A stretch of 43,503 bases of DNA, taken from IMG/VR virus record IMGVR_UViG_3300005525_000046, positions 1 to 43,503 of that record. The stretch is one strand, 5' to 3'. Source of the DNA: a virus. Each line of letters opens with the position of its first letter. Position 1 is the first letter of the stretch. The position numbers were made by a program, and so were the translations under genes. Under the pieces are notes generated by a model, which was not told where the DNA came from, made no database searches, and worked only from the letters and a program-made list of their open reading frames with translations. This document shows positions 1 to 43,503 of the stretch, piece after piece.

Positions 1-1
1 C

Positions 2-2206
2 GTGCTGTTTTCCAGCTATGAGACGATCCCCGGCCCGAACGTCCAGCTCGCGATCGAACAGCTCAAGGACTACGCGGACACGATGGTCCTCCGGGCCGGG
101 GACGTGAGCATCGGGCCACTGACCCTTGGGCACACGGCGCAGGTCCCGGTCGGCGCTTCCAACGAAGCCACCCCGCAGTTTCAGGCGCACGGGACTGCCT
201 TCATCGGGCAGGGGTCTTATCGGTGGTCCGCGAACGCGGCCGGCCCGAATATCTCGCTGTTCAAGTCCCGCGGCGCCGCCATCGGCACGCGCGCGGCCGT
301 CCAGTCCGGGGACGCTCTGGGCTCGGTCACATTCTACGGTGACGACGGCACGAACGCACCCCCGGGCGCGCAGCTCCGCGCGATGGTGGACGGAACGCCC
401 GGCGCGGGCGACATGCCCGGCCGGCTGGAGTTCCTGACGACCTCGGACGGCGCGGCCGCCCCCGTTGTCCGCTGGTCGGTCTATTCGACCGGGCACATGA
501 CGCCCTTCGTGGACAACGCCTATAACCTCGGCTCGGCGTCCCTGCGCGCCGCGAACGTCTTCTCGGCGCTCGGCAGCTTCGGCAACCTGACTGCGTCCGG
601 CAACGACCTGATCGCAGCCGGCGGCACCGCAAACGCCGCGCAGTGGGCTGTCTTCCGGAACGCGAACGTCGGCGCCTCGGCCACGATCGGCCTCCTGTTC
701 GGGAACGACGGCTCGGCGTCGCAGGCCGGTGTCTTCGTCAACTCCAGCGCCAAGACCGACTTCGGGGGCGCAAGCTCCATCAACATCGGCAACTACGGCG
801 CTGCCGGCCTCGGGTTCTTCACGAACAACACCTTCCGGGGCGGCTTCAACTCGGCGGGCATGTTCACCGCGCTTGGCGACTTCCAGCAGGGCCACGCGAC
901 GCAGGTCCCGCTCGGCGCGTCAAACTCGTTCACCCCGTCGTCGCAGTTCCATAGCACGGTCGGCATTAGCAGCTTTTCGCGCTGGTCGAACGACAACGGC
1001 GGCCCGCAGATGGGCTTCTTCAAGTCGCGCGGCACGGCCATCGGCACGCGCGGGCTGGTCGCCGCTGACGATACGATCTTCAGCCTGTCCGGCTACATTG
1101 ACGACGGCACGAACGCACCGCCCGCCGCGATGATCCGCGCCAACGTGGACGGCACGCCGGGCGCTGGCGACGCCCCCGGCCGCCTGTCCTTCTGGACAAC
1201 GCCGGACGGCGGCGTGAACCTTGTCGAGCGGATGCGGATCAACAACGCCGGCCGCATTCAGATGATGGTTGACCTGTCGGTCGGCTTCGCGTCCTACCCT
1301 GCCGCCGCGGTGAAGCTCCACGTCGGCGGCGTCGCAGCCGCTACAACCCCGACCCTCGGCGCCGCGACCGGCATCGCCGCCTTGTTCAGCAACACGGACG
1401 CCGCCTACGGCCTCGCCCTCGGCGTCGGCGGGGCTGGCAATGCCTGGCTCCAGGTGCAGCGCGTGGACGCCGTGGCAACAGCCTATCATCTGCTGCTCCA
1501 GCCGAGCGGCGGCTTCGTCGGTATCGCCCTCGGCGCCAGCCCGACCTCACCCCTCCAGATCGCCAGCGCCGCCGCGCGCGTCACGCCCGCAGGTGGCTAC
1601 CTTGTCCAGAGCTTTGGCGGCGGCAACTCCTACTGGCTCCTGAGCGCCAACACGAATTTCAACTCGGCCATCCACTTCGGAGACCCGGACAGCAACACCG
1701 TCGGCCGCATCGAATATGTCCACAACGGCGACCGCATGGAGTTCCACGTCGCGGGGAGCGAACGCCTCCGCATCGAGGCGGCCACCATCACGGTGAACAT
1801 CCCGGCCACGCTGCCCAACGGCGCGTCCAGGACCGCGGCTGTCCGGACCGGCACGTCGAACGAGGCGATCAGCACCAAGACGGCTTATGACGCGGCGGCC
1901 TATGTCGCGCTCACCGACGCCGCGACGATTGCCTGGGACATGAGCCTCGGCATCAACTTCAGCGTGACGCTGGCCGGCAACCGCACCCTCGGCGCTGTCA
2001 CCAACACCGTCGCCGGCAAGACCGGCTCGATCCTGGTCTATCAGGACGCAACCGGCGGGCGGACCCTCGCCTTCAACGCGGTCTACAAGTTCGCCAACGG
2101 CGTGGCCCCGACCCTGGACACGGTCGCCAACCGGCTGACGATGCTGTTCTACCAGGTCATCGACAGCTCGAACATCTTCATCAGCCACGCCGCGGGTGTC
2201 CGCTGA
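2..2206 (+). CDS. Tail fibre / appendage protein, probably truncated at the window edge
   Basis: A GTG lies at base 2, but no ribosome site is visible and the reading frame may continue upstream, so I treat the 5' end as probably missing. The 734 residues are rich in Gly, Ala, Asn and Thr, as in phage appendages. Two copies of a block of about 100 residues occur (about 44-150 and 299-405), each with VPxGASN, FKSRGxAIGTR, DDGTNAPP and VDGTPGAGD. The C-terminus (about 630-734) has a beta-rich pattern common at fibre ends. It sits next to a second tail gene whose ATG overlaps this stop (TGATG). The receptor-binding role is inferred from composition and position; no family was recognised with certainty. 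Confidence 0.75.
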   Translation: MLFSSYETIPGPNVQLAIEQLKDYADTMVLRAGDVSIGPLTLGHTAQVPVGASNEATPQFQAHGTAFIGQGSYRWSANAAGPNISLFKSRGAAIGTRAAVQSGDALGSVTFYGDDGTNAPPGAQLRAMVDGTPGAGDMPGRLEFLTTSDGAAAPVVRWSVYSTGHMTPFVDNAYNLGSASLRAANVFSALGSFGNLTASGNDLIAAGGTANAAQWAVFRNANVGASATIGLLFGNDGSASQAGVFVNSSAKTDFGGASSINIGNYGAAGLGFFTNNTFRGGFNSAGMFTALGDFQQGHATQVPLGASNSFTPSSQFHSTVGISSFSRWSNDNGGPQMGFFKSRGTAIGTRGLVAADDTIFSLSGYIDDGTNAPPAAMIRANVDGTPGAGDAPGRLSFWTTPDGGVNLVERMRINNAGRIQMMVDLSVGFASYPAAAVKLHVGGVAAATTPTLGAATGIAALFSNTDAAYGLALGVGGAGNAWLQVQRVDAVATAYHLLLQPSGGFVGIALGASPTSPLQIASAAARVTPAGGYLVQSFGGGNSYWLLSANTNFNSAIHFGDPDSNTVGRIEYVHNGDRMEFHVAGSERLRIEAATITVNIPATLPNGASRTAAVRTGTSNEAISTKTAYDAAAYVALTDAATIAWDMSLGINFSVTLAGNRTLGAVTNTVAGKTGSILVYQDATGGRTLAFNAVYKFANGVAPTLDTVANRLTMLFYQVIDSSNIFISHAAGVR

Positions 2207-3162
2207 TGATCCCGGGACTTGGTGGTATTCTCGGGGGTGTGCGCCGGCCGGTTCTCCGGCCGACGCTGGTCCTGTCCACGACGGCGGGGCAGGTCTGGCG
2301 GGCGTTGGACGGCTACAACTTCGGCGCCCTCCAGGCGGCGTCCGGCCTGCCCGTCACGTTTCCCTCGGTCCACACGCTGCGGCACAACGGGACCCGGTTC
2401 CTCTTTGGTGGCCCGGTCGTGACCACAGGCGTTGCTGCCTGCTACACGTCCCTCGACGGCCTCGCTTTCGCCAGCCAGGCGACGTCACCGATCGACATCA
2501 CGGCGCCCGGCGTGGTGACATGCCTGGATGGGTCTGGGGGGTTCTATGCGGTCTTCCCCACGACCTCGGGCGTTGTCACCGACCGGAGTGCGTCTTCCCC
2601 GGACGGGCAATCCCCCTGGACCGCCGGGACCGACGTCCCGAACGGAACCGCGGCGGCCCGCGCGATCGCGCGAGAGCCGGGCCTGGGCATCACCGCCGTC
2701 TTCGGCCAGAGCGGATCGCTCCACACTGCTACTCTGCTCGGCACCTGGACAAGTCGATCCAGCGGCACCGGAAACCAGTTCAACGCGGCGGCGGCGGGCG
2801 GTGGCTACATCGTCGGCGTCGCCTCCGGCGGTGTGATTTCTGCCTCCAGCAACGGCACCAGCTATGCCCTCGCCACATCCGGAACCACGCAGGACCTTCT
2901 GGACGTCATCTGGACCGGGACGCAGTTCCTGGCGTGCGGCTCCACCGGCAACACGTTGATCCGCGCCGCCAACCCCACCGGCACCTGGACGGCAGTCTCG
3001 CTCGGCGCGGGGTTCACCCGGCTCTGCCGCAACGGCGACTATGTCTATGCGTTCGGCCAGAACAACGTGTTTATTTCGTTCGATTTCGGGACGAATTGGC
3101 TGGACATCACGGCCAACCTCACCGGCTACGGCCCCAGCACTTTCGCCAACCAGGCGGCTTGA
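2206..3162 (+). CDS. Tail-associated beta-propeller-like protein
   Basis: The 318 residues carry repeated short beta-strand units such as SLDGLAF, WTAGT, GTWTS, WTGTQFLACG, GTWTAVSLG and FGTNWLDIT. This spacing is typical of BNR/sialidase-like or YCF48-like propellers found in phage tails. There is no signal peptide or membrane segment. The start codon overlaps the stop of the fibre gene, so the two are probably translated together and may assemble together. The fold is inferred from the repeat pattern alone. An enzymatic (glycan-hydrolase) function cannot be assigned, because no catalytic residues are recognisable. Confidence 0.6.
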   Translation: MIPGLGGILGGVRRPVLRPTLVLSTTAGQVWRALDGYNFGALQAASGLPVTFPSVHTLRHNGTRFLFGGPVVTTGVAACYTSLDGLAFASQATSPIDITAPGVVTCLDGSGGFYAVFPTTSGVVTDRSASSPDGQSPWTAGTDVPNGTAAARAIAREPGLGITAVFGQSGSLHTATLLGTWTSRSSGTGNQFNAAAAGGGYIVGVASGGVISASSNGTSYALATSGTTQDLLDVIWTGTQFLACGSTGNTLIRAANPTGTWTAVSLGAGFTRLCRNGDYVYAFGQNNVFISFDFGTNWLDITANLTGYGPSTFANQAA

Positions 3163-3164
3163 CC

Positions 3165-3317
3165 ATGAGCGGCGCCTTCCCCCTGGAGGTTCAACGCCTG
3201 ATCGTGGAGCTGGTGGTCACGCTCGTCGGGCTTGCGGTCCTGGGGGCTTTGCTTTTATTCGTCCTCAATACGGGCAAGCGCATCAGGACACAGGACGAAG
3301 ACCATGATCCTCGATAA
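3165..3317 (+). CDS. Single-span membrane peptide of the lysis cassette
   Basis: This 50-residue protein has one strongly hydrophobic helix (about residues 12-35, LIVELVV through LLLFVL) followed by a charged tail ending DEDHDPR. It starts two bases after the stop of the tail gene and overlaps the start of the endopeptidase gene by 14 bases. Membrane location is clear from the sequence. A holin or antiholin role is plausible because it directly precedes the endolysin, but a two-span holin-like protein follows at 3718, so its function is open. It is too short to be found by standard length cut-offs. Confidence 0.6.
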   Translation: MSGAFPLEVQRLIVELVVTLVGLAVLGALLLFVLNTGKRIRTQDEDHDPR

Positions 3318-3705
3318 CGCATCCAAGTCCAGGCTCAAGGGTGTCCACCCGGACCTGATCCGGGTTGTCCACCGCGCCGCCGAGCTGATGTCCGACCCGG
3401 ACTTCACCTTCGCCATCACCTGCGGCGTCCGGACCCTTGCGGAGCAGCGCGTGCTCTACGCCAAGGGCGCCACCCGCACCCTCCGGTCCCGGCACATCCC
3501 CGGCAAGGACGGCACGTCCAAGGCCGTGGACTTCGTGGTCAAGCTGAACGGCAAGGTCCGCTGGGACTGGCCGCTCTATTCCCAGCTCGCGAAGGTCGTG
3601 AAGCAGGCGGCGAAGGACGTGAAGGTGCCGATCGAGTGGGGCGGCGACTGGAAGACCTTCAAGGACGGGCCGCATTTCCAGCTCCCCCACGCAAAATATC
3701 CCTGA
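3304..3705 (+). CDS. Endolysin, M15-family peptidoglycan L-Ala-D-Glu type endopeptidase
   Basis: The 133-residue protein resembles VanY/M15 endopeptidases used by phages to cut peptide cross-links of the cell wall. Visible motifs are R43 in ITCGVRT, H64 and D76 in the SRHxxG...SKAVDF block (zinc ligands of the HxxGxAxD type), the PIEWGGDW segment with E111, and H124 in DGPHFQL. The zinc triad is complete. The ATG at 3304 was chosen because the protein begins there like its family, and the longer upstream extension is low-quality. There is no signal peptide, so export to the wall would depend on a holin. The gene is followed closely by the holin-like gene and the spanins. Confidence 0.88.
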   Translation: MILDNASKSRLKGVHPDLIRVVHRAAELMSDPDFTFAITCGVRTLAEQRVLYAKGATRTLRSRHIPGKDGTSKAVDFVVKLNGKVRWDWPLYSQLAKVVKQAAKDVKVPIEWGGDWKTFKDGPHFQLPHAKYP

Positions 3706-3717
3706 CAGGAGCCAGCC

Positions 3718-3888
3718 ATGAACAAGGAAACCATCTTCGGCGTGATCCGCCACATCCTCACCTTCGGCGGCGGCATTCTCGCCTCCAAGGGCATCCTGGA
3801 CGCCGGTCTGGTCGAGCAGGCCGCGGGCGCGATCATCACGATTGCCGGCATCGCCTGGTCCATCATCGAGAAGCGCAAGGCGGCTTGA
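3718..3888 (+). CDS. Holin-like protein (Pam3-gp28-like)
   Basis: The 56-residue protein has two hydrophobic segments (about residues 12-27 and 33-50) joined by a short turn and ends with a basic tail, EKRKAA. Its opening, MNKETIFGVIRHIL, resembles small putative holins of the Pam3-gp28 type. A good ribosome site (CAGGAG) lies nine bases upstream. It sits between the endopeptidase and the spanins, the expected place for a holin. Holins form membrane lesions that release or activate the endolysin; that role is inferred from topology and neighbours. Confidence 0.75.
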   Translation: MNKETIFGVIRHILTFGGGILASKGILDAGLVEQAAGAIITIAGIAWSIIEKRKAA

Positions 3889-3892
3889 CGTC

Positions 3893-4120
3893 GTGGCCTG
3901 GGTTGGGCTCGTCGCGTCGATCCTGAAACTCCTGGAGGGCCTGACCGGGTTCCTCCGGGACAGGAAGCTGATCGACGCGGGGGCCGCCGGGCAGGCGAAG
4001 GAGGGGTTGGATGCAGCTCTCAAGGTCATCGCCAAGGCAAATGAGGCGCGCGCGGCTGCTGATCGGCGCAACGCTGATCCTGGCCGGTTGCGTGACGACG
4101 ACGGGTTCCGTCGCGACTGA
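3893..4120 (+). CDS. Inner-membrane spanin (Rz-like)
   Basis: Starting at GTG 3893, the 75-residue product has an N-terminal hydrophobic segment (VAWVGLVASILKLL) followed by an alpha-helical, Ala/Lys/Glu/Arg-rich stretch and a very charged C-terminus. That layout matches an i-spanin: membrane anchor plus periplasmic coiled coil. The next gene begins inside it and encodes a lipoprotein, the classic nested Rz/Rz1 arrangement. No strong ribosome site precedes the GTG; translation may be coupled to the holin gene ending five bases earlier. The assignment rests on topology and gene nesting, since spanins share little sequence. Confidence 0.62.
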   Translation: MAWVGLVASILKLLEGLTGFLRDRKLIDAGAAGQAKEGLDAALKVIAKANEARAAADRRNADPGRLRDDDGFRRD

Positions 4121-4244
4121 TCCGACCACCGCCATCTGCGCCAGTTTCCGGCCCATCACCTGGTCGAGCCGGGACACCGACGAGACCATCAAGCAGGTCA
4201 AGGCTCACAACTCTGTCTATCTCGCCATCTGTCCCCGGCGATGA
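4011..4244 (+). CDS. Outer-membrane spanin lipoprotein (Rz1-like)
   Basis: The 77-residue protein begins with a basic region (RQMRRAR), a hydrophobic stretch and a lipobox LILAGC with the lipidated cysteine at about residue 27. The ATG at 4011 has a strong ribosome site (AGGAGG, six bases away) and lies inside the inner-spanin gene in another frame. Two later cysteines (in ICASF and LAIC) might pair. As an outer-membrane lipoprotein it would bind the inner spanin and fuse the membranes at the last step of lysis of a Gram-negative host. The lipobox is seen directly; the spanin role is inferred from nesting and position. Confidence 0.72.
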   Translation: MQLSRSSPRQMRRARLLIGATLILAGCVTTTGSVATDPTTAICASFRPITWSSRDTDETIKQVKAHNSVYLAICPRR

Positions 4245-4304
4245 TACCTGTCGGTGTCGTGCAACGTGGCTGACGCCACAGGACACCCGCAACAGGAGAC
4301 CCAG

Positions 4305-4823
4305 ATGGCGGACAATCGCTTTGACCCGATCGGCCTGATGGCCGCCTCCCTTGCTGCCGCGGCCATGACCCGCCCGGCGGACACCACGGCATACGCATCC
4401 GGCGACCTCGTCGCCAACAGCACCACGGCCGGCTCGGTCGCTCCGATCCAGGTTCTCGGCGCCGCGCGCGTCGCGGGCGAGGGTGGCCGCATCGCCGGCG
4501 TGAAGCTCCACAAGTCCGGCACCGGCGTCGCCAACGCCGCCTTCCGTGTCCACTACTTCCGGGCAACCGTCGCGGTCGCCAACGGCGACAACGCCGCCTG
4601 GGTCCCCGCCGTCATGACCAACTACATCGGTTCCGTGGACGTGACCGTGGACCGTGTCGGCACGGCCGGCGCCGTCGGCTTCGCCCAGGTGGCGGACCCG
4701 GGCCTGTTCTTCGACCTTCCGGACGGCGCCACCACGCTGTTCGCGCTGATCGAGGCCCGCGGCGCCTACACCCCGGCGAGCGCCGAGGTGTTCACGCTCA
4801 CCACCGACATTCTCCAGAACTGA
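4305..4823 (+). CDS. Putative virion appendage protein of unknown fold
   Basis: From ATG 4305, chosen for its AGGAG site six bases upstream, the protein has 172 residues: MADNRFDPIG, then an Ala-rich region and alternating hydrophobic beta-type stretches (GSVAPIQVLGAARV, AAFRVHYFRATVAV, SVDVTVDRV). It has no signal peptide, membrane helix or known catalytic motif. It lies between the lysis genes and a second tail-fibre gene, so a structural role (fibre base, decoration or tail appendage) is likely. I do not recognise the family well enough to name it. Confidence 0.55.
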   Translation: MADNRFDPIGLMAASLAAAAMTRPADTTAYASGDLVANSTTAGSVAPIQVLGAARVAGEGGRIAGVKLHKSGTGVANAAFRVHYFRATVAVANGDNAAWVPAVMTNYIGSVDVTVDRVGTAGAVGFAQVADPGLFFDLPDGATTLFALIEARGAYTPASAEVFTLTTDILQN

Positions 4824-4841
4824 TCGGTCCCCTGCGAAAGC

Positions 4842-4865
4842 GACCGCGGGGGCCACCCCGCGGTC
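4842..4865. terminator. GC-rich hairpin, possible terminator
   Basis: GACCGCGGGG at 4842-4851 pairs perfectly with CCCCGCGGTC at 4856-4865 around a four-base loop. It lies in the short gap after the 4823 stop. There is no T run on either side, so it is either a weak or factor-dependent terminator or an RNA-stability element. Confidence 0.5.
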
Positions 4866-4886
4866 CCCTGCCTGGAGGCCACGACG

Positions 4887-5228
4887 ATGGTGGATATTTC
4901 CAAGCTCAACTTCGGTTGGGAGGACGTTGCCAAGTTTGGCGTCATGCTGGCCGGCGTGCTCGGCATCTGGTTCACCACGTCCAACGACGTGCGCGAGGCC
5001 AGGACCGAACTGGCGCGGATCAAGGCTGAAACCCTCCCGGTCTTCACCCAGGCGGATCGCGAGCATACCGCGAACCTCATGAGGCTGCGCGACGACATGA
5101 ACTCGATGCGCCTCGTCTCGACCGAAATTCTCAGCGAGCTGCGGGCCGACATGCGTCACATGCGGGCGGTTCTGGAGCGACTGGAGCGCAGCCAGGCCCC
5201 CACGTCCCCCGGGGGTCCGCGCCAGTGA
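4887..5228 (+). CDS. Membrane-anchored coiled-coil protein
   Basis: The 113-residue protein has one hydrophobic segment (about 15-31, VAKFGVMLAGVLGIWFT) followed by a long Arg/Glu/Leu/Met-rich helix (about 35-103) of coiled-coil type and a Pro/Gly-rich end. GGAGG lies eight bases before the ATG. The architecture resembles an inner spanin or a small phage membrane protein, but a spanin pair already exists upstream and no lipoprotein gene overlaps this one. It ends by overlapping the start of the next fibre gene. Function unknown; membrane location is the firm part. Confidence 0.6.
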   Translation: MVDISKLNFGWEDVAKFGVMLAGVLGIWFTTSNDVREARTELARIKAETLPVFTQADREHTANLMRLRDDMNSMRLVSTEILSELRADMRHMRAVLERLERSQAPTSPGGPRQ

Positions 5229-5908
5229 GCCAGCCTTTCGACCGGAGCTTCCTGAAGGACACGATCATCGCGCTGCCGCAGACGGTGACGATGTCGGCCG
5301 ACGGCTACATTCCGGTCATCACCATCGTCGCGGGCGAGCTGTTCGTCCGGCGCATCACGCCCGACGACTTCAAGTCCGTCGTGGCCGGCGGCGTGTCGAG
5401 CGTCTTCGGGCGTCAGGGCACGGTCATCGCCCAGGCCGGCGACTACGCCCTGGCCGACATCACCGGGCTCGTCGCTGCGCTCGCCGGCAAGTCCAACACC
5501 GGCCACGGCCACGCGCAGTCCGACATCACGAACCTTGTCGCGGACCTCGCGGCGCTTTCGTCCGCCATAGCCGCCAAGGCGGCCCTGTCCCTTGTCCAGC
5601 CCGACGCGATCACCGGCCCCGCCAACCTGACCGGGCAGGCCCAGAACGTCACCGTCGAGAGCGCCGACTTCACCTTCACCAACGCCGATACGACCGGCGT
5701 CTATTCCCTGACGGTGCGCTCCAGCATCGCCGCCGCGAACGCCGAAATCCGCGTCAACGGGCTTGGGTCCTGGAGCCAGCACGTCAACATCCGCCACAGC
5801 GACGTCCTGCGCCTGCGGATGCTCACGGCCAACGCGCCCGCCACCCAGCGCGTCGCGACGATCTACACGCCCGGGCGGAATTTCACCTGGGCCACGACGA
5901 CGACATGA
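5225..5908 (+). CDS. Short tail fibre protein
   Basis: The 227 residues include the segment VFGRQGTVIAQAGDYALADI (about 60-79), a very common element of phage tail fibres, followed by helical heptad-like repeats (ITGLVAALAGKS, ITNLVADLAALSSAI) suited to a trimeric coiled coil. The C-terminal 90 residues look beta-rich. The GTG start overlaps the preceding stop (GTGA) and the stop overlaps the terminase start (ATGA), so this tail gene is translationally linked to the packaging genes. Fibre identity is well supported by the motif; the ligand is unknown. Confidence 0.75.
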   Translation: MSQPFDRSFLKDTIIALPQTVTMSADGYIPVITIVAGELFVRRITPDDFKSVVAGGVSSVFGRQGTVIAQAGDYALADITGLVAALAGKSNTGHGHAQSDITNLVADLAALSSAIAAKAALSLVQPDAITGPANLTGQAQNVTVESADFTFTNADTTGVYSLTVRSSIAAANAEIRVNGLGSWSQHVNIRHSDVLRLRMLTANAPATQRVATIYTPGRNFTWATTTT

Positions 5909-7500
5909 GCAAGCCCAATCCCCACCTCAAGCCTGTCTCGGTGTCGCCCGAGACCCGCGCGCTCCGCGCGATCGAGCGCCTGGTCGCCGCCGACAAGGCG
6001 CGCGAAGACCTGCTTTCGTTCACCAAGCTGGTCATGCCGCACCCCGACGACAGCGACAACACCCAGCGGTCCCTCTACGAGGACGCGCGGCATCACCGTG
6101 TGATCGCGGCGGCGCTGGAGGAAGTCGAGGCTGGCCGCTACAAGCGCCTCATCATCAACTGCCCCCCGCGCCACGGTAAGACCGAGCTGGCGTCCAAGAA
6201 ATTCCCGGCCTGGTATGCCGGCCGTCACCCCGAACACTCGATCATCTTCGGCACTTACAACGAGAAATACGCTGGCGACATCGGCCGCGCTGTCCGGGAC
6301 ATCGTCCAGTCGGCGGCTTACCAGCAGGTGTTCGAGGGCGTCCACCTGAAGGACGGCTCCGCGGCCGTGGACCGACTGGAGACGATGGCCGATGGCGTCC
6401 TCGCCTTCGTCGGCCGAGGCGGCACGACCACCGGCCGCGGCGGGCATCTTCTCATCATCGACGACCCGATCAAGGACCGCCGGGAAGCCAACTCGCCCAC
6501 GATCCGCGACCAGCTCTGGACATGGTTCACGCAGGTCATCGGCACCCGCATGATGACCCAGGATGCGCGCGTGGTCATCATTCAGACCCGCTGGCATGAG
6601 GACGACCTGGTCGGCCGGCTGACCGATCCGGGCAACGACTATTACGACCCCGAGGAAGCGGCCCAGTGGAAGATCATCGACCTGCCGGCGCTGGCCCTGG
6701 AGGGCGACCCCCTCGGGCGCAAGCCCGGCGAAGCTCTCTGGCCGGAGCGGTTCGACCGCGGCTTCCTGCTTGAGCAGCAGCGCCGCGACACGGCAGGCTT
6801 CGCGTCCCTCTACCAGGGCCGGCCGACGCCCGACGGCGGCGCGTTCTTTCAGTCCGAGTGGCTGAAGACCTACAAGCCGAACGAGCTGCCGAAGAACCTG
6901 CGGTTCTACATCGCTTCCGACCATGCCGTGTCCCAGCTCCAGAACCGGGACAAGACCTGCCTCATCCCGGTCGGCGTGGACGAGAACGACGACATTTATG
7001 TCCTGCCGGACGTGTGGTGGCGCCAGGGCTCGGCGGACCAGGCGGTGGACGCCATGCTGGCGCTGATCCAGCGATACAAGCCCATCTATTGGTGGGCGGA
7101 ACGCTCGCACATTTCCAAGTCCATCGGCCCGTTCCTCCGCAAGCGGATGCTGGAGGAAGGGCTGTTCTGTGCCGTCTGCGAGGTCATCCCGATCGCGGAC
7201 AAGCAGACCCGCGCCCAGTCGATCCAGGGGCGCATGGCGATGGGGAAGGTTTTCTTCCCCGAGCGCGCGCCGTGGTGGCCCGAGGCCCGCGACCAGATCG
7301 TGAAGTTTCCGGGCGCGGCCCACGACGACTTTGTGGACGCGCTCGCCTACGTCGGCCTGGGCATGAACTACCTGATTTCCGCTGGTCCGATCCGACACGG
7401 CGCTGACCGCTACCGCCCAGGCACCTATGGGGCGCTCATGCACGAGAGCAACCGGACCCGGCGCGAAAACGCCCGAGCCCGCAGCAATGGAGGCTGGTGA
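5905..7500 (+). CDS. terL: Terminase large subunit
   Basis: The 531-residue packaging motor has an N-terminal ATPase with Walker A CPPRHGKT (86-93), Walker B LLIIDDP (182-188) and a C-terminal RNase H-like nuclease with acidic residues D339 (YIASDH), E399 (WWAER) and D475/D478 (HDDFVDAL). All expected catalytic residues are present. It cuts and pumps DNA into the prohead through the portal encoded just downstream. No small terminase subunit could be recognised beside it; the adjacent upstream gene is a tail fibre. The terminase stop overlaps the portal start region (TGATG). Confidence 0.95.
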   Translation: MSKPNPHLKPVSVSPETRALRAIERLVAADKAREDLLSFTKLVMPHPDDSDNTQRSLYEDARHHRVIAAALEEVEAGRYKRLIINCPPRHGKTELASKKFPAWYAGRHPEHSIIFGTYNEKYAGDIGRAVRDIVQSAAYQQVFEGVHLKDGSAAVDRLETMADGVLAFVGRGGTTTGRGGHLLIIDDPIKDRREANSPTIRDQLWTWFTQVIGTRMMTQDARVVIIQTRWHEDDLVGRLTDPGNDYYDPEEAAQWKIIDLPALALEGDPLGRKPGEALWPERFDRGFLLEQQRRDTAGFASLYQGRPTPDGGAFFQSEWLKTYKPNELPKNLRFYIASDHAVSQLQNRDKTCLIPVGVDENDDIYVLPDVWWRQGSADQAVDAMLALIQRYKPIYWWAERSHISKSIGPFLRKRMLEEGLFCAVCEVIPIADKQTRAQSIQGRMAMGKVFFPERAPWWPEARDQIVKFPGAAHDDFVDALAYVGLGMNYLISAGPIRHGADRYRPGTYGALMHESNRTRRENARARSNGGW

Positions 7501-9650
7501 TGGAGCTGACCGAAGCCGTAGGCGCCACCCCCCAGGCCCCGGAGAAGGTTGTGGCGCGCGAGCGCCCGGACCCCGCGCCCCAGCGCGCCGAGCTGTGTAG
7601 CAAGTGGCAGTCACGCATCCGGGCCGCCAAGGTCCATTGGGAGCCCAGCTTCCGGCGGATGCGCGAGGACATGCGCTTCGCCGCCGGCTACCAGTGGCCG
7701 GACCAGACCGACAACGATGACCGCTATGTGGCGAACATCGTCCTGCGGCACATCAAGCACCGGACCGCGTCGCTCTATGCGCGCAACCCGCGCACCGTCG
7801 TCCGCCGCAAGACCAAGCTGGTCTCGTCGCTCTGGGATGGCACGATGACCTCGCTCCAGGCGGCCCAGCAGCAGATGGCCTCCGCGCAGGAAATCATGTC
7901 CACGGTCCCGGACCCGGTTGTCCAGGGACACGCGGCGGCGGTCCTCGCGCAGGCCCAGGCCATCGTCAACGACGCCCAGCAGGCCATCCAGCAGAACCAG
8001 ATGCTCGACCGCATCGCGCGTTCGCTGGAGCTGGCCTATGACTATTCGCTGGACGAGCAGGTCATCCCGTTCAAGGAGGGCATGAAGGAGGTCGTCCGGC
8101 GCACCGTCACGACCGGCGTCGGCTACACCAAGCTCGGCTTCCAGCGGGCCATGAAGATGAAGCCCGAGGTCGAGCGTCAGATTTCGGACTACTCCGAAAA
8201 GCTCGCCACCATCGAGCGCCTGTCCGCGGATATCGCGGACGGCGAGAGCGTCCCTGACGGCGCCGAGGCCGAACAGCTCCGGCTCGCCATGAACGCACTG
8301 TCCAAGGAGCCGATGATCCTTGCCCGCGAGGGCCTGGACGTCAGCTACCCGGACAGCACGGCCCTCATCCCGGACCCCAAGTGCAAGCGCCTCCGCAACT
8401 GGGTTGGCGCTGGCTGGGTCGCGGAAGAGTTCATGCTGAGCGGCGAGGACATCCAGGAGATTTACGGCGTGGACGTCCAGTCGGCCGGCGCCGGCGCGCG
8501 GGCCTACCAGAAGATCGAAGGCCCCGGCCAGCCGGTGCGCCTGAGCGAGCCCTGGGAGGACAAGAAGTCCTCCGAGGTCTTCTGTGTCTGGGAGGTCTAT
8601 TCCCGCAAGGACGGCCTGGTCTATGTCCTGTGCGACGGCTATCCCGACTTCCTGCGCGAGCCCGGCCAGCCCGAGGTGTGGATCGAACGGTTCTATCCGT
8701 GGTTCGTCCTGTCGTTCAACGACGTCTACCACACCAATTCGGTCTTCCCGATGTCCGACGTGCGCCTGATCCGGGACATGCAGCTCGAAATGAACCGGGC
8801 TCGCCAGGGTCTCCGCGAGCATCGCCGCGCCAACCGGCCGAAGATGGCGACCGCCAACGGTATGCTGGACGACGAGGACAAGGACAAGCTCCGGAACCAC
8901 CCGGCGAACGCGATCATCGAGCTGAACGGGCTCCAGCCTGGACAGTCCGTGGACCAGCTTCTCCAGCCGATCAAGATGCCGCCGATCGACCCGAGCCTCT
9001 ACGACGTGTCCGCCCCGTTCCAGGACATCCTGCGCGTCGTCGGCGCCCAGGAAGCGAACCTCGGCGGCACGTCCGGCGCCTCGGCCACCGAGACCTCGAT
9101 CGCGGAAAGCTCCCGCATGTCCGGCCAGTCGTCGGACGTGGATGACCTGGACGAAATGCTGACCGGCATGGCCCGCGCCGCCGGGCAGGTGATCCTCCTG
9201 GAGTATTCCCAGGAGACGATCATCCAGATCGTCGGCCCGGGCGCCGTCTGGCCGGAAATGAACCGTGACCAGGCCGCGCGCGAGCTGATCCTGGACATCG
9301 AGGCGGCGAGCACCGGACGGCCCAACAAGGCCGCCGAAATCCAGAACATCAATCAGATCGCGCCGGTCCTGCTCCAAATCCCGGGGCTCAACCCGGAATG
9401 GCTCGCTCGCCAAATCCTCCAGCGCATGGACGAGAAGCTGGACCTGTCGGAGGCGTTCACCGCGGGCCTGCCATCGATCATGTCCATGAACCGCGGCGGT
9501 GGACAGGCCACCGGCGCCCCCGCGGACAAGGACCCGAACGCCCAGGGCGCCGAGGGCTCGAACAATTCCGGCGCCGAGCCCAAGCGCAACAACATGGGTG
9601 CTGACGGCCCGCCACCCCCGCGGTCGGCCCCGCCCATGATGAGCCAGTGA
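7500..9650 (+). CDS. Portal protein
   Basis: The 716-residue protein is the length of podovirus portals of the P22-like group. Supporting features are its position directly after the large terminase, the conserved early segment with YQWPDQ and the motif NIVLRHIKHRTASLYARNP, a long Gln/Ala-rich helix (about 115-180) and a disordered Pro-rich C-terminus. ATG 7500 was preferred over GTG 7497 because GGAGG sits six bases upstream of it. The portal forms the twelve-fold ring through which DNA enters and leaves the capsid. No nuclease or protease domain is fused to it. Confidence 0.88.
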   Translation: MELTEAVGATPQAPEKVVARERPDPAPQRAELCSKWQSRIRAAKVHWEPSFRRMREDMRFAAGYQWPDQTDNDDRYVANIVLRHIKHRTASLYARNPRTVVRRKTKLVSSLWDGTMTSLQAAQQQMASAQEIMSTVPDPVVQGHAAAVLAQAQAIVNDAQQAIQQNQMLDRIARSLELAYDYSLDEQVIPFKEGMKEVVRRTVTTGVGYTKLGFQRAMKMKPEVERQISDYSEKLATIERLSADIADGESVPDGAEAEQLRLAMNALSKEPMILAREGLDVSYPDSTALIPDPKCKRLRNWVGAGWVAEEFMLSGEDIQEIYGVDVQSAGAGARAYQKIEGPGQPVRLSEPWEDKKSSEVFCVWEVYSRKDGLVYVLCDGYPDFLREPGQPEVWIERFYPWFVLSFNDVYHTNSVFPMSDVRLIRDMQLEMNRARQGLREHRRANRPKMATANGMLDDEDKDKLRNHPANAIIELNGLQPGQSVDQLLQPIKMPPIDPSLYDVSAPFQDILRVVGAQEANLGGTSGASATETSIAESSRMSGQSSDVDDLDEMLTGMARAAGQVILLEYSQETIIQIVGPGAVWPEMNRDQAARELILDIEAASTGRPNKAAEIQNINQIAPVLLQIPGLNPEWLARQILQRMDEKLDLSEAFTAGLPSIMSMNRGGGQATGAPADKDPNAQGAEGSNNSGAEPKRNNMGADGPPPPRSAPPMMSQ

Positions 9651-9663
9651 CCACGATCGTCTT

Positions 9664-9691
9664 GCGTGTCTTGTGAGGCTTGAAGACACGC
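9664..9691. terminator. Hairpin between portal and scaffold genes
   Basis: GCGTGTCTT (9664-9672) pairs with AAGACACGC (9683-9691) around a ten-base loop, in the 90-base gap after the portal stop. No T run follows, so it may be an RNA processing or stability element rather than an intrinsic terminator. Confidence 0.45.
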
Positions 9692-9740
9692 AGGACGAAC
9701 TTCTATCCTGTGAGCGTCCAACTCATAGGAGCGATCCAGC

Positions 9741-10820
9741 GTGGACCCCAAGCAGGACGTTAATTCCGGGGCGTCGTCCAGCCCGGACAAGGAAGTCTCT
9801 TCGCAGGACGTTAACCCGCAGGCCGCTCCGTCCATCGGCCAGGACGTAAATAACCCGACGTCGTCCAGCGGAACCCCGGCCGAGGAAACGAAGGCTGACC
9901 TCCTTTCGGTGGTCATGCAGGCGGCGCCTCCCAAGGAAGAGGACGACGTGCTTGCGTCGCCCGCGACCTCGGACAAGCCGGAGCCGGAACCCGGTTCTCC
10001 TGCAAAGGACGAACCGTCTCCAGAGTTCCAGGAACCGACCGCGGAAGAGCTGAAGGCATACACGCCCAAGGCCCAGGACCGCATTCGGGAGCTGGTGCAG
10101 CGGGGAAAGCAGTTCCAGGCCGAGCGTGATGCCCTCCGGGGCGAGCTGGAAACCCTCCAGCCTCTCGCTCGTCAGTTCCAGGACGTGCAGGGTTTCATCG
10201 CGGAAAGTCGAATTTCCGAGGGTGAGTTCGGCCAACTCCTGACGGCTGGCGCGGCGCTGAAGCGCGGGGACTTCAACTCGTTCCTCCAGGCTGTCCGCCC
10301 CTATGTCCAGTATGCCGAGGAAGCCATGGGGGTCCGCCTCCCTGACGACCTCCGGCAGCAAGTGGACAACGGGCTCATGCCCGAGGACGCGGCGCGCGAG
10401 CTGGTCCGGTCTCGCCATCAGGCGAACATCGCGACGGCTCAGGTCCAGGAGCTTTCCCAGACGCAGGCGGTAGAACGCCAACAGGCCGCGGCCACGTCCA
10501 TCCGGACCGCCGTGGCGACCTGGGAGACGGGCGTCCAAGCGCGTGACCCGGACTACGGCGCCAAGCAGGCCGCCGTTCAACGGTATGCCCAGGCCCTCAT
10601 CGCGGAACACGGCGCCCCCCGGTCGCCGCAGGAAGCCCTCTCGCTAGCCGAGAAGGCCCTGGACGAAGTGAACAAGACGTTCACGGCGTTCCGTCCCGCG
10701 CCCAAGCCGACGCTCCGTGTCCCGACCGGCGGTCAGACCCCAACGAATGCTCTGGCTCCCGAGCCGAAGTCCCTGATGGACGCCGTCCTCCAGGGTCTCC
10801 AGCGGACCAGGGCCTCCTGA
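9741..10820 (+). CDS. Capsid scaffold protein
   Basis: This 359-residue acidic, helix-rich protein lies between portal and major capsid, the standard place for scaffolding. The first 110 residues are disordered (Ser/Pro/Glu), the middle (about 115-250) is charged and helical (QDRIRELVQRGKQFQAERDALRGELETLQ), and the end is proline-rich before a short basic helix, LMDAVLQGLQRTRAS, that could contact the capsid protein. GTG 9741 has AGGAG nine bases upstream. Three in-frame QDVN motifs near the start use atypical codons (see findings). Scaffold is inferred from order and composition; no protease domain is visible. Confidence 0.8.
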   Translation: MDPKQDVNSGASSSPDKEVSSQDVNPQAAPSIGQDVNNPTSSSGTPAEETKADLLSVVMQAAPPKEEDDVLASPATSDKPEPEPGSPAKDEPSPEFQEPTAEELKAYTPKAQDRIRELVQRGKQFQAERDALRGELETLQPLARQFQDVQGFIAESRISEGEFGQLLTAGAALKRGDFNSFLQAVRPYVQYAEEAMGVRLPDDLRQQVDNGLMPEDAARELVRSRHQANIATAQVQELSQTQAVERQQAAATSIRTAVATWETGVQARDPDYGAKQAAVQRYAQALIAEHGAPRSPQEALSLAEKALDEVNKTFTAFRPAPKPTLRVPTGGQTPTNALAPEPKSLMDAVLQGLQRTRAS

Positions 10821-10834
10821 CGGAGTGACCTCCA

Positions 10835-11911
10835 ATGGCCTTCACGGCTGACGAACTGACCAACATCGCCAACTCGGCGCTCGACTTCTACATGAACAAG
10901 GGCGAAGCGTTCCTTCAGACGATCCAGAGCAAGCCGCTCCTGGACATCATGGAGCGCAACGCCAAGACGTTCCCCGGCGGCAAGGGCGACCTCTCGGTCG
11001 CCGTGATCGGTGACTTCGGCGCGGCTGGCGTCAACGATAGCCTCGTTGGCTTCACCCACAACGACACCGTCAACTTCTACACCCCGGCGAACAACAAGCG
11101 CGCGAACTTCGCTTGGCGCGAGCACCACATCGGCCTGACGCTCACCCACACCGAGCTGAAGATCGACGGCCTGTCCGTGACCGACACGAACGGCGAGGGC
11201 ACCACCACGCACTCCAAGCGGGAAATGACCGTCCTGGTCGGCCTGCTGGAGACGAAGCTCCAGGACTTCGGTGAGCGTTACGCGCGTTCGCTGAACACCC
11301 TCTGGTGGGGCGACGGCACGTCCGACGCCAAGGCGCTCGCCGGCATCCGCGCGGCAATCGTGGCGAACCCGACGACGGGGACCTACGGCGGCATCAACCG
11401 CGCGACCACGACCTGGTGGCGGAACCGTGCCCGCACGGCGGCCCACGCGGCAGCCGGCGGCTCCGGCGCCGTGACCTCGTCCCCGGCCAATGGCGGCACG
11501 CTGATCCAGACCCTCCAGGTCGAGAAGCGGCAGCTCATGCGGTTCGGCGGCAAGCCGAGCGTCTTCCTCGCCGGCTCCGATTTCATCGGCGCCATGGAGA
11601 CCGAAATGCGAGCCAACGGCTACTACTCGCAGAACGGTTTCCGCGGGAAGCAGGACGGCGCCATGGGCGCGCTGTCGTTCGACGGGGTGGAAATTATGTA
11701 TGATCCGACCCTGGACGACCTCAGCCTCCAGAAGCGCGGTTATTGGTATGACCCCCGTCATATCTACCCGATGAAGATGGAAGGGGAGTGGCGCCGCCAG
11801 CACACGCCGGCACGGCCCTACAACCAGTTCGTCCTCTACCGTTCGGTCACTTCGACCGGCCAGCTCGTGGCGCGGCAGCTCAACTCCGCGCTCGTCATCG
11901 ACATCGTCTGA
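10835..11911 (+). CDS. Major capsid protein
   Basis: The 358-residue protein follows the scaffold gene with a clear GGAG site and begins MAFTADELTNIANSALDFYMNKGEAFLQTIQSKP within the usual length for HK97-fold podovirus coat proteins. Features include an Asn/Thr-rich region resembling an extended loop (about 68-100) and a conserved-looking C-terminal beta stretch. A strong hairpin with a GCAA loop follows immediately, which would fit high, separately ended expression of the most abundant virion protein. The HK97 fold is inferred from family and position, not shown by the sequence alone. Confidence 0.88.
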   Translation: MAFTADELTNIANSALDFYMNKGEAFLQTIQSKPLLDIMERNAKTFPGGKGDLSVAVIGDFGAAGVNDSLVGFTHNDTVNFYTPANNKRANFAWREHHIGLTLTHTELKIDGLSVTDTNGEGTTTHSKREMTVLVGLLETKLQDFGERYARSLNTLWWGDGTSDAKALAGIRAAIVANPTTGTYGGINRATTTWWRNRARTAAHAAAGGSGAVTSSPANGGTLIQTLQVEKRQLMRFGGKPSVFLAGSDFIGAMETEMRANGYYSQNGFRGKQDGAMGALSFDGVEIMYDPTLDDLSLQKRGYWYDPRHIYPMKMEGEWRRQHTPARPYNQFVLYRSVTSTGQLVARQLNSALVIDIV

Positions 11912-11915
11912 TGTC

Positions 11916-11954
11916 TTGAAACGCCCCGGACGTCGCAAGACGTCCGGGGTTCAA
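11916..11954 (+). terminator. Strong hairpin after the capsid gene
   Basis: CCCCGGACGTC (11924-11934) pairs perfectly with GACGTCCGGGG (11939-11949) around a GCAA tetraloop (GNRA type), extended by TTGAA/TTCAA flanks. It starts four bases after the capsid stop. Only two T follow, so termination may be partial, letting some transcription reach the adaptor genes. Confidence 0.7.
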
Positions 11955-11969
11955 CCCTTGGAGAACACC

Positions 11970-12452
11970 GTGGACAAGTTCCAGCTCTTGATCTGCGACG
12001 TCGCGCTCGCAGGCGACATTCGCAACGTGGTCCATCGTGGCGTGGACAATCCGGTCTCTTTCCCGGAGCGGTGCGTTCTGGAGTTTCTGCACGGCGAAGG
12101 CGCGATCACCAATGTCCGCGACATGGGCGAGGTCCAGCGCCATCAGGGCGACGAACGCAAGCGCCTCAACGCGATCTACGGATCGAGCATCATCGACCAG
12201 CTCTTCCCCGGCGTGGCGACCTCGCTGCCACTGCGCGACACCCGCATCGTGTCTTTCGACAGCTCGCCCCGCGGCGTCGAGAAGACCCCCAAGGGCAAGG
12301 CCGCCGGCAAGCGCGTCGCCAAGGCCCGCGCCGAAGCCACCAACCTGTCCGACGACGTCGATCCCTTCGCAGCCACCGGCTCGGCGGACACCGAGGAAGA
12401 CGACGCGGCGCCCGACGGCGCCGTGGACCCGTCGATCGACGGCCAGGTCTAA
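11970..12452 (+). CDS. Small head-associated protein, unknown family
   Basis: GTG 11970 was chosen because GGAG lies six bases upstream and the longer frame would run through the capsid hairpin. The 160 residues have a folded-looking N-terminal half (DKFQLLICDVALAGDIRNVV through RIVSFDSS) and a lysine/alanine-rich then acidic, disordered tail (KGKAAGKRVAKARA followed by TEEDDAAPDGAVD). It lies between capsid and head-tail adaptor, so a head decoration, completion or adaptor role is plausible. I do not recognise the family. Confidence 0.55.
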   Translation: MDKFQLLICDVALAGDIRNVVHRGVDNPVSFPERCVLEFLHGEGAITNVRDMGEVQRHQGDERKRLNAIYGSSIIDQLFPGVATSLPLRDTRIVSFDSSPRGVEKTPKGKAAGKRVAKARAEATNLSDDVDPFAATGSADTEEDDAAPDGAVDPSIDGQV

Positions 12453-12464
12453 GGGGACACGATC

Positions 12465-13178
12465 ATGCCCATGGGTCTCACGCTCGCGGAAATGCTGGAT
12501 CGGCTGAAGGCCGAGACCCACATGAGCCAGAACGTGGCCCATGGGCTCAACCACCAGGACGCGCTGAAGAACCTTCTTCGGCGTGTCCAGGAAGAACTCT
12601 ATGTTCAGCACGACTGGCCCCGCCTGGTCGTGTCCAGGGATGTCCCGCTCCTGAACGGCACCCGGTATTACAACTACCCGGCGGACCTCGCGTTCGAGAC
12701 GGTCAATCAGGCGTGGGTCCTCTACGGAACCCGGTGGGAGCCGATCAGCTACAGCATCACACCGGACGACTTCAACGTCTACAACTCGGACGACGACTTC
12801 CGGACGTTCCCGCCGCAGAAGTGGGAACACTACGCCGACGGCGGGCTCAACCAGTTCCAGGTGTGGCCGATCCCCTCCCAGTCCGGCACGCTCCGGATGC
12901 GCGGTCGCAAGGCCCTGGGGCCGCTCGTCGCCACCAGCGACGTGGCAACCCTGGACGGCACCCTGATCGTCCTCTACGCCGCGGCCGAAGTCCTTGCCCA
13001 GATGAAGCGGGAGGACGCCCAGCTCAAGCTCCAGAAGGCCCAGCAGTTCCTCCGGATGCTCAAGGCCCGGCAGGGCGGCAACAAGACCGAGCCGTTCGTG
13101 ATGGGCGGCGGCGCCCAGCGGAACGTCGGCCGGCCAGGCATCGACTTCATTCCGCCCGGCTACGGCTCCGGCTCGTGA
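12465..13178 (+). CDS. Head-tail adaptor protein
   Basis: The 237-residue protein has the layout of podovirus adaptors (P22 gp4 or SU10-adaptor type): an N-terminal helical region, MLDRLKAET...HQDALKNLLRRVQEELYVQHDWPRL, then a beta-rich domain (DVPLLNGTRYYNYPADLAFETV) and a later helix pair with Lys/Gln-rich segments (about 170-205). Position between the head genes and the nozzle gene agrees. It would form the ring below the portal to which the tail attaches. The family assignment comes from pattern and gene order. Confidence 0.72.
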   Translation: MPMGLTLAEMLDRLKAETHMSQNVAHGLNHQDALKNLLRRVQEELYVQHDWPRLVVSRDVPLLNGTRYYNYPADLAFETVNQAWVLYGTRWEPISYSITPDDFNVYNSDDDFRTFPPQKWEHYADGGLNQFQVWPIPSQSGTLRMRGRKALGPLVATSDVATLDGTLIVLYAAAEVLAQMKREDAQLKLQKAQQFLRMLKARQGGNKTEPFVMGGGAQRNVGRPGIDFIPPGYGSGS

Positions 13179-13187
13179 GGTGATGGC

Positions 13188-14606
13188 ATGGCCTACTTCA
13201 TGCTGGAGGACTTCGCGGCCGGGGTGGACGTCCGCAAGACGACGATCACCGCCAAGCCCGGCTCGCTTCGCACGCTCAACAACGGCTTCGTGAACGCCGG
13301 CGGCGAGATTGAGAAGCGCCGCAAGTTCGCGCTCCTGGCGACTGCCCCCGCTAACACGGCGGGCATCGCCGCCGTCAGCAACAGCCTCTACACCTTCGGC
13401 ACGGATACCGGCGTTTCCGTCCCCGCGCCGCTGATTTACCAGAAGCTCACGCCCAGCTCGGGCTCCCCCACGATCAGCCGGGTGCTGGACGCGGACAGTT
13501 TCCAGACCGGGCTCTTCGTCATCGCCCGGATGAGCGATGCGTCCACCCGCCGGTTCTACAGTGGCACGCAGGTGGTGGCCGCCAGCGGGCTCGCCTCGCG
13601 CGCCCACAAGTCGAAAATGTATGTGGTCGAGGGCGACCTGGTCCGGTTCTCCGCGGTCAACGCGCCCAGCGACTTCGCCGGGGCCGGCTCGGGCTTCATC
13701 GACGTCACGACCCAGGACCAGGGCAGCGCAGACCTTCTCGGTATCGAAGAGTATTACAACAACATCATTCTGCTCGGGCGCCGCGCGGTCCAGGTGTGGT
13801 TCATGGACCCGGACCCGAACCTGAACCAGATCATCCAGGTGCTCGGGAACATCGGCCTGGTCGCGTCCCAGGGTGTCGCGCGCTATGGCTCTGGGGACGT
13901 CCTGTTCCTGTCCACGACCGGGATCAGGTCTGTCCGTGCGCGTGACGGCTCGAACTCTGCCGTGGTCAACGACATCGGCTCGCCTATCGACCCGATCATC
14001 ACCGAGCGCCGGCTGTCCATGTCCTCGGCGGACGCGGACCGGATCAAGGGCCTCATCGAGCCCATGACCGGGCATTTCTGGTTGGTGTGGAACGACAATA
14101 TTTATGTCTTGTCCTACTATCCGGCGACGAAGGTCACGGCCTGGAGCATCTTCACGTTGCCCTTCACGGTGGACTATGCAGTCGCCGCAGGTAATCGCGT
14201 GGTCCTGCGCTCCGGAAACGACGTCTATGTCTATGGCGGGTTCACCAGTGCCGCCACGGCGCTGGACAACTACATCCCCGGGAACACCCTGGCCGCCGAA
14301 TACGACACGACCCAGTGTCAGTTCGAGACGCCCATGTTGGACCTGGGCAAGCCGGCGCACTACAAGAGTTTCGTCGGTTTCGACGCGGCGATCGAAGGCT
14401 CCTGGATGGTGGAGGTCAACTTCGACCCCCTGGCCCCGGACGCCTGGGTCAACATCGGCACATTCAGCCAATCCACCTATTCGCTCGCACGCATCCCGGT
14501 CCAGGGCTACGGCACCCACATCGCCATCCGGATGACCTCGCAGGGCACCGGCCCGGCGCGCGTCGGCGCCATCGCGATCCACCACGAAATGGCCGAGGAC
14601 GATTGA
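13188..14606 (+). CDS. Tail nozzle / packaged-DNA stabilisation protein
   Basis: The 472 residues form repeated beta-sheet units typical of a propeller-like tail hub (for example LYTFGTD, KMYVVEGDLVRFSAVN, GDVLFLSTTGIRSVRA, HFWLVWNDNIYVLSYYP, NDVYVYGGF). P22 gp10-type stabilisation proteins and T7-like nozzle proteins share this architecture, length and location just after the adaptor. It would plug the tail channel and keep packaged DNA in. A ribosome site (GAGGTG) precedes the ATG. Its stop overlaps the next start (TGATG). Assignment is by architecture and order. Confidence 0.72.
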   Translation: MAYFMLEDFAAGVDVRKTTITAKPGSLRTLNNGFVNAGGEIEKRRKFALLATAPANTAGIAAVSNSLYTFGTDTGVSVPAPLIYQKLTPSSGSPTISRVLDADSFQTGLFVIARMSDASTRRFYSGTQVVAASGLASRAHKSKMYVVEGDLVRFSAVNAPSDFAGAGSGFIDVTTQDQGSADLLGIEEYYNNIILLGRRAVQVWFMDPDPNLNQIIQVLGNIGLVASQGVARYGSGDVLFLSTTGIRSVRARDGSNSAVVNDIGSPIDPIITERRLSMSSADADRIKGLIEPMTGHFWLVWNDNIYVLSYYPATKVTAWSIFTLPFTVDYAVAAGNRVVLRSGNDVYVYGGFTSAATALDNYIPGNTLAAEYDTTQCQFETPMLDLGKPAHYKSFVGFDAAIEGSWMVEVNFDPLAPDAWVNIGTFSQSTYSLARIPVQGYGTHIAIRMTSQGTGPARVGAIAIHHEMAEDD

Positions 14607-15145
14607 TGCCGGCGGTCCTGGGTCCGCCTGTCCTGGAGCATCTGGCCTATATCGCCGCGAACCTCCGTGTCCGGGACAAAGAAGAGATTTTCGCGGTGCG
14701 CCACACCGAGGACCCGGAGGCCCTGGCGCTGGACACGTTCAACACCGGCGCCTTCCAGTGGATCGCCTACCGGGACCAGGAGCCGGTCGCTGCGCTTGGC
14801 GCCGTTCCCCTCTGGCCGCGGGTGTGGAACCTGTGGGCCTACGGGACAGATCGGTGGCCCGAGGTCGTCCTGAAGCTAACAAGACACGCACGTAGTTTCA
14901 TGTTGCCGGCCCTGTATAATGCCGGTGCGATCCGTGCTCAGTGCTACGCGCTGGAGGCGCATCAGGACGCGCGAAAGTGGCTCGAATTGCTCGGTGGCGT
15001 GCAGGAGCACACCCTGACCAACTTCGGGAAGAACGGCGAGACCTTCGTCCTCTATTCGTGGGGGCGAGACAGGACAAGGAGCTTGTGGCATGTGTCCGAC
15101 GAACGGCTCGACACAGGCACTTTCGGGGGGTTTGGGGGCGCCTGA
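14606..15145 (+). CDS. GNAT-like virion protein (T7 gp13 / DUF2833-like)
   Basis: The 179-residue protein looks like DUF2833, the family of T7 gp13: an early EEIFAVRHTEDPEAL segment, a beta-strand FQWIAYRDQEPVAALGAVPLWPRVWNLWAYGTDRW, a helix with basic residues, and a late segment HQDARKWLELLGG like the GNAT acetyltransferase C-terminus. In T7, gp13 is needed for correct particle maturation rather than shown to be an enzyme. ATG 14606 overlaps the nozzle stop. The last 56 bases overlap the start of the next gene. Whether it binds acetyl-CoA is unknown. Confidence 0.65.
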   Translation: MPAVLGPPVLEHLAYIAANLRVRDKEEIFAVRHTEDPEALALDTFNTGAFQWIAYRDQEPVAALGAVPLWPRVWNLWAYGTDRWPEVVLKLTRHARSFMLPALYNAGAIRAQCYALEAHQDARKWLELLGGVQEHTLTNFGKNGETFVLYSWGRDRTRSLWHVSDERLDTGTFGGFGGA

Positions 15146-16238
15146 CCTCTTCGGCGCTTTCAATGCGCTCCGCGGCGCTCCCGGCGGCGGCCCGCTCCCC
15201 GCGCCGAACCTGCCGGGTTCCTTCAACGCCATCCCTCTCGCGCCGCCCGACATCGCCGGTTCCTTCAACGCGATGCCGCTGCCTGGCGCCAGCCCCAGCG
15301 CGGGCTTCGGCGCATTTCCGACCCCGATCCCCGGAGGCCCCATGGCCTTCAATCCAGTCCGGCGCGCCGTGACGTCTCCGCTCGATCCGGCCGTGTTGCG
15401 CCCCGCGCCATTCGCCCGCCCGCCGTTCCAGGGCGCCCCGGAACAGGGCTCGATGTCGGGCACGGTTCCGCCGCCGCCCCGCGGCTTTCAAGGCGCCCCC
15501 GAGCAGGGTTCCCCTGCCGCGGGGCTCTCGTCCTTCGGCATGGCGCAGCCGGCAGGGCTCCCCGCGCTCCGGCCCGGCATGGCGCTCCCGATGTCCTACG
15601 CCGGCCAAGGCTTCGACGGACCGGCGGAATATGGCTCCCCCGGTGGCACGGTCCCGGCGTCGCGCCCCTTCGGCGGCATGGCTGAACAGGGCTCCCCCGG
15701 GGGTTTCTCGCCGCGCACACCCCCCTCGGTCGGCATGGCTCAAGCGCCGAACCTTCCCGGCCTCCGGCCCGGCATGGCGCTCCCGGTGTCCTACACTGGA
15801 CAGGGTTTCGACGCCCCGGCTGAGCAGGGCTCCCCCGGCGGCTTCGTGGCGCCGATCGCGCGCGCGCCGTTCCCGGACGCCCAGGGCTTCGGGGACCACG
15901 CACCTCTCACCCAGAACGACCCCGGCTTCCCGCCGCTGCCGGACTATCCCTCGCAGGTCCCCGACGACCTGCGCGCACCCGTCGCGCGTCCGATGGCGCG
16001 CGTCGCCCCGGTCGCGAGGCCCCCGCGTCAGATGATCGCGCCCGCGCCTGTCGCGCGCCCCCCGGAGGCCCCGGGAACCGGCGGCGTGGCCCGCCCGGCT
16101 GCTGTCCCGGACAGCTACCGCGGGCTTCGCGTCGCGAACGACGACCGGGACGGCCGCTACATCGCCACCGGCGGCGAGAATATCTCGCTCGGTGACATTC
16201 TCGGGATGGCGCTGTCCGCGCCTGGCACCCGGAGGTAA
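15090..16238 (+). CDS. Proline/glycine-rich repetitive virion protein
   Basis: The 382 residues are dominated by Pro, Gly, Ala and Phe and are probably disordered. Short repeats occur: (Q/D)xPAEQGSPGG-like motifs near residues 116, 136, 178, 198 and 243, and two copies of a longer unit, RPGMALPxSYxGQGFDxPAE (about 161-180 and 226-245). Only the last 45 residues look ordered (YRGLRVANDDRDGRYIATGGENISLGDILGMAL). AGGAG precedes the ATG, and the gene overlaps its neighbour by 56 bases in another frame. Its place among ejected-protein genes suggests an internal virion protein; function unknown. Confidence 0.6.
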   Translation: MCPTNGSTQALSGGLGAPDLFGAFNALRGAPGGGPLPAPNLPGSFNAIPLAPPDIAGSFNAMPLPGASPSAGFGAFPTPIPGGPMAFNPVRRAVTSPLDPAVLRPAPFARPPFQGAPEQGSMSGTVPPPPRGFQGAPEQGSPAAGLSSFGMAQPAGLPALRPGMALPMSYAGQGFDGPAEYGSPGGTVPASRPFGGMAEQGSPGGFSPRTPPSVGMAQAPNLPGLRPGMALPVSYTGQGFDAPAEQGSPGGFVAPIARAPFPDAQGFGDHAPLTQNDPGFPPLPDYPSQVPDDLRAPVARPMARVAPVARPPRQMIAPAPVARPPEAPGTGGVARPAAVPDSYRGLRVANDDRDGRYIATGGENISLGDILGMALSAPGTRR

Positions 16239-16244
16239 GCCGCC

Positions 16245-16871
16245 ATGTGTTCGGCCCCGAAGGTGGACACGTCCGCCCAGGACCAGATGCTCAAGGAAGC
16301 CGCGGAAGCCCGCAAGCGCGAGGAAGAACGGCAGGCGCGCATCCGCACCGGCACGGCCAAGATCGACACGACCTTCGGCGGCTTCGATGACAACTTCTAC
16401 AAGTCCCGGAACGACGCCGTCATGGCGCTCTACAATCCGCAGCTCGCGGAGAAGTTCGGCCTGGCACGCGATGACATGACCTTCGCGCTCGCGCGCGCCG
16501 GCACGCTCAACTCGACCATGGCCGCGGACCGACAGGGCCGGCTCCAGCGAGACCTCGGCGTCCAGCAGGCGCAGCTCTTGTCCAAGGCGGCCGGTGAAGA
16601 GAACACGCTTCGCCAGCGCGTCGGGCAGGAGAAGTCCGCGCTCGTGTCGCAGCTCAACGCCACCGGCGACGCCGACCGCGCGTCGAACGACGCGCTCGCA
16701 CGGACCCAGATCATTTCCACGGACCAGCCGACGTTCACGCCGCTGGGCGACATTTTCGCGGGCGCGTCCGCCGGCATCGGCTCCTACATGCAGGGGCAGA
16801 ACAACGCGGCGATGCTCAACGCTTTCTACGGGAACAGCGCCCGCCGCGGCGCCTCCCGCGTGGTGGGGTGA
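16245..16871 (+). CDS. Helical internal virion protein
   Basis: This 208-residue protein has a long charged N-terminal helix (DQMLKEAAEARKREEERQARIRTGTAKI), then a Gln/Ala/Leu-rich helical body (RQGRLQRDLGVQQAQLLSKAA) and a small hydrophobic glycine-rich segment near the end (DIFAGASAGIGSYMQG). A GGAGG site stands nine bases upstream. Size, helicity and position before a gp14-like gene suggest one of the core or ejected proteins of a T7-like particle. The cysteine after Met is not part of a lipobox. No enzyme motif is visible. Confidence 0.6.
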   Translation: MCSAPKVDTSAQDQMLKEAAEARKREEERQARIRTGTAKIDTTFGGFDDNFYKSRNDAVMALYNPQLAEKFGLARDDMTFALARAGTLNSTMAADRQGRLQRDLGVQQAQLLSKAAGEENTLRQRVGQEKSALVSQLNATGDADRASNDALARTQIISTDQPTFTPLGDIFAGASAGIGSYMQGQNNAAMLNAFYGNSARRGASRVVG

Positions 16872-16877
16872 CGGACC

Positions 16878-17588
16878 ATGTGTGACCCGACTGGAGGCAT
16901 CGGCACGGCGCTCATCATGGGCGGCCTGACCGCGGGCGGGCAGGCCATGAACGCCATGTCCCAGAACGCCCACATCAACGAAGTGAACCGCCAGAACCGG
17001 ATCGCCGCCGACATTTCGCGAAAGGCGCGCGAGGCCGAGATTGCTCGCCAGGCCACGTTCGAGCGCGAGGCGACCCAGCGTTGGGACGAGAGCGTCCAGA
17101 ACCTCGCCCCGGCCCAGCGCGCGGCTGTCCAGGACGCGGCCGAACAGCGCATCATGACGGCCTACGAGCAAAGCCCGCCGCTGCTCCAGGAAGGCATGTA
17201 TCTGTCCGGGCAGGACCAGGCCGCGGCACCGGTCCGCGAGGAAATCGCCTCGCGCACCGCCAAGTTCGCCCAGGACGCGCGCCAGCGCGCCCAGGCGCTC
17301 GCCAAGCTGTCCGCGTTCGGCACGGCCGACACGACGAACCAGATCAATCTCCAGGGCACCAACAACCAGCTTTCGACCATTGGCGGGCTCCGCCGGGGAT
17401 CGCTCGGCGTCGCCCAGACCGAGAGCAACATCCCCGCGGCCGTGGTCCACAAGACCCCGAACCTGCTTGCGGACATCATGACCGGCGTCGGGATGGTGGG
17501 CGGGCGCATGGTCGGCGGCGGCGGGCTGGGTAGCCTGTTCGGCGGCGGTGCGCCGAGCCCCACGATCAGCCCGTTCTCGCTCTATTAA
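16878..17588 (+). CDS. Internal virion protein B-like (T7 gp14 type)
   Basis: The 236 residues begin MCDPTGGIGTALIMGGLTAGGQAMNAM, a short Gly/Ala/Met membrane-active-looking helix, followed by a long amphipathic helical region (about 30-135) rich in Arg, Gln and Ala. A Gly/Met-rich hydrophobic stretch closes the protein (about 196-225, LADIMTGVGMVGGRMVGGGG). This is the usual layout of gp14-like proteins, which are ejected first and form the outer-membrane pore for DNA entry. The assignment rests on the N-terminal pattern and position ahead of the transglycosylase and the giant ejected protein. Confidence 0.65.
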   Translation: MCDPTGGIGTALIMGGLTAGGQAMNAMSQNAHINEVNRQNRIAADISRKAREAEIARQATFEREATQRWDESVQNLAPAQRAAVQDAAEQRIMTAYEQSPPLLQEGMYLSGQDQAAAPVREEIASRTAKFAQDARQRAQALAKLSAFGTADTTNQINLQGTNNQLSTIGGLRRGSLGVAQTESNIPAAVVHKTPNLLADIMTGVGMVGGRMVGGGGLGSLFGGGAPSPTISPFSLY

Positions 17589-17598
17589 GGAGGTCCAG

Positions 17599-18696
17599 GT
17601 GCCGACTGTCAGCTTCCAGGACCCGGGCTTCGCGAGGGGTTTTTCCTCGCTTGCGGAGGCGTTCGCGCCGAGCCCGCAGAACGTCATGCGCGCCGCCCTC
17701 ATGGGTGCCCAGCGGGAGCAGGCCATCGCGCGCGCCGGGGTCTATGACGCCAACGCCGCCCAGACCAATGTCCAGACCGGCGCCCTTCGTTCGCTCCCGG
17801 ACGTCATGGTCAACGTGCTCGGCCCGGAAGCAACACCGCAACAGGTCGCGCGCGCCCGCGCCATGGGCGTCGTGGCGCAGGCTCCCGGCGGTCTCCAGCA
17901 CGGCCCCGGCTTCATGGTCGGCGCCGAGACCTTCGCCAACCCGCAGGCCCGGTCCCCACAGGACTTGTCCACGATCATGACGGCCGCCGGTGTCCAGACC
18001 TACGGTAACACGCCGACGGGCTATCAGGAGGGCATCCAGAGCACCGAGCGCGTGGGTGGCGCCCAGAACGCCAGTCGCGAGCGGATCGCCACCGAGGGCA
18101 ACGTCGCCTGGGAGCGTCAGCGCCAGAACGAAGCCGCGGTTGACGCCCAGACGAAGCGCGCCATTGCCACCGAGGGCAACCAGGCATACCGCGACGTCGA
18201 GGCGGCGAAGCTGGCCCAGCCGGGCGGCGGCTCCACTGGGCGTCCCCGGACGATTGGCTCCGGCGAGCTTCAGCGCATGTCCGAGGTCATGAAGCAGCGC
18301 CTCGCCGCGCGCTTCAATGTCAAGCCGGACAGCGTCGAGGTGGACCAGGAAGTCCAGGCGGCGCTCCGGAGCGAGGCCGCGCGCGTCTATCAGGAGACGG
18401 GCAACGCCGAGGCGGCGGTCGAGGCTGGCCTGGCGGCGATCGCCACCAAGTTCCAGTCCACCGGTTGGTTCTCCCGCAGCGGCAGGGTCATCCGTGACCC
18501 CGCCTATCCGGCCCCGCCGACCACGCTTCCCCCCGCGGGCGCGGCGCCAGCCCAGGCGGCTCGCCCGGCGGCCCCCGCCCCCGCGGCGGCGGCGGCGCCC
18601 CAGGGTGCGACCGCCGGGGAGGGCGCGGTCATCCGCGAGCGCGCCACCGGCAAGCTGTTCGTCATCCGCAACGGTCGGCCGGAGCCCATGGAGTGA
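17599..18696 (+). CDS. Putative internal (ejected) virion protein
   Basis: GTG 17599 was chosen for its AAGGAGG site five bases away; the longer frame overlaps the previous gene. The 365 residues are largely helical, with two similar segments (ERIATEGNVAWERQRQNEAAVDAQ and KRAIATEGNQAYRDVEAAKLAQ, about 155-200). An Ala/Pro linker (about 310-345) precedes a small C-terminal beta motif, GKLFVIRNGRPEPME. It lies where T7-like phages keep gp15. Its stop overlaps the transglycosylase start (GTGA). No catalytic signature is visible; function is inferred from context only. Confidence 0.58.
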   Translation: MPTVSFQDPGFARGFSSLAEAFAPSPQNVMRAALMGAQREQAIARAGVYDANAAQTNVQTGALRSLPDVMVNVLGPEATPQQVARARAMGVVAQAPGGLQHGPGFMVGAETFANPQARSPQDLSTIMTAAGVQTYGNTPTGYQEGIQSTERVGGAQNASRERIATEGNVAWERQRQNEAAVDAQTKRAIATEGNQAYRDVEAAKLAQPGGGSTGRPRTIGSGELQRMSEVMKQRLAARFNVKPDSVEVDQEVQAALRSEAARVYQETGNAEAAVEAGLAAIATKFQSTGWFSRSGRVIRDPAYPAPPTTLPPAGAAPAQAARPAAPAPAAAAAPQGATAGEGAVIRERATGKLFVIRNGRPEPME

Positions 18697-19520
18697 GCGC
18701 GCTCGCGGACATCATCACGCAGGCGGCGACCCGACACGGCGTCGATCCGAGCGCGTTGGCGCGTGTCGCGCAGCTCGAAAGCTCCATGGACCCTCGCGCC
18801 CAGAACCCCAACTCGTCCGCGGGCGGGCTCTTCCAGTTCATCGACCGCACCGCGCGCCAGTATGGGCTCCAGGACCGCAACGACCCTGTCCAGGCGTCGG
18901 ACGCCGCCGCGCGCCTCATGTCGGACAACCAGCGTTTCCTGACCTCGCGCCTCGGTCGCCCGCCGACGCCTGCCGAGCTTTATCTGGCCCACCAGCAGGG
19001 CGCCGGTGGCGCTGCCGCACTTCTGTCCAACCCGAACGCGCCCGCGTCCCAGGTGGTCGGCCCGGATGCTGTCCGCCTCAACGGCGGCCATGACGGCATG
19101 ACGGCGGGTGAGTTCGCCGGGCTTTGGCTTCGTCGCGCCGAGGGTGGACCTCGACCCCCGAGCCAGCGAGGCGCCGGGACCCCGGCCCGCCGGCAGGCGC
19201 CGGCAGGCGGCCAGAACGCCGGGCTCGCGGCGCTCCTGGCTGAGCCGGACACGATGGTCATCCCGGCCGAGGCTCCTGCCCGGCAGGCGCAGGCTACTCC
19301 TGGACAGCGCCAGGCTGGCGCCAGGCCGAACCTTGTCCACAGGACCCCGGCGCCACTTCCTGCCCAGGCCCTCATCACGCCGGACATGATGCTCATGCCC
19401 GAGGCGCCCATGCCCACGTTCGCCGGCTTGTTCGAGACGCCGGAAGCCGCGCCCGAGTTCTTCCAGGCTCCGGCGCCTCCCGCGCCCACACCTGCACGTA
19501 GGCCGCGGGGGAGGGGCTGA
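18693..19520 (+). CDS. Virion-associated lytic transglycosylase (SLT domain)
   Basis: Residues 1-145 form a transglycosylase domain: RVAQLESSMDP with catalytic E29, then SAGGLFQFI and a later PAELYLAHQQGAGGAAALL that matches the SLT motif order. The remaining 130 residues are Pro/Ala-rich and probably disordered. In T7-like phages this activity sits at the N-terminus of gp16 and opens the cell wall for DNA passage; here it is a separate 275-residue protein directly upstream of the giant ejected protein, with overlapping stop and start codons (TGATG). Confidence 0.85.
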   Translation: MSALADIITQAATRHGVDPSALARVAQLESSMDPRAQNPNSSAGGLFQFIDRTARQYGLQDRNDPVQASDAAARLMSDNQRFLTSRLGRPPTPAELYLAHQQGAGGAAALLSNPNAPASQVVGPDAVRLNGGHDGMTAGEFAGLWLRRAEGGPRPPSQRGAGTPARRQAPAGGQNAGLAALLAEPDTMVIPAEAPARQAQATPGQRQAGARPNLVHRTPAPLPAQALITPDMMLMPEAPMPTFAGLFETPEAAPEFFQAPAPPAPTPARRPRGRG

Positions 19521-22500
19521 TGACCGCGCTCCCGGAAGGGTTCGATCTGGTATCCCCCGGCGGCGGCGGCGCCGCCCTGCCCGAGGGTTTCGACCTGGTG
19601 CAGCCCGCGCCCGCGCCCGCTGCGCCTGCGCGCGCGACCGCCGGGTCGGTGGCCGTGCCGGAGGGTTTCGACATCGTGGAGGGCGTGACGGCCCCCCGGT
19701 TCGAGGACCGCAACTTCTTCCAGCGCCACGTCCTGGACCCGCTTGGTCGAGGCAAGAACCAGCAGGTGGACCAGGGGCTCGACGTCGCCGGTTACGCCTC
19801 CGGCGTGCTGACCCGCGAGCAGTTCGTGGACAACTATCTGCGGAACCGCGCCGAGGCGGCGGCCTATCCGACCGACCCCACGATCAGCGGCGGCCAGCGC
19901 CGGATGAAGGAAGCCGGTGATGAAGGTTGGGGCGCCCTCGGCGGCTACATCCTGGAGAACCCCGGCACGACGGCGCGCGTCGGCCTGAACGCCGCCGTGG
20001 AGAGCCTGCCCGCCATGGGCGCCTCGATCCTGGGCGGCGTGGCCGGCGCGAAGGCTGGCGCGGCCCTGGGCGGCGCCGGTGGCGCGCTGGCCGGCCCCGC
20101 GGGCGCGGCTGTGGGCGGCACCGTCGGCGGCGTTACCGGCCTCGTGACGGGCGCTGGCGCCTCGTCGGCGGCCGTGGCCGCAGCGAGCAAGTTCAACGAA
20201 GCGATTGCCGAGACCCTTCAGGCGCGCGGGCTCCCGCTCACGCGCGAGAACATGCTGATGGCGCTGGACGATCCGACGTTCATCGAAGAGGCGCGCACGC
20301 GCGCCCTGCGCTATGGCGTCGCCGTGGGCGCGATCGACGGCCTGAGCATGGGTGTCGCCGGCCGGATCGCGCGTCCCGTTGCCGGAGCCCTCGGCGGCGG
20401 TGTCCGTGGCGGCCTGGCGGGCGTCGGCGCCGAGGGTGTGACCCAGGCGGCGGCCGGCGCGGCGGGCGAAGCGGCCGGCCAGATGGCCGGTGACGGCCGG
20501 ATCACCGACCGCAGCGCCATCGCCCTGGAAGCCATTGCCGAGCTGCCGGGCGCCGCGGTAGAAGTTCCGGGCGCCATGCTGGCGCGCCGAGCGATCCCCG
20601 ATGGAACCCCGCTTCCCGCCCCTGGACCCGTCAGCGCCCCCGTTGCTCCGGTTGCAAGTCCTGCGGGACCGGCTCCGGTCATTCCGCCCGCCGTGGGGGA
20701 CGGGGGAGCGGGAGTTCCGGGACAGCCTGCGCCTGGAAATCCGGGAGCTGGAGCGGGAGTTGTCGAAGTCCCTCCAGGCTTCGTCCTAGTCCCGCCGGAA
20801 GAGGTCCCCCAGCCAGCGGCCCCGGCGCCTACCCCCTCGCCGCCCCCCGCCGAGCCGGTCCCTGCGCCTGTTCCTGCCGAGCCCCCCACGGCGCCTATGC
20901 CCGCGCCGGCACCCGTCGAGCCTCCGGCTCCGGCTCCGGCTCCTATCGAAACACCGGCCGCGCCCGCCCCCACGGCTGCGCGTCGCTCGCGCGTGTCCAC
21001 GCCCGACGGCACGATGGCCCTGGACAGCGAGTTCGAGGTGGTGGACGCGGCCACGCTTCAGGGCGCGACCGGCGAGCTTCAGCCCCGGGACCGCGACACG
21101 CGCGCCTCGTCCCAGGTCCAAATCCAGAGCATCGCCGGCAACCTCAATCCGGACCTCCTGATCGACAGCCCGCAGTCCGACCGCGGCGCGCCGATCGTGG
21201 ACGACACGGGGACGGTGCTCTCCGGCAACGGCCGTGTGGCCGCGCTGGCGCTCGCCCGGCAGTCCAACCCGGCCGGCTACGACGCCTATCTGAAGCGGCT
21301 CCAGGCCGAGGGTTTCGACACGACGGGCGTCCAGGCGCCGGTCCTGGTGCGCCGGGTGCGGGGCCTGACCCCCGAGCAGAAGCGCGAGTTCGTGGTCAAG
21401 TCGAACACCGACGACAAGCTCGCGATGTCGCCGTCCGAACAGGCGCGTGTGGACCGGGACCTCATCACGCCCGAGACCCTGGGTGCGCTCCAGACCGACG
21501 TCGAGGGTGGCGTCCAGGCGGCGGCGAACACGGCGTTCGTCCGGGGCGTCATCGGTCGGATGGCCCCCGCGCAACAGGCGGCGTTCGTCGGCGCCGACGG
21601 GCGCCTCACGCCGGCGGGTGCCCGTCGCATCGAGGCGGCGATCTTCGCGCGGGCATACGACGACGTGGACCTGACGAACAAGCTGATCGAGGACGAAGAG
21701 GGCGGCGGCGTCCGGAACGCGCTGCTCGGTGCCGCGCCGGCCTGGGCTCAGATGCGCGCGCAGGCCGATCCCGCCTTCGACATCACCGCGGACCTCGTAG
21801 CGGCCGTCAACGCCATCGGCAACATGCGCCGGCAGGGCTTGAAGCCGGCCCAGTTCCTCAAGCAGCAGGACGCTTTCAACCCGCTGTCCGCGAACGCCAA
21901 GGCCCTGGTCGCGGCGTTCTACAACCAGTCGCTCACCCGCGCGGCGGGGTGGCGCGAGGCGCGCGACTTCATCAAGGACTACACCGCCGAGGTAGGGCGC
22001 CAGGCGAACGCCGTGGGCGATATGTTCGGCGCGAAGCCGAGCGCGGCCAACATCCTCTCCAACCTCATGGACAAGCGGAACAACGCCAGCCAGGGGACCC
22101 TGGGCTTCGGTCCCGAGGGTGGGAACATCGCGGCGTCGCCTCCGATGCTGGACAGGGCCGAGGTCGCGGACACCAGCCCGACCCGTGCGCGCACCGAGCG
22201 CGTGGACACGGACACGGACGCTGAGCTGGACACGGACACGGACTTGTTCGGTGAACCCACTGAACAAGCCCCGGACACGCGCGAGGACAGGGTTCCTCGT
22301 GGGGGGCTCGCACCGACGTTCCGGGACTACGCGACCAGCACCAAGCTCTCGATCCGCGAGACGGCGTTCCGGGACGCGGGGCTCGATCCGAACGACGCGA
22401 TCAACCTGCCGCCGGCCCAACAGTTTCAGGTTCTCCGCAAGATGCTGATCCAGAAGTTCGGCTTCCGGGCGGTGTCCGACGTCGGCAAGGGCGGCAAGGC

Positions 22501-25500
22501 GAACATCCGCGACGCGCTGGATGGGATGCTCGACGCCTACCACAACATCCAGATGATGAACCACGCCCTGGGCCTGCCGCTGAATGCTTCAGGGCTGGAC
22601 GGAACGCTGGCGCTCACCTTCGCAGGGTCCAAGAGGACCAACTACTTCGGCCTCTACTCCCCCGACCAGCGAGCCATCGAAATCGGGACCAACATGCCCG
22701 GGCGCTCGAACGCTTTCGCGCATGAGTGGATGCACGCGCTCGATCACTGGCTCGTGGACAAGCTCCACAAGGACCCGGCCGCCCAGAACATGCTGCTCTC
22801 GGAGGCGACCCGGAAGCTGGGGCTCGACCCCGGCCTGAATGTGACGACCACCGGGCCGGAGGCGGCCTTTGTCCAGGTCATGAACGCGCTGTTCTTCGAC
22901 CAGGCGAAGCTGGCGCATCGCGTGCTCCAGCTCCAGGTCGAGGCGTCCAACGTCCACCCCCTGACCCAGACCCCGACGGCCAAGGCGCTCGCCGCCCAGG
23001 CCGAGCTGGACGCGATCACCAAGGGCGCCGGGGACGCCCGGGATGTGGGCTCCGAATACCGCACCAAGGCGGCGGCGTTCGGGGACCCGCGCTACTGGGC
23101 CAACCCTGCCGAAATGATCGCGCGCGCGTTCGAGGCGTATGTCGCGATGAAGGTCGAGGCGGCGGGGGGCACGAACGAGTTCATCACCAAGCCGGATGTG
23201 GCCTATCTGGACATGGCGGACCGGCGGCTTCGGGACACGTTCCCGAAGGACCAGGAGCGCATGGCGATCTTCGGCGCCTTCGACAACCTGATTGCTGAGC
23301 TTCAGGGCGTCATGATCTTCGGCGCGGACCCGGTCGCGGGCAAGCCGGTGGAGACCGACGTCCTCGATCCGCAGCACTGGAACAAGATGGCGCTCCAGCA
23401 GGGCGAGCCGGGGCTTCTGGCCGACGTGAAGGCTGAGCTGGGCCGGATCAGGAACACCGCCGTCCAGGTCGCCAAGGGCAACGTCGGGACCACGCTGTCC
23501 ACCCTTGGGGTCGGCATCCGGGACCGCGCCGGCCTGAAGGACGCCCCGGGCAACCCGAGGCACCCGATCCTGACCCGCGTGGCCGATACCGGCCGCGGCA
23601 TCTTCTACTCGATGCGCGGTGTGATGAAGGCCATGGTCCTGCGGAACAAGGGCAAGGGCGACGCCTATCTCCAGGCCGTGGTGGACAGTGTTGCGACGGA
23701 CCCAGGCACGGGGCGCCAGGTTGGGGAGACGTTCGAGGGGGCGGTGAAGCGCGAGCTGATGCAGGCGTCCAACCAGATCGCCAGCGCCATGAAGATGAAC
23801 GGCTTCGGGGAGCGCCTGACGGCGGCCCAGAGCGACCGGGTCCGCGGGATCATGCTCGGTGAGCAACCGGCGGCGGCGACCCAGGAAGAGAAGAACCTGG
23901 CCGGCGCCCTGCGCCGCCTGCTCAACAAGGCGTGGGTGGACAGCCGCGCCGCGGGCATCGAAATCGGCTATGTCCGGGACACCGCCTACCTTCAGCGCAT
24001 CCTGAACGAGGCGGCCGTCTTCGACGACCCGGCCAAGTTCCAGGCCCAGGCCGACAAGGTCTATGCGATCCTGTTCGACAAGGACGTGGGCACGCAGGAC
24101 GTCGATCCGAAGGCGTTGAACGACAAGATCAAGAACATCAAGAGCTTCGCCCCGGACAGGCTCCGCGACCCCGACATCCAGGACGCGATGAAGGACATCC
24201 GTCGCATGGCCCGGGAGCTGAAGAACCTCAAGGACGCGAAGAAGCCCGACCCCCAGGCCATCGCGACCAAGTCCCAGGAGCTTCAGGCCCGCATCGACGA
24301 GCTGGCCGTCCTGATCCGGCCGGTGTGGTCGGAGGTCGCGGCGACGAAGTGGCGGGAGAACATCCTGCTCGGCAACCCCATCACCTTCGCGACCAAGGGT
24401 CCCGACGGCAACTTCACCAAGGAGCGCACCCTGCCGCCCGAGGCGGACCGGCTGCTGGAAGACTTCTACATCAAGGACCCGGTGGAGGCGTCGGCGCACT
24501 ACATGCACCAGAGCGCCCGCAAGCGCGAGTATGTCCGCCGGTTCGGCGCCCCCATGGCCTCCGGCGCCAACTCGGACCTGGACGCGGTCCTGCGCCAGAG
24601 GGGCGTCCAGGACGCCATCGCCCAGAATTACCGGCGCTACGACCCCGGCACGCCGAAGGGGCGCATCCGGGTGATCCAGGAGCTTACCAACCCCGCCGAG
24701 CACAACCGGCTGGAAATGACGTTGAAGGAAGCGATGCGGTCGGGCGCCAACCCCGAGGACATCCGCGAAATCCGCGCGATGATCGAGCGCATCACCGGCA
24801 ACATGACCAGCGTGGACCACTCGTCCCTGCGCCGGCTGTCCACGGCGATCTATGTCGGCGGGACGCTGGCCCTGCTCCCGCGCACGATCTGGACGTCCTT
24901 CTCGGAGCCGCTGACGGTGTTCCTCCGGACGGGCTCGCCGCGGGCGGCGCTCACCACGATGGTCTCCTATGTGGGCGAAATGTTCCGGACGGCGAAGACG
25001 GTCCAGGAGCGCGCGGCTCTCGCCCGCGCGCTGGGCGTCGTCACCACGCCGCTCGCGGAGGGTATCATCCAGCACCAGATGGCCGGCATGTATGGGGACA
25101 GCATCCAGTCCCAGCGCCTCCTGGCGAGCTTCTTCATGCGGACGGGCCTGACCCACCTGACCAACGCGCAGCGCCGCGCCGCGCTGGCGGGCGGCTTCCT
25201 GTGGCTCCGCGAGCTGGCGGTCATGGTGAAGAGCCCCAAGGAAAAGGGCGGCCTCTCCGGCTCGATCCGCGCCGAGCGCGCCCGCGCCGAGTTCCGGGAG
25301 CTTGGCATCGAAGACAGCGACATGAACGCCTTCGTGGATTGGCTGCTCCAGAAGGACACGCCGCCGTCCCTGGACGAGCTGGACAGCAAGGCGGGCCGGC
25401 TCTTCACGGTCGCGGCCAACCGCTTCGTGGACGAGACGATCCAGAACCCCGGCCGCGTGGACAAGCCGATCTATGCGACGAGCACCTGGGGCCGCCTGGT

Positions 25501-26185
25501 CTATGGTATCTCGTCGTTCAACTACTCCTTCACCCGCAACGTCCACCTCCGGGTGTTCAACCGGATGATCCGGGACGTGTCGATCGCTCAAGGGGACATG
25601 GGCAAGGGGTGGGCCGCGGCGCGCATGGGCGCCGGCGCGTTCGGCACCATGGCCGGGGGGTTCACCCTCCTGTTCCTGGGCCAGGTTCTCGCGACGGCCG
25701 CGCGCGAGGCGCTGTTCAACGGCGACAAGTGGGAAGAGAAGGAGCAAGAGGGGGAGTTGGTCAACTGGTTGCTGAAGCTCGCGCTGTCCAGGACCGGCCT
25801 CTTCGGCACGCTCGACCCGTTCCAGCAGGCGATCACCGGTCTGAAATACGAGCGCGACCTGACGTCGTTCGCCGCGGGCGCCCAACTCGGCTACTTCCTC
25901 AACTCGGGGATGCAGCCGATCCTGTCCGCCTTCGCCGGCCGCAACTCGGCCAACACCAACAGCGGCGAGTATAACGCCGTGAAGGCGGCCTATCAGATGC
26001 TTGGGGTCCCGGCCCTGGCGGCGGGCCTGAGCGTCCTCCCGGGCGGCCCCCTTGCGGGGACCGCCATCGGGCTCGGGCTTCAGAAGATCACGTCCAACTC
26101 GGCCGCCGACCAGTTCGCGACGGCGATCGTGGGCGAGAAGGGCACCAAGACCGGGGGCTCCGGTCGGTCCCCCTCCGGCTTCTAG
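19520..26185 (+). CDS. Giant polyvalent virion protein with ParB/DdrB-like and zincin domains
   Basis: The 2,221-residue protein is probably ejected with the DNA. In order: three PEGFD(L/I)V repeats (about 4-56), an Ala/Gly-rich hydrophobic region (about 150-230), a Pro/Ala linker (about 360-485), a DdrB-ParB-like domain (about 490-850, with SGNGR at 568-572), an acidic TD repeat, a zinc-metallopeptidase-like domain with H1068-E-W-M-H1072 and a later E1198/E1205 segment (EMIARAFEAY) as candidate third ligand, long helical regions, and an LPD38-like C-terminus (about 1760-2200). Such multi-domain 'polyvalent proteins' are known from phages and conjugative elements and are thought to counter host defences. 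Domain names are by motif; enzymatic activity is inferred. Confidence 0.82.
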   Translation: MTALPEGFDLVSPGGGGAALPEGFDLVQPAPAPAAPARATAGSVAVPEGFDIVEGVTAPRFEDRNFFQRHVLDPLGRGKNQQVDQGLDVAGYASGVLTREQFVDNYLRNRAEAAAYPTDPTISGGQRRMKEAGDEGWGALGGYILENPGTTARVGLNAAVESLPAMGASILGGVAGAKAGAALGGAGGALAGPAGAAVGGTVGGVTGLVTGAGASSAAVAAASKFNEAIAETLQARGLPLTRENMLMALDDPTFIEEARTRALRYGVAVGAIDGLSMGVAGRIARPVAGALGGGVRGGLAGVGAEGVTQAAAGAAGEAAGQMAGDGRITDRSAIALEAIAELPGAAVEVPGAMLARRAIPDGTPLPAPGPVSAPVAPVASPAGPAPVIPPAVGDGGAGVPGQPAPGNPGAGAGVVEVPPGFVLVPPEEVPQPAAPAPTPSPPPAEPVPAPVPAEPPTAPMPAPAPVEPPAPAPAPIETPAAPAPTAARRSRVSTPDGTMALDSEFEVVDAATLQGATGELQPRDRDTRASSQVQIQSIAGNLNPDLLIDSPQSDRGAPIVDDTGTVLSGNGRVAALALARQSNPAGYDAYLKRLQAEGFDTTGVQAPVLVRRVRGLTPEQKREFVVKSNTDDKLAMSPSEQARVDRDLITPETLGALQTDVEGGVQAAANTAFVRGVIGRMAPAQQAAFVGADGRLTPAGARRIEAAIFARAYDDVDLTNKLIEDEEGGGVRNALLGAAPAWAQMRAQADPAFDITADLVAAVNAIGNMRRQGLKPAQFLKQQDAFNPLSANAKALVAAFYNQSLTRAAGWREARDFIKDYTAEVGRQANAVGDMFGAKPSAANILSNLMDKRNNASQGTLGFGPEGGNIAASPPMLDRAEVADTSPTRARTERVDTDTDAELDTDTDLFGEPTEQAPDTREDRVPRGGLAPTFRDYATSTKLSIRETAFRDAGLDPNDAINLPPAQQFQVLRKMLIQKFGFRAVSDVGKGGKANIRDALDGMLDAYHNIQMMNHALGLPLNASGLDGTLALTFAGSKRTNYFGLYSPDQRAIEIGTNMPGRSNAFAHEWMHALDHWLVDKLHKDPAAQNMLLSEATRKLGLDPGLNVTTTGPEAAFVQVMNALFFDQAKLAHRVLQLQVEASNVHPLTQTPTAKALAAQAELDAITKGAGDARDVGSEYRTKAAAFGDPRYWANPAEMIARAFEAYVAMKVEAAGGTNEFITKPDVAYLDMADRRLRDTFPKDQERMAIFGAFDNLIAELQGVMIFGADPVAGKPVETDVLDPQHWNKMALQQGEPGLLADVKAELGRIRNTAVQVAKGNVGTTLSTLGVGIRDRAGLKDAPGNPRHPILTRVADTGRGIFYSMRGVMKAMVLRNKGKGDAYLQAVVDSVATDPGTGRQVGETFEGAVKRELMQASNQIASAMKMNGFGERLTAAQSDRVRGIMLGEQPAAATQEEKNLAGALRRLLNKAWVDSRAAGIEIGYVRDTAYLQRILNEAAVFDDPAKFQAQADKVYAILFDKDVGTQDVDPKALNDKIKNIKSFAPDRLRDPDIQDAMKDIRRMARELKNLKDAKKPDPQAIATKSQELQARIDELAVLIRPVWSEVAATKWRENILLGNPITFATKGPDGNFTKERTLPPEADRLLEDFYIKDPVEASAHYMHQSARKREYVRRFGAPMASGANSDLDAVLRQRGVQDAIAQNYRRYDPGTPKGRIRVIQELTNPAEHNRLEMTLKEAMRSGANPEDIREIRAMIERITGNMTSVDHSSLRRLSTAIYVGGTLALLPRTIWTSFSEPLTVFLRTGSPRAALTTMVSYVGEMFRTAKTVQERAALARALGVVTTPLAEGIIQHQMAGMYGDSIQSQRLLASFFMRTGLTHLTNAQRRAALAGGFLWLRELAVMVKSPKEKGGLSGSIRAERARAEFRELGIEDSDMNAFVDWLLQKDTPPSLDELDSKAGRLFTVAANRFVDETIQNPGRVDKPIYATSTWGRLVYGISSFNYSFTRNVHLRVFNRMIRDVSIAQGDMGKGWAAARMGAGAFGTMAGGFTLLFLGQVLATAAREALFNGDKWEEKEQEGELVNWLLKLALSRTGLFGTLDPFQQAITGLKYERDLTSFAAGAQLGYFLNSGMQPILSAFAGRNSANTNSGEYNAVKAAYQMLGVPALAAGLSVLPGGPLAGTAIGLGLQKITSNSAADQFATAIVGEKGTKTGGSGRSPSGF

Positions 26186-27075
26186 ACCGTGTAGGTGTGG
26201 GTCCGGGTTCCCTTGGATGGATCGCCCCTGTGATGCGCCCGGACCAGGATTTCCTTGCCAGACCGCAAGCGCCGGGTGTGAGCCCGACAGAGGTGGAACG
26301 CCCGGAGCTGGGCAAGCCGCTCCTGCTCCGCAGCCGCCGCGCGCTTTTCGGCGTCACGCCGCGCGGCGACGGCCGCGCTCAACTTGATTTCGACGTGCCG
26401 GCGCATGACCGGCTGGCCGCGGTCAGTCTTTGCGCCGATGGGCCGAGCGTCCAACGTAGCGCGGTCAACGTAGTTATTGGGCTTCAACAAAAGAAATAGC
26501 ACCAGATATAGAAAATTAAAGAAGTTATGGAACATATATAAGTGTTTAACGACAACACTCGGCTGCTTGGTTTCATTTGTAAACCTGAAAAGAAACGCAT
26601 CCGGCCCTTTGAAGTCGATGCCCCCGATGATGTGGTAAGAAACCGTGTTTGCTTCGCGGTCTATAACGCCAAACTCAACGGCGTCCTTGGCCCCGTTTGC
26701 TACTCGCGCGACCGTAAACACAGGGCCTTCTGCCAGCGGGTCCACTTGCGCGTGGACAGCCCCGCAGCGCGCAAAACCGATGCAGTGCGTCGTGTTCTGG
26801 GGGACAAAAGCGCGGGCCATTTCAGCGAGTTTGTCTTCACTCGCGCCGATGAGCGCGGCTTTCGCCTGATGCACCGTCTCCAGGCTGTCAAACGTAAAGG
26901 CCGCGCCTTGGCCGGGGTTATAGGTCAGCCTGAAGAAAATCCCTAGCTTCTGCCCCGCGGCTATTGTGGCCGGGTCTTTCATGTAAAAAGCGGTGAGCGA
27001 GTTAAGTTCGCGGCGATAAGGGTGCTGCGCTAGCGGGTCCTGGGCCGTCCTGCGCTCAGAAGTCTTGTCGTGCAT
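26182..27075 (-). CDS. Cargo-like gene of unknown function beside the attachment site
   Basis: ATG 27075 was chosen because AGGAG/AGAGG lies just upstream; it gives 297 residues. Visible: an ordered N-terminal region (about 20-185), one strongly hydrophobic segment (about 190-210, HNFFNFLYLVLFLLLKP), a basic helix (about 230-260) and a C-terminal basic beta motif, RSGKEILVRAHHRGDPSKG. It is convergent with the giant virion gene; a single CTAG supplies both stop codons. Bases about 26460-26640 are far richer in A/T than the neighbours and codon use differs, suggesting separate acquisition. It lies next to the tRNA-derived site, a typical place for lysogenic cargo. Function not recognised. Confidence 0.6.
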   Translation of the reverse strand: MHDKTSERRTAQDPLAQHPYRRELNSLTAFYMKDPATIAAGQKLGIFFRLTYNPGQGAAFTFDSLETVHQAKAALIGASEDKLAEMARAFVPQNTTHCIGFARCGAVHAQVDPLAEGPVFTVARVANGAKDAVEFGVIDREANTVSYHIIGGIDFKGPDAFLFRFTNETKQPSVVVKHLYMFHNFFNFLYLVLFLLLKPNNYVDRATLDARPIGAKTDRGQPVMRRHVEIKLSAAVAARRDAEKRAAAAEQERLAQLRAFHLCRAHTRRLRSGKEILVRAHHRGDPSKGTRTHTYTV

Positions 27076-27130
27076 CGTCCTCTCCTTTTCGGGACACACC
27101 CCCAGGTCCGAACGAACGGTTCGGAACCAA

Positions 27131-27154
27131 CAACGCCAGACAACGCTGGACAAC
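27131..27154. repeat. Tandem 10-bp repeats beside the attachment core
   Basis: CAACGCCAGA and CAACGCTGGA stand in tandem, followed by a further CAAC, ending 25 bases from the tRNA-derived core. GCTGGACAA at 27145-27153 recurs inverted at 27263-27271 on the other side of the core. These are candidate integrase arm-type sites, although GGACA/TGTCC words are common in this genome. Confidence 0.4.
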
Positions 27155-27178
27155 AGGGGCTAAGTGCTTGAAATTAAA

Positions 27179-27228
27179 TGGTGGGCGCGACAGGGATTGA
27201 ACCTGTGACCCCTCCCGTGTGAAGGGAG
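27179..27228 (-). other. attP: tRNA-Val(CAC) 3' half: candidate phage attachment site (attP core)
   Basis: Read on the minus strand, bases 27228 to 27179 form the last part of a tRNA: anticodon stem CTCCC/GGGAG around loop TTCACAC (anticodon CAC, valine), a five-base variable region, T-arm ACAGG-TTCAATC-CCTGT, acceptor strand CGCGCCC, A and CCA. The matching 5' acceptor strand and D-arm are absent, so this is not a working tRNA. Tyrosine integrases commonly use tRNA 3' halves as crossover sites, rebuilding the host gene on integration. The integrase is about 11 kb away, which is unusual. Confidence 0.82.
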
Positions 27229-27240
27229 TGGCGGCCCCTC

Positions 27241-27277
27241 GAAAAAGACAAAGGACACCAACTTGTCCAGCTTTTTC
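27241..27277. repeat. Nested inverted repeat near the attachment core
   Basis: GAAAAAG (27241-27247) and CTTTTTC (27271-27277) enclose GGACA (27253-27257) and TGTCC (27264-27268). It lies between the end of the leftward operon (27310) and the tRNA fragment, so it may be an imperfect terminator hairpin for that operon, or protein-binding sites of the attachment region. Confidence 0.45.
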
Positions 27278-27309
27278 AAAGGGCCGTAGGTGCGCGTTGG
27301 GCGACAAAA

Positions 27310-27831
27310 TCACCGTTCCGTTCGGTCGTTTGCGGCCGGGGGGTTCGGAGCCGTGGCGGCCTGCTTGCGCCGGGTCTTGCGGTTGGGCTTCGCCTGTGAC
27401 GACGCGGCGGTCGGGCTCGGACCGGGCGCCGGGGCCTGCTCCTGCTTGATGACCATCTTCGTCTGGACAACCGTCCAAGGGGCCTTGTCCCCGAACCGGG
27501 CTTCGACCTTGATTTCCCCCGGCGTCGCCAGCGGCAGCTCGGCGTTCGGCAGGGTGAAGGCTACCGAGCCCCGGCGGCGGAAGTCCACCGGGACGTCCAG
27601 CTCGATCGGCGGGCGGTCGGCCGGCGTCGTGATCCGGACCTTCAGGGGCACACGCCCCGGGCCGGTGGTCCGCAGCTCGAACCAGACCGAGACACGGATC
27701 GCCGCGGGGAACATGGGGACGACGATGTCGTCCCCGATGACACCCACAAGGACGTCGCGGCCGTTGTCCAGGCGGAGAACCTGGTCGCAGAGGACCACGT
27801 TGGACAGAACGTGGTGGGCGGGCTTGGTCAT
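27310..27831 (-). CDS. Phage protein, possibly DUF6941-like beta domain
   Basis: The 173-residue product starts MTKPAHHVLSNVVLCDQVLRLDNGRDVLVGVIGDDIVVPMFPAAIRVSVWFELR, a beta-sandwich-like pattern that recalls the small DUF6941 family ('LCDxV...L.GV'), followed by further strands to about residue 125 and a basic, proline-rich disordered tail (QAKPNRKTRRKQAA). It is the last gene of the leftward operon, with ATG overlapping the end of the GcrA gene (ATGA). No enzyme motif is present. The family link is tentative and the function unknown. Confidence 0.6.
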   Translation of the reverse strand: MTKPAHHVLSNVVLCDQVLRLDNGRDVLVGVIGDDIVVPMFPAAIRVSVWFELRTTGPGRVPLKVRITTPADRPPIELDVPVDFRRRGSVAFTLPNAELPLATPGEIKVEARFGDKAPWTVVQTKMVIKQEQAPAPGPSPTAASSQAKPNRKTRRKQAATAPNPPAANDRTER

Positions 27832-28313
27832 GTCTTCTTCCTTTCGGGACGCGGCGTGTAAGCCAGCCGCAGGTGATAGGCGCAGTATGGCGCCATGCTC
27901 TCATGGTGGGCGGTTGGGTTCCCACAACAGAGAAGGGTCAGCCCTGCCCCGGAAGCGGGCCACTGGCAGGCTTTCCGGGGGAGGGACAGGAACGGCACGT
28001 CCAGGGACGGCGGGGCGTCCTCCAGCCGCGGCAGCTCAACAGGCTTCAGGACCACGGCGGCCTTGCGGACGGCGCCCCTGACGCCCTTGACGCCGGTCGG
28101 GTTGCCCTTGGCGCGGCGCGTCGCCCGGAGCGTGATGGCGCCCTCGGAAGCCTTGCCGGAGCCGGGCGCGATCTGGGTGGACATGCCCATGCGGTGCAGC
28201 TTGCCGATGATCGTGTTCCGGGTGACGCCGAACTCTCGGGCGATAGCCCCGGAAGACCAGTTCTCGGCCACCAGCTTCTTCAGGGTTTCCACCCTCTCGG
28301 CTGTCCAGCTCAT
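27828..28313 (-). CDS. gcrA: GcrA-family cell-cycle transcription regulator
   Basis: ATG 28313 gives 161 residues beginning MSWTAERVETLKKLVAENWSSGAIAREFGVTRNTIIGKLHRMGM, almost the signature N-terminal DNA-binding domain of GcrA (helix-turn-helix about 20-44). The C-terminus keeps the other conserved block: CQWP..., CCGNP, and YCAYHLRLAYTP. In Caulobacter, GcrA binds sigma-70 RNA polymerase and acts at promoters carrying GANTC methylated by CcrM. A GGGGGGAG site precedes the start. It sits in the early operon between unknown genes, with ATGA overlaps on both sides. Because this phage genome has no GANTC site, its targets are probably on the host chromosome (inference). Confidence 0.88.
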   Translation of the reverse strand: MSWTAERVETLKKLVAENWSSGAIAREFGVTRNTIIGKLHRMGMSTQIAPGSGKASEGAITLRATRRAKGNPTGVKGVRGAVRKAAVVLKPVELPRLEDAPPSLDVPFLSLPRKACQWPASGAGLTLLCCGNPTAHHESMAPYCAYHLRLAYTPRPERKKT

Positions 28314-28783
28314 GTCGAACTCCCCCCGGTGGGCCAGGGCGTTTTCCCCCTGGCGACGCGGTCGAGCTGGAAGGCCAGCCGTTCGCATTCGTTGTGGACG
28401 TATTCCATGGTCCGGTAGGCGCCGCGCAGGAACCGCGGGAGCCGGTCCTTGAGCTTGGAGTTGAGCCCCGGCGTCATGTCCCCGGCGTGGGCGCAGTCAA
28501 AGCCGAACCACCAGCCGACTGTCCGCTCGAACTGATCGTTCAGGTGGAGCGCGAGCAGGTCCGGGAGTTTATCCCTGGACCAGGTCACGCCGCCGTGGAC
28601 AGCGAGCCCGCCGACCTCGTCCGCGTTGATGTCGAACCCGGCGTAGGGGTGAACGCGCTTCACCCCGACGTAGCCGCACAGGTGGCGCAGCTCGTAGTGC
28701 CGAAGGATGACGCACTGGAGCCCGCCGCGCCTGGACAGGAACAGCTTCTCGTCGCCCTCGATGTCCCAAGGCATCTTGCTCAT
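28310..28783 (-). CDS. Conserved-looking early protein, unknown function
   Basis: The 157 residues contain a well-folded-looking core: EKLFLSRRGGLQCVILRHYELRHLCGYVGVKRVHPYAG, then DINADEVGGLAVHGGVTWSRDKLPDL and VGWWFGFDCAHAGDMTPGL. The pattern WWFGFDCAHAGD, with several aspartates and histidines, resembles a family of small phage proteins of unknown function. The C-terminal helix carries a TMEYVHNECERLAFQL motif. The ribosome site is GGGAG, six bases from the ATG; start and stop both overlap neighbours by ATGA. No role can be assigned beyond early expression. Confidence 0.65.
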   Translation of the reverse strand: MSKMPWDIEGDEKLFLSRRGGLQCVILRHYELRHLCGYVGVKRVHPYAGFDINADEVGGLAVHGGVTWSRDKLPDLLALHLNDQFERTVGWWFGFDCAHAGDMTPGLNSKLKDRLPRFLRGAYRTMEYVHNECERLAFQLDRVARGKTPWPTGGSST

Positions 28784-29007
28784 TGCACACTCCCGGTCCG
28801 GAGCCAGCGGCGAAGGCTGGCCCGAAGGTTGAGGGTGGCGCGCGGATCGAGCGCGCCGCTGCCGGCGTGGACGATGGTCTCGGTCTCACGCCCGTCGGGG
28901 GCGCGGAGCGTGACCTTCAGGTGTTTGCCCCCGGGGCGGCTTCTGACCACCTCCAGGCCCAGACGGTCGAAGACACTTCTGACTTCTCGGTTCACTCTCA
29001 TGGTCAT
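28780..29007 (-). CDS. Small basic early protein (HicA-like pattern)
   Basis: The 75-residue protein reads MTMRVNREVRSVFDRLGLEVVRSRPGGKHLKVTLRAP and ends LNLRASLRRWLRTG. The helix-strand layout with GGKHLKV is reminiscent of the small double-stranded-RNA-binding-like fold of HicA, but the catalytic context is not convincing and no HicB partner lies beside it. Two starts are possible: ATG 29007 (ATGA overlap with the polymerase stop) or ATG 29001, better spaced from GGAAAGG. It is very basic, so nucleic-acid binding is plausible. Confidence 0.55.
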   Translation of the reverse strand: MTMRVNREVRSVFDRLGLEVVRSRPGGKHLKVTLRAPDGRETETIVHAGSGALDPRATLNLRASLRRWLRTGSVQ

Positions 29008-30923
29008 CCTTTCCGGTAGCGGGGGCCGGCCCATCCGGCGGCGGCGACGGGCAGGCCCGGCGCCCAGGAGGGCGTCATGCCGAGCACGTCGAGCATGAGT
29101 TGAAGGGTGTCGTCGGCGTCGGCCTGATCGGCTTCCGCGATCAACTCGTCGTGGACAGTCAGCCGGGTGTCCACGTCCTGCCGGTCCAGCTCCAGCATGG
29201 CGTCGGCCATGACGTCGCGAGCGATGGCCTGGGTGATGTTCTCGGCCAGCTTGCCGCCATAGGTCCGGATGCGGGTCCACTTCCGGGTGTATTGGTTGAC
29301 GCCCCAGTAGGTGATGGCGTCCCGTCCCTGCTCGCGGTCCCACTCCATGCCGATGCCGCGATAGACAAGGTCCCGCCCCGAAGGCAGGCGGATCAGCATG
29401 GTGGCGCCGCGGCGCCGGAACGACACCGGCCCGACGTGGATCGGCCCCTTGTCGCCTGAAGCGATGTCTCGCGCGGCGGCGTCGCAGTTCCACCAGAAAT
29501 CGCAGATGGCCGGGTTCTCGCCGCGCCACGCATAGACATGGCCCTGGGCCTCCAGCGGGGTGAGGCTCATCCCGTAGGTCTTGGCCGTGTCCTGGAACTT
29601 GTTCGGCCCCATGCCGAAGCCGCAGGCGAGGACCAGAACCTTGCCGAGCTGGCGGTCGGTCGAGCCGACCTTGGCGGCGGTGTAGACATAGACGTCCTCG
29701 CCGCGGGCGAAGACGTCCAGGATGTCCTGTTGCCCGCCGAGCCAGGCAATCACGCGCGCCTCGATCTGGGCGAGGTCGGCGCTGACCAGAAGGTTCCCAG
29801 GGCTCGCGACCAGCGTGCCGCGGAGGCAGGAGGCCACCACGCCGAGGGCGCTGTCTTCAAAGAACAGCTCCAGGGCGTCGGCGTCGAGCCCGGCCATGAC
29901 GCCCTCGATTGCCCTGTCCACGTTCTTGATCGTGGGGCGGGGAAGGTTCTGCGGCTGGAAGATGCGCCCGGCCCACCGGCCGGTGCGGCTCGCGCCGTAG
30001 TGCTGGAGCAACCCATAGAGCTGCCCGTTGAAGGCGCCCTTCTGGAGCGACGAGAGCTTGGCGGTCGAGGCGCGCGCGGCCTCCCGGCGGACCTGGAGGA
30101 TGTCGCGCTCCAGGGACGGCGCCGGGTCCAGCTCCTTCAGGCGGGCGCGGATCGTGTCCTTCTGGAGGTTGTCGTGCGGGTAGCCGGCGGCCTTGGCGAA
30201 GGCGAGAACCTGGGACGTCTGGTTGGGCGACGTGACCGTGCCCTTCGTGACGACGTGCATCCGCTGGGCGAGCTGAGCCTGGGCTTGCTTCGTGACGGCC
30301 TGGAGCTTGGCGGCCAGCTCCAAGTCCACCGAGACGCCGCGCTCGTTGATCCGCTTGTCCAGGAGCCAGATGGATCGTTCACGTGCCGGCATGGGCGGGA
30401 GCTTCGCCGCGATGGCTTCCTCCACGTCCACGTCGGTCTCGCAGTAGGCGACCAGCCGGTCCAGCTTCGCCGGGTCCTGCTCGTGCCACCACGTCCCGTC
30501 CGGGCGCGGCTTGCACATTTGGAGCATGAGCCGGTGGCCGGCCGCGTCCTTCTGGGTGGCGAGGTTGAGAGCTTCGGCGGCCTGTTCGAGTTTGAGCGGG
30601 AGCCCCCAATAGGCGGCCCTCGCCATCGTGTCGTCCAGTTGCTCGCGGGTCAGCCGGGGGCCATAACGGAACACTTCGTTCCAAATCCAGAACTCGAACT
30701 CGGCGTTCCAGGCCCGGACCGGTTTGCCGTCGTGGACGTGCTGGAACAGCCGGGCGGGGGGCAGCGATTGCCCGATCCGCCAGGATTGGACCGGCTCGCC
30801 GTCGAACTTCCAGGCGAGACAGAGGACCAGCGTGCTCGGGTCCCGGGCGTAGGGGATCACCCCCGTCCGGCGCAGGTCGCACTTGCTGGCCGTCTCAAAG
30901 TCGATGGAAACGCCCTGGGTCAT
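29004..30923 (-). CDS. polA: Family A DNA polymerase with 3'-5' exonuclease
   Basis: The 639-residue replicative polymerase has an exonuclease domain (about 1-175) with D8 and E10 in SIDFETA and Y160-x3-D164 in YCETD, then the polymerase domain with motif A SADLAQIEAR (D383), motif B R424...K428 through G437, and motif C VHDEL (D592). Catalytic aspartates are present. In the O-helix the residue equivalent to E. coli Phe762 is Leu432, and the Tyr766 equivalent is Phe436. There is no 5'-3' exonuclease domain, as usual in phage enzymes. It works with the ssDNA-binding protein and primase-helicase encoded nearby. No clear ribosome site precedes the ATG. Confidence 0.93.
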   Translation of the reverse strand: MTQGVSIDFETASKCDLRRTGVIPYARDPSTLVLCLAWKFDGEPVQSWRIGQSLPPARLFQHVHDGKPVRAWNAEFEFWIWNEVFRYGPRLTREQLDDTMARAAYWGLPLKLEQAAEALNLATQKDAAGHRLMLQMCKPRPDGTWWHEQDPAKLDRLVAYCETDVDVEEAIAAKLPPMPARERSIWLLDKRINERGVSVDLELAAKLQAVTKQAQAQLAQRMHVVTKGTVTSPNQTSQVLAFAKAAGYPHDNLQKDTIRARLKELDPAPSLERDILQVRREAARASTAKLSSLQKGAFNGQLYGLLQHYGASRTGRWAGRIFQPQNLPRPTIKNVDRAIEGVMAGLDADALELFFEDSALGVVASCLRGTLVASPGNLLVSADLAQIEARVIAWLGGQQDILDVFARGEDVYVYTAAKVGSTDRQLGKVLVLACGFGMGPNKFQDTAKTYGMSLTPLEAQGHVYAWRGENPAICDFWWNCDAAARDIASGDKGPIHVGPVSFRRRGATMLIRLPSGRDLVYRGIGMEWDREQGRDAITYWGVNQYTRKWTRIRTYGGKLAENITQAIARDVMADAMLELDRQDVDTRLTVHDELIAEADQADADDTLQLMLDVLGMTPSWAPGLPVAAAGWAGPRYRKG

Positions 30924-30948
30924 GGACGCAGCGCCATGGCTTCATCAC

Positions 30949-31629
30949 TCAGGGGCATGTGCGCCCCCGATCGGCCTGGATCGCCGGGTGGTTAGCCGCG
31001 AACACCGCGCGCGCGAAGCCGAGGGGCGCCGCGCTGCGCACGTTGCCCCGGTCCTTGGACGGCGGGGTCTTGTGGATGCGATCGTCTGGAGGGCCGAGCG
31101 AGGGGTCGGGCCGGGGTGGTGGCATCAGGAAGCCGTTGCCGCACCAGATGCACGTCTTCTTGGTGTAGTTATCCCGCGGCTCCCATCCGGTATAGTCGGA
31201 CGGGTTGAAGTAGTGGTCAGGTTTGCCGATATGTGGCACCCCGGACATGACGCCAACGGGGTTCTCGGCCACCCACCGGCAACCGTGCCACTCGGCCGCA
31301 GCGCGCCCAGCTTCAAAAAGCTCCAACGCCTCACGTAGCAGGTAGCCGCGTTTTTTCGCGAAATCGCGGGCGCCAGACACGGCGACGTGCGTGCAGGGTG
31401 ACTGGTTGACCAGCAAGTCGAACCGGAGCCCGCGCGGAGGTGTCCAGGACCGGATGTCTCCCCAGACAAAACGAATGGCCCCCGCGCCAACCTTGACGAC
31501 CTTGTCGCGGCGGATGGAGTGCTGGATGTCCACACACCAGCACTCATATCCAGCCTCAGCCCAGGGGCGGACCATGTTGCCGGTGAGGTCGCACAATGAA
31601 ACAACGTAACCGATCGGCTTAGTTGGCAC
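30949..31629 (-). CDS. Small phage cytosine-C5-type DNA methyltransferase
   Basis: Starting at GTG 31629 (GGAGG six bases upstream), the 226-residue protein has the SAM-binding motif SLCDLTGNMVRPWAEAGYEC, the catalytic loop NQSPCT with Cys79, the ENP motif (E122-N123) and a late RSAAPLGFARAV motif. These match the compact phage cytosine methyltransferases. It is much shorter than typical C5 enzymes and has little room for a target-recognition domain; a C160-x2-C163 pair could bind metal. It probably modifies phage DNA cytosines or nucleotides for restriction avoidance; specificity cannot be read from the sequence. It overlaps the DUF5664 gene by 11 bases. Confidence 0.8.
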   Translation of the reverse strand: MPTKPIGYVVSLCDLTGNMVRPWAEAGYECWCVDIQHSIRRDKVVKVGAGAIRFVWGDIRSWTPPRGLRFDLLVNQSPCTHVAVSGARDFAKKRGYLLREALELFEAGRAAAEWHGCRWVAENPVGVMSGVPHIGKPDHYFNPSDYTGWEPRDNYTKKTCIWCGNGFLMPPPRPDPSLGPPDDRIHKTPPSKDRGNVRSAAPLGFARAVFAANHPAIQADRGRTCP

Positions 31630-32008
31630 GAGACGCCTCCAGCCGCTCCAGAGCCCGCTTCACGTAGGCGGCCGCCAAGTCCTGGGTCAGGTCCACCTTC
31701 GGCCCGCGGTCGTCGGTGCCGACGCCGCGCGCCTCGAACGTCAGGAGGATCGCGATCATGGCCGCGGCCAACCAAAGGTGCGGGATCGCTGTTTCTGGGT
31801 CCAAATCTTCGCCCGCCCAGTAGGCGAGCAGATGCCGGCGAACCGCCGCGTAGGCCCGGCCGCGGTCGTAGCCCTTCTCCCAGTTGCGGGCGTCGTATTT
31901 CGCCGCGCCATAGGTCAGGGCCGCCGCAACGGCGATTTCCAGCTCGGGCGGGATCAGGTCCAGCCGGAGCTTGGAGGTGTCGAACTTCACGCCGGGGGCG
32001 TCAGACAT
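31619..32008 (-). CDS. DUF5664 / dATP-dGTP diphosphohydrolase-like protein
   Basis: The 129 residues follow the DUF5664 pattern closely: GVKFDTSKLRLDLIPPE, LTYGAAKYDARNWEKG, RRHLLAYWAGEDLDPETAIPHLWLAAA. The acidic and histidine positions resemble all-alpha NTP pyrophosphohydrolases of the MazG/MazZ kind, which hydrolyse dNTPs to monophosphates. Its position between a methyltransferase and the early operon's small genes fits a nucleotide-pool role. There is no PurZ homologue in the window, so a base-Z genome is not suggested. The exact substrate is unknown. Confidence 0.75.
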   Translation of the reverse strand: MSDAPGVKFDTSKLRLDLIPPELEIAVAAALTYGAAKYDARNWEKGYDRGRAYAAVRRHLLAYWAGEDLDPETAIPHLWLAAAMIAILLTFEARGVGTDDRGPKVDLTQDLAAAYVKRALERLEASRAN

Positions 32009-32213
32009 CGGTCTGGGCCTCCGCGGGGAGGACCGGCACGATCACGTTGATCGCCGTCGGGTCCGCCTCCAGGGCGTTGCGGACAACGGCCGCGAGCCAG
32101 GAAGACCGGAAATAGGCGATGTGGTGGTCCTTGCCGTTGACCTCCAGGACGACAATCGCCTGGATGCGGGTGGGGCCGGGGGTGTGCCGGGCGACGAAGC
32201 GGGGCGCGCTCAT
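32001..32213 (-). CDS. Small early protein, unknown
   Basis: ATG 32213 was chosen for its GGAGG site and its ATGA overlap with the preceding gene; the longer frame runs through that gene. The 70 residues (MSAPRFVARHTPGPTRIQAIVVLEVNGKDHHIAYFRSSWLAAVVRNALEADP...) suggest a small alpha/beta fold with strands IQAIVVLEV and HHIAYF and one helix. No family is recognised. It overlaps the DUF5664 gene by eight bases and is surely co-translated with it. Confidence 0.6.
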   Translation of the reverse strand: MSAPRFVARHTPGPTRIQAIVVLEVNGKDHHIAYFRSSWLAAVVRNALEADPTAINVIVPVLPAEAQTDV

Positions 32214-32467
32214 GCGACCCTCCGGGCGGACCTGGACCGCTTCATCTGGGCGATCTTCTCTTCGGCCTTGGCAGTCTCGGCGGCGATGGTGTTCGCCGTG
32301 TCGTCGCACTCCAGGAGGTTCCGGAACCGCTCGGCGGTCTCGGCATTGGTGGCGCGGGCCAGCGGCCGGTAGTGGGGTTTCGTTCCGATCTTGCGCTCGG
32401 CAACCAGGAACTCGGAGCGGGCGCCGCGGGGCAGCTCCAGCACGATGAACTTCGGGGCGGGTGTCAT
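32210..32467 (-). CDS. Small early protein, unknown
   Basis: The 85 residues begin with a beta-type stretch (KFIVLELPRGARSEFLVAERKI) and end in a long basic helix (TANTIAAETAKAEEKIAQMKRSRSARRVA). It follows a perfect hairpin at 32505-32530 that separates it from the ssDNA-binding protein gene, so its expression may be set apart from the upstream part of the operon. Only a weak AGGA-type site is seen. Function not recognised. Confidence 0.6.
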   Translation of the reverse strand: MTPAPKFIVLELPRGARSEFLVAERKIGTKPHYRPLARATNAETAERFRNLLECDDTANTIAAETAKAEEKIAQMKRSRSARRVA

Positions 32468-32504
32468 TGGTGGTTTGTCCTTTGCAGTCGTTTCAGTTTA
32501 AGGA

Positions 32505-32530
32505 CACGCGGGGCACAAAGGCCCCGCGTG
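32505..32530 (-). terminator. Perfect 10-bp hairpin within the leftward operon
   Basis: CACGCGGGGC (32505-32514) pairs with GCCCCGCGTG (32521-32530) around a six-base loop, in the 73-base gap between the DUF2815 gene and the next. Leftward, it is followed by TGTCCTTAAACT, with no real T run, so it is a partial terminator or an mRNA-stabilising 3' end for the abundant ssDNA-binding protein. Confidence 0.55.
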
Positions 32531-32540
32531 CTTGGGCCGC

Positions 32541-33101
32541 TCAGAAGGGGGCGTCCTCCAGCTCGCCGGCGTCAGCCGGCAGGTCGTCATCGAAGGCCGA
32601 CTTGGCGTCCTTGCGGCCGTCGAGGCGCGGCATGTCCTGCTTCGTGATCTGGACATGCTCCAGGGCGAAGGACACGCCCATCTTGCCGCTGTTCTCCCAG
32701 GCGAACGGGTTGATGAACGCGCGGGCGAGCTGGCCGGCCCAGACGTCGGACGCGGTCAGGATGTCGTTGCGATCGCGGTCCACGATGCCGGGCTTCAGCT
32801 TGGACCAGGGCTGGATGAAAATCTTGCCCTCGCCGTAGCCCTGATAGTCCTTCTCGCCGGCGTCCCGGAACGGGAGCTGGAGCTTCTTGATGAAGTTCGC
32901 GTCCTTGGACTTCGCCTCGCCCCACTTGTCCGCGATGGCCTCCAGGACGGCGGCCTTCAGGTCCTTGTAGGCCGGCGACTTCTGGGCCTCGGCGTCGAAG
33001 ATGAGAACGCAGGAATACTCGGGTTCGCGGCCCTGGGCGCGCGGCTTGGGCTGGAAAATGTGTGCGAAGCTCAGCACACCGATGGGGGTCTTGACCGCCA
33101 T
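32541..33101 (-). CDS. ssb: DUF2815 single-stranded DNA-binding protein
   Basis: The 186-residue protein matches DUF2815: VKTPIGVLSFAHIFQPKP at the start, a YSCVLIFD strand, the central FRDAGEKDYQGYGEGKIFIQPWSKLKPGIVDRD and WAGQLARAFINPFAWENSGKMGVSFALEHVQI. The last 25 residues are acidic with a terminal Phe (DDDLPADAGELEDAPF), the same kind of tail that T7 gp2.5 and bacterial SSB use to recruit partners. AGGAG precedes the ATG. It lies next to the DUF2800 nuclease, a pairing found in many phage replication modules. It coats ssDNA during replication and recombination. Confidence 0.85.
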   Translation of the reverse strand: MAVKTPIGVLSFAHIFQPKPRAQGREPEYSCVLIFDAEAQKSPAYKDLKAAVLEAIADKWGEAKSKDANFIKKLQLPFRDAGEKDYQGYGEGKIFIQPWSKLKPGIVDRDRNDILTASDVWAGQLARAFINPFAWENSGKMGVSFALEHVQITKQDMPRLDGRKDAKSAFDDDLPADAGELEDAPF

Positions 33102-33104
33102 TAT

Positions 33105-34397
33105 TCACTCCTTCGTGTCAGTCGGTTCAGCAAAAGCGTCCTTGGCGGTCGGCCGACCAACGACCGCGGGACGGGGATCAGCGGCACGCGCGAGCGTGTT
33201 GCCGCTGGATTGGGTGGTGACGTAGCCGGCGAGGACGTCGGCCACGGTGTCGCCCTTCAGGGCCTTGAACACCTGGGCCGGCGACTTCAGCCGGAATTCC
33301 ATGAACTTGGCCGGGGGAACGTCGCCGGCCTCCAACGCGAGCCGGGCGGCCTCTTCGTCGTTCCAGCGCCGGGTGGCGCGCTTCTCGACCAACTTCCAGC
33401 CAGGGACCTCGCCGCCGCCCTCGATCTGATCGTGGGCGAACTGGCGCGTGGCCGCGATCCAGTCCTCCAGGACGTCCAGCTTCTCCAACAGGTCGCCCAA
33501 CTGGGTGAGGTCGAAGGCGCGCGCGGTGGCCGCCTGCTTCTGGGCTTCTGTCGCTTCGTCGTCAAAGATATGTCGCGCTGTGGCCTGCGCTGTCCGCTCC
33601 AATTCAGGACACAAAGGCCCGTTGTTGGGGCAGAACTGGCAGTGCTTGCCGGCCTTGAGCGGGGCGCGCGGGTCGCACGTCCTGTCCACGGCCGGGACGA
33701 GAACCTGGTTCGCCCAGGTCATGAGCTGCTGGATGAACAGCGTCTCCTTCCGGATCGTGCCCGCCGGGTGGGGCGCCCGGGGCTGGACGATGACGACGTC
33801 CACGGTCTCGATCGTGATTTGCTCGTCGGGGCCGACGTTGTCCAGGAGATTGCCCAGCGCGGGCAAGGCGCCCAGCGCATAGTAGCGCCCCTGGGAGTTG
33901 TCCTTCGCTTCGACCGCGACGCCGCGGCCGAACTTCAGGTCCCCCACGACCATGTGCTTGAGCTGCCGGTGGATCGCGATGCAGTCCGACGTGCCGAACA
34001 GGTCATAGGGGGCGGGTCGGTCGAGGCCCATTTCCCAGAGCCAGTTGATGGACACGCGCTGCTCCAGGAACACCTCGTAGCCGAGCGCCCGGAGCCCATC
34101 CACGAAGTCCACGTATTCCTGGACATGGTCGATCATGTCCTGGTCCACGGTGATGTCGTGCCCGTCCACCGTGATCGTCTCGCCAAGGCGGGACTGAAGG
34201 TCCGCCTTGGCGTTCAGGTGGTCCTCCGCGATGCCATGGGCGGCAGTGCCCTCGGCGGCGTAGATGGACGACCGACGAACAGCCGGCGTGCCCTGGAGCT
34301 GCGCCTGGACAAGGCTGGTCAGGTTGACCCAGCCCGGGCATTCCAGGGTGCGCTTGGACGCGCTGGCCGAGACGATGCTGTGGACGGTGGGCGCCAT
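33105..34397 (-). CDS. DUF2800 PD-(D/E)XK nuclease with probable Fe-S cluster
   Basis: The 430-residue protein has the PD-(D/E)XK core GTSDCIAI (D138) and VVGDLKFGRG (D153-x-K155), an upstream glutamate E112 and the downstream QGRYYALG motif (Q169, Y172/Y173). C20 together with C253, C256 and C263 matches the AddB/Cas4 style of iron-sulfur staple. This family acts as a DNA exonuclease in phage recombination and replication. The C-terminal third is helical and may bind DNA or partner proteins. It is followed by the ssDNA-binding protein gene three bases later. Confidence 0.85.
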   Translation of the reverse strand: MAPTVHSIVSASASKRTLECPGWVNLTSLVQAQLQGTPAVRRSSIYAAEGTAAHGIAEDHLNAKADLQSRLGETITVDGHDITVDQDMIDHVQEYVDFVDGLRALGYEVFLEQRVSINWLWEMGLDRPAPYDLFGTSDCIAIHRQLKHMVVGDLKFGRGVAVEAKDNSQGRYYALGALPALGNLLDNVGPDEQITIETVDVVIVQPRAPHPAGTIRKETLFIQQLMTWANQVLVPAVDRTCDPRAPLKAGKHCQFCPNNGPLCPELERTAQATARHIFDDEATEAQKQAATARAFDLTQLGDLLEKLDVLEDWIAATRQFAHDQIEGGGEVPGWKLVEKRATRRWNDEEAARLALEAGDVPPAKFMEFRLKSPAQVFKALKGDTVADVLAGYVTTQSSGNTLARAADPRPAVVGRPTAKDAFAEPTDTKE

Positions 34398-34400
34398 GGG

Positions 34401-34658
34401 TCAGGCTTCCTTGGCGGCTTCAACCGCAACGGGCTCGTCCGGAATGGTCGGCGTCGGAAGGTCGCGAAGCGCGGTCTTCATGGTCTGGAGATTGTCGATC
34501 GCCTCCCGGTGCTGGGCGATCTGGGCGTCCGCGGTCTGGGCCGCATAGTCCTTGGCCTCCTGCACGGACTTGCCTTCCAGGATCAACTGGATGGCCGCCT
34601 CGGGCCAGTTATAGAACGGGCTCTCGGGCGAAATGGACAGGGACAGAAAGCGGTTCAT
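34401..34658 (-). CDS. Small early protein, unknown
   Basis: The 85-residue protein begins MNRFLSLSISPESPFYNWPEAAIQLILEGKSVQEAKDYAA, then a helical, Gln/Ala-rich segment and an acidic end. A good site (TAGGAG, six bases) precedes the ATG. It sits between a 36-residue gene and the DUF2800 nuclease. The pattern suggests a small helical protein that might bind a neighbouring replication protein; no family is recognised. Confidence 0.58.
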   Translation of the reverse strand: MNRFLSLSISPESPFYNWPEAAIQLILEGKSVQEAKDYAAQTADAQIAQHREAIDNLQTMKTALRDLPTPTIPDEPVAVEAAKEA

Positions 34659-34667
34659 GGTGTTCTC

Positions 34668-34778
34668 CTATTTGCTGCGGCGCGCGGCCTGCTCGTTGGC
34701 GATCTGGGCGACCCACGCGGCCATCAAGGTCGCATGGGAGGTGGTGGACATGAGGAAGGCGCGAAGCTCGCGGCTCAT
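34668..34778 (-). CDS. Very short early gene (36 residues)
   Basis: An ATG at 34778 overlaps the stop of the preceding gene in the ATGA manner used throughout this operon, and the frame stays open to a TAG at 34668: MSRELRAFLMSTTSHATLMA then AWVAQIANEQAARRSK. Without it there would be an odd 110-base gap in a tightly packed operon. It is helical and basic at the end. No strong ribosome site is seen, so coupling is assumed. Function unknown. Confidence 0.5.
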   Translation of the reverse strand: MSRELRAFLMSTTSHATLMAAWVAQIANEQAARRSK

Positions 34779-35290
34779 GCGGCGAAACTCTCGGTGTTCT
34801 GGTCGGCGGCCTTCGCCGCGGTCAGAAGGTCATCGGCCTGGTCCAACGGGACGTCCACGAACTTCGCGACGCCGAACTTCTGCTGGAGGGCCTTGATTTC
34901 CTTCGGGCCGACCGGGGCGCGGCCGAACACACGCTGGAGGATCGCGATGGCTTCCTCCTTCGCCTTGGCCTGCTCGACCTTGTCGCCCGCGGCGGCCTTG
35001 GTCTCGGCCGGCTTGTCCTTCTTCGCGGCGCGGGGCTTCTTCACCTCGGGCTCGGGTTCGGAAGCGATGCTCTCAACCTCCGGGTCCGGCTCCGGGGCGC
35101 CTTCTTCGGCGTCCGCGACAGGCTCGGGCACGACGCGCATGACCGCGGCGGGCTTGCCGCCGGGGGCTGACACGACGCGCTCGGTGGACGGCGCCGGGGC
35201 GACGTGGCCGGGGAAGTGCTGCGTGAACTGTTTCACGAGTTGGTGCAGCTCTTCGGCGGTGTCCGCCGCAAAATGGACGTTAATCGGCAT
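34775..35290 (-). CDS. Early protein with acidic linker, unknown family
   Basis: ATG 35290 (AGAGG site) gives 171 residues; ATG 35308, overlapping the helicase stop, is the alternative but lacks a site. The N-terminus (MPINVHFAADTAEELHQLVKQFTQHF) looks ordered. A long Pro/Glu/Lys-rich linker (about 30-110) leads to a compact C-terminal motif, AIAILQRVFGRAPVGPKEIKALQQKFGVAKFVDVPLDQADDLL. Such C-terminal motifs recur in phage ssDNA-annealing and accessory replication proteins. Its location between helicase and nuclease supports a replication or recombination role, but the function is not established. Confidence 0.6.
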   Translation of the reverse strand: MPINVHFAADTAEELHQLVKQFTQHFPGHVAPAPSTERVVSAPGGKPAAVMRVVPEPVADAEEGAPEPDPEVESIASEPEPEVKKPRAAKKDKPAETKAAAGDKVEQAKAKEEAIAILQRVFGRAPVGPKEIKALQQKFGVAKFVDVPLDQADDLLTAAKAADQNTESFAA

Positions 35291-35304
35291 AGGGGGCCTC
35301 TCTT

Positions 35305-36633
35305 TCATTCAAACATCGTTGCGATTTCGGCGGCCTTGCGACGGCACACCCTCATGATCCGGGCGTCGAGCGAGCCGGGGGCGAAGAGGAAGCGGCAGAG
35401 AACGCCGTCCTTCTGGCCGATCCGGTGCGCGCGGCACGCGGCCTGGTAGTTGTCGGACGGGGTCCAGGAAGGCTCCACAATCGCGACGTCCTTGGCCGCC
35501 GTCAGCGTGATCGCTGTCCCGGCCGCCTGGATTTGCCCGATGAACACCCGACAGGCCGGGTCCATCTGGAAACGGTCCACCGCGGCCAGCCGGTCGGGGT
35601 GGGGGGTGCCCCCATCAAGGCACACAGGATTGAAGTCCGCAAGATAGGACGCAAGTCTTTCAATGACCGTCTTGTGGACAGCGAAGAGGATGACCTTCTT
35701 GGCGCCGGACTGGAGCAGGTCGTCAGCCCATGCGGCAGCGCCGGCACACTTCGCGATGCCCAGTGCGCGCCTCTGGGTGGCGAGGTGCGCTTCCTGACCG
35801 GCGAGAGCTTCCAGGAACTCATCATCGCTGAGGCCCTGGTAAGTATCTGGCAGCAGGTTCGCGACGTCCTCGGGCGCCGTGACCTCGATTTCCTGGTCCA
35901 CGAAGTCCAGCGGCGGCAGGTCGTCCAGGACGTCGGCCTTGCGCCGCCGCAGGAAGTGGGGCGCCATCGCCTCGCGGAGGACTTCAAGGTTCCTGGAACC
36001 GGTGATCTGGCGGCCGTAGACGGTGTCCCGGACCTTGCAGAACTTGTCCTCCCATTGAACGCGGGTCAGCAGCTTGTTGAAGCCGAGGTCCGGATAGACC
36101 TCCGGGAAGAGGGCGTTGACGTGGGTCCAAAGCTCGCCGGCGTGGTTCGGCATGAGCGTCCCGGACAGGAGCCACACATGGTCCACACCGTCGCAGAGCC
36201 CGCCGATCAGGTTGGAGGTTTTCCCATAGAGGGCTTTCGTCCGGTTCGCGGCGTGGCTCTTGGCATAGTGGGCTTCGTCCACCACGACGAGGTCGAAGGC
36301 GCTCTTGCGAAGCTGGTCCCGGAGGGGCTTGTTCTGGGCGAGGCCGATCTGGTCGAAAGATGCGATGACCAGGACAGGTCCGGCGGGGATCGGCTTGCCG
36401 TCCGCAAGCATGACCTTCCGGGGCATGTGCTGGTGTTCGGCTTCCTTGATCCAGGACACGCGGCCGATCGCCGGGCAGACAACCAGGATGCGCCCGAGAC
36501 CGAGCTGGTCGGCGGCGGCGAGGGCCTGGGTGGTCTTGCCCAAACCGGGCTCATCGAGCAATCCCGCGCGACGACGCGCCGCAAGGAAGTCTCTGCCGGT
36601 TTCCTGGTAGGGTCGAAGGACACGCGCGGACAT
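35305..36633 (-). CDS. SNF2-family helicase / translocase
   Basis: ATG 36633 gives 442 residues beginning MSARVLRPYQETGRDFLAARRRAGLLDEPGLGKTTQ. Walker A is GLGKT (30-34), Walker B DEAH (119-122), motif III is LLSGTLMPN, and the second RecA domain ends with the typical ACRAHRIGQKDGV. The GTG at 36693 is less likely because a leftward promoter places transcription start near it. Short single-chain SNF2 proteins are common in phage replication modules with family A polymerase and DUF2800, where they probably move along DNA during replication or recombination. Confidence 0.88.
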   Translation of the reverse strand: MSARVLRPYQETGRDFLAARRRAGLLDEPGLGKTTQALAAADQLGLGRILVVCPAIGRVSWIKEAEHQHMPRKVMLADGKPIPAGPVLVIASFDQIGLAQNKPLRDQLRKSAFDLVVVDEAHYAKSHAANRTKALYGKTSNLIGGLCDGVDHVWLLSGTLMPNHAGELWTHVNALFPEVYPDLGFNKLLTRVQWEDKFCKVRDTVYGRQITGSRNLEVLREAMAPHFLRRRKADVLDDLPPLDFVDQEIEVTAPEDVANLLPDTYQGLSDDEFLEALAGQEAHLATQRRALGIAKCAGAAAWADDLLQSGAKKVILFAVHKTVIERLASYLADFNPVCLDGGTPHPDRLAAVDRFQMDPACRVFIGQIQAAGTAITLTAAKDVAIVEPSWTPSDNYQAACRAHRIGQKDGVLCRFLFAPGSLDARIMRVCRRKAAEIATMFE

Positions 36634-36697
36634 GGCGGCTCTGGGCTGGTGGCGTTTCTGTAGGTCGGCGTCTGGCGTGTCATCAGGACACACGACA

Positions 36698-36727
36698 TTT
36701 CTAACAGTCTTGTTAAAATGCTGTCAA
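36698..36727 (-). promoter_or_regulatory. Candidate leftward sigma-70-type promoter
   Basis: Read leftward, TTGACA (36727-36722), an 18-base spacer and TAGAAA (36703-36698) form a consensus -35 and a four-of-six -10. It lies at the 3' end of the resolvase gene and would feed the helicase and the rest of the operon. The spacing and a perfect -35 make it the best promoter seen by eye. Confidence 0.5.
36702..36715. promoter_or_regulatory. Operator-like inverted repeat in the leftward promoter
   Basis: TAACA (36702-36706) and TGTTA (36711-36715) form a perfect inverted repeat around GTCT, placed over the -10 and spacer of the candidate promoter. A dimeric repressor binding here would block it. 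Its TGTTA half-site resembles the TGTTACC repeats near 42270. Confidence 0.42.
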
Positions 36728-37215
36728 GCGCGGAGGTAGCCCGCCCAGGCGATCAAGGCGGCATCAGCCCGGCCGTGATCCTTCACCCGGGAAAAGAGCC
36801 CGGAAGCCTCGGGAAACAGCCGGGAAGCCAGCATCCGGGACGCGCCATCGCCCTTCTGGAGCCGAACGAGCCGGCACCATTCCTGGGGGGTAATCGTATG
36901 CGTAGGAATACGTAGTGCGCCGAGGGCGCCATGGATCACGCCGGCCGAGAAGCCGAACCGAAACATCGAGACAACGCCCTGGCCGGGCATGGCGCCGACT
37001 TGCTCGATGAACGCCCGACGTGGACCGTAGAGCGTAATCAGCCGGCCAACCTCCTGGCAGTTCATTTCCTGCCGGGTCTTGCGGTTTGCAGTCTTCACCT
37101 CGAACGTCGGAACGTCGTGGACGTCGAGAGCTACAGGCTCGCCCTGGACAATCGTCAAAAACGCGAGCGCCCCGGACAATCCGGGGTCCACACCAAGGAT
37201 CACCTCACCCGTCAT
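36724..37215 (-). CDS. RuvC-like Holliday-junction resolvase
   Basis: The 163-residue protein has the RNase H-like resolvase signature: GVDPGLSGALAF with D10, FIEQVGAMPGQG with E71, and the C-terminal KDHGRADAALIA with D146 and D151. These are the catalytic acidic residues of RuvC-type enzymes. Length equals that of bacterial RuvC. In phages such enzymes cut branched DNA before packaging or during recombination. It overlaps the Cro-like gene by 11 bases, so the first two genes of the leftward operon are coupled. Confidence 0.88.
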   Translation of the reverse strand: MTGEVILGVDPGLSGALAFLTIVQGEPVALDVHDVPTFEVKTANRKTRQEMNCQEVGRLITLYGPRRAFIEQVGAMPGQGVVSMFRFGFSAGVIHGALGALRIPTHTITPQEWCRLVRLQKGDGASRMLASRLFPEASGLFSRVKDHGRADAALIAWAGYLRA

Positions 37216-37498
37216 CTTCGTCGTCCGGAAACTGGTCGTGGATAACGGCCGGCTTTCGATAGGCGAAGAGTGCGGAGAGCTTGGACTTGTTGGTTTTCAG
37301 AAGTGAATAAAGCACCATCGGAACCCACCGATGGGGGATTTGCCGGCGGGCTCGCCACATATAGACCGTGTCGATCTGGGGCGTCGGGAACTGGTTGTCC
37401 GCGAGCAGTTGACGCAGCGCGGCACATCCGCCCGCAGCGATAAACATCGCCTCGCTGTCCCAGACCAAAATCGAACTGTCGAATTTAGGTGCCGGCAT
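37205..37498 (-). CDS. Cro-like DNA-binding protein, first gene of the leftward operon
   Basis: This 97-residue protein contains AALRQLLADNQFPTPQIDTVYMWRARRQIPHRWVPMVLYSLL (about 26-67), the layout of small Cro/YdaS-type helix-turn-helix domains in which DTVYMWRARRQIP is the recognition helix region. It ends in an acidic tail, PDDEDDG. It is divergent from the repressor gene at 37691, exactly where Cro is found opposite CI. It would repress the lysogeny promoter during lytic growth. The DNA-binding assignment is from pattern; the Cro role is inferred from position. Confidence 0.65.
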   Translation of the reverse strand: MPAPKFDSSILVWDSEAMFIAAGGCAALRQLLADNQFPTPQIDTVYMWRARRQIPHRWVPMVLYSLLKTNKSKLSALFAYRKPAVIHDQFPDDEDDG

Positions 37499-37690
37499 CT
37501 AGTTTCGCTGTCCTGCTGTTGCCTGTATGGGACAGACACCGGGCTAAAATCTCCCGTGCGAACGTGTCAAGAGTGTTGGGTGCTTGACGCAACGCAAACA
37601 AGACAAACTTGACAACGGTGTAAAGTTGTCGCAGGGTCCGCCCCGGATGCGGAGGCGCTGAAACGAATGAACGAGTGAAGGATTGAAACG
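37499..37690. promoter_or_regulatory. Divergent control region of the lysis-lysogeny switch
   Basis: The 192 bases between the Cro-like and repressor genes hold TGTCAAG (37565-37571, a leftward TTGACA), CTTGACG (37583-37589) and CTTGACA (37608-37614), plus an inverted repeat GACAAC/GTTGTC (37611-37616 and 37625-37630, eight-base spacer). The -35 words are clear; matching -10 words are weak. These are the candidate operators and promoters of the switch. The repressor start has AAGGA eight bases upstream. Confidence 0.55.
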
Positions 37691-38158
37691 ATGAGCTATA
37701 ATCCCACCCGCAGACTTCCGCCCTCGGGCGGTCGGACAGGCATAGAACGACTTGAGCTTCAGGAGTTCGGGCGCAAGCTCCAGGGGCTTCTCAACGCCAA
37801 GGGCATGTCCAAGAGCGACCTCGCCCGATTGATATGGGGCGAGACGCAGGACAGCAGAGGGCGCACCGTCGCCCGTAATCGTGACCGCATTTCCCAGTAT
37901 GTCGCGGGCAGGGGTTTCCCCGAACCCCAGAACCTCGCCCGCATGGCGGAAGCCCTCGACGTGCCGGTGGAAGAGTTGGCCCCGGACATCGTCGCGTCCA
38001 CCGTGGACCGGGAAGACCCCGCCATCCAGATGACCGCCGTCGCCGGGCACATGGACAAGGTCTATCTGCGGGTTAACACGCTGGTCTCCATGACTGTTGC
38101 TGCGCAGGTGATCGGGCTCCTGAGCGGCGACCCCGTCGTCCTGGATGCGTCCCGGTGA
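37691..38158 (+). CDS. CI-like phage repressor (XRE helix-turn-helix)
   Basis: The 155-residue protein has an XRE-type helix-turn-helix: ELQEFGRKLQGLLNAKGMSKSDLARLIWG, an inserted loop ETQDSRGRTVARNRD, and RISQYVAGRGFPEPQNLARMAEALDVPVEELAP (about 22-100). There is no S24/LexA-like peptidase domain after it, so SOS-driven self-cleavage is not expected; induction would use another route. The short C-terminal part (AVAGHMDKVYLRVNTLVSMTVAAQVIGLL) may dimerise. It is divergent from the Cro-like gene and leads the integration genes, with a GTGA overlap to the excisionase-like gene. Confidence 0.8.
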   Translation: MSYNPTRRLPPSGGRTGIERLELQEFGRKLQGLLNAKGMSKSDLARLIWGETQDSRGRTVARNRDRISQYVAGRGFPEPQNLARMAEALDVPVEELAPDIVASTVDREDPAIQMTAVAGHMDKVYLRVNTLVSMTVAAQVIGLLSGDPVVLDASR

Positions 38159-38478
38159 CGAGCCTTCTGACACAGGACGAAGTGGCTAAGGTTCTCCGGT
38201 GTTCGACGGCCAAAGTCGCCCGGCTCCGTCGAGACGGTGCCCTGAAGTTCATCCCCGGGCGGCCGGTCCTGATCCCGCTCGCCTCGGTCCTCGACTACGT
38301 GAACCGTGAGACGAAACGATGCAGACCAAACTCGTCAGGAACGACCGCAACTATTGGGAAATCCGCTGGGCCGAGAAGGGGCCAGACGGGGCGTGGACCA
38401 CGCGCCGCGTCTCGACTAGGACAGCTCACAAGCAGGAAGCGGAGGCTTTCCGCCGCGCTTGGCTCCGCGAAGAGCTGA
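38155..38478 (+). CDS. Excisionase-like helix-turn-helix protein with basic extension
   Basis: Residues 1-55 (LLTQDEVAKVLRCSTAKVARLRRDGALKFIPGRPVLIPLASVLDYV) form a MerR-like HTH_17 domain, as in many recombination directionality factors. It starts at GTG 38155, overlapping the repressor stop, and is followed by the integrase. The frame then continues 50 more residues of Arg/Ser/Gly-rich sequence, overlapping the integrase start by 160 bases. The extension may be only read-out of the integrase frame. DNA binding is well supported; the excisionase role is from position. Confidence 0.7.
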   Translation: MTSLLTQDEVAKVLRCSTAKVARLRRDGALKFIPGRPVLIPLASVLDYVNRETKRCRPNSSGTTATIGKSAGPRRGQTGRGPRAASRLGQLTSRKRRLSAALGSAKS

Positions 38479-39356
38479 ACGACATCAGGACCCAGGACCA
38501 CGCGCCGGACATCGGGGTTCTCGTGGGCGCCTACCAGAAACATCATGTGACCGCGAACGGCGTGGCCGACGCGCAGGTGTTCTCCCTGAAGCCGGTCCTG
38601 GCCTATGTCCAGGCCCAGGGCTCGGTCCTGGAAGACCTTGCTGACCCCGAATGGTCGCTGGACTACCGGGCGCACCGGGCCAGTCTCGGCCGGAAAGACG
38701 GCACGATCCGGCGCGAGCTTGGCGCCCTGGTGGCCGCCCTCAACTGGTGCGCCCGCATGAGGAAGATCAGCAAGGATCAGGTCCCGGACCTGGCGTTGCC
38801 GGCCGCGGGGCGTGCCCGCGAGCTGTTCATGGACGAGACCCAGGAGAGCGAGTTTTACGCGCGGGCCATGGGTGTCTCGATAGGGCTCCCCAGGCTGGCG
38901 CGGATCACCCGGTTCGTGGCGCTCGCCCTGGACACGGCGGCCCGGAAGGCTGCGATCCTGGGTTTGACCTGGGATCGGGTTGACCTCGGCGCCCGGATGA
39001 TCGACTTCCGGGACCCCCTGGTCCGGGCGACCAAGAAACGCCGGATCGTGGTGCCGATTTCGGATCGGTTGTTTCACGTCCTTAATCGGGCCAAGCAGGA
39101 AGCGACGAGCCGCTATGTCCTGGACACGCCGGGGCCGATCCGCTGGGAGTGGGACCAGTTCGTGAAAACCACGGGTTCGCCCTGGATGACGCCCCACGTC
39201 TGCCGGCACACATGGGCGACGCTCGGGGTCCGGGCCGGGGTGCCCCTCTGGGACGTGGCCGGTGTCCTCGGGGACACGGTCGAGACGGTGAGCAAGCACT
39301 ACGCGCACCACGCGCCGGATCACCTGCGGGGCGCGATCAACAGGAGGTGGGCGTGA
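38319..39356 (+). CDS. int: Tyrosine-type integrase
   Basis: The 345-residue protein has an N-terminal arm-binding region (RNYWEIRWAEKGPDG...RRVSTRT), a core-binding domain (about 60-165) and a catalytic domain with R209 (DTAARKAAILGLTW), K239 (TKKRRIVVPI), H293-x2-R296 (HVCRH) and nucleophile Y328 (SKHYAHH). The residue usually His in the LGH motif is Asp319. It is complete and should be active. It integrates the phage by recombination between attP and a host site, most likely a tRNA-Val gene given the fragment at 27179-27228. Confidence 0.93.
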   Translation: MQTKLVRNDRNYWEIRWAEKGPDGAWTTRRVSTRTAHKQEAEAFRRAWLREELNDIRTQDHAPDIGVLVGAYQKHHVTANGVADAQVFSLKPVLAYVQAQGSVLEDLADPEWSLDYRAHRASLGRKDGTIRRELGALVAALNWCARMRKISKDQVPDLALPAAGRARELFMDETQESEFYARAMGVSIGLPRLARITRFVALALDTAARKAAILGLTWDRVDLGARMIDFRDPLVRATKKRRIVVPISDRLFHVLNRAKQEATSRYVLDTPGPIRWEWDQFVKTTGSPWMTPHVCRHTWATLGVRAGVPLWDVAGVLGDTVETVSKHYAHHAPDHLRGAINRRWA

Positions 39357-39418
39357 GCGGGTTGATCCTCCGAGGTGGGTCGTGTCACGGTCGCCGTCCT
39401 GTCCAGGAGGTTCGTGAC

Positions 39419-39520
39419 ATGACGAATAGGGCGCTTCTCAGAACCGTCGGGTTTTACGCCGGCGGCCCGCTGGCCTTCATCGGGGTCATGCTGGTCGTGG
39501 CCTGGTTCGCCGGCTGGTGA
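39419..39520 (+). CDS. 33-residue membrane peptide
   Basis: AGGAGG stands eight bases upstream of ATG 39419. The product MTNRALLRTVGFYAGGPLAF then IGVMLVVAWFAGW has a basic start and one membrane helix (about 11-33). It is followed eight bases later by a hairpin. It lies between integrase and primase genes. Such tiny membrane proteins are frequent in phages, but nothing identifies its role; the strong ribosome site is the main reason to call it real. Confidence 0.55.
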   Translation: MTNRALLRTVGFYAGGPLAFIGVMLVVAWFAGW

Positions 39521-39527
39521 CGAAAAA

Positions 39528-39548
39528 GGCCCGGCGCGAGGCCGGGCC
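39528..39548 (-). terminator. Intrinsic terminator, leftward orientation (possibly bidirectional)
   Basis: GGCCCGGC (39528-39535) pairs with GCCGGGCC (39541-39548) around five bases. On the minus strand the stem is followed by TTTTT, so it ends leftward transcription well; on the plus strand the T run is missing. It would shield the integrase region from leftward reading or end the plus-strand transcript weakly. Confidence 0.65.
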
Positions 39549-39631
39549 GAAGTCGGTCATCAGGGGAGGGACGGGGCAGGTCGCACGCGGCTCTCAAACT
39601 GGAGGGCCTTGTGCCTTCCTACGGGTTGGAT

Positions 39632-39663
39632 ACTAGCCCTAGTGTCTTGCATCGCGCAAGACA
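39632..39663. promoter_or_regulatory. Two adjacent palindromes in the pre-primase gap
   Basis: ACTAGCCCTAGT (39632-39643) is a perfect palindrome containing two CTAG words, rare in this genome. It is followed directly by TGTCTTGC (39643-39650) and GCAAGACA (39656-39663), a perfect 8-bp inverted repeat around ATCGC. Both are operator-sized and lie about 100 bases before the primase-helicase start, a likely control region for that gene. Confidence 0.5.
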
Positions 39664-39691
39664 GAACGCGACAAAAGGACCCCTTAAAAGA

Positions 39692-39724
39692 GAACGGCCG
39701 CACTCGTGGGGAGCGCGGCCGTTC
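39692..39724 (+). promoter_or_regulatory. Perfect 10-bp hairpin ahead of the primase gene
   Basis: GAACGGCCGC (39692-39701) pairs with GCGGCCGTTC (39715-39724) around a 13-base loop, ending 33 bases before ATG 39758. In the leader RNA it would form a stable stem, so attenuation or translational control of the primase-helicase is possible. A TTAAAA word just upstream could be a -10, without a good -35. Confidence 0.5.
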
Positions 39725-39757
39725 GGGTCTGGAACCATCAATGACGAGGCTGGATAT

Positions 39758-42058
39758 ATGGCAACGCTGACGAACAAGCAACTGCTGGAGCTGATCTTCG
39801 GGTCCAAGTGGGGGGACGCCTGGGTCCTCGGGTTCCGCGGGGACCCCTACCAAACCAAGGCATGGGGCGGCGGCCGGGCGAGCGTGAAGCTGCCCAAGAT
39901 GACCGATGATATGTGCGCCTACTGGGTCGTGGGCATGATCGCCCCCGGCGAGGTGCGCGCCGCCGGCAACGTGACGGAGGTCCACGCGATCCTGCTGGAC
40001 GACATCGGGACCAAGGCGAAGGAAGCGGACGCCCGCCAGCTTCTCGGGTCGCCAACGGTCTCGCTGGAGACGTCACCCGGCAACTACCAGTGGGTTTACA
40101 AGCTGAAGGCTCCGATTGCGCCGGGGCTGTTCGATCGGATCATGAAGGATTTGTCCGCGCGCGAGCTGCTGGACAAGGGTGTCAAGGATTGCGCGAGGTA
40201 TGCCCGGCTCCCGGTGGGCGTGAACGGCAAGAAGGGCTCCACCTGGGCGGTGCGGGTTGCCGAGCTGAACGAAGAGGTGGTCCTGGACGCGGAAGAGCTG
40301 GCGGGTCGGGTCCTCGGGGTGTCCACGGCGTCGGAGCCCGATGACTACTCGGGTCTCGGGTTCGGTCCGGGCAAGTTCACCGCGGACCTGGGGCGCCCGG
40401 ACCAGTGGCTCGTCGCGCTGGAAGAGCTGGGCCTGGTCAAGGGACCCTCCCATAAAGACGGCGTCGTGGACATCGTCTGTCCGTGGGTCCACGAGCACAC
40501 GGCGCGCGCCGACACCGGGACCTCCTACCTGGGGAGCGGACGGTTCCAGTGCCATCACTCCCATTGCGAGGCCAAGAAGTCCGGCGAGTTCCAGTGTGAA
40601 ATCGTCTCCCGGCTGGAAACGGACGGTGTGACAGCGGGTTTGACCTCGGGGCAGGGGTATCTGGCGAAGCTGGCCTTCACTGATCGCGCCGAGGACGAGA
40701 CGTTGGCGGTGGCGGCGCGGGTCGAGCAGGAAGCCGAGGCGTCCGAGGAACGGGTCGCCGCGGCCTGGGACCAGGTCTTCGATCGGTTCGTCTATGTCCG
40801 GGACGCGGACAGGTTCGTTGACCTCCAGGAGCCGGATATTCTTCTCACAGGGAAGGGCTTCGCCACCATGATCCGGAGCCTCGTGCCGGTGGGGCGCTCG
40901 GGCGAGAAGTCGGCCGAGGCGCAGTTCATCAACAAGGCGCCGGGCCGGTGTCTGGTCCGCCGGCTTGGCTACCAGCCGGGCAAGAGCGTGCTTCCCGACG
41001 GGTCGCGGGTTCTGAACCAGTGGCGGCCGGGGTCGTTGGTCCCCGTGATGGCCGACGAGAACGACGTGAAGCCATGGTTGGATCATCTGGAGCGGCTGGT
41101 CCCTGATCCGGACGCGCGGGAGGTCTATCTGGATTTCCTGTCCTTCATCCTCCAGCACCCGGGCCGCAAGATCGGGTGGGCGATCGTCACCCAGGGCGAA
41201 CAAGGCACCGGCAAGGACACGCTGCTGGCGCCGGTGATCGAGGCGCTCGGGTCCAGCAATGTCCAGTCCATCACGATGGAAGATTTCCGGTCGGGTTGGA
41301 CGCCTTGGCTGAAGGCGCAGCTCATCCTGTTCCAGGAGGTTACGAACTCAGCCAGGTTTGATCTTTACAACGACCTCAAGCCCTTCCTGTCCAGGCCGCC
41401 GGACACGGTCACGGTGCGGGATAAATACGTGTCCCCCTATGCGATCGAGAACAACCAGGTCTGGATGCTCAACACCAACAAATCCAACGCGATTGCGCTG
41501 GAAGGGGGCGACCGCCGGTTCTTCATCTATGCGTCGCCGGCGCAGAAGCCGGGTCCGGCCTATTTCGACGGGTTGTGGACGTGGCTGAAGAATGGCGGCT
41601 CGGCGCAGGTTGCGGGTTTCCTGATGCTCCGGACGATTTCAGCGGGTTTTTCGCCTCATGCCTGCCCGACACCGGCGGCGGCGGTCGCAGCCAAGGCGGC
41701 GATGGCGGTCGAGGCGCTGAACGCGGCGGGGCAGTGGGTGGTTGAGGCGTTTGGGCAGGGGTCCGGCTCGGGTCGGTCGCTTGTCCAGGTGACGGATATC
41801 CTGACTGCGGCTGGCCGGCATGGCGTTCCGGACATGGTGAAGCGGTCGGTCAATCGGGCGTCGGTGCTGGAGGCGCTGCGGGTGATGGGCGCCCGGCAGG
41901 TCCAGGACGGGGCGCAGATCAAGCTCTCGTCCGGCAAGGTGGTGCGGCTCTGGGCGCTGGAACGCGGGGAACTGTTCGATCAAATGCCGCTCGTCCAGGT
42001 GCGTGACCGCTACGAGAAGGAAGCCGGGAATGGGGCTCGGGACGCTTTCGCCGGCTGA
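39758..42058 (+). CDS. Primase-helicase (AEP-like primase plus DUF5906/D5-type SF3 helicase)
   Basis: ATG 39758 was chosen because the longer frame runs through the leader hairpins; it gives 766 residues. The N-terminal half is primase-like: LLDDIG (D81, D82), SPGNYQWVYKL and ARYARLPVGVNG (about 147-158). The C-terminal half is a helicase with Walker A GEQGTGKD (480-487), Walker B LILFQE (522-527), LNTNKSNA (sensor, 571-578) and the arginine motif GGDRRFF. One protein therefore primes and unwinds, as in many phages with family A polymerase and DUF2815/2800 genes. The non-coding region downstream looks like an origin it could act on. Confidence 0.88.
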   Translation: MATLTNKQLLELIFGSKWGDAWVLGFRGDPYQTKAWGGGRASVKLPKMTDDMCAYWVVGMIAPGEVRAAGNVTEVHAILLDDIGTKAKEADARQLLGSPTVSLETSPGNYQWVYKLKAPIAPGLFDRIMKDLSARELLDKGVKDCARYARLPVGVNGKKGSTWAVRVAELNEEVVLDAEELAGRVLGVSTASEPDDYSGLGFGPGKFTADLGRPDQWLVALEELGLVKGPSHKDGVVDIVCPWVHEHTARADTGTSYLGSGRFQCHHSHCEAKKSGEFQCEIVSRLETDGVTAGLTSGQGYLAKLAFTDRAEDETLAVAARVEQEAEASEERVAAAWDQVFDRFVYVRDADRFVDLQEPDILLTGKGFATMIRSLVPVGRSGEKSAEAQFINKAPGRCLVRRLGYQPGKSVLPDGSRVLNQWRPGSLVPVMADENDVKPWLDHLERLVPDPDAREVYLDFLSFILQHPGRKIGWAIVTQGEQGTGKDTLLAPVIEALGSSNVQSITMEDFRSGWTPWLKAQLILFQEVTNSARFDLYNDLKPFLSRPPDTVTVRDKYVSPYAIENNQVWMLNTNKSNAIALEGGDRRFFIYASPAQKPGPAYFDGLWTWLKNGGSAQVAGFLMLRTISAGFSPHACPTPAAAVAAKAAMAVEALNAAGQWVVEAFGQGSGSGRSLVQVTDILTAAGRHGVPDMVKRSVNRASVLEALRVMGARQVQDGAQIKLSSGKVVRLWALERGELFDQMPLVQVRDRYEKEAGNGARDAFAG

Positions 42059-42067
42059 TGGGGTCGA

Positions 42068-42372
42068 GGTAACAGCGGCGGTAACACTGGCTTTTGGGGC
42101 GGTGTGACCGGAAAAAAGTTAGATATAACAATCAGGTAACAGAGTAACTGTTACTTTCTTTGAAACTGATAAAAGGAGATATAGAGAAGAGGGATAGGGG
42201 GTATAGGAGAGGATGGGGAGAGGTGTGAGAGAAGTTGGGTAGAATAGTGTTCGGAGCGGATTTCCACTGTTACCGGTGTTACTGCGTTGATATGACAAAG
42301 AAAAACCGGTCACAGTGGCACTGTGACCGGTCTGTTACCGGTGTTACCGGTCAAGAGAGCAACACTGTGACC
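42068..42372. other. ori: Candidate replication origin with iterons
   Basis: Between two convergent genes, GGTAACA occurs at 42068, 42080 and 42135 on the left and its inverse TGTTACC at 42268, 42333 and 42342 on the right, the last two in exact 9-bp tandem (TGTTACCGG). GTAACAG/CTGTTAC (42136-42142, 42148-42154) forms an inverted repeat. The middle (42167-42251) lacks C entirely on the plus strand and is A/G-rich. Symmetric iterons around an easily melted tract, right after the primase-helicase gene, suggest an origin. No function is proven. Confidence 0.6.
42305..42331. repeat. Perfect 27-base palindrome in the candidate origin
   Basis: Thirteen bases, ACCGGTCACAGTG (42305-42317), are repeated in inverse at 42319-42331 around a single G. 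CACTGTGACC recurs at 42363-42372 and GTGTGACCGG at 42102-42111. This could be a binding site for an initiator or regulator, or a cruciform-forming element. Confidence 0.65.
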
Positions 42373-42440
42373 AGGATTGCGGATGCTGCCAATCCGGCGG
42401 CGGTGTAGAGCGCGGTCCAGGCGGCGGTTCTCCAGGTCAT
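42351..42440 (-). CDS. 29-residue membrane peptide after the CobT-like gene
   Basis: ATG 42440 overlaps the stop of the CobT-like gene in the ATGA manner. The frame reads MTWRTAAWTALYTAAG then LAASAILVTVLLS and ends at 42351, a single membrane helix. It stops one base from the tandem iterons. It resembles in size and layout the peptide at 39419. The ribosome site is poor, so translation would depend on coupling. Function unknown. Confidence 0.45.
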   Translation of the reverse strand: MTWRTAAWTALYTAAGLAASAILVTVLLS

Positions 42441-43503
42441 CGGCGGCGGTCCATGAGGTGGACAAGTTCCGTCATGCCCTGGTCGGCAATCTTGGACAGG
42501 TCGAAGACGTTCGTGGCTCGGGTGAAGGCGTTCTTCACGTTAAACCCGCATCCGATACCGATGAGGTCAACACCGACCCCCGCGGCGTATTTCTCCGCGA
42601 CCTTCACGCCTTCGGCTCCGAGGTTGCACTCTCCGTCTGTGAGGGCGATCACGATCCGCCGATTGAGATGGCGGCGCCCTGCGAGGATCTTGGCGGCCTG
42701 CATGATGCAAACCGTGAGGTTGGTTCCGTCCGGGCAACCCATGCTGCCGATCGTGTCTTTCACATCCTGGGAGCGGGCCTGCTTGTTCCAGGGCTTCACC
42801 ACATTGAGCCGGCCCATGGTGCCGTTGTCGTAGGTCTTCGCGTCCTTGAAACCGGCGATCATGATTTCGGCGCCGGCGTTTTCGATGGCGGTTCCCAGAT
42901 GGATCGCAAGCGCCTTGGCGAAGTCCATGCGGGTGTGGTGGCGACTGCCCATGTCGGACATGCTTGACGATTGGTCGATCAGGAGGACAACACCGGTCGA
43001 GATGCCGGGCTGCTCGTGCCGGCGGGTGAAAACCGACTGGCTTCCCGCTTCGGCGCGGGCAAGGGCACGGCGGTCCAGGCGCCCGGTGGTTTCGTATCGG
43101 GTGCGGTCGATGGTCTCGGGCGCTTTCAGGAGGCGCGCGACTTGGTCGCGTAGCTTGGGCGACTTGGCGATCAGGGCTTCGGCCTCGGCGCCGCGTCCCT
43201 GGTCGCAGCGGGACGCGGTGTCTATTTCGGCCCGACGCCACATGGCGAGGTGCGCCATGCGGCCGTGGCCTGGGTAGGTCTCGTGTGTCTTGTCGAGGTC
43301 GTTCAAGGCTTCGCTGGCGTCCGTGACCATGAGGCCCGGCGTCTCCTGTGCCTGGCCGTTGCCTAGTCCGCCTTTGCGTCCGCCATGCTTCTGGCCCTGG
43401 CTGGGCTTCTGGGAGGGCTGGCCTTCGCCTTCGCCTTCGCCTTCGCCTTCGCCTTCGCCTTCGCCTTCGCCTTCGCCTTCGCCTTCGCCTTCGCCTTCGC
43501 CTT
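42437..43503 (-). CDS. CobT-like VWA-domain protein, N-terminus beyond the window
   Basis: The frame is open to the window edge, so the start is missing. From the edge it reads a (Glu-Gly)n repeat, a Gln/Gly/Lys-rich linker and then a von Willebrand A domain with the metal-site motif LLIDQSSSM (DxSxS, about 42962-42976), DGTNLTVCI and IALTDGECNLG. Phage and bacterial CobT-like proteins pair with an AAA+ CobS-like ATPase; such a gene might lie just outside. No cobalamin role is implied in phages. The acidic repeat is typical of the CobT linker region but unusually regular here. Confidence 0.78.
   Translation of the reverse strand, partial: GEGEGEGEGEGEGEGEGEGEGEGEGEGQPSQKPSQGQKHGGRKGGLGNGQAQETPGLMVTDASEALNDLDKTHETYPGHGRMAHLAMWRRAEIDTASRCDQGRGAEAEALIAKSPKLRDQVARLLKAPETIDRTRYETTGRLDRRALARAEAGSQSVFTRRHEQPGISTGVVLLIDQSSSMSDMGSRHHTRMDFAKALAIHLGTAIENAGAEIMIAGFKDAKTYDNGTMGRLNVVKPWNKQARSQDVKDTIGSMGCPDGTNLTVCIMQAAKILAGRRHLNRRIVIALTDGECNLGAEGVKVAEKYAAGVGVDLIGIGCGFNVKNAFTRATNVFDLSKIADQGMTELVHLMDRRR
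43421..43503. repeat. Tandem hexanucleotide GCCTTC repeat
   Basis: An uninterrupted run of nearly fourteen GCCTTC units reaches the end of the window; it encodes alternating Glu and Gly on the minus strand. Such runs are prone to slippage in steps of two codons, which would change linker length without changing the frame, and they often break assemblies. Confidence 0.9.

Follow-up and report, generated by a model that had tools for sequence, protein, structure and literature searches.

Double-stranded DNA phages are known to lose the recognition sites of orthodox Type II restriction enzymes, the affected palindromes falling below 0.1 of expectation while non-palindromic words are left; temperate phages are reported to show such elimination less often (PMC6286503). 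Depletion of GANTC has been described in about half of the pelagiphages, where it clusters on the phylogeny, and in a SAR11 provirus, and present or past restriction was suggested to underlie it (PMC9516812). Other alphaproteobacterial phages, phiLM21 for example, encode GANTC methylases of their own (PMC5537653). In promoters, GcrA favours the methylated form of GANTC (PMC3667746), and a phage-borne GcrA homologue recognised by Pfam occurs in the phiCbK-like Caulobacter phages, for which an action in trans on host promoters has been proposed (PMC3556154).

The stretch of viral DNA analysed here, 43,503 bp in full and called the window below, shares features with each of these systems (Table 1). 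It has the low palindrome ratios and the retained non-palindromic words of the Type II cases, but its integrase indicates a temperate lifestyle and at least 18 motifs are at zero at once. As in the pelagiphages and the NP1 provirus, GANTC depletion is clustered within a clade and concerns viruses of CcrM-type hosts; in contrast to them, GANTC is at exactly zero in the window, the clade is unrelated, terrestrial-type and temperate, many other sites are gone, and two of its members carry gcrA. With phiCbK, an unrelated phage of 215 kb that keeps many GANTC sites, the window has the GcrA homologue in common. Like the phiLM21-type phages it appears to answer the host GANTC mark, but no GANTC methylase (m6A, related to phiLM21_p027 or to CcrM) was found in the window, where the only methyltransferase is of the phrog_757 family.

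Table 1. Selected features of the window (gene calls are predictions made in the present analysis)
Feature	Position	Strand	Evidence and remarks
Terminase large subunit	5905..7500	+	phrog_38, E 4e-114; marker for the clade tree
gcrA homologue, 161 aa, full-length (DNA-binding and C-terminal sigma-interacting parts)	27828..28313	-	PF07750
Family A DNA polymerase, near gcrA	29004..30923	-	PF00476, 62 bits; neighbourhood conserved in Devosia prophage (synteny)
Small DNA methyltransferase, phrog_757 family	30949..31629	-	phrog_757, E 6e-46
HTH regulator, probable repressor	37691..38158	+	PF13560/PF01381; homologue annotated repressor in Mae-Yong1326-1
Tyrosine integrase	38319..39356	+	PF00589, 40.9 bits
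VWA-domain protein	42437..43330	-	counterparts in Mae-Yong1326-1, Devosia prophage and G356 prophage

GANTC and other words in the window

By exact count GAATC, GACTC, GAGTC and GATTC each occur 0 times in the window, as a preliminary description of this DNA had noticed by eye; its G+C content is 67.2% rather than the roughly 65% given there. The expected number of GANTC sites is 132 with independent bases, in agreement with the hundred or more estimated earlier, and 198, 122 and 58 under Markov models of order 1, order 2 and maximal order, so that zero is not expected under any of them. Low-order Markov models overestimate such words in GC-rich phages, and other words of the form xyNy'x' come out low too: the observed/expected ratio (O/E) of TCNGA is 0.46 by order 2 and 0.99 by synonymous shuffling. 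Because of this bias the Markov nulls alone were set aside and we used a synonymous-codon shuffle that preserves every protein and the codon usage of each gene (42 predicted genes, 40.7 kb). Here the expectation is 51.4 ± 5.6, with a minimum of 37 among 100 shuffles. One-mismatch neighbours of the motif are common in the window (GANTT 97, GANTG 67, GANGC 304, AANTC 104). A near-identical phage, on a contig of another metagenome, is GANTC-free too (observed/expected 0/50 for L004 and 0/27 for L080).

Within the predicted genes GANTC is avoided in all three codon phases. Serine following Asp or Glu is encoded by AGY in 35 of 35 cases and never by TCN, whereas elsewhere 505 TCN codons stand against 151 AGY (77% TCN). 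After a codon of the form xGA, NTC accounts for 0 of 11 NTN codons, compared with 1865 of 3045 in other positions, and G-ANT-C contexts number 0. The loss is total throughout coding interiors; GANTC avoidance is selection at the DNA level, acting via synonymous choice genome-wide.

The absence of GANTC thus stands, but it is one among many absences that the preliminary description overlooked. GTAC is also at 0, with expectations of 36–67 across the nulls (67 on the synonymous null), and about 20 palindromic 6-mers are missing from the window altogether. These include GTCGAC (expected 38), GGGCCC (25), CTGCAG (25), GAGCTC (20), CAGCTG (20) and CTCGAG (19), as well as GGATCC, TGGCCA, AGGCCT, ACGCGT and AGCGCT, among others, while CGATCG, GGCGCC, GCCGGC, GACGTC and CCATGG are among the palindromes found at expectation. 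The loss is confined to palindromic words, 16 of the 34 palindromic 6-mers with an expectation of at least 5 being at zero compared with 32 of the 1,430 that are not palindromic. Among the latter, most of the words listed have GTAC or GANTC inside them, the main exceptions being CTCCTC/GAGGAG (0 of 31 expected) and GAGATC/GATCTC (0 of 20 expected). The first of these pairs resembles a Shine-Dalgarno core and may be avoided as such a core inside genes, or else as a Type IIS site. GANTC, GTAC and many palindromic 6-mers have an O/E below 0.1. The zero for GANTC is not special: GANTC, GTAC and the palindromes together bear the hallmark of site elimination under orthodox Type II restriction.

The terminase clade and its hosts

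In the terminase tree, built from 77 rows, the window falls in a clade of 16 (SH-aLRT 99) whose members have a GANTC O/E of mostly 0–0.14, with the exception of the Devosia prophage and a contig of identical terminase (0.25–0.40) and of a 4-kb fragment (0.86). Rows outside the clade mostly have 0.6–0.9, and the GANTC state changes at least four times on the tree. Summed over 12 clade members there are 47 GANTC sites against 421 expected, 10 of the 12 lying below 0.15. Where testable, the clade has lost CTCGAG, GAGCTC, CTGCAG and GGATCC just as consistently as GANTC, and GTAC is lost in only some members. Most members are fragments, and gcrA status is known for four: the window, the Devosia and G356 prophages, and Mae-Yong1326-1. 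GANTC loss is a trait of this terminase clade and not of gcrA carriers.

Mae-Yong1326-1 (OP028995.1), a Microcystis phage labelled as a broad-range cyanophage, with 72% GC and an integrase, has one GANTC site and no gcrA. It keeps CAGCTG (observed/expected 62/28) and TGGCCA (36/33) and has lost CCATGG (0/30) and GACGTC (0/28), both of which the window retains; its lost set overlaps that of the window but differs from it, and such differences among relatives are as expected of different restriction exposures. The phage is syntenic with prophages of Devosia and of another rhizobial-order genome, and it may in truth infect an alphaproteobacterium present in the cyanobacterial cultures. Its counterpart of the VWA-domain protein is annotated CobT-like and adjoins a CobS-like ATPase.

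The syntenic prophage in Devosia sp. 66-22 (contig MKUZ01000023, about 18.5–66.6 kb) has gcrA in the corresponding place near the DNA polymerase gene and contains 19 GANTC sites, 0.39 per kb against 1.16–1.38 in host DNA. A role of these residual sites as promoter elements was ruled out, almost all of them lying within ORFs. A second syntenic prophage, at about 571–613 kb of genome G356, which belongs to the same rhizobial order as Devosia, has 22 GANTC in 42 kb, lower than its flanks; it has no gcrA of its own, the single gcrA of the genome being about 1.5 Mb distant. Depletion is shared within the clade, and in the Devosia lineage, where one of the relatives resides, 21 of 21 genomes encode CcrM, as identified by its RAMA domain (PF18755). 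Since relatives sit as prophages in Devosia and G356, with CcrM in the Devosia relatives, we infer that the host of the window itself is likely to be an alphaproteobacterium. No tRNA genes were found in the window that might serve as a further clue to the host.

Rhizobium phage RHph_N65, which lies outside the clade, has 4 GANTC sites and has lost mainly GANTC, GGGCCC, AGGCCT and CCCGGG. It has no full GcrA; an ORF of 70–80 aa on the minus strand (L003:29098-29330) is like the C-terminal sigma-interacting part only, at an E-value of 6.5e-5 that lies under the curated cut-off. In a neighbouring terminase clade GTAC is at 0 in all 11 members, and GATC (about 1.3–1.5) and CCGG (about 1.6–1.9) are over-represented; a search for hosts of the sister terminase clade found nothing close in 398 genomes of the phylum or in the named phages. 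In the first 25 kb of Pelagibacter phage HTVC010P we find CTNAG at 0 against 81 expected (order 2) and GANTC near normal (43/56), and in the first 25 kb of Burkholderia phage KL1 the Dam-type site GATC is nearly eliminated (2 against 75 expected).

Possible restriction and non-cleaving pressures on GANTC

We suggest, with a probability of about 0.7, that the missing GANTC belongs to a broad elimination of Type II sites by purifying selection in a temperate, most likely alphaproteobacterial phage. The loss is palindrome-restricted, all-or-none and relative-specific, which matches the orthodox Type II pattern (PMC6286503). Incoming phage DNA lacking methylation at these sites would be cut by endonucleases of the host pool, and each site would cost fitness wherever it is located. 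For GANTC the likeliest agents would be HinfI-like endonucleases, which hosts methylating with CcrM may tolerate, their chromosome being protected by CcrM already. Avoidance of a GANTC-specific restriction enzyme had been offered in the preliminary description as a second option beside a role of gcrA. Restriction does fit better, because GTAC and the palindromic 6-mers are eliminated too, but it is not directed at GANTC only, and the enzyme and the host named here are candidates.

The phrog_757 methyltransferase matches 1,480 phage records, several of them annotated as cytosine methylases, and by this annotation of its relatives it is putatively cytosine-type. It has no BLASTP similarity to the GANTC methylase phiLM21_p027 and is absent from the close relatives examined; as a guess, it may protect some of the retained palindromes. 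A modified-base genome was also considered and rejected: the N-terminal domain of a dATP/dGTP diphosphohydrolase (PF18909) was found, but no adenylosuccinate synthetase among the Pfam-scanned genes.

Some points count against restriction. The known CcrM enzymes are orphans, and it is not apparent why many palindromic 6-mers survive. The window has an integrase and integrated relatives, yet temperate phages are reported to eliminate sites less often. Finally, SAR11 genomes are without recognisable R-M systems, yet their phages lose GANTC (PMC9516812). It is possible, and we put this forward tentatively, that the CcrM mark serves as a self/non-self label. Widespread nucleases or sensors acting on unmethylated GANTC would need no partner methylase because CcrM protects the chromosome, and whole phage clades may so have purged GANTC.

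The pelagiphage losses would also suit a pressure specific to GANTC that involves neither cleavage nor gcrA, in which the sites on replicating phage DNA titrate, or are misread by, the CcrM/GcrA of the host, with repression or effects of hemimethylation as the cost. GANTC is moreover the most widely testable lost motif of the clade. However, CcrM and GcrA do not recognise CTCGAG, GAGCTC, CTGCAG and GGATCC, whose loss is equally consistent where testable, and most other alphaproteobacterial phages hold GANTC at an O/E of about 0.4–0.9. We therefore regard a non-cleaving pressure of this kind as unlikely.

The gcrA gene and GANTC loss

The gcrA gene is present where it had been reported earlier, its product matching PF07750 with 83.1 bits (cut-off 26.9) over positions 1–153 of the 155 in the profile and aligning over residues 1–160 with the Caulobacter GcrA of entry 7ye1. 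The motif TRNxxIGKxHR and the C-terminal C/WP/YC/H residues are common to it and to the GcrA of the Devosia host. Both regions align with the Caulobacter protein; binding of methylated GANTC and of sigma70 is putative. The gene lies in a minus-strand cluster with genes for the polymerase, an ssDNA-binding protein, a DUF2800 protein (whose counterpart in Mae-Yong1326-1 is annotated as a RecB-family exonuclease) and a helicase.

According to the preliminary description the phage would carry gcrA to drive a host cell-cycle programme, and would have rid itself of GANTC to keep its own DNA hidden from GcrA and CcrM. Such a scenario is in keeping with the full-length GcrA and its conserved DNA-binding and sigma-binding parts, with the presence of gcrA in the Devosia prophage, and with the zero count, by which no phage promoter is a methylated-GANTC target. 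The two traits nevertheless separate in both directions. GANTC is lost without gcrA in Mae-Yong1326-1 and the G356 prophage, and in RHph_N65 with at most the C-terminal-like mini-ORF; gcrA occurs without such loss in phiCbK (79 GANTC, maximal-order O/E 0.76, first 50 kb counted) and, with its 19 sites, in the Devosia prophage. Scanning the collection with a two-row GcrA alignment (a five-row alignment was too divergent) gave five further gcrA viruses, and gcrA viruses outside the clade (six IMG/VR contigs and phiCbK) keep GANTC at a maximal-order O/E of 0.35–0.77. GTAC and the missing 6-mers, which have nothing to do with CcrM, are lost to the same degree, and since the purge runs through coding interiors a promoter-only explanation by GcrA fails. 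The proposed link between gcrA and the purge thus finds no footing in these comparisons, and we consider it highly improbable. Chance, base composition, mutation bias or an assembly artefact can be dismissed with near certainty: low-order models do overestimate these words, but each of the 100 shuffles gave at least 37 sites, serine codons switch from TCN to AGY after Asp and Glu, and the absence is repeated in the contig from another metagenome and in many relatives.

Restriction-site elimination leaves the function of the phage GcrA as a separate matter. None of the window's own promoters contains GANTC, there being none anywhere, and since GcrA prefers the methylated promoter motif these promoters are not canonical targets. 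An action in trans, of the kind suggested for phiCbK, is plausible for the protein, which would probably be an early regulator of host sigma70 promoters with methylated GANTC. Elsewhere, a second gcrA in a bacterial genome (G338:C1:1016507-1016911) lies about 3 kb from a distant phage-terminase homologue, suggesting another gcrA-carrying prophage.

GANTC depletion in pelagiphages (PMC9516812) and gcrA in phages (PMC3556154) are already published; new here are the complete loss of GANTC, the number of co-eliminated sites, the temperate clade and the separation of the loss from gcrA. The two traits, seemingly joined in one genome, are separate, and GANTC loss is embedded in a very broad site elimination. 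A temperate clade in which elimination is near-total, and whose partly depleted relatives reside in rhizobial-order genomes, is unusual against the rule for temperate phages; the question of whether the CcrM mark serves immunity becomes tractable in it.
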